64,000 nt of DNA. Origin: Heliocybe sulcata. Lineage: Eukaryota > Basidiomycota > Agaricomycetes > Gloeophyllales > Gloeophyllaceae. The stretch is taken from contig ML213506.1 of assembly GCA_004369045.1 (NCBI GenBank), forward strand, positions 755,512 through 819,511, read 5' to 3'. How positions within the stretch are numbered: position 1 is the stretch's first letter; each line of letters opens with the position of its first letter. Shown one piece after another: positions 1-64,000 of the stretch. The translations under genes and the position numbers were made by a program. The notes under the pieces were generated by a model. The model was given only the letters and a program-made list of their open reading frames with translations, was not told where the DNA came from and did not search any database.

Positions 1-1434
1 GCTTGCAGTGGCCTCAAACTCTTCCCAGTCGCGCTGCAGGTTATCCCATTCGCTGAGCGGAGCCTGATCAGTCAGCACGTTCATAGGTCCCATATGATGC
101 GTCTTCCAGTAGTCCATGTAGTCTTCATTGTCCATACGGAAGTATTCCTCGTTCGGATCTTCCTCGCGGGCTTGCTGCTCCGACGAGCTCGCCCCAGTTT
201 CGTCCCCGCGCAGGGCAGCCGTCGTACTGCTAAGGAAGTCGGTGGGCTGGGCAAATCCTCCGCTAAGACCAGGCTGCGTAGCGTACGTCCCGGGGCGTAC
301 GCTAGCCAGGGGACCCTCTTCGCGAGCCTTGCCTTTGCCTTTAAGGTCCGCCTGCATCTCGCTGGCCCACCCGGCTGACGATCCCGGCGCGTCGGTTTCG
401 ACCATCGTGTTCCCTTCCACAACAACATTATGATCGCGCAACTGTTTCATCAGCCCCATGAACTGGCTATTCCGGAATTTCGGGTTCTGCTCCGTCTTCA
501 GCGTCTCGATGAGCATCCCGGCCGTCCGCGCGAGCTCGTCCTGCTCCTGCGCACTCATATTTTGGGGCTCGGTCTCCCTCAGGCCCTCGACCGGGGTCTC
601 AGCAATCTCCGGGGCCGCACGAGACTCAAACGCCTGGTCCCATGCCGATGCTGCGAGCTCGTGATTCATACTTGCGTCTCAGATAACTAGAGATGGGGTA
701 CTTACGATCAACATGGACATCAGGCTGCGGCGACAGCTGCTGTGGCTGATGCGTCTGCAAGCCCATCGGCGCGAACGCGGGCATGGGGCTCATTGAGTAG
801 CCGGCAATACCTGGACTCCATTGCACGGGGCCTGTAAAGTGACTTTGTTATTAGTGACACGCCCGACGTGAACGGACACACGTACGCTGCTGCATTTGCT
901 CCATGGCCGCAGACGATTCCACAGGCATCTCCCTGCCCTTGCCCTTCTCCCACGGCTTGGCTTCGGCCTCTACCCTCGGCGTACCACGCTGCATGAAATC
1001 AGCAGCCCATGAAGCTGCCGGCACAGTCCCTTGCAGCGCCGGGGGTGGCAGTGACTGATTCAAGACCGAGAGATCAAACGCGGACGGTCGCGCGAGGTGC
1101 AGGCCGCCCTGGGCTGCCGGCGAGAAGAATCGCGACGCATCTTCGTCCAGCCGACCAGGCGTAGATGATTGTGTGCGAAATGTCTAGACATGGATGTCAT
1201 TTCAGCGTACGCCCTAGCTGACCCGGGTGCCTATGCTGACCTGGCTCGACGAACCGGCACGCCCAGCACCGAAAAAGTCCTGTAGCGCAGTTTCTCACTC
1301 GGCATGCGAACAAGAATACCTGGGTGCTCACGCACCTGCTGCACACCTCTATCCTGATCGAGCCTCTTCGCCAGCCCTTGCAGCGGGTTGACTGGCCCGC
1401 AATCCGCACCTCCAACCAGCATAGGCAGCGCCAT
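1..1434 (-). CDS. PEX5: Peroxisomal targeting signal 1 receptor PEX5 (N-terminal half, cut by window edge)
   Basis: Cycling receptor that binds PTS1 cargo in the cytosol and docks at the peroxisomal membrane. Exons (minus strand): 1434-1336, 1279-1241, 1183-886, 831-706, 650-<1; all joins keep frame and use GT-AG introns of 54-57 nt. The visible 404 residues are the unstructured N-terminal half. The start MALPMLVGGADCG carries the conserved Cys (residue 12) used for monoubiquitination and export, followed by the PEX5/PEX20-type NPLQ-LxK segment. WxxxF motifs that bind PEX14/PEX13 are seen at 105-109 (WAADF) and 191-195 (WDQAF), then the family block NPKFRNSQFMGLMKQL. The acidic DYMDYW and WDNLQRDWEEFE segments just before the TPR domain are present. 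The cargo-binding TPR repeats lie outside the window. A 39-nt exon 2 is small but restores the expected family sequence (DFFGAGRAGSSSQ). Identification is firm; the C-terminus is unseen. Confidence 0.92.
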
Positions 1435-1944
1435 GGCGGTCGTCGTTCAAAAGAGACACTTGCGGCTTCAGCGTGTACGTCGTCGTATTAAATACGGTGG
1501 AAAAGAGCGTATACTTAGTCCTACTGAATACACCTCTAAGTATAACAAGGTCACCTTACATTCACAGAAGCGCCATCGCCCGTGCATGTGTTTCTCCCGC
1601 GTGGGCTGCAGCCGAGCAGGCGTGTCCCCTTGTGCCTCGCCACAGCACAGCTTACACCGCTCTGCGGCGACGGATCCGGTGGCAAAATAGAGTCGGGGGG
1701 ATAGGGATCGCTGGATCAGACAGTAGATACATGAAAGTAATTTACAAGTACAGGTACTACCATAGTAACAGAAACTTGGAACGAAAGGAAAATACAGGAA
1801 GACGTGATATCATAACATCATCATGTTTCGCCATATCCGCCCGCTCTAGCGCGTTCGGACCATGGACACATAAAAGGTGTAATCAGCACAACGTCCCGTA
1901 AACATGGACCCTCAAATGAAATATTCTCGGCACCAGCCCGGGAT
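1435..1944. other. Intergenic, PEX5 upstream region
   Basis: Between the PEX5 start and the end of the next minus-strand gene. It should hold the PEX5 promoter. I see no open frame with family resemblance and no clear TATA or repeat; the short ORFs here look accidental. Confidence 0.5.
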
Positions 1945-3321
1945 TTACCTCGCCCCGGCATCTTTACTCGAGCTGCTGCTGTTTTCCTTTCCCTGTTGCT
2001 GTGCTTGCTGCTGCTGGTGGACGTGTGCCTGGACGGCAGGGGGTATGGACACCCCACGCTGGGGCGTCAGGCGCCCGGTACTAGCCTGGTCGGCGGAGGC
2101 GCTGCCTCCGTCCCAGTCTTCTTCAACCCCGCTTGACCCTGGGCTCTGACTTGCTGGATTGGATGCAGCGACTGCCGCGCGGTTCTCGTGTGCAACGCGG
2201 CAATCTGCGCCTCCTTCGGAACGCACTGTAGATAGACGGGTAGATGAATAGATCAGGAAGTGATCAATAGGCGCTCGACGGATACAGCAGGTTCGGGCCG
2301 GACTCACGATGTCTCTGCACGGATGTACGGGATGTTATCAGAACCGAGATTTGCGTGGCATAGAGTTCCATGAGAACGTACATTTAACGCATCCAATCTG
2401 CTGAACGTCTTTCCGCAGCCTGAGCAGACGTTCTGTTGAGAACGCTGAGTATGTAAAGCTTGATGGCGTCTGGAAGGTGTCAACGGCATGACAATAGCGG
2501 AGTGACGAGATGCTCACTTGCAGTCGTGCTGCCTCGCGAAACCCTTCCCGCAACCTGGCCACTCGCAAACGTACGGGCGTTCTTCAGTGTGGGAGCGAAG
2601 ATGTCCTAAGGCGGAACAATGTGAATCGTGCCCGAAACGCCGTTGAGGACAATAACGCACCTCTTAGGTTAAATCGACGCGTGAACGTGCTTCCACATCC
2701 AGGGACAGGACATACAAAGTGCGCCTCATTCCTGCGTCGACTGGCACTTGCCGCCTGTGTGGCGGAAGTGGTGACCTGCTGCTTCTCCACCTGGAGTATC
2801 GGTGGCAGGCGCGGCATCGACGCCATCGGAACGTACTGCGTGCCTGCCATATTACGCGTTCCCGACTCGGAGAGATGGGACGAGTGCGCGGGAGCAGGAA
2901 GGGCCTGAGCGTAGAGGGCGGCTGCGTTCGGGGCAAAGTGCGCGTCATGGTTCGCGACTTTCGAGCCATGGCCGCGACTGCGGTGGGTTGTCGGCGGCTC
3001 TGTCGGGGGCGGCACGATACGAGTGGTGGTGTAGTTGATGTTCGTCGAGGAAGAGGGGATGCTGTAAGGGGTAGTGTGCGGCGAGTACTGATACTGGGTG
3101 CTGGTGCCGGCTGCGGGCTGGGGCGGGCCCTGTATCGTCTGGAACGAGGGGGGGTGCCTCATGGTGTCGCGGTCGCTGTGTGTGGCGTCCTGGTCGTAGG
3201 TGCGCTGGTTGGGAGGCATGTTCTGGTAGGGGTCAGGGGGCGGGTAAGAGTGGTAGTTGGCATCAGGATAAGAAACTTTTATGGGGTTTGCAGGCCAAAC
3301 AGTTGATGGTTCGACGTCCAT
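1945..3321 (-). CDS. C2H2 zinc-finger transcription factor with a 7-nt microexon
   Basis: Predicted nuclear DNA-binding regulator; target unknown. Exons (minus): 3321-2661, 2605-2518, 2469-2382, 2314-2308, 2225-1945, giving 374 residues. The first 200 residues are Pro/Ser/Thr/Tyr-rich and disordered. Finger 1 uses C204, C209, H222, H226; finger 2 uses C234, C239, H252, H256, with the linker [11 protein letters not shown]. Finger 3 (C265, C268, H281) ends in Cys290 instead of His, in [11 protein letters not shown]. This three-finger layout with [10 protein letters not shown] between fingers is common in unnamed basidiomycete regulators. The tail after finger 3 is Gln/Ser-rich. Exon 4 is only 7 nt and supplies Arg280-His281 plus one base; without it the third finger loses its metal ligand. 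The family is clear, the specific role is not. Confidence 0.9.
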
Positions 3322-3738
3322 CTGGTTTAATAATACCGGAGGAAAAAGAGCAGCTTGTGACGGCGATGGGTAAGCAGTCTGCGGCTATAAGAGGCAGTCT
3401 GGCACAGCTGGCCGCACAGCCTTTGTTTAGCCGCTGTGACTGCAAGTGACACGCCTACACGCGGCTGCACCTTCCCACTCTAATCGCTGCAACGTGTTTT
3501 CATAATTTCCACCCAGCAAATCACCGCAACGGCACCGCATGCCCAACTACAAGTCTTCCTTCTGATCCCGTGGCTGTGCAAGCTGTACTTCATCAATTCC
3601 CCCTTCACAGGATAAAGGTACCCTCCTCCTCCGGCCTTTAAAGTTTCTGCTCGGCCCTGCCCTTTCCCCGGCGGGCGCGGAAGGTTTCACTACGTGATAT
3701 TAACGTCTTAATTACATATCTACTCGCGAGTAACATAT
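3322..3738. other. Intergenic, no gene seen
   Basis: About 417 bp upstream of the zinc-finger gene and downstream of the hydrolase gene. It includes pyrimidine-rich stretches near 3590-3665. No coding or RNA gene was recognised. Confidence 0.5.
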
Positions 3739-6700
3739 CTACTCGAATATATGAGAGTCCAGCATCCGTCGCCGTCTCATCAGCTCCGTTTCAGAGATCC
3801 TCGGCGTAGACATACTCGGTCGTCGCTCAGGCAGCACCTCCTCCTCCTCCGGCATCTCCAGAATAGGCCCATGCAGAATGTCCAGTCGCGGTGCCGGTCT
3901 CGCAACGCGAGGCGTGGCCACCTTGTCGGGTTGCTCGGGGGACCCAGACGGGCGCTGATCAGCCCGCCCGTCCTTCGGTAACTGCTCGATGGCTTCTTCA
4001 TGCAGCGTATCATCAGAACTATTGCTGCTGGTCCCCGACGGGGCGCGCGGCGTGTCGGAGCCCTCCGTAAAGGAAGACCTCGTAGGACTGCGTTTCTTCG
4101 GCACAAACGTGATAGGGTCATCCGTCTCAGTTTCGGATGTCAACGGGCTTCTCGACCCGCCCACATTCCTCGAAACCGACGCCACCCCTTCCGTGCGCTT
4201 GGGGCTATCACGCCCTGCCTGGACAGTATCAGCCGACCGGTCCACAGCCACACCCTCGCTTCGAGAGCTGAACGCGTCGTCAATCCAGTCCGCAACGTCG
4301 TTGATCGCTGCACGGGCATCGCTCATGAGCGTGGGCATCTGCAGATAACCATGACTCCAGTCCGAGTAGATCACCATCTGCACCCAATCGTCCTCGCTCT
4401 CCGCAGCCAGCTTGTCGAGCTCGCGCCGCATGGCGGCCGCAGACTCCCCACCCTCGACATTGCTCATGCGCAGCGACTCGCCAAACTTCGCACTCTTCCC
4501 CGAGACCGCAAGCTCGAGCTCCCGTTTCCGCTCCTTCTTGGCCTCCCGCACCCGTCCAGCAAAGATCACGGTATCGTCCACAAACGGGTCCTTCTCACCG
4601 CACTGCATCAGAAGCGGCGGGAACTGCGCGAGAAGGTGGCTCGGTGCCAGGATCGGGGAAATCCGGTAGTCTGTCGCAAAGTCTGGATTACGGTACGGCC
4701 CAATGTAGAGTATGGCCATGGCGCGCATCTACAATAAATCATGGGAAAACATATATCATCAGAACGGACCCATCACGGATTAAAATCCCGCTTAGCGTGC
4801 ATAAACCCGGCCAGCACAAGTGCGAACAGGTCGGCCGGTGTTACGTGCAGCATCACGGGTATCCCGGACTTACCATGCTAGGCGAGATTATTCGATCTTG
4901 GAAATACCCCGTGCGACTCGTCATCGTGATCCTCGTCCCAATAGGCGGCTTTTCCTTCTTGAGGGCATCCGAGTCCGCCTGCGCGACCTTCAAGGAGAGC
5001 TCCTGCTGCTGCTCCTTCAGCTGCGCCGCATTGAGGGATGGCTCCCTCGCGTGAGTGCGCACGCGTGCCTGGATCGGCCGCGCTGCCTCGTTGACCTCAC
5101 TGAGGTCGCCCTCATCTTCGCCGTCCGCCATGTGGCCAGAATCTACAGCCAGATGCTGGCTCGTGCTCGGACGGGTGAACAGCTCAGACTTTGGACGTGC
5201 ACGCCGGCGCAGAGGCGGTGTCTCTGTGGCGGGCGACGTGGGGGACGCGAAATTGAGCTCCTTGAGCGTGTCTCGCCAGGTGCTGCGCCGTCGGCGCAGT
5301 TTGCGATCGCCTACCATAGATAGAGGGCTGATGTGGCCAAAGTGGTCCTTCTGCTCGGCTAGCCCGGGGATGTTGCCGGAGGATTGCTCGGAGCGGAGTA
5401 TCTGTAGGTTCGCGGGAGACATCCAGGAGTTGAAGTTGAAGTCAAGGCAGGCGTAGTTGAGTACCATCGCTGTCGGACTGGGGAGATGTAACGTTGACTG
5501 GGTCTCTAGGATCTTGATCATGCAGTTGACAGCAATGCATGCACCACTGTATCCAAACCAAACATCTTGAGATGACTGTCTGAACATCAGGAAAGCAGTA
5601 CGTACGCTGAGTCACCGGACATGATAATGTTCAACTTGCTCCCCGACATACCGATCAATTGACCGGCCGACTCCACCAAGACACGGTATGTATCGAAGAT
5701 CTCGTCGATGGCGAAGGGATGCGGGTCTGACGTAAATTGTTAGATCGAGATTGTGGGCCATGACAATCAACCAAACTCACATTCCGGCGCCTTGCCGTAC
5801 TCAATGGCCAGCACGGGCTTTCCGGTGCGGGCTGCCCACATACTCAGGCGTTCTTCGTGATGTTCTGGAGTCATCGCAATAAACCCTCCTCCGGGCACAT
5901 CCAAAATAAGGTCAGTTGCCTGGCCCATTTCTCTCTCTGGCGGCGCAAAGAAGAGCCATGCCGTTATAGGTCGCTGGTAATCAGAGTCTCGAGGCCGAGG
6001 CAAGAGAATCTTTCGCCTGACTGATACGCGTGGTAGGTATGTCACGGCTCGTATCTAGTTATCGGTGAAGTACTGTGAGAATGCCGAGGTTAGACGCAAT
6101 AAAACATGTCCTACATATGGATTTGTCGTCTTCTCCCATGTCGTGCGGAGCATCTCCACGGTAGGGACTGCCCTGAATCGGCGCAGCTGAAGGCGTGGAA
6201 GTCAGGGACATAACGGTGCATCTGCGACATGACTACGCACCTTCTCCTCGGCTTCATTAGCGTAAATGATGTAATATACAGAGAACAAGAGAGAACATAT
6301 GTCCTTGAGCCATTTCGGCCTGATGCTCATCGCAGTAGCGAAGCCAGCGTCGAGGCCTGTGGCAATCCATGTTGCACGGTAATAGGACGGAGAGTACTAG
6401 ATTAACAAACTTAGCAATGCGCTGATTATTCGGTCAAAGTGACACTGACAAGATTGGCCAGCGGTTCCGGGGCTGCGCAGCCGTGATTAATTCGACCAAA
6501 TGCCAGACGGGACAATGCATACGCACCCATGAGACCAAGAATCTTATCAATATTGCGCAGAGCGTAAACCGCGGTCAGTGTACTGACAATAATTTGCCAG
6601 GGCGTAAAGCGTTCTAGCACGGTCTCGTTGGCAACGTACGAGCAAGGATTGATGAATAACGTACGCAGCCTTCTATTCGCTCTTCTCATCCATAGAAGTC

Positions 6701-6873
6701 GTGGACCGCTCTCATTTCCTCGTACTAGCTGCCAAAACCAAAAGCCGAGCACCAAGAATACCTGGCAGCGTGGAATGTGGATGCAATCAGTATCAAGACC
6801 GTCCCAGTACCACCGTACGAACCTTTGCGCGTTTCCATGACGGACTGGGGCGACCTAGGAGGTGGTCCAACAT
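3739..6873 (-). CDS. Membrane-anchored alpha/beta hydrolase of the hormone-sensitive-lipase family
   Basis: Predicted esterase/lipase. Exons (minus): 6873-6823, 6761-6527, 6472-6450, 6396-6241, 6186-6115, 6054-5781, 5726-5606, 5546-4874, 4728-3739; 864 residues, all joins in frame. An N-terminal hydrophobic stretch (VFLVLGFWFWQLV, about residues 18-30) and another near 75-90 suggest membrane attachment. The oxyanion motif is DVPGGGF (231-237), in place of the usual HGGG. The nucleophile elbow is GDSAG with Ser310; the acid is probably Asp582 in CGEKDPFVDD; the His is His661 in SDWSHGY. About 200 residues between nucleophile and acid form a charged, disordered insertion, and the last 190 residues are also disordered, so it is about twice the size of a simple HSL enzyme. 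It is divergent to the allantoicase gene. Substrate cannot be told. I chose the first Met (MLDHLLGRPSPSWKRAK) because it joins in frame to the hydrophobic exon; the start is the least certain part. Confidence 0.88.
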
Positions 6874-7295
6874 GGCGTACTGGTACAAAGAGGTGAAGCA
6901 GGGCGCTGGAACACTATGAGGGGACCATCAAGTGTGGCCGTCGAAGGTAGGGTGGCGTGTAATTGCATGTGATATCGAGAGCGTCGCTTCTATCTTCGGA
7001 AATGCTATGATTGCATGTCGAGTGCCCGCACGAGCCCCCAGGCATACCGTAGAGGACATCTCTGCTGTTTTCTGGCCTGCCTGTCGTCCGGGATGCGCTC
7101 GACGATGGCAAGAGGCAAGAGAGCTGCCGTAGGCACAACCTTAGGACAGAGTCTATGTGACGGTATTCGCCGGCGCCTCTGCTTCGATCGCTTATCTCGA
7201 TGATAGGAATCCCCGAGAAGTGCCTTCTAACGTCGCTCGCAATACGATTTGCAGTAACTGGTGGAAGCGAAAGTGACTGACGGTAAAGAGACACC
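6874..7295. promoter_or_regulatory. Shared divergent promoter region with a GATA-factor site
   Basis: Separates the divergent hydrolase (-) and allantoicase/ureidoglycolate lyase (+) genes. CTTATCT at 7191-7197 (AGATAAG on the other strand), followed by GATAGG at 7202-7207, fits the HGATAR sites bound by fungal AreA/Nit2-type nitrogen regulators, about 100 bp upstream of the allantoicase start. Function is inferred from the motif and the gene's role in nitrogen scavenging. No other gene was seen here. Confidence 0.45.
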
Positions 7296-9702
7296 ATGGC
7301 ATACGACCCAATTCCTTTGGACCAGTTCTCCGCATTTGCCACAGCCATCGGTACGCACTCCTACCGGCTGTCAGAGATCAGATTGATTGAAGAATTGCAT
7401 CTTGGCAGAGTTGTCGAGTGTGGCTCTCGGAGGTAGAATCGTCTCGGTGTCCGACGAGTTCTTTGCAGAGGCGCATCATCTGTTGTTGGTGGAGGTAGGG
7501 TAAATGTTTTGCAGACAGGAGGAATGGCGCCAACCCTCCCTTCTAGCCTGCGCCGAGTCTGAAAGGACAGTTTGGTCCGAAAGGCGCGCTTTACAGCGGA
7601 TGGGAGACCAGGCGGCATAATCCAACCTACGACTGGTATGAATCCCCCGTCAACTGACTCACATGACCCTGCAGTTTACGGCTTCGGCAGGTGCATCGTG
7701 AAGCTGGGTACAGCAGGAACCATCTTCGGATTCGATGTGGACACTTCCCATTTCAACGGTAGGTATTTACAAAACGTACATCATAACTTAGTGACCCCCT
7801 TTTGCTTACAGGTAACGAGGCCCCAAAAGTATCGATTGACGCGCTGTTTTCTACGGAGGAACAAGAGCCCCGGGTAGACGATTCCCGAGTATGTTCTGTC
7901 ATCTCTGCATTCTCTGCCCGGTCGTCACGACTTTGCCTTAGTGGAATGAAATACTGCCTATAGTCCCCTTAGGGCCAAACTCCAGGCATCTCTTTAAAAT
8001 TCCCGAAACACCTGGGGTTAACTATGTCAAATTGAATCTGTACCCAGATGGGGGCATCGTATGTGCTGTCCTACGGCGCTGAGATACCTAACGTTATCCT
8101 GCGCATCTCCAGGCGCGCTTCCGGGTTTACGGCCTTGTGACCCCAGTCTTTCCGAAGAACCCCGCTGACCTCCTCGATCTTGCACACGTTCTGGCAGGAG
8201 GCCGCGTCGTCTTCACATCCGACCAACACTTTGGCGTTGGCTCCAATCTCATCCTGCCAGGAAGAGGCAAGTGTCCCGATAACCAAACCTCTACATGCTA
8301 AAACTCTATCCTTCTCTATTTTTCGTGACATTCTGGCTGCTGGATGGCTATCTGCTATTACTATATGCGCCATCTCCAATACCGCGACTATAGGTAAGGA
8401 CATGGGAGACGGGTGGGAGACTAAAAGGAGTCGGCAAAAGGATCACAAGGATTGGGTTATCATCAGACTGTTCGTCCCCGGAGCTCCGTTTTCTTACCCA
8501 CGTCTTACTCGGCCCATCTGAATCTAGCGGCGCTCCTGGCTATGTAGAACAAGTGGAGATCGACACGGCTCATTTCAAGGGCAACTTCCCGGAGAGTTGC
8601 GAAATCCACGCCACCACAAGCGGCAACCTGGTCCCTGACGATCCATCCGAAGATGCGTGGACTCTTGTGTTATCCCGCACGAAGCTTGGGCCGCACCGCA
8701 GGCACTTCTTCCAGCTGGAAAACGTGCAAGGCTGCAGCTTTACTCACATTCGCGTCACAATCTACCCCGATGGAGGAATTAAACGGGTCCGGGTTCTTGG
8801 ACGGAGAGCCGAGCTCCCTTCGTCAGCAACGTCTCATGATTCGACAGCGTCTTCCTCGACTGCGCAGGACGATTCTGTCAACGCTACCTCCGACGAGGTC
8901 GGCGTCCCGTCAGCCGTTTCACATCCATCACAAATGAACATGGGGCCAGCTATCCCAGCTGTTCCGTTGACTCCTGAGGCGTTTGCGCCCTTTGGTCGCG
9001 TCATCATGGGCCATTCAGACCTGGATGCGGTGCCTCGCGGTGTCAAAGTGACCGCCGCCAACAATGGCACCGCTAGCAAATTCCACAAGCTGTCGCTCTT
9101 AGAGTCATCGTACCCATCAGAATCCGGCGCGACCGCTGGTATATCGGTGTACAGATGCTCTCCTATAGCAGCCAAGCCTGGTGGACGCTGGGAGGTGAAG
9201 CAGCTGGAGCGCCACCCGTACACTAACCAGGCCTTCATCCCTATGGGCACTGGCTCCGGTTTGGTCAACCTCGGGGGAGCTGAAGATGCGCTACAGACCC
9301 CTGGGAAGGCCTATCTCGTCATAGTCGCTCAGAACGGGGAAGACGACAAGCCGGACTTGACGACCATGCGTGCGTTCATCGCAAGTGCCGGTCAAGGCAT
9401 AGTGTACGACACTGGCATCTGGCGTAAGTGGCTTTCCCCGAGATCCTGATCTTCGGCTAGTGGATCTTTGCTAACCTTGATTACCATATACTAGACCACC
9501 CCATGGCCGTACTGGAGACGGTAAGTAAGCAGCTTTTGGCACCCTCCTGCCCTGGACTAACCAGGTTCGTCACCGTGCTTTACAGGACATGGATTTCGCG
9601 TGCGTGGAGACACAGATAGGTAATGGGGATAACGCAGACTGCGAAGTGATCGATCTCGATGGAACAAAAGGATATTACAGCATCCAGATACCGACTTTCT
9701 GA
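7296..9702 (+). CDS. Bifunctional allantoicase / ureidoglycolate lyase
   Basis: Purine catabolism: allantoate is cleaved to ureidoglycolate and urea, then ureidoglycolate to glyoxylate and urea. Exons: 7296-7350, 7409-7494, 7547-7635, 7691-7758, 7812-7888, 7942-8058, 8113-8266, 8394-8469, 8528-9423, 9495-9520, 9586-9702; 586 residues. The first allantoicase repeat covers about residues 18-170 ([35 protein letters not shown]). The second covers about 200-335 ([31 protein letters not shown]). After a Ser-rich linker (about 337-380) comes a ureidoglycolate lyase cupin domain ([13 protein letters not shown] through HHPMAVLET to the C-terminus). In yeast these are separate genes (DAL2, DAL3). Intron 7 (8267-8393) begins GCAAGT, a GC-AG intron: a GT donor 4 nt on would put a stop in frame. 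Both enzymatic halves look complete. Confidence 0.95.
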
Positions 9703-10094
9703 CGTCCTGATTCTTCGCAGAGCTTACAAAGGAATATAATTACCGGGAACGGGATTCGATACGAGCGGAGGCGTACGCATGGCACGGCACAAGTTTCCTC
9801 GCTTATGCAGCGGTTTAATCCGGTCCGCTCTTATGGCGACGGTAGTGTTCAACATCATGCAAGATGATATCCCCGAGTTAGCTACAGGTAGACTTGGACA
9901 TCTGGATCACCGTTCTCATTAACTGGCATCACTCACACCTCAAATTGAAATGAGATGCTCATGGTCATTGACAAGAAAAGATCATACATCAAGCGCTATC
10001 ATGCAGTCCTGGCATCATAAAGTCGTTATATCATAAAATCGTTACACATAATCAGACATAGAGGGAGATGGAAGAGAGTAGACACTACTACATC
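9703..10094. other. Convergent intergenic region
   Basis: Lies between two genes that end towards each other and so holds both 3' ends. I see nothing else in it. Confidence 0.5.
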
Positions 10095-11880
10095 CTAGAC
10101 TGAAGCATCGGCGTCCGCACAAGCATTCGCGTCCACGCTAGCCCGGGCACAGATCTTGGAGGGCGTTCCGCCGTTCGGAGGTTGGCCGTTGACGTTGGCG
10201 GGGAGCGCATCTGCGGAGTCATCAGTAAGGTATCCCAATACTACAAAGCTCTGACTACCCTTACCTGCGGGGTTAGGCACGTTGACACCATTACCATCGC
10301 CGCTGAGGGGAGTCGCAGGGGCGCCGGGGACCTTGGGCAGCTTGATGGGCAGAGCGAATGCTGGAGCGGGGCCGTTATCATTACCAGAGCCAGAGCCAGA
10401 GCCATTGCCGTTGTTGCTGCCGCTAGTCACCGTCGATCCACCGTTGCCAGAGCCGCTCGAAGGACTTGAAGAGCTTGCCGCGCCGCTCTGACCGTTCGTG
10501 TTGCTCGTGTTGCTGCTTGCATTTGCGCCATTCTGGTTCGACGGAGACTGGTCGTTGGGCTTGCTCGCGACCGCTGCCTGAGGTTGGGGCTGAGGAGAGG
10601 TGCTTGACTGAGCCTGAGTATTTCCTGAAGGAGTGCTAGAGCCGTCCGCGTTGCCTTTAGTGTTCTGGTTAGCTTGCGGCTGAGTCTGAGGCTGGGAGGA
10701 GGCGCTGGGCTGAGTCTGCGAGGTCCCTGAAGGAGAGCTGGAGCCGTCCGCGTTGCCACTGGCGTTCTGGTTGGTTTGCGGTTGAGGCTGAGGCTGTGAG
10801 TTGCCGTTCGAAGCATTCGTGGGCTGAGCTTGACCTTCAGTCCGAGTGTCTCCCTTCGAGCTGTCTACAGGTTGAGCTTGACTTTCAGGACGCGCACCAG
10901 GTTTGCCGTTGTTGCCAGGAGGAGGGTGGCTGCCGCCGTTTGCGCCGATGTGAGGGCCGTTGGAGTAAGGTGCGCCTGGCTGAATACTGCCGCCGCGATT
11001 GCCGTCGTCGGGACCTGCGCCATGGCTTGGAGCGCCTTTAGTCGAGCCGCCACTAGTACCAGATCCTGCTTGCGTGCCTTGGCCAGAAGTAGTACCATCG
11101 TTGCCGCCTTGGTTAGGATGTCTGTTGGGGCGACCGCCGATGTCGGCATTGTAGAGGAGCGGTGGAATATCTTCTGGGACGTCACCGACAGGGTTGCAGG
11201 TATCCGGCATTGTACCGTTCTGGCTGGTGATGCACTTGCAGAGGAGGCGGAGAAAGACGCTGCGACCGATATGTTCCGGAGCCTGAGTCTGGTTGGTGAC
11301 GACTTGAGTGAAGTTGGCTGCCGGGTCCGTGTAGTTGACGCCAAGGATAACGCAAAGATTGGCAGCGATCTTCGTATGGTTATCCGCGAGGTCCCCGATG
11401 CTTGACGACATGTTGAAGCTGATGTCGCTCACGACCATGCCGGATTGGACGGGCGGGGGAGGCAAGGTAGGGGTCTAATCACGGTGCGTTAAGGTTTGCC
11501 CTGACCAGCCGGGCAATGATCAACTTACGGCGCTTGGCTCCGAGTCTAACTTGACGGGCGAGGGCGGCAGGTTGCTCGTCTAGCCAGGGTGAGTTAGCTT
11601 GATTGAATGTCCCAACAATACGTTTGACTTACGACGTCAGACTTGCCGGGCGCCGACAACAGGCTTCCCGTCTAGTCACAGTGAGTTGCGTGAGCTGGAT
11701 ACCGGACAATGTTCGACTTACGACATTTGGCTCTGGAAGCCCGTTAACTTGTCGCGTAGGGTATCTGTGCTTAGCGTGAAACTCGACGGCATGGTGAGAG
11801 GGTGAAGGAACAGCCAGGACTGGAGTCAGGGAAGCAAGCAGGCACGAGATGGCGAGTAGTCGATGGTGAGAGAGCATCAT
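10095..11880 (-). CDS. Secreted low-complexity (Ser/Gly/Asn/Gln/Pro-rich) protein with duplicated small exons
   Basis: Function unknown; probably extracellular or cell-wall associated. Exons (minus): 11880-11722, 11671-11633, 11579-11529, 11474-10265, 10210-10095; 524 residues. A signal peptide is clear (MMLSHHRLLAISCLLASL, then TPVLAVPS). Exons 2, 3 and the start of exon 4 encode similar short phase-0 modules beginning Thr and rich in Leu/Pro, separated by similar 50-54 nt introns. A short cysteine-containing segment (about residues 125-190, with NYT, NFT, NQT and NGT N-glycosylation sequons) precedes about 300 residues of degenerate repeats such as ADGSS-PSG-TQ-QPQ. The C-terminus has two Cys but no hydrophobic GPI-type tail. 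I know no family for the 125-190 segment. Confidence 0.8.
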
Positions 11881-12396
11881 GCAGGAGAGTAAAGAGTGTG
11901 GTGAGTAGCGGTGGTTGGAAGGAGTGGAGAGGGAGATAGAGTGAAAGAGGATGGGGAAAGGTTGGAGGAATATGCAGCCCTTATATACGCTCAAGACGCT
12001 GTGGCTGACCGGACCATCCTGTGCGCTCTTCTTGCCAGCCGCCTGTCAGTCGTGCCAGCCACCAGAAGCCTAGACACGTCCCCCGCACTTGCCTTCTATG
12101 TCAATGATATGTCCTAATTGGGATGATGTCCGCCTAATGTCGCAAAAGACATATACCCTCTCTTCCTTATCACCGGCAGCAATGACAGAAACTTTGAACC
12201 AGTGATATTAGACGCGGCGATTGATGCAACCTGCTCAGCGTTCGCGGGAAGCCACAGAGCTGAGAAATTGTGTCGGAGTCTGAAATACAGCCGTGGGCCT
12301 CTGTTCTGCATACTCCGTCTGCATACTCCGTCGTCGCACTGGCCAGCGTCCGACCTCTCTGTCCCCAATAGCTACCTGAAACTCTGTTTTATTTCG
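11881..12396. promoter_or_regulatory. Divergent promoter region; TATA box for the secreted-protein gene
   Basis: Lies between the secreted-protein gene (-) and BRE1 (+). TTATATA at 11981-11987 reads TATATAA on the minus strand, about 100 bp upstream of that gene's ATG, and is a good TATA candidate. No TATA is evident for BRE1. A duplicated CATACTCCGTC lies at 12308-12332. Confidence 0.5.
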
Positions 12397-15300
12397 ATGG
12401 AATCGAGGAAGAGAGCGCATGTTGAAGACGCCGAGCCCATAGTCACGAAGAAACGGGCGGTATCTACTGAGTACGGTTCGCCTACTCGCGTTACTCGTGC
12501 AGCCACAGAAGCAGATGAACCCCAGGAGAACAATGAACTCGAGGTATACTTCCGTGTACTATGTATGGATGATGGCCTGTGCTCAAAGCAGTGACTGGAT
12601 GCGGTCAGCTATTCCGCAAGGAAGCGATCTTCCGGCGAATGAAGCACTATTCGCGTGAGCATGAGAGGAGTCAGCATCGGATAGCAGAGCTCGAGCGACG
12701 ACGCGATGCGTGCGAGGCAGGCCTTTCTGCTATCCAGGCTTGCTGGGCCCAAGTGAGTTAATAGCGAACTCCTCCGAAACCTAAAGTTAATCATGGCCTT
12801 CTAACTTCGCCAGTTAATCGGCACGATTCGATTATTAGTTAATCCCGAGGCTTTACCTCCCGCCGATATTGATACAAAAGGTCTGTCACATCTAATGAGA
12901 AACTGTTTCCACGGATTCTTGACCAAGCTAGCATGTCTCAGATCTGTTCGATATGTCGGTACATGTCGACTCTGAATCCTCACTCGAGTTGGAGAAGGCT
13001 TTGCAGCAAAGGATGGATGCGACTCGCGAGCTGGTCGCTTCGTTCGTGCAAATTGGGTCTCAGACGGGTCGGGCATTGTCAGAGGATGATATGTACATAA
13101 GCTGCCAAAAGGCACGGACGGAGGTACGTTCTGACTACACCATGCAGCGGTACCGTTCAGTAAAACATGCTCTGCAGTGCAATGCGCTCCGCTCGGAAGT
13201 GAGTGTTATGCGAGCGAGACTTGCGGACGTCGAGTCGGAGAAGGAGAGCTATCACTCCCGTTTAGTAGCTGCCGAGAACCGACTTGAGAGACTGTCGAGC
13301 CGCACCGTCCCCAAGTCAGAGTCTTATAACGAACCACTGCCTAAAGAGGCACTGAAAGAGGAGCCTGCATCGAATGGCGTACCATCGTCTCCGGCCAAGG
13401 TGGAGGATGTGCAGATGAAGGACGAGACCGAAGTGCAACAAGCGTCTGCTGTAAGTGGTTTTTATCGACCATTGGCTGGAGTAAGCATATCCTGAACGCC
13501 TGTTTATTCCGTTCATGGTGCATCAGCAGGAGGAAAGCCATCCTGCTACTGAGGAGGCCAAACCTAACGGAATCCATCCTACAGTCGAGGACATGGACGA
13601 CTGGCGAGATATTGCATACACACGGGAGAAGGAGATTCGCAAGCTCGAGGAGGAAATCGCACGGCTCAAAGTCGCCCAAGTAGGGTATGAGACTGAGGTG
13701 AATACGACGGCGACGGCGAGGAGTTTACAAGCGGCTGATCGAACCGCAGTTGAAAGCACCCTCAAAAGTGATCCTCGCGACGAACCCTACGTACGCAGCC
13801 TTGCTTTTCGGGTACCAGACATGTAAGCGGCGAGAGCAAGACCTTGATGACGATCTCCGGAAGGCGAGGAAGGAGGCGGAAGAGCTCAGCAAGAAGTTAA
13901 GGGAGGATCATGACAAGGGGAACGTAGGTGCTTGACCCTTATCTCTATCCGAACCGTCAAGCTGACGTCCGGGAACGATCAGGCTCAGACAGCTAAGGTA
14001 CAGCAAGAGTACCAGAGTATGCTGGCAAAGCGCGACGCGGACCTTGTCCGGCTACGAGATCAACGGGATCAGCAGCAGGCAGAGCTGCAAGAGCGGAAGC
14101 ATAAGGACTCAGTGAAGATGGCATCGCTGGCGGAGTATAGGAACTTAGCTCACACGCGTTCCGCAAGTCATTCATTCATTCATTGGGCGAGCGGATCGAA
14201 GCTGACATATGCATTGTGTTGGTCGCGGTGTCTAGGAACGCATTGCTGCGCTTGAGAGCGAAGTGAAGAGGCTCCGGACGAGGATTGCAGCGTCAACTGG
14301 GGATGAGGAGCTGGTCAAGTTCCTGTTCAGTGACGAGTTTATCCTGGACAGGACGTATGTTGATGAGCTCAAGGCCAGGCTTGAGTGAGTGTTGCATAGT
14401 GCTTCGTCTGGATGACGACTCATAGGGCTCTTATCTTGACGGTATCTCCAGAAAAGCCGAGACTGAAGTCACTGCACTGAAAGAGTCCCTGGCATCACTA
14501 AGTACACATCATCCAGACGTCGCCCAACACATTCAGTCAGAAGCGGAAGCTCGGCAGCGGGCGACAGATTTAGCGAAGGAGCTGGAAAAATATCAGTCGA
14601 TATTCGGCGATATCTCATCCGCTTCTGCCTCAGATCTCCCGGGACAGATGCGGGCGAAGGATGATGAACTGCAGAAGCTTAGGTTGCAGCTGCAACAGCA
14701 AACGCAAGCTGAGACTGCGCTGTATACCGAGCTGGAGAAGCTATCTGCGGCTTGGGAGGGGCTGGATAAGCAGGTGAAGAATAAGGTGTTTGATCTATCT
14801 GCTATGGAAGAGAAGCTCCAGAAGACGTTGTCTGATGTACGTCGTTACTGCGTGTTTCTTTCTTCTCCGTGTTTGACTGGCCAACTGGTATTGCCGAAAT
14901 CTTGGTCGCAGAGAGCGAAGTTGGAAAACAAGTTCTATGCCGCGATGAGGGACAAGGAGGCTGTGGAGAACGAACGGAAGAACCTTGTACGGGAGAGGGA
15001 GAAGAACGGAAGGTCTGTTGCAAATCTCATGGATGAGAACGGAAATCTCAAGTCGCAAATGGTGAGTGCTGGCCCATTTTGTCGGGTTACCCTTGGCTGA
15101 GCCGTGCTCGTTCCCAGGACGCACTACGATCACAGCAAGCAGAAGGCTTAAAGCTTTCGGAAGAATACGGACCGCAGTTGGGCAGGCTCACCGATGAACT
15201 TAAGGAGATGGAGCTAACAATAAAGGCAGAGCAAGCAAAGGCTCACGCAGTGCGGATTTCCTTCGTATGGCTTAGTGTTATACTTGGCTGATATCTCTCA

Positions 15301-15756
15301 TCCCTGCAGGCTAAGGAGGCATATAAGGAGGCGCTAGATAAGCATTTCGAGCAGCAGGCGAATTTGCGGCGGCGCGAAGAGGCGATTAAGAGGAAGGAGA
15401 AGGAGGTGGAGAGGATGCAAACAGAGGTGGATAGGAAGCTGCGCAGAGCGAGTGAAAGCGGCAAGGGTAAGGAACGGGAGAGGGAGGAAGAGCTGCAGGG
15501 CGAGGTGGATAGTCTGATGAGCATCCTAAAATGCTCGACCTGCAAGCAGAGTATGAGGAATACAGTGATCACGAAGTGCATGCATTGTAAGTCGTCCGTT
15601 CTCTCTGCTAGCGTTGTCGAGGAATGCTCAAGATGCTTTTCTGAAGCGTTCTGCAAACAATGCGTCGAGGCTCGTATATCGACCCGGCAGCGCAAGTGCC
15701 CAGCATGTAACCTGCCGTTCGGACAGGGAGATGTTCAGTCACTATATTTCCAGTAA
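12397..15756 (+). CDS. BRE1: E3 ubiquitin-protein ligase BRE1 (histone H2B monoubiquitination)
   Basis: Works with the E2 Rad6 in the nucleus to monoubiquitinate histone H2B. Exons: 12397-12543, 12609-12752, 12814-12880, 12942-13123, 13178-13450, 13530-13679, 13750-13923, 13983-14162, 14236-14384, 14452-14836, 14912-15061, 15118-15249, 15310-15586, 15647-15756; 839 residues, the usual size. An N-terminal basic segment is followed by FRKEAIFRRMKHYSREHER and about 700 residues of coiled coil. The C-terminal RING has C786, C789, C801, H803, C806, C809, C821 and C824, and ends in the family signature ISTRQRKCPACNLPF...DVQSLYFQ. Intron 8 (14163-14235) starts GCAAGT and is a GC-AG intron. The acceptor of intron 5 could be 3 nt earlier (one extra Gln). 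Identification is firm. Confidence 0.97.
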
Positions 15757-16252
15757 ATGGGCCGACCTGTATATAGCTGTCGATGCTTGTTGCTGTCGTT
15801 GCAATTGTCGCTCGTCTGTCAAGGTAAAGTGTAGTTATAACCCACTGCTCGATGCATGATATGTTTATTCTTCCGATATGGCTGGCTCTGGATCTTATGT
15901 TTTCTTTGGGTTGATTGTCAGTTTAGATCATAATGTTATCTATGAAATGCCCTCCTCACCTTTTTAAAGGTTTTTATGGCCCTGATGGGTTCCTATAATT
16001 TATGGGGAGCCTCATTTAGCACAAGTGGTTTTAAACAAAATATCATATCTAGTTGAGGCAAACACTTGCCAAAGAAAGACATTCCATTCGATCCTATCAT
16101 ATACTTTACCGTGACATTGGCTTGCAAGTTTTGTCCGGATCTCTTCCCTGCACCTCTTGCTTTCTTCTAGTGCTGCCTTGTCCACTTCAGTGCAGTCAGC
16201 CTAGTCCTTGGCAATTGTAGTGGATGCCTGCTGTGGGCTAGCCCAGACGAAC
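15757..16252. other. Intergenic between BRE1 and MRPS9
   Basis: BRE1 3' flank and MRPS9 upstream region. AT-richer than its surroundings at 15850-16080. No gene, repeat or RNA recognised. Confidence 0.5.
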
Positions 16253-17726
16253 ATGCTCCAAGTACTAGTTGTCCGTCAAGGCTGTTCGCGTATTACTGCA
16301 CGCCAACTTCCGGCGTTCCTGCGCACATATGCTAGTTTCCAACAACAGTCCTCCTTTGTTCCGCCTGCACAATTTGAGGATGTCGTCTCTGCTAATCCCA
16401 ACGCGCGGGGGAGGGAGCGATCAAAGAAACCGAAGTTCCGACCCTGGGACACCAAGGACAAGCCCGCTTCCCCGGCTTATTACACCACCCGGCCCTCCTT
16501 CTACGATACTATCGTCATGCTAAATGAGGCTCTTCAAGCTGCTCACCGTGCTCTACGCGACTGCGGACTCTACCCCCTCCCTCCTCACGCTCTAACGGCG
16601 ATACCAGAATACCCAACTCTATACATGAACCCGGAAGCCATGGCGGATATGCTTGGGGACGGGCAGAAGCTCACGACGACACGGCATCGTCGCATCATTG
16701 ATGTTCTAGGCGAACTGCACGATTGTAGGAAGATTGCCCGTGCAGCGGGGCTTGGGAAGTTGGAGGAGGCGCTGAGCGGAATCATCGCGCCGTTCGAGCG
16801 GCCCAATAAGGAGGAACAACTGAACCAAGGGAAGAGAAAGCCCGTGAAGTTTGATGAGTATGGAAGGTCGTACACGGTGGGAAGGAGAAAGGAGAGCAGT
16901 GCGAGAGTATGGTTAATTCCCACTGTCCCGTTCGAGGAGCAGATCGCTGCGTCCTCTTCATTACCTCCGCCATCAGAGCTTGCGATTCAGGAATCTGGTA
17001 CCGCGAGTGCCAATGACCTGCCAGTTACCCAGGTGCTTGTGAACAACATACCGATAACGGAGTACTTCGCCAACCATTCGGACCGTGAAAATATTATACG
17101 GCCCTTCAAGATAGCCGGCCTTCTGGGTGCCTATAATGTTTTCGCGTTGGTCAGGTTCGTTCTCTGCCGATAACCTGTATCAATTCTCGTACAGCTTGAT
17201 GTGTTCTAACACCATCCACCAGAGGAGGTGGTACAACAGGCCAGTCAGGTGCAGTCATCACCGGTATTGCGCGTGGCCTCCTAGCGCAGGAACACCGCCG
17301 CGCCGAGATGTTCTCGGAGCACATCCACACGTCCTTCATCGAGCCAATCGACCGCCAGCTCAGCCAGGCACCCCCTCCACTGGTCTCACAGATCGAAAGC
17401 GAGGTTAAGGCTGCGGAGGCGTCAGGCATGGACATGAACATGGGTGCCCTCGGTGGTGTCGAGGAGGACACGCAGGTTAAGGAGGTTCGGCGACTCGTGC
17501 AGGCGCGGCGGGACAAGGAGGCGGAGGTGCGGAAGGCAAGGCAGGCGGCGGAGACGGTGGACCTGGTGTTACGGAGGTCGAAGTTGACGAGGAGAGATCC
17601 GAGAATGGTGGAGAGAAAGAAGACGGGTCTGCGCAAGTCGAGGGCCAGGGTGCGTGTTTTCACGATCTGGCATCTAATTTTCGCCGCTGACGTGTTGTCA
17701 TTCAGTACGCCTGGGTCAAGCGGTGA
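16253..17726 (+). CDS. MRPS9: Mitochondrial small-subunit ribosomal protein uS9m
   Basis: Structural protein of the mitochondrial ribosome. Exons: 16253-17154, 17223-17649, 17706-17726; 449 residues. The N-terminus (MLQVLVVRQGCSRITARQL) looks like a mitochondrial presequence and is followed by a fungal uS9m extension. The uS9 core runs from VLVNNIPITEYF through GLLGAYNVFALVRGGGTTGQ and SGAVITGIARGL. It then has an insertion of about 80 residues before the conserved LVLRRSKLTRRDPRMVERKK and the C-terminal tail YAWVKR, encoded by a 21-nt last exon. I chose Met 16253 over an upstream in-frame ATG-like start because it begins the presequence. The 3' end of this gene is duplicated elsewhere in the window (26.8 kb and 49.85-50.16 kb). 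Confidence 0.95.
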
Positions 17727-18300
17727 TATGTGGTGGTGTTGCCTGCTGCCTCGTCTTGTCTGGTGCTGTGGGCTACGATGTTATTGTTGCTTATTACACC
17801 ACAAGGTATCATTTTCACGGAAGCTTTGTCCTGTAAATGGACTGCTGCCAAGATCGCCCCACCGGTTGATCTGCTCTGGCGAACGGAAAAGTACCCCAGC
17901 GCTTAGTTCTCAGGAGGGTCTCGTCTGCCCTGTACCCTCCTTGTCGAATGGCGAAGCTGTGGCGGACGGGCAAGGGAGTCCTTACATCTAGTCCCCTGTT
18001 CAAACTACAAGCAAATCGCGGCTTAGATCTAGTTGAATCATCTATAGCGGGTCCTCTCCCCGTCCGACAATTCCAGGTGAGAGCATATGGAATTGTCAGG
18101 GTAGGAGTTGGAACCTAGCAGAAGTTACTCAATTGCGCAGGGAAGTGCACGGTTCGCGGGGCACGTCGGATTCATCAGTGTCGCCTGAAGTCTGCGGTGT
18201 GCATTGGGCGAAAGGCAGCCCAGGACGTCGTCCTCTTGTAACTGGCAGGAAGAGGAAGAGTCATTGCATCCCTTGCGCTTGGACTTTGGCATTGGCTCAA
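17727..18300 (+). repeat. MRPS9 3' flank, parent of the flanks of blocks 2 and 3
   Basis: Downstream of MRPS9 this sequence matches, at moderate identity, 26810-27320 on + and 49300-49840 on - (shared stretches such as GCCTGCTGCCTCGTCTTGTC and ATGGCGAAGCTGTGGCGGAC). Homology stops near 18275-18300 and resumes near 21040-21060, so an insertion lies between. No gene recognised. Confidence 0.6.
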
Positions 18301-18337
18301 CCTTGTGAATTATGTAGTAGAGAATTCATGTTCCTAT

Positions 18338-18648
18338 GTTCCGATTCCCTAGAATCGGTTATCATTTCGGTGCAGAGGCCTATGGCGCTCCATTTTGACA
18401 CTTGCTCAATAGGGGTACTTACATTATTTGGTTAGAATGCCTTCGGCTATATACTCTGTGTTTAGCTTGGTCCGCCACGCTTCTCCCCCTTACGGTCCCA
18501 CAAAGTTCTCTTTGCAGCTGGGCCTGTATATTTTGGATGACCCTTTAGGCGTGTGCGGGCGTCGTTCCGATACCCTAGGAATCGGGTTATCCTTTCGGTG
18601 CAGAGGCCTATAGGGCTCCACTTTGACACTCGCTTTTAGGGGGTATTA
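18338..18648. repeat. Imperfect direct repeat pair of about 84 bp
   Basis: Copies at 18338-18421 and 18564-18648 share GTTCCGAT-CCCTAG, TTTCGGTGCAGAGGCCTAT, GGGCTCCA-TTTGACACT. They differ by scattered substitutions and 1-nt indels. They have no coding potential. Confidence 0.75.
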
Positions 18649-20095
18649 CCAGTTTTGGCGCAGTAACTCGATCACTTCATCCCGGCAAGTTCGGCGTTAG
18701 CGTCCCGAAAAGGTACATTGCGCCGGGAGCAGTGGATACACCGCCAAAGCTGCAGCAGCCGAAGCCAATGTGGAGAGCTCCTGCAGGGATCGATGTGGCT
18801 GGGCCATCTTGATGCTACATAGGCACCATCTCGGGACCAGCTGGTCCGGTGGATCTGGGGCTCAGCCTTCGGCCATGCACAGTCATTCTGAGGACATCTG
18901 GTCCCCAGGTGACTCACCCACCACAAGTGCACATATCAGCTCAGTGCCAGATAGCTAATTTCCTACTAAGTAATACTACACAGTTTACGGACTTAGTGAA
19001 ATCGCGACTGCGAGGAGCAGTCACGTGCATGTTCAACTGCAATTTCGAACTCCGCCTCAACGTGTGGTCAGTTAACCTGCGTGCGCGATCATCGATGCTC
19101 TGTGTTGCCCCTTCTTCCCGGGAGCTGTACGCTCACTCCTTCATGACTTGCGCTATGACTTCTGGTACGTCTAGTGTACCACTCCTGTGTGGTTGGCACT
19201 GTAGCTCAGCACACCAGGTCCACAGCTCAGAATGTACTTTATTGCTGGAGATGTATTGTCATGATTCAACCCCTCAAGCATGTGATAGTGAAGTTGTATA
19301 TGGGTGCTGATGTGGACGAGCTGATGTGCGGACCAGACCGGAGCTAGAGGGACTATTGTGGGCTTGTCAAGGTTATCATGTTTGGTGAGCATGTCTGTAA
19401 TCCCTGTCCGTATCTCCAGCTCTCCGAGCATGTCCGGGTTCGAAATTCTATCAATCATCTTGCTTGAGGAGGTGAGTACTGGTGCCCGGCCTCAATACTC
19501 TCGATTGACTGCTCCTTCAGTTTCAGATTGGACAACCCTGTATTGTTGTCTCGGTCTTTGGTAATGGGGATGCAGTATACTCTGCAGCTGGAGAGGTAGC
19601 ATACGGGCATGGACATCGTCAACATGTACTACGTATACTCCCTATAAATATATCTGTTTGCATACATTACACTGGCAATCAAGGAATACGAATAAATGTG
19701 GATAAATGGTCAAAATTAATATATGCGGCCCCTGCTCCCTACCAAGCGCTCCAGTTCAATCTCAGGCAGCACTTGCACATGTCTGCCAGATGGACCTGGC
19801 GACACTGTGGAACGATACCTGAATTCTTATGGAATCCAGCTGGATGGTCACTCAGCCACATGTGGCGTGGCGCTGCTGTCGCCAAGGACAATCCCACCTG
19901 GCCTCTGGCTGTCGGTCCGTTGGCGGTGTAGTGCTGCCTGATCATGATCATGCATTCAGGTCGGGAGACTCATTACACAAATACAGTATGTGGATATGTA
20001 TTGTCAATGACATGTCAGTTTAATCCCAAGCTTGTGGTGAACAAGGATTTATATCAGCATGCTCAAGGCTACAAGCCAGGGTATTGACCCAATCA

Positions 20096-20621
20096 ACCTC
20101 GGTTTGGCGGCCGATAGGCCGGCCAAAGCGGGGTCTAAGACACAGGTGAAGGACGTCAATGTCAATTTATTCATGATGATTCAGAGGAGTGTTGGCATAT
20201 GCCTGCAGGCTATTCAACTATGATATGTTACAACCCATGTAGATGACTGGGCTGTGCGGGCATTCTTGCAGACGCAGTTCTCCGGGTCCGACCTTTGGAT
20301 CTTGCATTTGACTTCAGCCCGGGAATCCGGCAGTGGCCGCCCGAGGGACAGCAGTACTTTGACCGGGACGGAGTACTTTGACCGGGACGGGACTGATCAT
20401 GTCGAAAGATTAGCCTGCACTCTCTCAAGGCCATGACCCAGTCTTCACATTTTCACTATCTAATACAACAATCCGTGTTTTGTGCGGGTGTTTGACATAG
20501 CAGGATTGCGGGTAACCGATGTGTTGACTTTGCAATGCCCATCTCCGGTTTGGCAGCAGACATGTACAGTATGTCGAGCGACCTCGGTTTGGCGGCCGAT
20601 AGGCCGGCCAAAGCGGGGTCT
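20096..20621. repeat. Two identical 41-bp repeats carrying a near-perfect hairpin
   Basis: 20096-20136 and 20581-20621 are identical. The core TTTGGCGGCC-GATA-GGCCGGCCAAA folds as a stem of about 10 bp with one bulge. Sequence after both copies is also loosely similar (20208-20330 versus 20706-20850, sharing TTGCAGA-GCAGTTCTCCGGGTC), so a segment of about 490 bp seems tandemly duplicated and then diverged. Confidence 0.75.
20353..20390. repeat. Tandem duplication of a 19-bp unit
   Basis: Two adjacent copies of GTACTTTGACCGGGACGG plus one base, inside the 2.75-kb insertion. Confidence 0.8.
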
Positions 20622-20781
20622 GAGATCTGAGATCTGAGAGAGTCGACAGAGTAGTACACATCAATATCGAATATTAATGTCAGGACTCGGAGTAAAGTGC
20701 AAGTATTTGCCTGCAGGCTCTCTTAACATATTCAGCTACAATCCATATAGATCTACAATCTGTTATGTCCTGCATAAGTAG

Positions 20782-21240
20782 GTGGGCGCGGGCGGTCTTG
20801 CAGATGCAGTTCTCCGGGTCCTCTCGACGTTTCGGATCTGTTTGATGCAGGCATTAATGCACCTGGAAATCTGCCAGTCTCGCGGCGTATTTGACCTCTG
20901 CTGTTTCGATGCAGAACAAAGACATTCATCAACCGCAAATTCAGCGCTCAGTAAATTCATCAGGTATATCGACGCTCCCATTACCGCGGGAATCGGAACC
21001 TGGCGTGCCGCGCAGCGCCGATACTCTCAAGTCATGTTCATAGGAACGACGCTGAGATGTGCTCAAGACGCGATCTGTCACATCCGCGTGACACATCTCT
21101 TCACAACCGACCGCGATGTAGACCTGCAGTCCTACCTGTTTCTGCGTCCCTATGCACCACGGAGCGCCTATATATTTTGTTCGATGTCTCAGAACTTAAA
21201 AGACGCGCTCAGGAAGTGCGTTGAAGGATACTACCAGTAA
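20782..21240 (+). pseudogene. ORF 'W' relic, block 1 (152 codons, probably not functional)
   Basis: The last third (from about 21055) reads QDAICHIRVTHLF and ends DALRKCVEGYYQ, and is homologous at DNA level to 27347-27465 and to about 49140-49260 (-). In block 2 the same region has an internal deletion and stops early. The first part of this ORF lies in the inserted DNA and so is not ancestral. I do not recognise the family; a decayed gene downstream of MRPS9 is the simplest reading. Confidence 0.3.
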
Positions 21241-22107
21241 GGATCCGAGTACACGTCACCGGGTACACCGATGCTCGCTGAGATTCATCCCTTCACAAGC
21301 GGTATCAAGCGAGTACTCGAAAGAAGAAGCTTGCCTAGGTACACGCTGAAATTTTCTGAAGTGTAATCTCTGAATATCGCAGGTCAGATCCTCGTGATAA
21401 TGAAAAGGTATGTCTATTTTCCGATTCTAATTACACTGAATTTTCAAATTTTAGTACCAGGCATTGATCGTGATTTTCGCTTTCGCACGTCATGGCCCTG
21501 AGATGAGCGTGCGTACCTCTTACACCTCCTGCCATCGTGAACATTGACCTAGTTACTCCCTCTTGCCGCGACCATATTTTTTACTGATGTATAACCGAAT
21601 AGGACCCACATACGATTCCGGACTGCAGGGCGTAGGAGTCAGAACAGAGCTACTAGAGTTCGCATCCTATGTTCGGTCTCCGTCGTGTTTGCCATAGATG
21701 CTCTCGGTCTTAGCGACGACACCGACGTGGAAACGGCCATCATTTGTGCATGGCAGGCGGCTCCTCGGCTTTCAGGGAAATCAACCGCGGTTGTACTGCG
21801 ATATTCCGTGCTGGCGGGTGCTCCCTTCTTGCTTACTTTGGCTGCTAATAGACCGTTATCTCAACTCTCGGCAGAAACCTGTGAAGTCTGAAAACGATTT
21901 ACATTATGACTTCGGAGCTCTGGTGTCAATTCTTCATGGCAATCAAGGAGGTACGCTGTTGATATTGACCTTATTCAGATTTGACTAGGTGTCATTCAGC
22001 CAGATCTTCGTCAGGGAAAGAAAAAGTGTTAGAGAGAGATGTGAAAGGTAAGCGTGCGAGTTTACCCATCCCGACATGGAAATGCTCCTTCTCAGTTTGT
22101 CACACCA

Positions 22108-22325
22108 CACGTGGCTTTCGTCGCCTATATGAACGCGACGTTGGTTCGCGTTTGGCTCTCTCCATTGAACTTCACGATGTCTACAAGCTCAAACATTATT
22201 GCGAATATTATNNNNNNNNNNCACGTGGCTTTCGTCGCCTATATGAACGCGACGTTGGTTCGCGTTTGGCTCTCTCCATTGAACTTCACGATGTCTACAA
22301 GCTCAAACATTATTGCGAATATTAT
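22108..22325 (+). other. Assembly gap (10 N at 22212-22221) flanked by an exact 104-bp duplication
   Basis: 22108-22211 and 22222-22325 are identical and sit directly on either side of ten Ns. Other copies of the block have this sequence once. This is most simply two contig ends that overlap but were not merged, so the real sequence probably has one copy. The X1 promoter and first codons are therefore shown twice. Confidence 0.9.
22222..22290 (+). promoter_or_regulatory. X1 core promoter: CACGTG E-box, TATA, short leader
   Basis: CACGTG at 22222-22227, then TATATGA at 22240-22246, then TCTCTCCATTGAAC, then the X1 ATG at 22291. The same order and spacing recur in copies 2-4 and, with diverged sequence, in copy 5 (12-13 bp between E-box and TATA, 51-73 bp from TATA to ATG). 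Confidence 0.6.
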
Positions 22326-24968
22326 ATTCGATTACTCCTCCTCAGGACTCACCTTTGGCACCGCCCCGCTGTCGAGCACGGTCGCCTGGATGGTCCGCCT
22401 CTCTCCCCCGCCGAACATACCCTCGCCCCTCAACGCCGTCCGCCGCCTCGACCGTCAACTGGACAACCTTCAACGCCCACAACCTTGGGATGGCGAGTCT
22501 GACTGGAGCTGGTACCAACGGAAGCACAAGTACATCCGGGTATTCCTAGCTGGCTGTCGTCTGCACGAGCGACGCCGAAGGGAGCTCGAGGCTGTCCCCC
22601 ACCTCCGACGCGTTCGACATGGCGAACTAACCGAAGGCTACGACGGACAAGGCAAAGTATCCAGCGGGAAGCGGCGCCGCGACGGCTACGACGGCTACGA
22701 CCCCCATGCAGACCGGCACGAGGTCGACGACTCTCGGCCAGCCTTCACCAAGCGCTGCACGGTCACAAGATGGGACGAGAGGGACGCGTGTATGGCGTCC
22801 TTTGTGGACCAGGACGTATGGCTGGGGCAGCTTCTGCAAGGTCGACAGGTATGTATCCAAATGATAGCCCACTGGTGAGTGACTGACGCCGGCGTCGTCT
22901 AGATTGTCGGCCACTTGGTCGTCAATGCTCAGGCTTCCGTTGCTCATGTTAAGCCCGAGGAGAAGGGTGATATGGTCAGTAGGACGTCGTTCTCTGCTAT
23001 TGTTTTCTGCTCACCGTCTGTCGTCGTTGTCGTCAGTCCTTCTTACTCAGGTTGGATCTGAACGCTGCCAAGGCCAAAGCCTACTGGGAGAAGCCACCTG
23101 CAAGTGTCTCGCACGTCGTCTCGTCGGCATTCGTCGCAGGTTGTCAAGATGACCTATCTTTGACTACACCAGCTCCTGACGTCATGGAGAACCAAGAGTG
23201 CTCTACCTTCGCCTCGGCTGTTCCTCGCTCGCTGGCTGCCCCTCCCGCTTCTGTCAACGTCTCCCTTCGCCCTACGACACACACGTCGAGCACTCCAGTA
23301 CATTCTACCAAGCTCCGTGTTGTCAGCTCTGGCAAGGAGAACAAGCACCGTCAACATCGGCTTGAAGCTGTGGAGAAGGCGAAGGCTCATCGAAGCAAGC
23401 GGGAAGCGCTCAAGTCCAAGGCTAAGAACGTACGTCAAGCACAGACACCCGAGCAAGCTGCTACGACGGAGACCGTTCTTTCTTCCTTCCTTCGTCCTGA
23501 AGCTTTCTCTGAGCTCGCGCCTCTTCCTCTTGCTCCTAGCTTGACATCTACTATTGAGGCCACTGTTCTCAGAGAAGTGCCCAGCTCAGAAGAGCCTGTC
23601 GATACTCCTGCTGCTAGTCTTTCTACTCCTGCGTACGCATCGACGTCTGGATCTTCGAGCAACACCCCGGCAGCATCGGCCGACGAAGTCGAGACCATCA
23701 TAGCCAGCACTCTTACTCCTGCCCCTGTGTCCTCACCGACATCTGCAGCTCCCGCCGACGGTCACGCACAGCTAATCAATCAAGCACAGACTGTCATCAC
23801 CCCCGCTGCTAGCGCTCATTCGGACGAGATGTCTCTCGACGCTCCTACAGTCAACGATGCCACTCCCAGCGAGCCTTTCCCTCAGGAAGCACCGACCGGC
23901 GGATCTGCTGACGTGGCTATGGAGGAGGCGATTGACGGGACGGACTTGCCGATGGACACTGACGAGCCTGCCGATGACCCCATCGCTGTGGCTCCGGTCA
24001 CCCATCAGGACGATGCTTCTGGGCAACAGGAATCGGGTGCGGAAGAGGAGCCTCAGGCCAGCGCGGATGAAGCAACAGACGAGGAGGCAAAGGGCAATGA
24101 CGATGCTGGTGAAAACACTCCGGTTACTGAAGACGCTCCTGCTCACGAAGGCGAAGAGGTCGAACACGCTTTCCCCACTGGCGGCCCAGACAGCATGGCT
24201 GTCGACCGTGGCACCGACGACGCTCCGACCAGCAGCGACAAGGATGTAGAGGTTCCAGAGCCAACTCCTCCAAAGAAGAACGTCATCAAGATCAAGTGGC
24301 GTTCTCATATGGAGAAGATTCGGAAGCGCGAGAAGGCAGAGAAAGAACTCGAGGATGCTCTAGCTGGCTTCACGCTTGGGTCTTCGACTTCATCTTCTAC
24401 TGCCGTCGACTCTGCTAGCAACGGTGCCGGTCCTTCTGTCTCGCTTGGATCAAATGCGCTGTTCGGCGCCAATCCTGACCACATTCAAGAGCGGGAAGAT
24501 GTCGAGCTCAATGCTTCCATTCGCGATCTCGAGACCATGGTTGTCGATGGCCACGCAAACGGTGGTCCTAGCCGGAAAGGCAAAGAGAAAGAAGCGGCTC
24601 CTGAGTCGAAGCGTCCAATCATACTGAAACTCAAGGGATGGGGCAGCACCATCAGGAAACAGGATGAGGACAAGAAGAGACAAGCAGACCTCGAGGATGC
24701 TCTTGGTGCTTTCTCGCTCGGTGGTTCTTCGTCTTCGTCTTCTGTTGGGCTCGACTCCCCTGGTATTGTCGCCGGACCGTCTTCCCCATCTACCACTGCG
24801 GACCAAACGATGTACGTCGAACAGGACAGCGGGTATGCGAGTGGCTCAGACGAGTCTTCAGCTGGTCGTCGACAGAAACCGAACGGCGACGACGCGGACA
24901 GCGGCGACGAGGACGCAGATATGCCACCCGACTCGGACGACGACCTTGGGGGCGATTCTTCTGTATGA
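22291..24968 (+). CDS. X1: protein of unknown family, conserved N-domain plus acidic disordered tail
   Basis: Not recognised. Exons 22291-22848, 22903-22974, 23037-24968; 853 residues; both introns are phase 0. Residues about 60-186 form the conserved domain: PWDGESDWSW, RKHKY, AVPHLRR, GKRRR, DDSRPAFTKRC, then LQGRQ at the exon end. Exon 2 encodes a short IVGHLVVNAQASVAHVKPEE segment. The large exon 3 is disordered and rich in Ala/Ser/Thr/Pro/Asp/Glu, with KEN-type basic patches near 290. It has two related modules near 623 (KKNVIKIKWR ... LEDALAGFTLGSS) and 735 (KRPIILKLKGWG ... LEDALGAFSLGGS). DSGYAS lies close to the C-terminus. The exon 3 acceptor (TCAG before TCCTTC) is chosen because it keeps the long frame in all copies. 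A nuclear role is a guess from composition only. Confidence 0.75.
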
Positions 24969-25019
24969 ACGGAGTGTGTGCGCGCGGGGGGAAGGGGTCG
25001 CGCAGGGGGGGCGGTGCAG

Positions 25020-26500
25020 CATTTCCATTTTCTTAATATCCTCTTTCATCTTTCTTATCTTTATTTCCTATACTATCGCTCGGAGATACCCCGCTCTATA
25101 CCCCACTATCTCTTTCATTCTTCTATTCCTTATATCCTCTTTTCTCTGGGATACCTGGCATCGGACTGAAGGTGCAGCTGGACAGCGACTGGAGGTGAGT
25201 AGCATCCTGTCTTTGACGTCTCCATATCCTAACGCTATTCGCTAGATTTTACCATGCGCACCTCGACAAAGTTCCACCGTCCCCACCACCCGACCACAAC
25301 GCGCATGCCCTGTGCGCTTCGACACTCTCTGCTATCGTCGATGGTCGGGCTGGGCGCGCATCATCTTTGCAGCCGGAGACACGGTACCAACTCGTACCAG
25401 CCTGGAAGACTGCAGACTGTGTACGTGTTCCATTACTCTTTCCCGGATGGGATGCTTACTCTGTTCCGTTTAGCCTCTTGACAGCCTCCATAGACGTCGA
25501 GGGTCGTTCACTATGGCGCTCGAGTAGCTCGAGACAGGTAGGGATTGTTCTATGGATCTCAACTGAATAGACTGGGACGAGCATCGAACGTGGGCGGCGA
25601 AAGGGCTGTTGGGCATCGCGGCACGGAGCCACCGGAGGAGACGGTCGACGTCGGGGGCGGCAACTGCATGTGCTTCATCAGCATTGGGTACGTCGTCTGT
25701 TCTGCTGTATGGTTCTCGAGCCTATCCTGACAGATACTCTCCAGGTCGGATCGTTGTGCACAAAGGACGTTACGCTCACCTGCTGCCAGCATTGCATTGC
25801 ATCGTACGTTTTCTCATCTGGCTTGCGCGGCACTGTATGTTGATGATATTTTGTAGGGTGCCAAACCATATTTATAGCACCCTCTGAATCTTTCTCCCTC
25901 TGTGGGCATGCTGGCGTCCTAAACTCGTGCATAACGTAAGTCGCCATTCACATCTCCAGTTCGATGATCCTGACTGTCACCCAGGTCCCCGACCTCCCTT
26001 CGGGGACAAACCCGCTCTAAGAGCGGCTCTACCAGCTCAGCCCCTAATTAGACAGATCGACGACAGCACCCCACAGGCTTCAAGAGACCGTGATAGCCCT
26101 TGCCCGAGTAGCAGCCCGATGCCTTTGCGACTCCTGGTATGTTCAGGTGAGTTTGTAGCTGACAGTCCCTGGCCTCATGGCCACGCCAGAACGACGACCC
26201 TCGTTGGGAGGTAAGGCTTCTGTACCGTCTTCCAGACGTTGCTCTTGTGTCGCAAGAGTCAGCTCTTGGAGGCATTTCGACTCACCATCACAGATTCGGA
26301 AGCCATGCCATCATCTCCATCCATGGCTCCAAATTCAAGTCGACCGATCGTGCTGGCCTTGCACGCGATTCTGCCTCCTGTCTCCGTCGCTGGCGTCTCC
26401 CTCCGTCCTCACTTTCACCACGTCAACACCAGTCCACGGGCTCACTATCACGCGTGTCGCGCTTTATCGTGGCCCAGCCCGCACTGCCTCTAGTATCCCC
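25020..26500 (+). other. Y1: spliced transcription-like unit downstream of X1, coding status uncertain
   Basis: Starts with a CT-rich tract (25020-25160) of the kind that precedes transcription starts in mushrooms. A chain of good splice junctions follows: donors GTGAGT (25195), GTACGT (25421), GTAGGG (about 25540), GTACGT (about 25688), GTACGT (about 25802), GTAAGT (about 25936), GTGAGT and GTAAGG near 26147-26210, each with a CT-rich or TAG/CAG acceptor 35-60 nt on. The junctions are kept in copies 2-4 and the first three in copy 5, but small indels shift the reading frame between copies. It could be a spliced noncoding RNA, a gene decayed in most copies, or a small-protein gene. I assign no product. 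Confidence 0.45.
25985..26045 (+). ncRNA. Structured element inside Y1: two adjacent hairpins
   Basis: GTCCCCGA (25985-25992) pairs with TCGGGGAC (26000-26007) as an 8-bp stem. CCGCTC (26012-26017) pairs with GAGCGG (26021-26026). The element recurs at 32426-32486 (+), 44594-44654 (-) and 51190-51250 (-). In those copies one stem base is changed but still pairs as G-U. It lies in what looks like an exon of Y. Whether it is a functional RNA is unknown. Confidence 0.35.
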
Positions 26501-26790
26501 TTCTCTTTTCTCTTTCATATATCATACTATCATGTCATCATTATCTCTCATGGGTGTATCTCCGAGCCGTCTCATCTCAGGATTCGTTTTGTATCGTATC
26601 TTTCTCTTTCTCTTTCTCTTTGGATCTCATTATCTCTCCTCGTATCATCATATGTATTCTGTTTCATTAATATATCCCACTATTCTCTCGTAAGCTCGCG
26701 TAATCTTGAACAGAGAACATAGCGAGACTAGAGGACGTTATTCGGACGTAGGCGACATAACGTGAAGTCGCTCATTCCTTTATGTGTCGA

Positions 26791-27053
26791 GGTCAAGCGG
26801 TGATATGTTCAGATGGTCTTGCCTGCTCCCTCGTCTTGTCTGGTGCTCTGGACTACGGTCTTGTTATTGCTCTAATACACCAGAAAGTAACATTTTTACG
26901 CCTTTTCCTTCTTCAAGTTGACAAACAGAAGACTACTTCAGTGATCAGGCCTCATGAGGTTGTCGTACGCCCTCTCTATTGGCTGGCGAAGCTGTGGCGG
27001 ACAGATACGAGGAGTCCTTGCACTTAATGTTGTGTTAAATACCTGAGGAAACC
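26791..27053 (+). pseudogene. MRPS9 3'-end fragment (last codons and downstream flank)
   Basis: GGTCAAGCGGTGATATGT matches the end of the MRPS9 last exon and the bases after its stop. The following 240 bp match the MRPS9 downstream flank with about one change in six. No MRPS9 exon 1 or 2 sequence is present, so this is a breakpoint inside the parent gene's last exon and not a retrocopy. Confidence 0.75.
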
Positions 27054-27341
27054 GTGGCTGCGGCCCAGCTGAATCGTCTGCAATGGGTCATCTCCCTATG
27101 TGACAATCGCAGGCGAGGCTACATGGAATCGTGCGAGCGTGAGTCAGAACCTAGCAGAACTCTTTCTGATTGCGCGAGAGAGATATACGCGTATCGAAGT
27201 CCCCAGTACTATCGCCTGCAGTTTGCACAGGGAGAAAAGGCAGCCCAAGATATCGCCCTCCAGCTGGGTAAGACGAGGAAGAGCCATCATCGCTTTTGCT
27301 TGTCCTTCCACGTGGCTGATTCGATAAGTATCCAGATGTGA
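27054..27341 (+). pseudogene. ORF 'W' relic, block 2
   Basis: A 95-codon frame with QLNRLQWVISLCDN and QFAQGEKAAQDIALQLGKTR, also found in block 3 (49261-49596, -) with many amino-acid changes, and decayed in block 1 (about 18060-18290). No start context or family support. Splicing or decay cannot be told apart. Confidence 0.3.
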
Positions 27342-27698
27342 TCAGGACGCGATCTGTCACGTCCGCGTGACACATCTCTTCAATTTCGACCACGATGTAG
27401 ACCTGCAATCTTAGAAGACACGATCAAGAAATGCGTCCAAGGATATTACCAGTAATGATCCGAGCTGTGGGTGAAGTCCTCTTTGAGAGCACACGTCAGC
27501 GGAGTGTAGTACTGATGCTCACCGAGATTTCGTTTTTCACAGGGGGAGTACTCGGGAAAAGCGCTCGAGGTACATTTTTGAATCTCGAGTGCCATCTCTG
27601 AATACCTTAGATCAGATGCTCGTGATAATGAAATTGTATGTTTACTTTTCGATTATCCTGCGAGTATCACTCATTCTCATACGCCGAGTTTTCAGATC

Positions 27699-28178
27699 TT
27701 AGTACCAGGCCTTGATCGTGATTTCCGTCAAATTAACGGCAGTCTTATACCAAAGGGAATCCCTTTCGCCGGCCATGGCCTCGAGATGAGCGTACGCATC
27801 TCGTACACCTCCTGCCATCCTGAACATTGACCTAGTCAGTTCAGAGATAGTCAAGCTCACATCCTGTGTTCGAGATGTTGCGCCATGGATGCTCTCGCAG
27901 TCCCGACTACGACAAGGAGCCATCATTCGTGCGCGGCAGATGTTTACTGGACCTTTAGAGAAATCACCCGCGGTGGTACTGTTATCTTCAGCTCTGGCAG
28001 CTGGACCGTCCCTGCTCCCGTTCGCTGCTAGCAGGCCGCTGTCTCGACCCATAGCGGAAACCTCTGAAGTCTGAAGGCGAATTAAATCACAACTATGGAG
28101 GTCTGGTGTTAATTCTACATGGTAATCAACAAGGTACGCTGTTGATATTGACCTTATCCAGGTTTGACTAGATATCAT
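27699..28178 (-). CDS. Z2: small ORF divergent from X2, unknown
   Basis: 159 codons on the minus strand, ending ISELTRSMFRMAGGVRDAYA...NLTEITIKAWY. The same frame is open in block 3 (48447-48896, 149 codons, identical C-terminus TAVNLTEITIKAWY). It is truncated in block 4 (55097-55363) and broken in block 1. Many of the differences between Z2 and Z3 change amino acids, so selection on the protein is doubtful. The start is uncertain: an internal Met (MGRDSG) is an alternative, and a GTCAAT-type donor lies near the first codons. It shares the short region before the X2 promoter. Confidence 0.35.
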   Translation of the reverse strand: MISSQTWIRSISTAYLVDYHVELTPDLHSCDLIRLQTSEVSAMGRDSGLLAANGSRDGPAARAEDNSTTAGDFSKGPVNICRARMMAPCRSRDCESIHGATSRTQDVSLTISELTRSMFRMAGGVRDAYAHLEAMAGERDSLWYKTAVNLTEITIKAWY

Positions 28179-28291
28179 TCAGCTAGATCTTCGTGGAGGA
28201 AAAGAAAAAGTGGTAGAGAGGGATGTGAAAGGTAAGCGTGAGACTTTATTGATCCCGAAATGGAAATGCTCCTTCTCAGTTTGTCACACCG

Positions 28292-28360
28292 CACGTGGCT
28301 TTCGTCGCCTATATGAACGCGACGTTGGTTCGCGTTTGGCTCTCTCCATTGAACTTCACG
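28292..28360 (+). promoter_or_regulatory. X2 core promoter: CACGTG E-box and TATA
   Basis: CACGTG 28292-28297, TATATGA 28310-28316, ATG 28361. It is identical to copy 1 in this stretch and matches copies 3 (48304-48299 and 48286-48282, minus) and 4 (54983-54978 and 54965-54961, minus). Confidence 0.6.
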
Positions 28361-31300
28361 ATGTCTACAAGCTCAAACATTATTGCGAATATTATCTTCG
28401 ATTACTCCTCCTCAGGACTCACCTTTGGCACCGCCCCGCTGTCGAGCACGGTCGCCTGGATGGTCCGCCTCTCTCCCTCGCCGAACATACCCTCGCCCCT
28501 CAACGCCGTCCGCCGCCTCGACCGTCAACTGGACAGCCTTCAACGCCCAGAACCTTGGGATGGCGAGTCTGACTGGAGCTGGTACCAACGGAAGCACAAG
28601 TACATCCGGGTATTCCTAGCTGGTTGTCGTCTGCACGAGCGACGCCGAAGGGAGCTCGAGGCTGTCCCCCACCTCCGACGCGTTCGACATGGCGAACTAA
28701 CCGAAGGCTACGACGGACCAGGCAAGGTATCCAGTGGGAAGCGGCGCCGCGACGGCTACGACGGCTGCGACCCCCATGCGGACCGGCACGAGGTCGACGA
28801 CTCTCGGCCAGCCTTCCTCAAGCGCTGCACGGTCACAAGGTGGGACGAGAGGGACGCGTGTATGGCGTCCTTTGTGGACCAGGACGTATGGCTGGGGCAG
28901 CTTCTGGAAGGTCGACAGGTATGTGTCCAAATGATAGCCCACTGTTGAGTGACTGACGCCGGCGTCGTCTAGATTGTCGCCCACTTGGTCGTCAATGCTC
29001 ACGCTTCCGTTGCTCATGTTAAGCCCGAGGAGAAGGGTGATATGGTCAGTAGGACATCGTTCTCCGTCGTTGCTTGCTGCTCACCGTCTGTCGTCGTCGT
29101 CGCCAGTCCTTCTTACTCAGATTGGATTTGAACGCTGCCAGGGCCAAAGCCTACTCTCCACCAAGTGTCTCGCAAGCCTGCTCAGCCGCATCCGTTACTC
29201 GCTCCGAAGATGATCTGTCTTTGACTTCGCCGGCTCCTGATGTCATGGAGGACCAAGAGTGCTCTGCCTCCCCTTCCGCCTTTGCTGCTCCTCGCTCACT
29301 GGCTGCGCTTCCCGCTTCTGTCAATGTCTCTCTCCGCCGTACCACGCAAACGTCGTGCACTCCAGCACGTTCTGCGAAGCTCCGTATCGTCAGCTCCGGC
29401 AAGGAGAACAAGGACCGTCAACATCGACTTGAAGCTGTGGAGAAGGCGAAGGCTCGTCGAAGTAAACGGGAGGCACTCAAGTCCAAGGCTAAGAACGTTG
29501 CTCAAGCGCAGACACCCGAGCAAGCTGCTACAACGGAGACCGTTCTTTCTTCCTTCCTTCGTCCTGAAGCTTTCTCTGAGCTCGCACCTCTTCCTCTTCC
29601 TCTTGCTCCTGTCGATGCCTTGATCTCTACCACCGAGGCCACTGTTCTTGGAGAAGTGCCCACCCCAGAAGAGCCTGTCGATACTCCTGCTGCTAGCGTT
29701 TCTACTCCTGCGTATGCATCGACGTCTGGATCTTCGAGCAACACCCCGGCAGCATCGGCCAACGAAGTCGAGACCATCAACGACCTCATAGCCAGCACTC
29801 TTGCTCCTGCTCCTGTGTCCTCGCCGACATCTGCAGCTCCCGCCGACGGTAACGCACAACCACTCAATCAAGCGCAGACTGCCATCACCCCCGCTGCCAG
29901 CGCTCATTTGGACGGCAGGTCTCTCGACGCTCCTTTAATCAACGATGCCACTCCCAGCGAGCCTTTCCCTCAGGAAGCACCGACCGGCGGATCCGCTGAC
30001 GTGGCCATGGAGGAGGCGATTGACGGGACCGACTTGCCGATGGACACTGACGAGCCTGCCGATGACCCAATCGCTGTGGCTCCGGCCATCAATCAGTACC
30101 ATGCTTCTGGGCAACAGAGCTCGGCCGCTGAAGCAACGGGTGAGCAGGCCAAAGACGATAACGGCGCTGGCGAAGGCTCTTCCATCGAAACATCTGGTCC
30201 TGAAGCGACTTTCAATCTCCATGCAGCTAGTACTCCTGCTCTTGCTTCTGTGCACACGCCGATGTTTCCCAGCGACGCTCTGGTGCAATCACCCCATGAG
30301 AAGACTGGCCACGCCGCCGCCGCTGGTGCTCATTCTCCTGAGATGCCTGTAGACGCTTCTATGGTAAACACCTCCCCCAGTGATGCCACTCCTAGCCAGA
30401 CGTCGACGAAAAAGATCGTCATCAGGATCCCGAAGATTGCGGTGACGAAGTTCCGGCAGAACAAGCTGGCAGAGGACAAGTTGGCCGCCCTACTCGAGTC
30501 CACAAGTCTGGGTGGCGCTGCTGACGACAATGGGCCTGGCCCGTCGAGGCGAAGCAACAGCAAGCAACAGCATTCTGGCCTACCCTACAGTAGTAGTCTG
30601 TCGATGACGCGCCGTTTCGCTCTTCAAGGTCGAAGGGAACGTCTGCAGCCGACACCTCAAGGCGGTGGCTCCGCTGACGTCCGCATGGAAGAAGCCATCG
30701 ACAACACTGACTCGCCCATGGACACTGACAATACCGTCGTCGACGAGCTCGCGAATGAACCAGTCATGGACGCTGCGCCCGCGGATGAGGACGCTCCCGA
30801 GAACCAGGAGTCGAGTGCTGAAGAGGAGCCTGGCAGTTCGGACGAAGCCACAGACGAGGATGCCGAGGCCGATGGCGACGCTGGTGAAGACTCTCCTGGC
30901 GAATCCAAGGGTCCCGCCGAAGAGGATGGCGAAGTCAATGCATCCACTAGCCATACGGACAACATGAGCATCGAGGGCCACGCCAATTACGGTCCGAGCC
31001 GGAAAGGCAAGGAGAAAGAAGCGGCTCCTGAGTCGAAGCGTCCAATAACACTGAAACTCAAGGGATGGGGCAGCACCATCAGGAAACACGATGAGGACAA
31101 GAAGAGACAAGCAGACCTCGAGGATGCTCTTGGTGGTTTCTCGCTCGGTGGTTCTTCGTCTTCGTCTTCTGTTGGGCTCGACTCCCGTGGTATTGTCGCT
31201 GGACCCTCTTCTCCAACTATGGCTGTCGAGGAAACGATGTACGTCGAACAGGACAGCGGGTATGCGAGTGGCTTAGACGAGTCTTCAGCTAGTCGTCGAC

Positions 31301-31395
31301 AGAAGCCGAACGCCGACGACGCGGACAGTGGCGACGAGGACGCAGAGATGCCACCCGACTCGGACGACGGCCTTGGGGGCGCTTCTTCTGCATGA
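28361..31395 (+). CDS. X2: largest X-family protein, with a duplicated acidic module
   Basis: Exons 28361-28918, 28973-29044, 29107-31395; 972 residues; same three-exon, phase-0 layout as X1. The N-domain differs from X1 by only a few residues. The tail has two versions of an acidic module: VAMEEAIDGTDLPMDTDEPA (as in X1 and X4) and VRMEEAIDNTDSPMDTDNTV (as in X3). It therefore looks like a fusion of both tail types, which explains its extra length. It carries the KKIVIRIPKIAV module (shared with X3) and the KRPITLKLKGWG module, and ends after DSGYASGLDESS and an acidic run. The last 320 residues are nearly identical to X3. Function unknown. Confidence 0.75.
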
Positions 31396-31444
31396 ACGGA
31401 GTGTGTGCAGGTGGGGTAGGGGTCGCGCAGGGGGGGGACGGTGC

Positions 31445-33130
31445 AGGATTCCATTTTCTTAATATCCTCTTTCATCTTTCTTATCTTTATTTCCTATACT
31501 ATCGCTCGGAGATACCCCGCTCTATACCCCACTATCTCTTTCATTCTTCTATTCCTTATATCCTCTTTTCTCTGGGATACCTGGCATCGGACTGAAGGTG
31601 CAGCTGGACAGCGACTGGAGGTGAGTAGCATCCTGTCTTTGACGTCTCCATATCCTAACGCTATTCGCTAGATTTTACCATGCGCACCTCGACAAAGTTC
31701 CACCGTCCCCACCACCCGACCACAACGCGCATGCCCTGTGCGCTTCGACACTCTCTGCTATCGTCGATGGTCGGGCTGGGCGCGCATCATCTTTGCAGCC
31801 GGAGACACGGTACCAACTCGTACCAGCCTGGAAGACTGCAGACTGTGTACGTGTTCCATTACTCTTTCCCGGATGGGATGCTTACTCTGTTCCGTTTAGC
31901 CTCTTGACAGCCTCCATAGACGTCGAGGGTCGTTCACTATGGCGCTCGAGTAGCTCGAGACAGGTAGGGATTGTTCTATGGATTTCAGCTTAATAGACTG
32001 GGACAAGCATCGAACGTGGGCGGCGAAAGGGCTATTGGGCATCACGGCACGGAGCCACCGGAGGAGACGGTCGACGTCGGGGGCGGCAACTGTATGTGCT
32101 TCATCAGCATTGGGTACGTCGTCTGTTCTGCCGTATGGTTCTCGAGCCTATCCTGACGGATACTCTCCAGGTCGGATCGTTGTGCACAAAGGACATTACG
32201 CTCACCTGCCGCCATCATTGCATTGCATTGTATGTTTTCTCATCCGACCTGCGCGACGCTGTATGCTGACAACCTTTTGTAGGTTGCTAAGGGTTCCATA
32301 CCATATTCACAGCACCCTCTAAATCTTTCTCCATCTGTGGGCATGCTGGCGTCCTAAACTCGTGCATAACGTAAGTCACATTCAAGTTTGCGTGTGCCAG
32401 CTCGAGGATCCTGACTGTCGTCCAGGTTCCCGACCTCCCTTCGGGGACAAACCCGCTCTAAGAGCGGCTCTACCAGCTCAGCCCCTAATTAGACAGATCG
32501 ACGACCCACAGGCTCCAAGAGACCGTGATAGCCCTTGCCCGAGTAGCCGCCCGCTGCCGTTGCGACTCCTGGTATGTTCAGGTGAGTTTGTAGCTGACAA
32601 TCCCTGGCCTCATGGCCACGCCAGAACGACGACCCTCGTTGGGAGGTAAGGCTTCTGTACCGTCTTCCGGACGTTGCTCTTGTGACGCAAGAGTCAGCTC
32701 TTGGAGGCATGTCGACTCACCATCACAGATTCGGAAGCCATGCCATCACCTCCATCCCATGGCTCCGAACTCAAGTCGACCGATCGTGCTGGCCTCGCAC
32801 GCGATCCTGCCTCCTGTCTCCGTCGCCGGCGTCTCCCTCCGTCCTCACTTTCACCACGTCAACACCAGTCCACGGGCTCACTATCACGGCGTGTCGCGCT
32901 TTCTCGTGGCCCAGCCCGCAATGCCTCTAGTATCCCCTCCTCTTTTCTCTGTCATATATCATACTATCACGCCATCATTATCTCTCATTGGCGTATCTCC
33001 GAGCCGTCTCATCTCAGGATTCGTTTTGTATCGTATCTTTCTCTTTCTCTTTGGATCTCATCATCTCTCCTTGTACCCTCATATGTATTCTCATTTCATT
33101 AATATATCCCACTATTCTCTCATAAGCTCG
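31445..33130 (+). other. Y2: spliced transcription-like unit downstream of X2
   Basis: Same layout as Y1. The first 540 bp are identical to Y1, including the CT-rich tract and the first two introns (donors GTGAGT near 31621 and GTACGT near 31847). Later parts differ by scattered substitutions and indels; for example the fifth exon has an extra AAGG-type insertion near 32290. The hairpin element is at 32426-32486. Coding status is as uncertain as for Y1. Confidence 0.45.
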
Positions 33131-33530
33131 TGTACTCTTGAATGAGAACATACGGCTCAGACTGGAGGCTGTCATTGGGGCATAGGTGATATAATGCGCG
33201 GTCGTTGACTCCTTTCTAAGCCTAGTATGCCATATGCGATATTCATTCTGCCAGCAGAGTCTGCGTCCGCGAATTTGCAGTGTACCGATGGGCTAACCTG
33301 TTGAGCAGCTTGCTATGTGGTGGAGTGTGAGCTCAGGATGAAAATGGTGTTGGGGGACAACGGTCGTGGAAGTCGCAGGAAACAGTGGGCTATCAGGACG
33401 ACTAGTTACAGTACCAGTCAGGCAACAAATCGCAATTCTATGATGGATGGGAGATGTTTGAAGAATCCAGGGGAAACTGCAGGCGTAAGGGCTCTAGGTT
33501 GACAGGGTATCATTGACATAACTAGAGGCG

Positions 33531-35266
33531 AGTCTATTGGATCGTCACCAGCACCAGATGGGGCGGGGATGGTAGGGCCCAGATATCAAAGAGCGAACTG
33601 GAGAATGCACAACCAGGCTGACTCTACCCTTCATCTCGGGGAGTCGCATAGAGTCTGAGAATGCGCAGCCTTTGATGTTGGGGCTGTAGCGTTACTCTCG
33701 AGCAACTCGGAATTTACTGGGCAATCCGGAGGTCAGGACCCCAACAGTCAGATATATCACGACGGCTGTTCAGGTCGCTCAAGCCTTCGTCGCGCGGTAC
33801 CAGAGCGCTCAGTTACTCGTCTGGACGGGCATGGGAAGTTGGGCCCGAGACCGCCTAACATCTGTTGGTCAGAGAGAATTCGGAATTCCTTGATTGATCT
33901 GGGGAACATTACTGTATAGGGCGTGTGTTCAAGGCCGTGCGGACAGTGCGGCGGGCAACAGAAATACAACATTGGAGAAGGCCTACGTGGACACAACATT
34001 CGGAATTGCACGACAGAACCAAGAAATAGGCTTCTAGGCGAGGCACAGTCATAGGATAAGCTCGAGTGCCAAGGCTCTTCTGGTTAGACACTGATGTGTT
34101 CGAACGTCACACTACGCAGTAAATGAAGCCGGAACGATGTATTCTCGTGGTATTCGAAACTCGGACCTGGGAATGATAGGGACAATCACACAGTACGGGT
34201 GACAGCTTCGAGGCCGGACTGCCTATGGAGTGCTCGAAAGTGTATTTGCACCGCGCAAGAAAACTTCAGACCAAGTCCAGACGTCGACTGCGAGCGATTT
34301 ATGCCTTGCCTAGCGTCCGAGACGATGTAAGGCGTTCCGTAATTGCGGCAGCGTAGACGCTGAACGCGGCGGGCCTTATTCATTACTCGTAATGCCACCA
34401 CGGATCCGCCAAGGTCGGCTGCATTCCTGCAAGAAGCGCGATCGACAGAGAAGGTCTCCGAGGCAAGTCAGCAGGACAAGAACAGAGTTGTCGACAGTGT
34501 GGACGACTGCGGGAAGAGACCAGAGATGATGGAGCGGCGAGAAAGACCTTCTCATCAAGGGCATCACGAATTCGAAGGCAAAGGTTCACATGCCGTGGTG
34601 CAGACGAGACCGTGAATTCCAGATAGTTTGAAGAGAGAAGTTCTGCGCATGATCACGGCGGTGCGGAGAGGCGACGGTGCGTACGCTGATACTCCATTTG
34701 GACGACATATCCATCATCCCCCTCGACATTCTGTTCAGTTGACAGTCTCCAGGACCCGCGGTTCCCAACGTCGCCTACAGCACTGCACCGGCGCCAGGAA
34801 AAAATGGCAGACATTCTGGAATTTGCTGAGCGAGCACCGACAGCGGTATCAGAGCGGCGTGATGATAGTGCGACGGATGTTGAGCTGCTTTATGGAATTG
34901 TGGGCAAGTCCAATGAGGAGGTGGCAAGCGCGCCTCAGCGTACACATGCCATTGGCCAGGCTAACTCACCTCCATACGACCACAATTCCATATTCTCTAT
35001 CAATCCGTCGGCCATGCTGTTCAACTTGCAGAGCCGGAGTGCAGTATTCCTAAACGATGTCCCAGCGGTTACACGCCGGAAAACAAAGGTCAGCGACTGA
35101 CATCGTCTGGATTGCGTGATCCTGCACCATCGCCATTCTCTTATAAGCTCATCCACTCCTCGTCAGATGTCTCTCCAATCCTCCCTTTCCTTGAACTTTT
35201 CAGGCATTAGAGCCGTCATCGACACCTCTACTCTTCACTTGAAACACTCACCTAGACGAATTCGCA
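33531..35266. other. Intergenic, about 1.7 kb, no convincing gene
   Basis: Lies between the end of block 2 and MET3. Short frames occur (for example 34804-35100, +) but have no homolog I know and no supporting intron pattern. TTATAAG at 35141-35147 is a TATA candidate for MET3, 120 bp before its ATG. Confidence 0.45.
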
Positions 35267-37320
<2,054 letters not shown>

Positions 37321-37497
37321 GCTTCTCCTTGGTTTCCGTCGTCTGTGACCTTTGCTGTGCATTCTTGCTTTTGTTTCTTGATATTTATTGCACGTCGAGT
37401 ATTTACTGGTTCTGCATTTAGATGTACATAGTGTATGGTGCCTATAATAAAGGTTTCTGAATCTCGCAGATGAATCAATTCTCCCAAGCTAGAGACT

Positions 37498-38986
37498 TCA
37501 CCAGCCCATCTCATGCTTAGGGAGGGGAACCACCATCACGCTCTCGTCTTGGGGATCTCCCATGTTGCGCCAGCAAGGCCCGCAAAGTACGCACGGACTC
37601 TCCCCCAATCTGATGTCGCCGATGACGGAGAGGACGGCTGGTACCTTTGAGCAAGCGCGACACAGATCCAGGAGGGCCGGAGTAATCTGGACTGTCAGTG
37701 GATAGCCTGACACGAGGTCTTCGGGATGGAGTAATCTGGGGTGCCTTGTAAGTCCTTGTGCATCAACAACAAGCGGAAAGACAAAGTCACCTTATTTGAT
37801 CTATTACGAGGAAGTGCTCGCAGTTGCCTTGGTGGAGGAGCCAGTAGGGCTCGTTCAGCCGGAGGGTGAGAGAAGAGAACTTGGTGTCATATACTGAAGG
37901 GCCTTTCTTTATCGATGGTCGTTTGCTGTCTGGTGATTTTTCGAGAAATTCGAGTAGCTTGCTAGCAGAGAAATCGATCAATAGTCAGAGCCTAGGTTAC
38001 AGTATAGCGCATCACTTACTCCGCATAATCAGGTTCATTCTGACCATCCCCGTAGGCTAGTCCTTCGATACAGATAACACAGCCGGGACTCGGGGTTGGA
38101 GGTGATTGGGCGTCATATCCAACGACGGTGCCTTCTAGGAGCGTCTCGGCTGGTAGCTCATTCGAGGTGCAAGGAATAGCTTCGAACAAGTCGCCTAGGG
38201 TCTGCGAGGATAGGACCGCATGCTGTGAGGAACGGGTGAAGTACCCAGGGCCCCAGGGGACACGGTTATGCACAGTTACCGTAAGGATAGCTTGCTCGGT
38301 ATTGGTGACTGCTTCTGAAGAAGTCTTCTTCTAGTAAGGAAAGCAGTGAGTTGCACGGGTGGGGACCTGGAGGAAGGAATATGCACTATGTGATGCAAGG
38401 TATTCTGGTCAGAGTTCTTGGGTGCTCGCATGAATAGCGCGGCATCCAGAGATAGCCTGGAATTAAATGAGAGGGTGAACTATGTCAGCGCCGGTGATCC
38501 GTTTTTCGTGCACAGAACTTACTGCCAGCTTTTCAACTGGATATTATCCAGTTTATCCCGCAGCGCGAGAATATCAGCAGACTCAAAAGCAGGGTCCGGG
38601 AGACGCCTTCTCTTCCTTTTGTTAGACGAATCCGCGGTCTCGTGGATTGCGCTGACTGTTGCGTCATGACTCTTGAAGAGGTTTGCTGCGAGAACAGGAT
38701 CGTCCAGGGCATTTGTTAGAGTCGATTTCAGGTCGCTTACGCTGCTCTGGTACTGTTCATTCGAAGATACAGGTATAAGTGACCGCTGTGCTTACCCACA
38801 CTCTAATGCGACAGTCTGTCTCTGCTCTTCGGTCAGTACGGGCCAGTGATTCTTTGCCCCCACTGCTTCACTCGATTGAGAAAACAAATTCGCCTCTTTG
38901 GCTGTCTGGACAAACGACGCCATATTAATGGGAGCTGATGGAGGCCCAAAGTGAGATTCATGTGAATGGCTCATCCCAGCATTCAT
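37498..38986 (-). CDS. SNAPC3-like snRNA-activating protein complex subunit
   Basis: Likely part of the complex that recognises the proximal element of snRNA promoters. Exons (minus): 38986-38796, 38741-38523, 38456-38387, 38330-38020, 37961-37791, 37735-37498; 399 residues. The C-terminal SNAP50-type domain is clear: VTVHNRVPWGPGYF, SQTLGDLFEAIPC, GCVICIEGLAYGD, then YWLLHQGNCEHFLVIDQIRL. A Cys-rich zinc-binding end (CRAC ... PCVLCGPC) follows. The N-terminal 150 residues are divergent. The donor of intron 3 (GTGCAT at 38386) is weak and was chosen because it restores frame. The family is well supported, the exact intron 3 less so. Confidence 0.88.
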
Positions 38987-39234
38987 CTTGAAGTCTAAGT
39001 AGGATAGTGTGGCCTGATACCCTGGATGCGTGTTGCGGACTTTGTCAATGGTCAGAATTAATGAGTCGCGACCACGTGAGTAAGTATTTGCCCTTGTTTA
39101 CGCGTTTGCGATTCGAAGTCCGCAGTCTCGTCCGACTTGTCCGAGGGCCTCTTTCCTTCTCCTTCTCCCTCCATGTACCCCTAAAGTACTGTTCTCCTTC
39201 GTTTTGTATCCTCAATTACCGAACGGCCTGCCCA
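38987..39234. promoter_or_regulatory. Divergent promoter with CACGTG
   Basis: A 248-bp region between two divergent genes. CACGTG at 39073-39078 is a bHLH-type palindrome; pyrimidine-rich sequence at 39145-39210 precedes the + strand gene. Function inferred. Confidence 0.4.
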
Positions 39235-41888
39235 ATGACGGACTACATAGATCGTGGCGTTCAGACCAGCCCTTTCCGCCCAGCTCTTCACGCTACAGAG
39301 AAATCAAACGATGAAGACGTTTCTGGTCCGATCTCGCGTCAGTTCGAAGATAAAAGCGCGCATGGCCGTATTCCGACGCAAGATGGAACGGAGCTTATTC
39401 TCTCTCGCACTGAACGCCGCGCATACGGCTACCAGCAGCTAACTCGGCGTCGACCAGCTCACTTGAAAGATGATGGCGGGAGAATCGTATCTCTACCGGA
39501 AACAGAGTCGGAATACTCTGCCAAGGTTATTCTGGAGTCTACCACTTCTAGAGTGGTGTCTATGCCTGAGCGTCAGCGAAGAAGGTCTTCCGTTTCATTT
39601 TCGACCTCGGTGGATCATTCCGGTAGTATCGAGCAATCTGATGTATCTCGGAGCGAAGAGTATTCTCTCAGAAGAAGGACACGCCCTTCCACTCGGACGT
39701 CGTCTGGTACTCCAAGGACACCGTCTCCTCCCTCGTCTCCAGAGTCGGTCGTGTTCATATCTGACGACGCACAACTACCGGAGGCCTTCCTACGTAGGAG
39801 AAAAAGCGCCCACGGCAAACCGTCTGCTGCGGATGATGAAGGTAGTTCCTCGACCCGTCATGTCTTACTGAATTAATCCGCATACATTCAAGGCTGGATC
39901 ACTTGGACTAGCTCCCCTCCGCGTCCGATTCCTGCACTGCATGGCCCGCTGTCGCTGCCATATGCGCGCTGCCCGTCGTAAGCGCACCCGTATGCCCTAC
40001 AATAAAGCATGTCTTGACTACTTCTTACAGAGGTGCAGAAGGGACGATTATTGAAGATCAAGATAACGTCCCTCGCGTGATATGGGGTCTTGATGCCGAG
40101 AATGGCCGTGCAGGACATACGCGTTCTGACTCTACGAGCTCCGCACATCCCAGCTCCCGTAAGGAGAATCACGCAAATCAGAAAGTTGTTCCCCCGCGGT
40201 TACAGAAGATCCAGGCACAGCATCCCAAGGATCGAACAGATGTTCCTCAAGATTTCTCGTCGAATGCTCACATGCATACATCCCCTACCGCGACAGAATA
40301 CTATCGAAAGCCCCTCGTCATGCCTGCAGATCAGCTTCGTTCGCCGAACAAGGTCAGAAATGCGGACACGCTGGGTTCCGTCAGGTCTGCTTCAATCCAG
40401 CCGCCTCGGATAGATGACGGACAGCTCTCTTCATTATTGCGCTCGAACGCGGCACTTTCTCGGAATGGACGACAGCTTCATCCGCTAGATCTGGACGAGC
40501 TACCACTGGGATGGCATTCTATGCTGGCTGATCGTGACCTCAATGCCCCAGGAGCCGCTGCAAATGGTACGCCGACTGAAGATTTGATGCATTATCTTAA
40601 GGCGACCGCCCCTGCCTTTGTACCATCGCGTTCTCTCGCAAGCCTCTACGGTCCTGGTGCCGTCATAGAACCACGGAATGTCGAACAACCTCAACACTCC
40701 TCTCATCGCCGCCTACCTACTATCGATCTGACGCAGCCGCAATATCTCCAACTGGCACTGGGACGTCAGACACTGCTGCCTACTCCTCCTAATTCTTCGT
40801 CGCCTCTCTGGTGTTCTGATTTCTCTCCTTATCAAGAGTCTCTGCTTTCTCCGCCTGGACTTGCTGCATCGCTCTTGCCTGGGCTTTCGAACAACGTCCC
40901 TGTTCAGCTGAGGAATGCGGGAATGAATGAGCAACTTCGTAGAGCGCTCTATGAACGTCTTGGAGCTGGCTCCACTCTTAGTGCAGACAGTGCTCTCCCT
41001 CTTGTCTCTGGCGCTCATATCCACACTTCAGGGAACGCTGAATCTCTTGCCACATCCCAAAGGACTCTATCTGCGGTCCAAGAGTATCTAAACAACCAGA
41101 ATCACCAAGCTGCGGGGCTCTCTCCCCCGTGGGCTGCTAGCTCTCCTGCGAGGCTCCGTGTGCCGCCGAACACTCCCATGCAAAATCTCGTCGCTGCTCG
41201 TCGCCAGGAAGCTGGTCACGGTCGCCCTCAAGCTGCTAGCACTATACCTCTGCCTCCGTCTCCAAGATCTCCCGAGACTCGTACGCATGTCCACGGGAAC
41301 GTGAGGAGTCTGTCTAACCAGCAGCCGAGGTCTATACCGCTTGCGAAGCTCATTCAGCGACGTCTGTCTGCTGTGCCTGAAACTGAAGAGGAAGCGACTT
41401 TTATTCGGGAGCCAAGTCCTTCGCCTTCGCCGACTAGAGCGCATTTGGAGCATCGTAGCCCGCGTACTGTGAAACCTGAAGTTCCTCAGCAAACATACTC
41501 CGCCGCATCCCAGCCACAGCGTAAGGGTCCGATGTCTGTTCCCGTGGACAAGGAGCAAGAACGGGGACGGCAGTCCGAGTCCTCTGCTTCGCGAACTACG
41601 TCTCGTCAACGCGGTTCGAAAGGAGAGGTTGTCCGGGCTACTGCGAAGGTGCGTCATTCGAGTCATCTGTCGAAGCGCCTTGAATATCGATGTCCTCATT
41701 CTCGTCAGGTTGCTGTCGAGGCCCACGCCGCTTCGGAAGATGTCAAGGCTAGCAAGAGTAGCGGAAAAAGTGAAGGATCCAAGAACGCGCCAGCGAAAAG
41801 GAGGGCTTATCGCAAAAAGAACCGTACAGCGTCCATCGACAGCATTGCGACTGTCGCCTCAGTTCCCGCAAGTTCGTCTCAAGAATAA
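39235..41888 (+). CDS. Disordered protein of unknown function with a short conserved core
   Basis: Exons 39235-39841, 39893-39977, 40031-41888; 849 residues, in frame throughout. Most is Ser/Pro/Arg/Gln-rich and disordered. The stretch across exons 2-3 (GWITWTSSPPRPIPALHGPL, SLPYARCPSGAEGTIIEDQD, NVPRVIWGLD) is compact, rich in aromatic residues, and looks like a conserved motif of fungal proteins without a named function. A Lys/Arg-rich C-terminus (KNAPAKRRAYRKKNR) suggests nuclear localisation. No catalytic motif seen. It is divergent from the SNAPC3-like gene. Confidence 0.85.
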
Positions 41889-42221
41889 GTATTTCCTCGT
41901 GGTTGTCTTGTCGTTATACCCCGCATCAAGTTATGGGATTGTCGTCATGTTCTGTATCGCTAAGCCTCGCGTAGTGTCAAACAGTTTCAATCTCGCTGTG
42001 GTATCGTGTAACAATATGTTTCTCTCATATCCTCTCCTGCATTTCCCGCTATAACGTGTAGAGGTCTCATCGTTGTCGGTAGCATACCTGGCATTACAAT
42101 GATCAGTTCAGTGTCCTCTTGTACGCCAAAGCCATATTGATCCATAGCGCGTGACGTCACGCGTAGATGTGACAGACGCGTCGCGGTGCCTTTGTCGCTA
42201 TTAAGCAAGTTTCTGCTCCGT
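41889..42221 (+). promoter_or_regulatory. RNase H2B upstream region with a 16-bp palindromic CRE/ATF site
   Basis: CGCGTGACGTCACGCG at 42148-42163 is a perfect palindrome centred on TGACGTCA, the bZIP CRE/ATF consensus. It lies about 60 bp upstream of the next ATG. Nothing else was recognised in this intergenic stretch. Confidence 0.55.
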
Positions 42222-43615
42222 ATGCCTAGCCATATTAGCGTCCTTCCTTCAGGTATTCACTTGAGGGGCTCTCTGTCTAATGTATTGTACTAAAGTGCAT
42301 CTGCAGAATTCCTGGACGCACTGTCCGCGCAGTTGGGCAGCACCCATGGACAGCAGCTTTTGCGACTGCCACACCCGCGAACAGGTACGTAATTTTGCTC
42401 TGATGAGACTATAATTTACTGCAACTACATTTTACGGTCTGCAGGTGTTCCTTCGCTGTTCTTGCCTTACCCGCAGCAGTTAAATGGGTCTGCCGCTACG
42501 TGGAGTATCCTCGAAGTCCAGGCAGTTTCGCCACCAAATGAGCGGTCGTGGTTCCTGGGAGAAGGACAGGTTATAGAAGGTGAGGTCCTCGACATGCCTT
42601 CAAACTCGACGATGACATGTAGCTGTAGACGGGAAACTCTTGATGATGACGCCCATTGATCCGTCTTTCCTACTCATCCCGCTTCTGCGTGCCATCCAGC
42701 CTGTCAGTGCCATGCTCTGGAAAGTTTTGTATAAGCTCATTGGGAGACCGTAGGCAGATGGGTCGCCAGGGACCTTTAGACCACTGGAGGATCTTTTCGA
42801 GGAAGCACTCCCAAAACTCCTCGAGCTGGCGGAGGAGAATGCCTCACCGAAAGATCCAAGCGCGTCGCTCGCACGACGAGACCTCGAGCTCTTCACCTCG
42901 CTGGAGTGTGTAAAGAAAGCTATGAAGAATGTATGCGAAGTGAAAGGTATAGTCATTACAGGAGCTTATCCCTTAGTCAGATTTGCTGATGTGGATGAGG
43001 TAGAGATAACGCCAGAGATTGTGGTGTACCGATACTCTCAAGCACAACTACTGGAGTATTTACGGAAGAAAGTGGCTAGACTGTCTCAACCACAGGTATT
43101 CGAGTCTTCGCGCACCTTGATACGTGGTCTGGCTAAGGACGGCCTGATGGAAGATGGAAAGGAGCATCTTCTCCCTTGTAAGTCTACTTCCCCTCTCGAC
43201 GCTCCAATTCTTACTGATATACTCTACTTCAGCGGCACGTACACGAGCAGCATGCGATCTGCTATCTCAATACCTCCCTCAAGACATCCACTTCGCCTTG
43301 ATTGCCTCATATGAGTACGTGTCTGGTCCCTAATCACTGCTCCAGGGACGTGATTACTGACTCCTTGATCGCTATATGCGCAGCCTTACCAGTCTGGATG
43401 CTCATCTCAAGCAGATTCTAGACGAGCTCGCCGCGTTGTCCGCTGCTTCGCTTGCCGCTTCTGATACGAAGGCAAACAAAGCAAAAGCAAAAGAGGACTC
43501 GGGTGACAAGAAACGCAAGAATCAGAAGGCGTCTCATGGTGTTGAGAAGTTGAAGAAGGCGAACACTAAGGGGATGGCCAAACTCTCCACTTTCTTCCAC
43601 AAGCCTAAAGCATGA
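42222..43615 (+). CDS. RNASEH2B: Ribonuclease H2 subunit B
   Basis: Non-catalytic subunit of the nuclear RNase H2 complex that removes ribonucleotides and RNA:DNA hybrids. Exons 42222-42252, 42307-42384, 42445-42579, 42623-42702, 42754-42946, 43004-43177, 43233-43314, 43384-43615; 334 residues. The N-terminal triple-barrel part shows LRLPHPRTGVPSLFLPY, and MMTPIDPSFLLIPLL follows. The helical wHTH part has CEVKEITPEIVVYRYS...YLRKKVARL and YLPQDIHFALIASYD. The C-terminus KLSTFFHKPKA is a PCNA-interacting (PIP-box) type motif with Met in place of the first Gln. An open frame runs through intron 5, but only splicing at 42947-43003 gives the family sequence. Identification is firm. Confidence 0.95.
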
Positions 43616-43926
43616 CCAGTATCCTCTTGCTCATCGCAGGTCAATGCCTAGGAGTCTCATATTTTGGCATGCGGTGTCGCGGATGTTGGCGCACCCTGGT
43701 TCGCTTGGGGGAAATTGGATATGTCAAAGAGGGACACGATGCCGGCTACCCAAGAGAATGGCACATTGCCATGTCGCAATTGGCGGACGTAGAAATAGCT
43801 AGGAGAGTTAGTATGGCATTGATTATTATCGAGACAACAAGGAATGAGCGACCTCATAGCGCATCGTGCATGGCCTACCTGTGTCAAGGCCCAAGTTCCT
43901 CAGTCTATTTGTTTAAGAATTGCGAC
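43616..43926. other. Intergenic between RNASEH2B and block 3
   Basis: Unique sequence up to the sharp edge of block 3 near 43927. Nothing recognised. Confidence 0.5.
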
Positions 43927-43989
43927 TTAGAGCTTCTCTTGTCGGACTGGGGAATGGTGTGATATATTAATGAGATGAGAATACATGCA

Positions 43990-45650
43990 ATAATACGAAG
44001 GGAGATAATGAGATCCGAATCCGAAGAGAAAGAGAAAGATACGATACAAAACGAATCCTGAGATGAGCCGACTCGGAGATACACCAATGAGAGATAATGA
44101 TGGCATGATAGTATGATATATGAAAGAGAACAGAGGAGGGGATACTAGAGGCAGTGCGGGCTGGGCCACGATAAAGCGCGACACGCGTGATAGTGAGCCC
44201 GTGGACTGGTGTTGACGTGGTGAAAGTGAGGACGGAGGGAGACGCCAGCGACGGAGACAGGAGGCAGGATCGCGTGCGAGGCCAGCACGATCGGTCGACT
44301 TGAATTCGGAGCCATGGGATGGAGGTGATGGCATGGCTTCCGAATCTGTGATGGTGAGTCGACATGCCTCCAAGAGTTGACTCTTGCGTCACAAGAGCAA
44401 CGTCTGGAAGACGGTACAGAAGCCTTACCTCCCAACGAGGACCGTCGTTCTGGCGTGGCCATGAGGCCAGGGATTGTCAGCTACAAACTCACCTGAACAT
44501 ACCAGGAGTCGCAACGGCAGCGGGCGGCTACTCGGGCAAGGGCAATCACGGTCTCTTGGAGACTGTGGGGTGCTGTCGTCGATCTGTCTAATTAGGGGCT
44601 GAGCTGGTAGAGCCGCTCTTAGAGCGGGTTTGTCCCCGAAGGGAGGTCGGGAACCTGGGCGAGAGTCAGGATCGTCGAACTGGAGATTTGAATGCGACTT
44701 ACGTTATGCACGAGTTTAGGACGCCAGCATGCCCACAGAGGGAGAAATATTAGAGGGTGCTGTGAATATGGTATGACACCCTAGCAACCTACAGAAGGTT
44801 GTCAGCATACAGCATCGCGCAGGTCAGATGAGAAAACATACAAGGCAATGTAATGATGGCAGCAGGTGAGCGTAATGTCCTTTGTGCACAACGATCCGAC
44901 CTGGAGAGCATCTGTCAGGACAGGCTCGAGAACCATAGAGCAGAACAGACGACGTACCCAGCGCTGATGAAGCACATGCAGTTGCCGCCCCCGACGTCGA
45001 CCGTCTCCTCCGGTGGCTCCGTGCCGTGATGCCCAACAGCCCTTTCGCCGCCCACGTTCGATGCTTGTCCCAGTCTGTTCAGCTGAAATCCATAGAACAA
45101 TCCCTACCTATCTCGAGCTACTCGAGCGCCATACTGAACGACCCTCGACGTCTAGGGAGGCTGTCAAGAGGCTAAACGGAACAGAGTAAGCATCGCATTC
45201 GGGACAGAGTAATGGAACACTCACCCAGTCTGCAGTCTTCCAGGCTGGTACGATTGGTACCCTGTCTCCGGCTGACAAGATGATGCGCGCCCAGCCCGAC
45301 CATCGACGATAGGAGAGTGTGTCGAAGCGCACAGGGCATGCGCGCTGTGGTTGGGTGGTGAGGACGGTAGAACTTTGTCGAGGTGCGCATGGCAGAATCT
45401 AGCGAATAGCGTTAGGATATGGACAATCAAAGAAAGGATGCTACTCACCTCCAGTCGCTGTCCAGCTGCACCTTCAGTCCAACGCCAGGTATCCCAGAGG
45501 AAAGAGGATATAAGGAATAGAAGAATGAACGAGATAGTGGGGTATAGAGCGGGGTATCTCCGAGCGATAGTATAGGAAATACAGATAAGAAAGATGAAAG
45601 AGGATATTAAGAAAATGGAAATGCTGCACCGCCCCCTCTGCGCGACCCAT
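43990..45650 (-). other. Y3: spliced transcription-like unit downstream of X3
   Basis: Reverse-strand counterpart of Y1 and Y2. It has the CT-rich tract, the same chain of splice junctions and the hairpin element at 44594-44654. Its second donor is GTGAGT where Y1 and Y2 have GTACGT. It shares with Y4 a 1-nt deletion in the second exon and has its own indels, so reading frames differ from Y1 and Y2. Confidence 0.42.
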
Positions 45651-45674
45651 TCCCCCCGCGCGCATACACTCCGT

Positions 45675-48235
45675 TCATGCAGAAGAAGCGCCCCCAAGGT
45701 CGTCGTCCGAGTCGGGTGGCGTCTCTCCGTCCTCGTCGCCGCTGTCCGCGTCGTCGGCGTTCGGCTTCTGTCGACGACTAGCTGAAGACTCGTCTAAGCC
45801 ACTCGCATACCCGCTGTCCTGTTCGACGTACATCGTTTCCTCGACAGCCATAGTTGGAGAAGAGGGTCCAGCGACAATACCACGGGAGTCGAGCCCAACA
45901 GAAGACGAAGACGAAGAACCACCGAGCGAGAAACCACCAAGAGCATCCTCGAGGTCTGCTTGTCTCTTCTTGTCCTCATCGTGTTTCCTGATGGTGCTGC
46001 CCCATCCCTTGAGTTTCAGTGTTATTGGACGCTTCGACTCAGGAGCCGCTTCTTTCTCCTTGCCTTTCCGGCTCGGACCGTAATTGGCGTGGCCCTCGAT
46101 GCTCATGTTGTCCGTATGGCTAGTGGATGCATTGACTTCGCCATCCTCTTCGGCGGGACCCTTGGATTCGCCAGGAGAGTCTTCACCAGCGTCGCCATCG
46201 GCCTCGGCATCCTCGTCTGTGGCTTCGTCCGAACTGCCAAGCTCCTCTTCAGCACTCGACTCCTGGTTCTCGGGAGCGTCCTCATCCGCGGGCGCAGCGT
46301 CCATGACTGGTTCATTCGCGAGCTCGTCGACGACGGTATTGTCAGTGTCCATGGGCGAGTCAGTGTTGTCGATGGCTTCTTCCATGCGGACGTCAGCGGA
46401 GCCACCGCCTTGAGGTGTCGGCTGCAGGCGTTCCCTTCGACCTTGAAGAGCGAAACGGCGCGTCATCGACAGACTACTACTGTAGGGTAGGCCAGAATGC
46501 TGTTGCTTGCCGTTGCTTCGCCTCGAGGGGCCAGGCCCATTGTCGTCAGCAGCGCTACCCAGACTTGTGGATTCGAGTAGGGCGGACAATTTGTCCTCTG
46601 CCAGCTTGTTCTGCCGGAATTTCGTCACCGCAATCTTCGGGATCCTGATGACGATCCTCTTCGTCGACGTGTGGCTAGGACTCGCATCACTCGGAGAGGT
46701 GTTTACCATAGGAGCGTCGAGAGACATGTCATCCATATGAGCGCTAGCAGCGTGGGTGATGACAGTCTGCGCTTGATTGAGTGGTTGTGCGTGACCGTCG
46801 GCGGGAGCTGCAGACGTCGGTGAGGACACAGGAGCAGGAGCAAGAGTACTGGCTATGAGGTCGTTGATGGTCTCGACTTCGTTGGCCGATGCTGCCGGGG
46901 TGCTGCTCAAAGATCCAGATGTCGATGCGTACGCAGGAGTAGAAACGCTAGCAGCAGGAGTATCGACAGGCTCTTCTGGGTTGGGCACTTCTTTGGCCGC
47001 GGTGATAGACGTCAAGCCAGGAGCAAGAGGAAGAGGTGCGAGCTCAGAGAAAGCTTCAGGTCGAACGAAGGAAGAGAGGACCGTCTCCGTCGTAGCGGCG
47101 TGCTCGGGCTCCAGTGCTTGACGAACATTCTTGGCCTTGGACTTGAGCGCTTCCCGCTTGATTCGATGAGCCTTCGCCTTCTCCACAGCTTCAAGTCGAT
47201 GTTGACGGTGCTTGTTCTCCTTGCCAGAGCTGATAACACGGAGCTTGGTAGAACGTACTGGAGTGCTCGATGCGTGTGTGGCAGGGCGAAGGGAGACGTT
47301 GACGGAAGCGAGAGGGGCAGCCCGCGAGCGAGGAACAGCCGAGGCGGAGGGAGAGCACTCTTGGTCCTCCATGACATCTTGAGAACCTGCGACGGATGCC
47401 GCCGAGACGACGTGCGAGACACTTGCAGGTGGCTTCTCCCAGTAGGCTTTGGCCTTGGCAGCGTTCAAATCCAACCTGAGTAAGAAGGACTGGCGACAAC
47501 GACGACAGACGGTGAGCAGCAAACAACAACAAAGAACGACGTCGTACTGACCATATCACCCTTCTGGTCGGGCTTAACATGAGCAACGGAAGCCTGAGCA
47601 TTGACGACCAAGTGGGCGACAATCTGGACGACGCCGGCGTCAGTCACTCAACGGTGGGCTATCATTGAGGTACATACCTGGCGACCTTGCAAAAGCTGCC
47701 CCAGCCATACCTCATGATCCACAAAGGACGCCATACACGCGTCCCTCTCGTCCCACCTTGCGACCGTGCAACGCTTGGTGAATGCTGGCCGAGAGTCGTC
47801 GACCTCGTGCCGGTCCGCATGGGGGTAGTAGCCGTCGTAGCCGTCGCGGCGCCGCTTCCCACAGGATACCTTTCCTTTCCCGTCGTAGCCTTCGGTTAGT
47901 TCGCCATGTCGAACGCGTCGGAGGTGGGGGACAGCGTCGAGCTCCCTTCGGCGTCGCTCGTGCAGACGACAACCCACCAGGAACACTCGATAGTACTTGT
48001 GCTTACGTAGGAACCAGCTCCAGTCAGACTCGCCATCCCAAGGCTCTGGCCGTTGAAGGCTGTCCAGTTGACGGTCGAGGCGGCGGACGGCGTTGAGGGG
48101 CGAGGGTATGTTCGGCGGGGGAGAGAGGCGGACCATCCAGGCGACCGTGCTCGACAGCGGGGCGGTCCCAAAGGTGAGTCCTGAGGAGGAGTAATCGAAG
48201 ATAATATTCGCAATAATGTTTGAGCTTGTAGACAT
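45675..48235 (-). CDS. X3: X-family protein
   Basis: Exons (minus) 48235-47678, 47623-47552, 47489-45675; 814 residues; same phase-0 introns. The N-domain has PWDGESDWSWFLRKHKYYR and KRRRDGYDGYYPHADRHEV, with a handful of changes from the other copies. The tail keeps KRIVIRIPKIAVTKF (X2 has KKIVIRI), one acidic module (VRMEEAIDNTDSPMDTD), KRPITLKLKGWG, LEDALGGFSLGGS and DSGYASGLDESS. It lacks the module VAMEEAIDGTDLP found in X1, X2 and X4. A CACGTG/TATA promoter lies upstream at 48282-48304. Function unknown. Confidence 0.75.
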
Positions 48236-48446
48236 CGTGAAGTTCAATGGAGAGAGCCAAACGCGAACCAACGTCGCGTTCATATAGGCGACGAAAGCCA
48301 CGTGCGCTGTGACAAACTGAGCAGGAGCATTTCCAGTTCGGGATGAATAAAGTCTCACGCTTACCTTCACGTCCTTCTCTACCACTTTTTCTTTTCCTCG
48401 ACGAAGATCTAGCTGAGTAATAGGTAGTCAAGTCTGGACAAGGTTA

Positions 48447-48896
48447 ATGTCAACAGCTTACCTTGTTGATTACCAAGTAGAATCAACAGCAGATCTCCAT
48501 AGTTGTGATTTAATTCGCCTTCAGACTTCGGAGGTTTCCGCTATGGGTCGAGACAACGGCCTGCTAGCAGCGAACGGGAGCAAGGACGGTCCACCTTCCA
48601 GAACTGAATATAACAGTACCACAACGGGTGATTTCTCTAAAGGCCCAGTAACCATCTGCCGGGCACGAATGATGGCTCCTTGTCGTAGTCGAAACTGCGA
48701 GAGCATCCATGGCGCAACACCTCGAACACAGGATGTGATCTTGACTATCTCTGAACTGACTAGGTCAATGTTCACGATGACAGGAGCTCTACGAGATGCG
48801 TACGCTCATATCAAGGCCATGGCCAGCGAAAGGGATTCCCTTCAGTATAAGACTGCCGTTAATTTGACGGAAATCACGATCAAGGCCTGGTACTAA
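48447..48896 (+). CDS. Z3: small ORF divergent from X3, unknown
   Basis: 149 codons, the counterpart of Z2 with the same C-terminal SELTRSMF and TAVNLTEITIKAWY. It has about 20 replacements relative to Z2, several non-conservative. It is open in both copies, but the start is uncertain and no family is known. Confidence 0.35.
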   Translation: MSTAYLVDYQVESTADLHSCDLIRLQTSEVSAMGRDNGLLAANGSKDGPPSRTEYNSTTTGDFSKGPVTICRARMMAPCRSRNCESIHGATPRTQDVILTISELTRSMFTMTGALRDAYAHIKAMASERDSLQYKTAVNLTEITIKAWY

Positions 48897-49260
48897 GATC
48901 TGAAAACTCGGCGTATGAGAATGAGTGACACTCGCAGGATAATCGAAAAATAAACATACAATTTCATTATCACGAGGATCGGATTTAGGATATTCAGAGA
49001 TGACACTCGAGATTCAAAAAGACAGCGTGTACCTCGAGTGCTTTTCCCGAGTACTCTCCCTGTGGAAAAAAGAGATCTCGGTGAGCATCAGTACTATACT
49101 CCGGTGACATGTGCTGTCAAAGAGGACTCATCCACAGCTCGGATCATTACTGGTAATATCCGTGAACGCATTTCTTGATCGTGTCTTCTAAGATTGCAGG
49201 TCTACATCGTGGTCGAAATTGAAGAGATGTGTCACGCGGACGTGACTGATCGCGTCCTGA

Positions 49261-49596
49261 TCACATCTGGATACTTCTCAGCCGTGTGTATACATCGCCC
49301 CTGATATTCCTCAAGACCGAGCCATCTGCATTGATATTGCGGAAGGACGAGCAAAAGCGATGATGGCTCTTCCTCGTCTTACCCAGCTGGAGGGCGATAT
49401 CCTGGGCTGCCTTTTCTCCCTGCGCAAACTGCAGGCGATAGTGCTGGGGACTTCGATACCCGTGTATCTCTCTTGCGTGATAAAAATGACTTATGCTAGG
49501 TTCTGACGCCCTCTCGGACGATTCCATGTAGCCTGGCCTGCCATTGTCAGATAGGGAGAGGACCCACTGCAGACGATTCAGATGGGCCGAAGCCAC
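49261..49596 (-). pseudogene. ORF 'W' relic, block 3
   Basis: 111-codon frame sharing HLNRLQWVLSLSDN, QFAQGEKAAQDIALQLGKTR and KSHHRF with the block 2 frame, but with an extra internal stretch (about 49265-49345) absent from block 2. It looks like a decayed member of the same unknown gene. Confidence 0.3.
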
Positions 49597-49839
49597 GGTT
49601 TCCTCAGGTATCTAACACAACACTGGGTGCAAGGACTACTCGTACCTGTCCGCCACAGCTTCGCCATCCAATAGGGAGGGCGTAGGACAACCTCATGAGG
49701 CCTGATCACTGAAGTCGTGTTCTGTTTCTCAACATGAAGAAGGAAAAGCGTAAAAATGATACTTTTTGGTGTATTAGAGCAATAACAAGACCGTAGCCCA
49801 TGGCACAGATAAGACGAGGCAGCAGGCAACACCACCACA

Positions 49840-50160
49840 TATCATATATCACCGCTGACCCAGGTGTACTGAATGACAACACGCCAGTGGCGGAAATTGG
49901 ACCCGAAATCGTGAAAATACGCACCCTGGCCCTCGACTTGCGCAGACCCGTCTTCTTTCTCCCACTGTTCTCGGATCTCTCCTCGTCAACTTCGACCTCC
50001 GTAACACCAGGTCCGCCGTCTCCGCCTGTCTTGCCTTCCGCACCTCCGCCTCCTTGTCCCGCCGCGCCTGCACGAGTTGCTGTACCTCCTTTACCTGCTT
50101 GTCCTCCTCGGCTCCACCCGGGGCGCCCATCCTCGCTTCGTCCGGAGTCGGTAACAATTC
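49840..50160 (-). pseudogene. MRPS9 3' fragment including an intron
   Basis: Minus strand matches the end of MRPS9 exon 2 (EVRKARQ, DLVLRRSKLTRRDPR), the whole last intron (donor GTGCGTATTTTCACGAT) and the last exon, then the downstream flank. Retention of the intron shows that it came from DNA duplication, not from mRNA. It begins abruptly near 50160 and lacks exon 1 and most of exon 2. As it has small frame-changing differences and no start it cannot encode uS9m. Confidence 0.85.
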
Positions 50161-50599
50161 CGCAGACTCGTATCTGATGATGCGAAATTAAGCTATGTTA
50201 ATGGCACCCTGCCAATCCAGTGCCGTTATGCCTGCGGTTTCCCCTTGGCTCCGCAAATATAACCCCATCTATCATAGAATCTCGAATTGTTGTCCGGCTG
50301 TGCTGGCAGCTCGTTACTTCTGCAACTTCCACGACCGTTGTCCTGCCACATACTCCTATGCCTGAGCTGAAGAGTCCATGGTATAGTAAGCTGTTCGACA
50401 GGCTATATGGGGAGCCAGAGTTCTCCAGCAGATCTTCGAATATCGCATATGGCATACTAGGCTCAGAAAGGAGTCAACGACTGCGCATTATATCACCTAT
50501 GCCCCAATGACAGCCTCCAGTCTGAGCTGTATGTTCTCGTTCAAGGGCACGCGAGCTTATGAGAGAATAGTAGAATATATTAATGAGATGACAATACAT

Positions 50600-52240
50600 G
50601 CAATGATACGAGGAGAGATGACGAGATCCGAATCCAAAGAGAAAGATACAATACAAAACGAATCCTGAGATGAGCCGGCTCGGAGATACACCCATGAGAG
50701 ATAATGTTGGCGTGATAGTATGATATATGAAATAGAAAAGAGGAGGGATACTAGAGGCATTGCAGGCTGGGAAGCGCGACACGCGTGATAGTGAGCCCGT
50801 GGACTGGTGTTGACTGGTGAAAGTGAGGACGGAGGGAGACGCCGGCGACGGAGACAGGAGGCAGGATCGCGTGCGAGGCCAGCACGATCGGTCGACTTGA
50901 ATTCGGAGCCATGGATGGAGGTGATGGCATGGCTTCCGAATCTGTGATGGTGAATCGAGATGCCTCCAAGAGTTGACTCTTGCATCACAAGAGCAACGTC
51001 CGGAAGACGGTACAGGAGCCTTACCTCCCAACGAGGGTCGTCGTTCTGGCGTGGCCATGAGGCCAGAGATTGTCAGCTACAGACTCACCTGAACATACCA
51101 GGAGTCGCAAAGGCAGCGGGCGGGTACTCGGGCAAGGGCTATCACGGTCTCTTGGAGCCTGTGGGGTGCTGTCGTCGATCTGTCTAATTAGGGGCTGAGC
51201 TGGTAGAGCCGCTCTTAGAGCGGGTTTGTCCCCGAAGGGAGGTCGGGAACCTGGGTGACAGTCAGGATCGTCGAACTGAAAATTTGTATGCGACTTACGT
51301 TATGCACGAGTTTAGGACGCCAGCATGCCCACAGAGGGAGAAAGATTTAGAGGGTGCTGTGAATATGGTATGGAACCCTTAGCAACCTACAAAACGTTGT
51401 CAGCATACAGCATCGCGCAGGTCAGATGAGAAAACATACAATGCAATGCAATGATGGCAGCAGGTGAGCGTAATGTCCTTTGTACACAACGATCCGACCT
51501 GGAGAGTATCCGTCAGGATAGGCTCGAGAACCATACGGCAGAACAGACGACGTACCCAGCGCTGATGAAGCACATGCAGTTGCCGCCCCCGACGTCGACC
51601 GTCTCCTCCGGTGGCTCCGTGCCGCGATGCCCAACAGCCCTTTCGCCGCCCACGTTCGATGCTTGTCCCAGTCTATTCAATTGAAATCCGTAGAACAATC
51701 CCTACCTGTCTCGAGCTACTCGAGCACCATATTGAACGACCCTCGACGTCTGGGGAGGCTGTCAATAGGCTAAACGGAGAAGAATAAGCATCCCGTCCAG
51801 GAAAGAGTAATAGAACACTCACCCAGTCTGCCGTCTTCCAGGCTGGTACGATTGGTACCCTGTCTCCGGCTGACAAGATGATGCGCGCCCAGCCCGACCA
51901 TCGACGATGGGAGAGTGTGTCGAAGCGCACAGGGCATGCGCGTTGTGGTCGGGTGGTGAGGACGGCGGAACTTTGTCGAGGTGCGCATGGTAAAATCTAG
52001 CGAATAGCGTCAGGATATGGAGACACCAAAGAAAGGATGCTACTCACCTCCAGTCGCTGTCCAGCTGCACCTTCAGTCCGATGCCAGGTATCCCAGAGGA
52101 GAGAGGGTATAAGGAATAGAAGAATGAACGAGATAGTGGGGTATAGAGCAGGGTATCTCCGAGCGATAGTATAGGAAATAAAGATAAGAAAGATGACAGA
52201 GGATATTAAGAAAATGGAAATCCTGCACCGCCCCCCCTGC
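50600..52240 (-). other. Y4: spliced transcription-like unit downstream of X4
   Basis: Reverse-strand counterpart of the other Y units, with CT-rich tract (about 52090-52215), conserved junctions and the hairpin element at 51190-51250. The second donor is GTGAGT as in Y3. Frames are not conserved with Y1 and Y2. Confidence 0.42.
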
Positions 52241-52257
52241 GCGCGCACACACTCCGT

Positions 52258-54914
52258 TCATGCAGAAGAAGCGCCCCCAAGGTCGTCGTCCGAGTCGGGT
52301 GGCATCTCTGCGTCGTCGCCGTTCGGTTTCTGTCGACGACCGACTGCAGAATCGTCTGAGGCACTCGCATACCCGCTGTCCTGTTCGACGTACATCGTTT
52401 GGTCCGCAGTGGTAGATGGGGAAGACGGTCCGGCGACAATACCAGGGGACTCGAGCTCAACAGAAGACGAAGACGAAGAACCACCGAGCGAGAAAGCACC
52501 AAGAGCGTCCTCGAGGTCAGCTTGTCTCTTCCTGTCCTCATCGTGTTTCCTGATGGTGCTGCCCCATCCCTTGAGTTTCAGTGTTATTGGACGCTTCGAC
52601 TCAGGGGCCGCTTCTTTCTCTTTGCCTTTCCGGCTCGGACCACCGTTTGCGTGGCCGTCGACAACCATGGTCTCCAGATGGCGAATGGAAGCATTGAGCT
52701 CCACATCTTCCCGCTCTTGAACATGCTCAGGATTGGCGTCGAACAGTGCACTTGATCCAAGCGAGACAGAAGGACCGGCACCGTTCCTAGTAGAGTCGAC
52801 GGCAGTAGAAGATGAAGTCGAAGACCCAAGCGTGAAGCCAGCTAGAGCATCCTCGAGTTCTTTCTCTGCCTTCTCGCGCTTCCGAATCTTCTCCATATTA
52901 GAACGCCACTTGATCTTGATGACGTTCTTCTTCGGAGGAGTTGGCTCTGGAACCTCTACGTCCTTGTCGCTGCTGGTCGGAGCGTCGTCGATGCCACGGT
53001 CGACAGCCATGCTGTCTGGGCCGCCAGTGGGGAAAGCGTGTTCGACCTCTTCTCCTTCGTGGGCAGGAGCGTCTTCAGTGACCGAAGTGGTTTCACCAGC
53101 ATCGTCATCGTCCTCGGCCTCCTCGTCTGTTGCTTCATCCGCGCTGGCCTGAGGCTCCTCTTCAGCACCCGATTCCTGTTGCCCAGAAGCATCGTCCCGA
53201 TGGGTGGCCGGAGCCACAGCGATTGGGTCATCGGCAGGCTCGTCAGTGTCCATCGGCAAGTCGGTCCCGTCAATCGCCTCCTCCATAGCCACGTCAGCAG
53301 ATCCGCCGGTCGGTGCTTCCTGAGGGAGAGGCTCGCTGGGAGTGGTGTCCTTGACCACAGGCGCGTCGAGAGACATGTCCTCCGAAGGAGCGCTTGCAGC
53401 GGGGGTAATGACAGTCTGTCCTTGATTGAGTGGTTCGGCGGCACCGTCGGCGCGAGCGGCAGACGTCGGCGAGGACAGAGGAGCAGAAGCAAGAGTAGTA
53501 GCTATGAGGTCATTGATGGTCTCGACTTCGTTGGCCAATGCTGCCGGGGTGGTGCTCGAAGATCCAGACGTCGATGCGTACGCAGAAGTAGAAACGCTAG
53601 CAGCAGAAGTATCGACAGGCTCTTCTGGGTTGGGCACTTCTTCAAGAACAGTGGCCTCGGTGATAGACGTCAAGCCAGGAGCAACAGGAAGAGGCGTGCG
53701 CTCGGACAAAGCTTCAGGACGAACGAAGGAAGAAAGAACGGTCTCCGTCGTAGCAGCTTGCTCGGGTGTCTGTGCTTGACGAACGTTCTGAGCCTTGGAC
53801 TTAAGTGCCTCCCGTTTACTTCGATGAGCCTTCGCCTTCTCCACAGCTTCAAGCCGACGTTGACGGCCCTTGTTCTCCTTGCCGGAGCTGACAACACGGA
53901 GCTTGGCAGAACGTACTGGAGTGCTCGATGTTTGCTTGGTACGACGGGAGACATCGCCAGAAGCGGGAGGCGCAGCCAGTGAGCGAGGAGCAGCAGAGGC
54001 GGAAGGGGAGACAGAGCACTCTTGGTCCTCCATGACGTCAGGAGCAGGCGTAGTCAAAGATTGTTCATCTTCAGAGCCTGCGACGGATGCCGCCGAGACG
54101 ACGTGCGAGACACTTGCAAGAGAGTAGGCTTTGGCCTTGGCAGCGTGCAAATCCAGTCTGAGTAAGAAGGACTGACGACGACGACAGACGGTGAGCAGCA
54201 AGCAACGATGGAGAACGACGTCCTACTGACCATATCACCCTTCTCCTCGGGCTTAACATGAGCAACGGAAGCGTGAGCATTGACGACCAAATGGGAGACA
54301 ATCTAGACGACGCCGGCGTCAGTCACTCAACAGTGGGCTATCATTTGGATACATACCCGGCGACCTTCCAAAAGCTGCCCCAGCCATACCTCATGGTCCA
54401 CAAAGGAGGCCATACACGCGTCCCTCTCGTCCCACCTTGCGACCGTGCAACGCTTGGTAAATGCTGGCCGAGAGTCGTCGACCTCGTGCTGGTCCGCATG
54501 GGGGTCGTAGCCGTCGTAGCCGTCGCGACGTCGCTTTCCGCAGGATACCTTGCCTTTCCCGTCGTAGCCTTCGGTTAATTCGCCGTGTCGAACGCGTCGG
54601 AGGTGGGGGACCGCGTCGAGCTCCCTTCGGCGTCGCTCGTGCAGACGACAACCAGCTAGGAATACCCGGATGTACTTGTGCTTCCGTTGGTACCAGCCCC
54701 AGTCAGACTCACCATCCCAAGGTTCCGGTCGTTGAAGGCTGTCCAGTTGACGGTCGAGGCGGCGGACGGCGTTGAGGGGGCAGGGTATGTTCGGCGGGGG
54801 AGAGAGGCGGACCATCCAGGCGACCGTGCTCGACAGCGGGGCGGTCCCAAAGGTGAGTCCTGAGGAGGAGTAATCGAAGATAATATTCGCAATAATGTTT
54901 GAGCTTGTAGACAT
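52258..54914 (-). CDS. X4: X-family protein
   Basis: Exons (minus) 54914-54357, 54302-54231, 54171-52258; 847 residues. The N-domain is as in X1 but the last residue before intron 1 is Arg (CGG) instead of Gln, leaving a usable donor. The tail has VAMEEAIDGTDLPMDTDEPA, EEEPQASADEATDEEAEDDD, KKNVIKIKWRSNMEKIRK, LEDALAGFTLGSS, KRPITLKLKGWG and DSGYASASDDSA. It is therefore the same tail type as X1. Function unknown. Confidence 0.75.
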
Positions 54915-55096
54915 CGTGAAGTTCAATGGAGAGAGCCAAACGCGAACCAACGTCGCGTTCATATAGGCGACGAAAGCCACGTGCGGTGTGACAAACCGAG
55001 AAGGACCATTTCCATTTTGGGATCAACAAAGTCTCACGCTCACCTTTCACATCCCTCTCTACCACTTTTTCTTATCCTCGACGAAGATCGGCCTGA

Positions 55097-55363
55097 ATGA
55101 CACCTAGTCAAACCTGGATAAGGTCAATTTCAACAGCGTACCTTGTGGATTACCATGTAGAATTAACCCCAGAGTTCCATAGTCGTGATTTAATTGGCCT
55201 TCAGACTTCAGAGGTTTCCGCTGTGGGTCGAGACAACGGCATGCTAGCAGGGAACGGGGGCAAGCCTGCCAGAACTGAATATAACAGTACCACCGCGGAT
55301 AATTTCTCTAGAGGCCCAGTAGCCGTCTGCCGTGCACGAATGATGGCTCCTTGTCGTAGTTGA
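55097..55363 (+). pseudogene. Z4: truncated Z copy
   Basis: Matches Z2 and Z3 in its first 89 codons (ISTAYLVDYHVELTP, CRARMMAPCRS), then stops. The C-terminal part (ISELTRSMF onward) is absent because the block ends about 80 bp later. It also lacks several codons near 55257. Non-functional by comparison. Confidence 0.5.
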
Positions 55364-55506
55364 GACAGAGAGCATCCATGACCCAACATATCGGAGACCG
55401 AACGTAGGACGTGAGCTTCATTATCTCTGCATATAATACATCATCTGAAGTCCAAGAACATAAAACAAATAAGATACTCCAAATCTATCTCACCTCCCAG
55501 TCGCAT

Positions 55507-57638
55507 TTAAAACTCCACCCTCTCTGGCCCGCTATCCTTCCCCGAAACCTTGAACGCTGAATTACACGCGCTCCACACCCACCTAAGACCCTCCACCAGC
55601 GCGCTTACGCACCCCAGTGTCCCCCTCCGGCACGCATTGATCCATTCGCTGGACCTCGAATAGAAGTAGTCAACGTCTGTATGCTCCTTGCCTGCTATTG
55701 GCGACACTTTCGGCTAATATCCAGACAAGGTGAGTTCGCGAATTAAATGAAGCCGACAGTGACTTACGTTCCGCGCTGTATCAGGCCTCTCCGCCTCCTT
55801 CAATATCCGCTCCTCGTCCTCCCTATCAGCAGCAGCCCACATCTCGCGGAAAAGCCCGACAAAGTGCAGACTCTCCGTAAACCGATGCAGGGTCTGCATC
55901 AGCGCAACAACTTCAGAGCGTTGTAGGAGATTCGAATTCGACCGAGGGCTGCGTGGCATCGTCAGCAAAACAGTTGCGGAAAGTGAGGGTTCAACGCTCA
56001 CTCCAAGGTCTTCTCGTCAAGCTCAAAGAGAATCTTCAGCGCCGTGGCCACGCCGGTCGTCTGCACCTTGCCCCACAGCCGGCACTTATCGCACCCTACA
56101 CAATCCATGATTCGCGACACGTTCCGGAAGTGCTGCTTGAACTCCTCCTTCAAGACCTAGTTTACCAAACTGTCAGTATGCGCCGACAACCGGATAACAG
56201 GATGCATCACCACCCACATTGGCATTCTCTCCTCTAAACAGCACCGACTCATCAAACTTCCCGGCCTCTGTCGCCAAGCCCACCACTTTGGTGACCACGT
56301 CTAACGTCCGCTGATCCTCTTCATGTGTCCCACTAGAGCAGTAATCGTACGCGGATAAGTAGGGCGCGATCCGGCTGACCGCGCGGAGCAACAGAACATT
56401 GTTGAAGTAGATGTATTGCAGCCGCTCCGGATGATTTGCCACACGATTAATGAAACAAGGAAGGTTCGGACCCTAAAGCGGACGACTATTAGGAGTGAAA
56501 GAGACCGAGACCGAGAAGATTAACGTACCCATTCGCCTGTAGTTTGATTAAAGTATTCCGCGCAGATGTGCGTAGAGATGGATGCATGCAGGCCTGTCGA
56601 TACTCGATCAGTCACCCAAACTAAAGAATAATTTATGTCATCTCACCAGAGATAATCTTGTAATACACCCTCTTCTCCAGACACTGCTGACCCTCATCAG
56701 AAGCAGGTTTGAGACTGTCGCCTAATACAAGCTTAATGCCCTGTATCTTCCTGTCATGATGTATGCCATACCTGAGGGGGCGCTTAGCTCGTCCTGTGCA
56801 TCATCTAGCCCGAAACAATTCTCCTGGTATATCGACGACCAGATACGGTGGGCGGAGGGCCCGATATAGCCAGTGAAGCGTTCAGGGTTAGCGGACAGGT
56901 CTATGTAGTCCCCTTCAGTCATATCATCGAGATAGCAGTAGTCGGAGTCTCGGTAATAACAACCCGGAAGCGTTTCCCGCTACATGCGCTGTGCTGAGTC
57001 GGAGGTCTAAATGAGATGTAAGATGCTTACCTGCTCCTCAGACGGCAGTTCTACTTTACTCAGTGCTGCTGCTCGCCATTTCTCCGGTATTTCACTCTGC
57101 GCATTGAGAGCTTAGATATCGTGCCACGATTGTCTCGAGCTTCAGGTCACTCACCTCGTCCACAGTAGTGATTCCGCATTCGCGGTTCATGCAGAAGCCA
57201 TGCTCTTCCCAGAATGGGCAATCGCGATATAGGTCGGCCTAACAGAGGAGCGCCATGTAGCCGCAGTAAACAGCAGCGCATCCACAAGCACTCACTCGGA
57301 AGTATTTGAAGAATGGTGTCTTCACCAGCTCGCTTAAGTTGGTGAATAGCTCTTCGTTCACACTCTCCACAGTCTCGTAATCGCATAGTGTGGTTTCAAT
57401 CGGACCAGTCAACTGAACGGCGACACCACTCCGTCAGACAATCTGGCATCGTGCACAGTGAGCCAAAACGCACCGTGGTATCCTGTCTGCATGTGCTATC
57501 CTTCGCCGGCTGGTGCTCCAGGACATCTTGAACTTGGTTCTCGTTCACCACTTCCTTTGTAAGGAACGAGCTTGATGCCGAAGCGACCGGAGACTGCAGG
57601 CAGGCTGCAAGGAGAAGTAGGAGGCTGGTCGGGAGCAT
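55507..57638 (-). CDS. ERO1: Endoplasmic reticulum oxidoreductin ERO1
   Basis: FAD-dependent thiol oxidase that reoxidises protein disulfide isomerase in the ER lumen. Exons (minus): 57638-57474, 57412-57296, 57238-57155, 57096-57031, 56979-56772, 56721-56647, 56593-56529, 56472-56218, 56156-56002, 55948-55768, 55713-55507; 525 residues. Signal peptide [20 protein letters not shown]. The shuttle region shows [17 protein letters not shown] and [18 protein letters not shown]. The FAD-binding region has [19 protein letters not shown] and [15 protein letters not shown]. The active-site CxxCxxC is CVGCDKC at 364-370. All introns are 50-61 nt and keep frame. The C-terminal 69 residues are divergent, as usual. 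Firm. Confidence 0.97.
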
Positions 57639-59048
57639 ATGTGATAATTACGAGGATAATCAAGGGGCAGGAGTACTTTTGTAGGTGCTGCGACGGGCAG
57701 CGAGTGAATGAGAGCTTGGCTAGAGCTCGGAGGAGCTGCCGAGAGCGTTATTCAGGCCGAGTCGAGACGGAGGTAAGCAATCCAGAGGCGATGTGTCTGT
57801 CCGGGTGGCGTTGCTCGGGGCAAGCCTTTCACGAGTGGACCTCGGATACCAGCTTCCACAGATATATACTTCCGTATAAGAATGTTCTCAGTGGTTTCAA
57901 AACCTGGGAAATCGGCAGAAGTTAAGAACTGGATGATTGTGAGTCGAAATAGCTTACAATTACGGATTGTCTCTCAGCCTCGCCTCCTATGAAACACCAC
58001 TGAAAGGGGCATACAGTGGCTGGGTCGAATGGCGCGTGCACCGAGGATAAGAGAAGGGGCAACAATTGTTTAAGATGGCTACACTTATATACATGCAGCA
58101 AGTGTGAAGAAGTACGTGAAGAGTGGAAACATGCCGTCTGTCAGCATTAGTACGATCGGAGTCCTGTTGTCAGTCCACCAGAAAGATATCTGAGGGAACC
58201 TCCGTAGATCGCTAACCTTACTTTGACTAGGTTTACGGGGTCTTGCTCTAATTAGCCATTTGTAGATGCTTATGTTCTCACGCAGCCCTCATCACTTCCA
58301 CGTGTGTCCACGTCAGTAGACGATCGAGGCCGCCACGCCCGCACTGAAGCCACACCGCCAGGCCTTTTGCTAAGGATCCATAGCTATACGGCTCGAGCCA
58401 TACTCAGGCATTAGGCCATTGCAAAGTCTTTGCTCTGTTGGATTGCTACAGTCTTTTCCGACACTCGCAGTTCTACGGTCCTGAAGCTGTGATGTCTATC
58501 AATCGCGTGCTGGCTCAGAGGGCCCCAGGGTCTATGCATAAACCGCCAACACCTTTGATGCTTGATGTGGCCCCACTATATATCTTATCACCCGGGCATC
58601 CCAATCAAACCTTGAGGCTTGAGCGCTTCGACTGAGCGCTTGACTGGCGGCCTTCCGTCTCACGACATCCGCCTCCGCCTGGTGTGAAATGCTCTCGGGC
58701 TCTCTCAGGTCTGTTATGGGCTCCAATGGTCAGATGGTCCAACGACGCCCTAACGCACAGCTCGCGACAGGTCTACCTGAAAGGCCGAAAGGCAGGATCC
58801 CCAGCATAGAATCGGACCGCGTATGAGAAGAACGAGCTGCGCCATTTTAAGAGTCCCGATGGCTTCTTGTTGGCCGCCCTCTCCTCTATCACGGCTCCCA
58901 CTCTATCCTCTTATCGCCAGTACTTCCATAGTTCAAGGGGCTCGAGTTGCTGCGTCGCCGCCACCGTATCTCAGCATCTTTTTTGTATATAGAGCGAGAG
59001 TATCATGGGCGCTCTCTGTCTCCGCACCATCTCACTTGGTCCTACCGT
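57639..59048. promoter_or_regulatory. Long divergent intergenic region; TATA and GATA sites before the permease
   Basis: Holds the ERO1 (-) and permease (+) upstream regions. TATATAGA at 58986-58993 lies 56 bp before the permease ATG. CTTATCA (58584-58590) and CTTATCG (58910-58916) are GATA-type sites in reverse, fitting nitrogen control of an amino-acid permease. The rest (57.7-58.5 kb) shows no gene I can support. Confidence 0.45.
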
Positions 59049-60920
59049 ATGGATATCGAGAAACGCGAATTTAAGGGGGCGAATGCCGAGGAGACTGTTG
59101 TTTCGCTGCAAGAGGGCGATGAGCAGACTGTGAGATCAAATCCGTACGGAGAAACGCACCGCGGCTTGAAGAGTCGACATATACAACTGATTGCTATCGG
59201 TATGTCGTATACAAATACAACTTCCTGTAAATGTCTAATTGACGGCACGCTTCGTCGACTAGGCGGTACAATCGGTACTGGTTTGTTCGTCGGATCGGGA
59301 GCCATCTTATCCACGGTTGGTCCGGGCAGTCTGTTCATAGCCTATGTTGCCATGTCCTTCATCCTGTGGATCGCCATGAACTGCCTCGGGGAAATCACTA
59401 CGTACCTTCCAATCAAGGGAGCTTCCGTCTCCTATTATATCGACCGGTTTGTCGACCCCAGTCTTGCATTTGCCGCAGGTAGGGTGTACCCGGAGTCGTA
59501 ATCATACGAGACTGACATGGGCATAGGATGGAATTACTGGTATGTCTGGGCGATGCTCGTCAGCGCGGAGGTATCGGCAGCGACGTTGATCGTCCAATAT
59601 TGGACCCACGCCATCCCCGTAGCAGTCTTGATTACCATATTCCTCCTCGGTACGCTCCCATAGTTAGTGGCTCACATCCGCATAGCCTGACTCCTCCGCA
59701 AGTCATCTACCTCCTCAACATCTTCGCCGTTTCCTATTACGGCGAATCTGAGTTCTGGTTCGCCTCGCTCAAGATCTTAGGCATCATCTCCCTCATCATC
59801 ATCGGCATCGTCCTCTTCTTTGGCGGAGGGCCTACGCACGACCGCCTCGGGTTCCGTTTCTGGGAGCACCCTGGCGCGTTCAAGCCGTACATGGCTCCAG
59901 GAGCGACCGGCAAATTCTTGGGCTTCTGGACCGCGCTTGTGCGCGCGGGGTTTGCCTTCGTCCTCTCGCCCGAGTGTATCACGACGGCAGTAGGAGAGTG
60001 CGAGGCTCCGCGCAGAAATATCCCGAAGGCGGCGAGCAGGTTCGTCTACCGCGTGATTGTCTTCTATGTTCTAGGAAGCCTTGTAGCGGGCATCATCACA
60101 CCCAGTGATGATCCCAGTTTACTGCAAGCCATCAGTGCCGGTATGAGTGGGGCAGGATCAAGCCCATTTGTGTTGGGGATTCAGAGAGCGGGGATTGGCG
60201 GTTTGAATCATGTGTATAATGCCATGATCCTGACGTCTGCGTGGTCAGCAGGGAACTCCATGGTTTTTGCGAGTTCCCGGTCATTATATAGCCTAGCGTT
60301 GACGGGACAGGCCCCGAGCGTCTTCAAAAGGTGCAACAGGAAGGGCGTGCCGTACGTGGCTGTGACTGCAACTGTCTTGGCGTCGTGTGTCGTCTATCTC
60401 AATGTTTCGAGTGGGGCTGCTGTCGCGTTCCAGTGGTTCGTCAATTTGACGACGATCAGTGGGTTCATCGCGTGGATAGTCTTGTTCGTGTGTTATATTG
60501 TACGTCTACTAAACACCACTGCACCTGTCCCTAGCTCATATTTTCTTGACTTTGTAGCGCTTTCGTCAAGCTGTCGTCTATAACAACGTCCTGGATACCC
60601 TTCCCTTCCGGACTCCCCTACAGCCCTACGCGGCCTGGTTTACTCTCCTATTCATCACTCTCCTCACCATCACGAACGGCTTCCAGGTCTTCTTTCCAGG
60701 ACAATTCACGGCGTCCTCCTTCCTCTCCGCGTACATCACCATCCCACTCTTCCTAGCTCTCTATTTGGGCCACAAGGCGTGGTTCAGGACACCGTGGCTG
60801 AGACGCATCGAAGAGATTGATGTGCTTGCGGGGAAGGAGGAAGCGGACCGGCTGGAGGAGCAGGATGTCCCTCCGGTGCCGGAGAATGTTTTGCAGAGGA
60901 TATGGTATTGGCTTGCGTGA
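59049..60920 (+). CDS. Amino-acid permease (APC superfamily, fungal YAT type)
   Basis: Proton-coupled amino-acid importer of the plasma membrane. Exons 59049-59199, 59263-59478, 59527-59649, 59703-60499, 60558-60920; 549 residues. A hydrophilic N-terminus is followed by LKSRHIQLIAIGGTIGTGLF, the diagnostic TM1 unwinding motif. Next come NCLGEITTYLPIKG, EFWFASLKILGIISLIIIG, GFAFVLSPECITTAVGECEA with RRNIPKAASR, and SAWSAGNSMVFASSRSLYSL. About 12 hydrophobic segments are visible, and the C-terminal cytosolic tail has acidic and di-Leu-like elements. Substrate range cannot be told from sequence; general or broad-specificity is likely. Confidence 0.95.
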
Positions 60921-61350
60921 ATGCATGGAACGCGAGTATTGGCATTTACGGACTGCCAACTAGTTTTAGCTATGGCTAGGAATGACCGGAAGGTTGATGC
61001 GTAGGCGTGAAGTTTGGAATATTCTGCCGTACGTTCTCTGATGCAACCATGAACTAGTTCTTATCGTCGGTGAATTGCCAGTGCTCTCGCGGTCCTGTAC
61101 CGCGAGATTACCCCCGTATGGACGGGTAATTCTATCATTTCTGCCCATTCGTAGTAAGCAAGGGAACCCGAGTTTCCAGGGACCACGGTTCTGAAGGGCC
61201 AGGTACGTGCCGACATTTAACATCCATAATAAGAGATGCTGAAGTACTACAGGAGTCTGATCAGCTCAATTATTCTGCAGGCGGAAATATATTCAATTAT
61301 TCAGTGAGTGTGGGGTTGCTATCCGAGCTGAAATCCGTCTAGCAAGCAGA
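60921..61350. other. Intergenic between permease and block 5
   Basis: Permease 3' flank; ends where similarity to the X upstream region begins (about 61350, GAAAAGGGGAGAGCGATGTG). Nothing else recognised. Confidence 0.5.
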
Positions 61351-61432
61351 AAAGGGGAGAGCGATGTGAAGGTCAACGTGGGAACTCAATGTATCCATAT
61401 ATGGAAGTGCTCCTACCCTGTAAGTCACACGG

Positions 61433-61524
61433 CACGTGACACGCCCGCGCCTATATGAGGGCGACCTGGTTCGAGTTTTGCTCTCTCCATCGGTCTTCCA
61501 CCACGTTGACAGATATCCAGAGTT
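61433..61524 (+). promoter_or_regulatory. X5 core promoter: CACGTG and TATA
   Basis: CACGTG 61433-61438, TATATGA 61452-61458, TTTGCTCTCTCCAT leader, ATG 61525. Upstream bases also match copies 1-4 (GGAA-TGCTCCT, TAAGTCACACGGCACGTG). Confidence 0.55.
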
Positions 61525-63374
61525 ATGCAAAGCTCTAGCGTTTATAACAACCTTCCTGCGCCTTCGTCCTCGACTGACATTAGTCCCTCGATGGATCGAC
61601 CTCCCGCCTCCCTCAACGCCTTCACCTACCCTCGTCACCTTCAACGTATCAACCGCCCTGTTCCCTGGGCCGGCGAAAGCGACTACTCCTACTACTACCG
61701 CAAGCACCGCTACGCGCGACAGCTTATTGAGAAGCAGCGATTTGAGCGACGCCTTCTTGAGAGTATCGCAGCAGACAACGCTAAGCTCGACGCCGTACCT
61801 CACAACCGTCGCAACATGTACGGGGAACATCGAGAACAATACAACGAGTCTGATATGGGTAAGCGTCGTCGCTGTTGTTATAGCTTACGCGCTGCGGGCA
61901 ACGCCCTCGACGACTCTCGCCCTGCGCTGGTTAAACGCTGCAGCACGTCGTTATGGACGGGCAGCACCGCAACCATGACCGTCGAGCTGGAGGACCCACT
62001 GCTGTGGGAGAGCGAGATGAAGGAAGGTAGACAGGTGCGTACACGGTTGCCTTCTGTTGGAGCTTGTGTACTAAGCTACTCGCCGTCCAGGCCATCTGTG
62101 TCGCTGCTGATTTCATTACAGCTTGGACCTCGGTGCAAGGTCGCGTGAACGTCGAAGTAAGTCTCTTGCCCTTGGCTGCTATCCTGTGTCTCATTGGTAC
62201 CCGCGGCGGCCAGACCTTCACGCGACGATGGGATTATTGCCTTCAGACAGGCACGCCGTTCTGGGAGCCCGCCCCTCAGCCAATCACCACGAGCGACGTC
62301 TCGGACATGCAAGTTGACGTTGTTTCGCTTGTGGACGTCTCTATGCCTAACGCATCGACTATCCCGCGACCTCTCGAGGACTCTCAACCAGACAGCTCTG
62401 ACATGGACTTGGACAGCTTTGACGACGCGCAAGGTGGCCCACAAACGATTCAAACGTCTGCCACGACGGCCAGCCAACCCTTAGTCAACCATCGAGCTCT
62501 TCCCTCCGAAGCAACAGAGAATTTCCAGACTCGCCTCCAGGCTGCTTTCGCTACTGCGCCCGAGACATCCGCTCAAGTCACTCCTCCATCTGACCTGGAT
62601 ACTGGTTTCATCTTTGAAGACGTTGAGCAAGCTGCTACTACTCCTGTCGCCGTCCCTGAAACTGTAGGCCCTCTTGGTGACAACTCTACGCCGGTCAGCC
62701 ACCCTGTCGAGGGCGACGACGATCAGGCCGACTACGACGACATCTTCGCCAGTGTCTACAATGAAGCCTACGAGGCCTGCGAAGCTCAATATCCTGAAGC
62801 CATTCTGCAACATCTCGAAGAGCCGCTCCATTCTCCCGCATATACCAGCTCAGAACAGGTGGCTGCTCAGGTTTATGACTCCTACGACTCGGACAGCGAC
62901 GACGGCTACCAAGTTAGCCTCGGTTCTGACGACGGCTACCACTGCAGCCCCGGGCGCGACGACGAATTCTATGGCAGCGTCTCTGACAGCACTGAGGACG
63001 CTGAACGCTACTATCCCGAGGACGTGGCCAACTCACTGGAGTACAGCAACCCCAGGGTCGTCGATTCGGACAGCACGCACGCCAGCATTGAAGAGACCGA
63101 AACGTACTTCGACGACGAGGTCAAGGACTCGGAGACAAGCGCTGTAGAAGACCTGCATGCTAGTGAAGGCACTCCTGAACCAGAATATCCTGCGACGCTG
63201 GCGAATAACCTGGATTTCGGGCTTGATGATCTCGTCGATACGGGCGCGGCGGACTTCCTGCATTTCGTTGCGCATGTACAATATGCTCCCCCTGTCGTTA
63301 GTCCGGGCGACGACAAGAACTACAGCGGCGATTCTCGCGGAGGTTCTCAGGAGGGAGAGCGGAGATGCGTATGA
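61525..63374 (+). CDS. X5: diverged X-family protein
   Basis: Exons 61525-62034, 62091-62156, 62214-63374; 578 residues; the same two phase-0 introns as X1-X4. The N-domain keeps PWAGESDYSYYYRKHRYAR, AVPHNRR, YGEH, GKRRR, DDSRPALVKRC and KEGRQ at the exon end. The rest of that exon is replaced to a large extent. Exon 2 (AICVAADFITAWTSV...) has little identity to the other copies but the same length class. The tail is acidic and disordered, with repeated SDDGY units near 460, and lacks the KLKGWG/LEDAL modules and DSGYAS. Retention of the N-domain over large divergence argues for a real, selected protein. Function unknown. Confidence 0.75.
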
Positions 63375-63401
63375 GGTGGATGGGGGGGAGGTGGGGACGG
63401 G

Positions 63402-63432
63402 GGTGGTGGTGGTGGTGGTGGTGGTGGTGGTG
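63402..63432 (+). repeat. GGT trinucleotide microsatellite
   Basis: About ten GGT units, 28 bp after the X5 stop and just before the Y5 tract. Confidence 0.95.
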
Positions 63433-63439
63433 ATTTGTC

Positions 63440-63965
63440 ATGGATGAGTTCTGTTCTTTCTGGTTTTCTTTTATCTTTATTAGCTATATATCGCTCGGAG
63501 ACGCCCCTTTATACCCTCATTCTATCCTTCTATTCTGTATACCCTCTTTAGTCTTCTTCCTTCTGGGATACCCTGGCATTTGGACTGAAGGTGCGACTGG
63601 ACTGCAATTGGAGGTGAGTGGTATTCATAATTTCCTCTGCTGCATTCAACTAATGCTGTTCTCTAGATTCTTTGGATGCGCACCTGGAAGTCTCACCCTC
63701 CTCATTACCAGCCGGCCAATATGCGCAGTCTTTTGCGCTTCGACATATACTCTCTTTTCAACGTCGATGGTCGGTCTCGGTGCGCATTCATCTGTCAGCC
63801 GGAGATGTGGTATCAATTCGTACCGGTCCGGAGGACTGCATACTTGGTACGTCCGCACGTGAGATTCCTCGAACACAATACTTACATGATTCCGTTCAGG
63901 CCTTTTGTCGACATCCTGACACTTCAGGGAGTTGTTCATTATGGTGCTCGAGTAGCTCGAGATAG
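63440..63965 (+). CDS. Y5: candidate three-exon small ORF after X5
   Basis: Exons 63440-63613, 63667-63846, 63900-63965 join in phase 0 to give 139 residues from ATG 63440 to TAG. Exon 1 is strongly hydrophobic (FWFSFIFISY, SILLFCIPSLVFFLLGYPG). Exon 2 has LLRFDIYSLFNVDGRSRC and QPEMWYQFVPVRR; exon 3 ends LWCSSSSR. The donor that follows the stop (GTAGGG) and further exons in the other copies suggest the transcript continues past the window. Copies 1-4 keep the junctions but not this frame, so coding is only a possibility. Confidence 0.3.
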
Positions 63966-64000
63966 GTAGGGATTGTTCTGTGGATCTTACTTCCTGAATG

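Follow-up and report, generated by a model that had tools for sequence, protein, structure and literature searches.

Duplicated orphan genes are common in fungi. Among described classes of gene, the closest to those studied here are the lineage-specific orphan protein families of mushroom fungi, which resemble the family that we call X in their clustered duplicates, their disordered tails and their lack of a Pfam domain. Unlike these families, X has been duplicated along with its conserved promoter and with a second unit, termed Y, which is non-coding, constrained and by prediction spliced. Multi-exonic long non-coding RNA genes such as GAS5 are the nearest comparison for Y, as they also have several introns, no coding signal and exons better conserved than introns; Y differs in being a small multi-locus fungal family with predicted introns of just 41–60 nt.

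The tails of X1–X4 have a counterpart in the ET-binding motifs of Sth1, Snf5 and Ino80, which follow the order hydrophobic-x-hydrophobic-basic-hydrophobic-basic-hydrophobic, alternating hydrophobic and basic residues within a disordered region (PMC7442819). The NSD3 motif likewise places hydrophobic and basic residues in alternation within a disordered segment (PMC5701133), as do VIKIKW and ITLKLKG in the X tails. Unlike these motifs, the X tails lack the full published Taf14-ET consensus, with at best six of its seven positions matched in X1–X4 and no candidate in X5, and they are putative ligands.

The X genes

The window (the whole 64,000-nucleotide stretch of Heliocybe sulcata DNA that was analysed) probably contains a family of functional X genes that arose by segmental duplication, each with a second constrained unit, Y, behind it. 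An earlier note on this DNA had described five copies of X with a three-exon layout and both introns in phase 0, and all five could be modelled in this form between 22 and 63 kb.

22291–24968, + strand: X1, exons 22291–22848, 22903–22974 and 23037–24968, 853 aa (splice model from GT/AG sites)
28361–31395, + strand: X2, exons 28361–28918, 28973–29044 and 29107–31395, 972 aa (splice model)
45675–48235, − strand: X3, exons 48235–47678, 47623–47552 and 47489–45675, 814 aa (splice model)
52258–54914, − strand: X4, exons 54914–54357, 54302–54231 and 54171–52258, 847 aa (splice model)
61525–63374, + strand: X5, exons 61525–62034, 62091–62156 and 62214–63374, 578 aa (splice model)

Exons 1 and 2 measure 558 and 72 nt in X1–X4; in X5 they are 510 and 66 nt long. 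These lengths place both introns in phase 0 in 5/5 models. The N-domain motifs quoted in the earlier note were present in the alignment with minor departures: X4 has G in place of the S following GESD[WY], and EGRQ appears as EGRR in X4 and as QGRQ in both X1 and X3. The long tails were acidic as described (pI 4.1–4.8) and the N-domains basic (pI 8.6–9.3). X genes were found in a single region of contig C4 only, which includes a sixth copy 51 kb past the window (C4:870547–871035) whose DNA is 92% identical to X5. An X tail fragment without the rest of the gene lies on contig C2. Just before X1, a run of N (22212–22221) between identical 104-bp copies is an assembly artefact.

A core promoter common to X1–X5 consists of CACGTG, a spacing of 10–11 nt and then CCTATATGA.

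22222–22290, + strand: X1 core promoter (CACGTG, CCTATATGA)
28292–28360, + strand: X2 core promoter (CACGTG, CCTATATGA)
48236–48304, − strand: X3 core promoter (CACGTG, CCTATATGA)
54915–54983, − strand: X4 core promoter (CACGTG, CCTATATGA)
61433–61524, + strand: X5 core promoter (CACGTG, CCTATATGA)

Retention of introns and promoter in the diverged X5 had been proposed, and X5 has both its phase-0 introns and CACGTG/CCTATATGA. The dN/dS of exon 1 was 0.16–0.54 in 15/15 pairs, indicating purifying selection. Values for X5 against X1–X4 (0.41–0.48) agree with the proposal that selection retains its N-domain, although these ratios are rough because synonymous sites are near saturation (pS 0.62–0.64). 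Substitutions were concentrated at codon position 3 in five of the six X1–X4 pairs, and the near-identical X1–X2 pair had 4, 4 and 6 substitutions by codon position. All exon-3 gaps were multiples of 3 in the pairs of the same tail type (X1–X4 and X2–X3); the four pairs of unlike tail type, in which mid-tail DNA is barely alignable, had some that were not. The tails evolve faster, and dN/dS was below 1 in all whole-exon comparisons. Judged from these sequence comparisons, X is a protein-coding family with conserved introns under purifying selection.

Searches for relatives of X

Searches of the X N-domain against Pfam gave sub-cut-off matches only (DMRT5_DMB, E 0.067; PriC, E 0.04), and against PDB sequence profiles there were 0 matches at E 10. 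A Foldseek search, run with the X5 model alone, which is a weak model, returned eight matches at a limit of E 10, the best of them at E 2.2. Nor did the X exons have any Pfam transposition domain above cut-off. The earlier note's failure to place X in a named family was thereby borne out within Pfam, PDB sequence profiles and Foldseek, where neither a known family nor a transposon domain passed its cut-off; "undescribed" here means only absent from the libraries searched (Pfam, PDB sequences and folds). AlphaFold modelling of exon 1, a check that the earlier note had suggested, succeeded in part: the X5 model (mean pLDDT 54) was confident in residues 32–92 only, mostly one long helix, and that of X2 (mean pLDDT 39) was unusable. 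Pattern scans turned up 38 matches in prokaryote genomes and 55 in viral contigs, none confirmed as a relative, but such scans say little about X because it is a fungal gene. Aside from X, a search for multicopper oxidases yielded eight matches and one for peroxidases two, which were adjacent. Among the best-ranked papers, literature searches found no description of an X family or of Y, a weak negative as the terms were generic.

Duplication history

Two of the X-Y cassettes carry DNA copied from the end of a ribosomal protein S9 gene.

16205–17991, + strand: ribosomal protein S9 gene from which the fragments derive (approximate extent, two ORFs)
26791–27307, + strand: DNA copy of the S9 3' end and downstream sequence in cassette 2, 64% identical to 17714–18286
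49338–50130, − strand: DNA copy of the S9 3' end and downstream sequence in cassette 3, 72% identical to 17440–18291

In the cassette 3 copy, 47/71 residues are identical to the S9 C-terminal frame. Because two cassettes carry these fragments, we trace X1–X4 to the duplication of a segment into which the S9 gene's end extended. Similarity among the copies changes along their length. X1 and X2 are 97% identical at 22424–22723 (versus 91–92% to X3 and X4), while X1 is 97% identical to X4 at 24150–24449 (versus 53–61%); X2 and X3 are 100% identical across 300 columns starting at 30843, and the X1 and X2 cassettes are 98–99% alike in early Y. As these alignments read, X1–X4 are segmental duplicates with mosaic tails that have evidently exchanged segments later.

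Repetition of the cassettes in both orientations, together with the solitary tail fragment of contig C2 and the isolated Y of contig C15, might be expected of a mobile element, but we consider this highly improbable: the tested X exons had no Pfam transposition domain, the X genes are restricted to one region of C4, the introns have been retained and S9 fragments were carried along. The clustered copies and the mosaic, faster-evolving tails would also suit a gene maintained by conflict, whether selfish or for self-recognition (spore killer or incompatibility). That too is improbable, given a dN/dS below 1 in every whole-exon comparison and the strong conservation of the N-domain and promoter.

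The Y unit

Y lies on the same strand as X, directly downstream.

24971–26703, + strand: Y1, introns starting at 25195, 25421, 25688, 25804, 25936 and 26147
31396–33134, + strand: Y2, introns 31621–31671, 31847–31899, 32114–32170, 32230–32282, 32371–32425 and 32582–32624
43954–45673, − strand: Y3, six introns, donors 45448, 45224, 44957, 44841, 44702 and 44492
50549–52259, − strand: Y4, six introns, donors 52047, 51822, 51555, 51439, 51298 and 51088
63378–64000, + strand: Y5, start only in the window; it runs on beyond the window end in locus L023

GTRNGT donors occupied identical alignment columns at seven positions in Y copies with exons only 62–71% identical, and the next best of 180 patterns did so at two; for a 5-base donor pattern the lead was small (9 versus 7 for overlapping patterns). 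These splice calls are sequence evidence, the acceptors being less secure than the donors. The spliced downstream unit of the earlier note is thus supported as a prediction, with Y following each X and its putative donors at shared columns. Exons were better conserved than introns in 15/15 Y pairs, which share history (p = 5e-9 to 1e-2). Exon identity among the copies was 62–72%, and the exons of Y5 were 71–72% identical to those of Y1–Y4, while synonymous sites of X5 were 36–38% identical to those of X1–X4. Between Y2 and Y5, two of the seven exons (columns 1281–1368 and 1426–1562) did not exceed the introns in conservation (53% and 49%). Two near-invariant 30-bp blocks matched at six places each, at Y1–Y5 and Y15 only.

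Y15, on contig C15, has no X and sits behind an unrelated disordered ORF of at least 1267 aa. The idea that X and Y travel as one cassette therefore holds for the five X genes, each with Y behind it, and fails at C15. In a full-sensitivity profile search of ten loci, the C15 ORF had chance-level scores only (best non-X match across the ten loci, E 3.2); as the search found no X domain there, the C15 gene was ruled out as a diverged X. This gene had one sub-threshold match to DUF6630.

At the gathering score, Rfam gave no family in the window, L023 or L025, and a relaxed RNA-family search gave one sub-threshold bacterial sRNA match in Y5 (E 0.12) and none in Y2. A snoRNA host gene was rejected as a candidate, given the short introns and the lack of an Rfam match. 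RNAalifold analysis of two blocks of Y showed weak covariation, with changes on both sides in 5/75 and 3/42 predicted pairs and covariation terms of −0.6 and +4.48.

What Y may be

Y had no codon periodicity (0/14 tests at p<0.05, lowest 0.07), and its exons have gaps of 1, 2, 5 and 8 nt, which break frame. On alignment evidence Y is non-coding, with at least six shared predicted splice-donor positions and most exons conserved. A protein-coding gene with very small exons, or the decayed remains of one, might explain why GT donors are conserved and why some frames are open, but is scarcely credible beside the periodicity and gap results: several frames over one stretch show similar identity (e.g., 54–61% for Y5 versus Y1, Y2 and Y4, among the matches listed), and a decayed gene would not have kept seven donors. 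On the preferred reading, Y is a constrained spliced RNA or a multi-intron 3' unit, duplicated with X. If it forms the 3' untranslated region of the preceding gene, which is quite possible though short of probable, the mRNA would read through and be spliced repeatedly past the stop codon, and would therefore be exposed to nonsense-mediated decay, giving control of X dosage. The shared strand fits this reading, as do the first shared donor, 211–240 nt past the X1–X5 stops and ~650 nt past that of the C15 gene, and a position behind unrelated genes, as expected of a 3' module. Against it, the distance from the stop differs at C15, and a pyrimidine-rich, TATA-like stretch at the start of Y would suit a promoter of its own.

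Set against the untranslated region, it seems to us about equally probable that Y is a long non-coding RNA in its own right, spliced and acting in cis on the neighbouring gene. A broader proposal, rather unlikely as a whole, is that Y represents a new family of spliced, conserved fungal non-coding RNAs that lie behind genes for disordered proteins and control them in cis, X and Y being a co-amplified RNA-protein regulatory pair; if so, Y15 would be a case of the RNA module working for a host gene unrelated to X. A non-coding unit behind two unrelated protein genes, with donors and most exons under selection, would be unusual if its transcription is confirmed. With six readable copies, Y is a small defined set in which the function of a spliced non-coding RNA in fungi could be tested directly.

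A possible role for X

We tentatively suggest that X could be a nuclear regulator or adaptor. Through its basic, helical N-domain the protein would bind a partner or nucleic acid, nucleic-acid contact being a guess from charge because the AlphaFold models are weak. The tails of X1–X4 may display repeated strand-forming peptides (VIKIKW, ITLKLKG and IVIRIP) to a coactivator, e.g., an ET-domain protein. ET binding cannot serve the whole family, since no tail fits the consensus fully and X5 offers no candidate. X also has a DSGYAS site, which could be a degron. The genome encodes one ET domain (C1:2645251–2645492), and the tail repeat inside X1 and X4 has 47–48% identity.

A Family of Spliced Protein Genes Under Selection

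The window (G000:C4:755512-819511, in a genome of 31.6 Mb and 51 contigs) carries Pfam-supported genes for ATP sulfurylase, an amino-acid permease, an RNase H2 subunit, ribosomal protein S9 and allantoicase/ureidoglycolate lyase, together with five related genes, X1-X5, each followed by a spliced-looking unit, Y1-Y5 (X and Y together forming a cassette). Three other features are referred to throughout:

16205..17991 (+), extent approximate, ribosomal protein S9 gene
C4:870547-871035, X6, a sixth X copy beyond the window on the same contig
C15, about 379.8-380.9 kb, Y15, a Y copy on another contig

The earlier note had described five genes with a three-exon layout and both introns in phase 0, and the splice models for 5/5 copies bore this out. 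Exon 1, the conserved basic N-domain, encodes 170-186 residues; 66 of the 195 columns in its X1-X5 protein alignment were invariant, and X5 was 43-44% identical to X1-X4. Exon-1 dN/dS was 0.16-0.44 among X1-X4 and 0.40 for X5-X6. The comparison of X5 with X1-X4, proposed in the earlier note as a check, also fell below 1 (0.41-0.54 for X1-X4 against X5 or X6), these ratios being rough because synonymous sites are near saturation (pS 0.60-0.64). For exons 2+3, dN/dS among X1-X4 was 0.37-0.70, partly across poorly alignable tail. Substitutions were in excess at codon position 3 in five of six exon-1 pairs. At the level of sequence, these comparisons show X to be a protein family under selection.

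Around X6, a 1253-bp stretch ending at an assembly gap matched X5 at 92% identity, and the X6 tail and Y6 core are hidden by a gap at about 3300-5765 of fetched locus L024 (C4 about 867.8-870.3 kb). A full-sensitivity profile search for X in ten fetched loci recovered X5 and X6, the remainder being chance-level (E 3.2 or worse). A lone X exon-3 tail fragment in open frame was observed on contig C2 (L026:4124-4458, C2 about 294.1-294.5 kb); it matched X1, X3 and X4 at 84-87% identity along 335 bp, and X2 at 79% along 433 bp.

Conserved Splice Donors in Y

The Y alignment comprised seven rows (Y1-Y5, part of Y6, and Y15), of which three, Y2, Y5 and Y15, were used for the donor test, because Y1-Y4 hardly differ from one another and the region is missing from Y6. 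These rows contained 9, 8 and 8 GTRNGT sites, respectively, with seven in common columns; the runner-up among 180 permuted patterns had two, and the antisense donor pattern none. The shorter pattern GTRNG had nine common columns versus seven for overlapping patterns. Two of the seven GTRNGT columns are 13 apart and are probably alternatives for one intron.

Each intron was taken to run from one of six donors to the nearest acceptor-like site at least 38 nt on, with columns from the Y2 set; the acceptors are less secure than the donors, as this rule picks different sites in some copies. Exons and intron interiors differed in mismatch in the same direction in 15/15 pairs of the six copies without Y6, pairs that share history and are not independent: 3.2-4.9% versus 8.1-12.7% within Y1-Y4, and, for pairs involving Y5 or Y15, 28-38% versus 46-50%. 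Between Y2 and Y5, two of the seven exons (columns 1281-1368 and 1426-1562) were conserved no better than introns (53% and 49%). Codon phase of substitutions in Y exons was absent in 14/14 tests (lowest p 0.07), and exon gaps include 1, 2, 5 and 8 nt. Among the best-scored candidates, two 30-bp Y blocks, at up to three mismatches, each matched six places, all in Y1-Y5 and Y15, and their reversed control matched none.

Exons of Y5 were 71-72% identical to those of Y1-Y4, against 36-38% at X5 versus X1-X4 synonymous sites (from pS). Conversion among Y copies alone could produce such identity; the 65% exon identity of Y5 to Y15, on a different contig (80% in the best exon), counts against it. The alignments thus show Y to be constrained and non-coding, with conserved splice donors.

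The proposal that X and Y travel as one cassette did not hold in every case, as Y15 lies, without X, downstream of an unrelated disordered ORF of at least 1267 aa on the same strand, about 650 nt separating the ORF stop from the first common donor. Y is therefore either its own unit or a 3' unit common to two unrelated genes. We infer that Y may act in cis on its neighbour, the odds being about even between a separate RNA and a spliced 3' untranslated region; in the latter version, splicing of Y would expose the mRNA to decay. Y had no match above threshold in Rfam, relaxed search included. Within C15 about 381.7-392 kb (L025, L028), the gene ahead of Y15 codes for an extended disordered stretch in which RSPSLEYVSPSPIRETLSSLPVP-like units recur, and another ORF upstream had a sub-threshold DUF6630 match.

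Origin of the Copies

Self-comparison of the window revealed cassettes, each about 5-6.7 kb long, some in one orientation and some in the other. Cassettes 2 and 3 start with a match to the S9 gene end and downstream region (64% and 72% in DNA; 47/71 residues identical in cassette 3), which places the source of the duplicated block next to S9. The closest partners were X1-X2 in later exon 1 (97% versus 91-92%) and early Y (98-99%), and in mid-tail X1-X4 (97% versus 53-61%) and X2-X3 (98-100%). On these comparisons, such switching along the cassette is a mark of recombination or gene conversion.

The promoter and first codons are uninformative on the closest partner because they are 98-100% identical in all six X1-X4 pairs over about 186 bp (22222-22424 and equivalents); DNA just upstream is 79-91% identical. 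This pattern points either to recent conversion of the tract or to a regulatory element extending into the coding region. All five X genes of the window are preceded by CACGTG, a 10-11 nt spacer and CCTATATGA, a pair found at 6 of the window's 11 CACGTG sites, the sixth being an assembly-duplicated copy at X1. Just upstream of X1, 10 N (22212-22221) lie between identical 104-bp copies (span 22108-22325), most likely unmerged contig ends rather than a biological repeat.

A second duplicated pair consists of X5-Y5 and X6-Y6, which have extra sequence in common, 75% identical over 1.86 kb. By frame reading, short-chain-dehydrogenase-like genes were observed at L023 (past the window end) about 4806-6607 and at L024 1436-2729 and 7867-9215. 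Placed after Y5 and either side of X6/Y6, they seem part of the second block; two fragments had no Pfam match at E 0.01.

Possible Function and the X Tails

In agreement with the claim that X matches no named family, profile searches (Pfam, PDB sequences) and a PDB fold search found no match above threshold, and nothing judged relevant to the X family or Y stood among the papers listed in literature searches on generic terms. Relatives named 'hypothetical protein' may well exist in fungal proteomes, novelty here being relative to Pfam and PDB. The role proposed for X, that of a nuclear regulator or adaptor, is tentative and on balance less likely than not.

The mid-tails are of two types, X1 and X4 versus X2 and X3, and a ~50-residue module is repeated within X1 and within X4 (47-48% identity). 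The tail strands VIKIKW and ITLKLKG resemble, by sequence, ET-domain-binding peptides; the best fit of X tail peptides to the consensus given in PMC7442819 was 6/7 positions. The observed near-match count was reached in 0.001 (X1), 0.000 (X4), 0.029 (X2) and 0.042 (X3) of 2000 shuffles, a count that includes FLLRLDL, one per X1-X4 at the exon 3 start and outside the repeat, and, in X1 and X4, two overlapping matches at one place. X5 had no near-matches to this consensus, and IVIRIP of X2 and X3 fitted it more poorly. Like these peptides, a further tail motif is limited to X1-X4: DSGYAS near the C-terminus, which by its look we take to be a putative phosphodegron.
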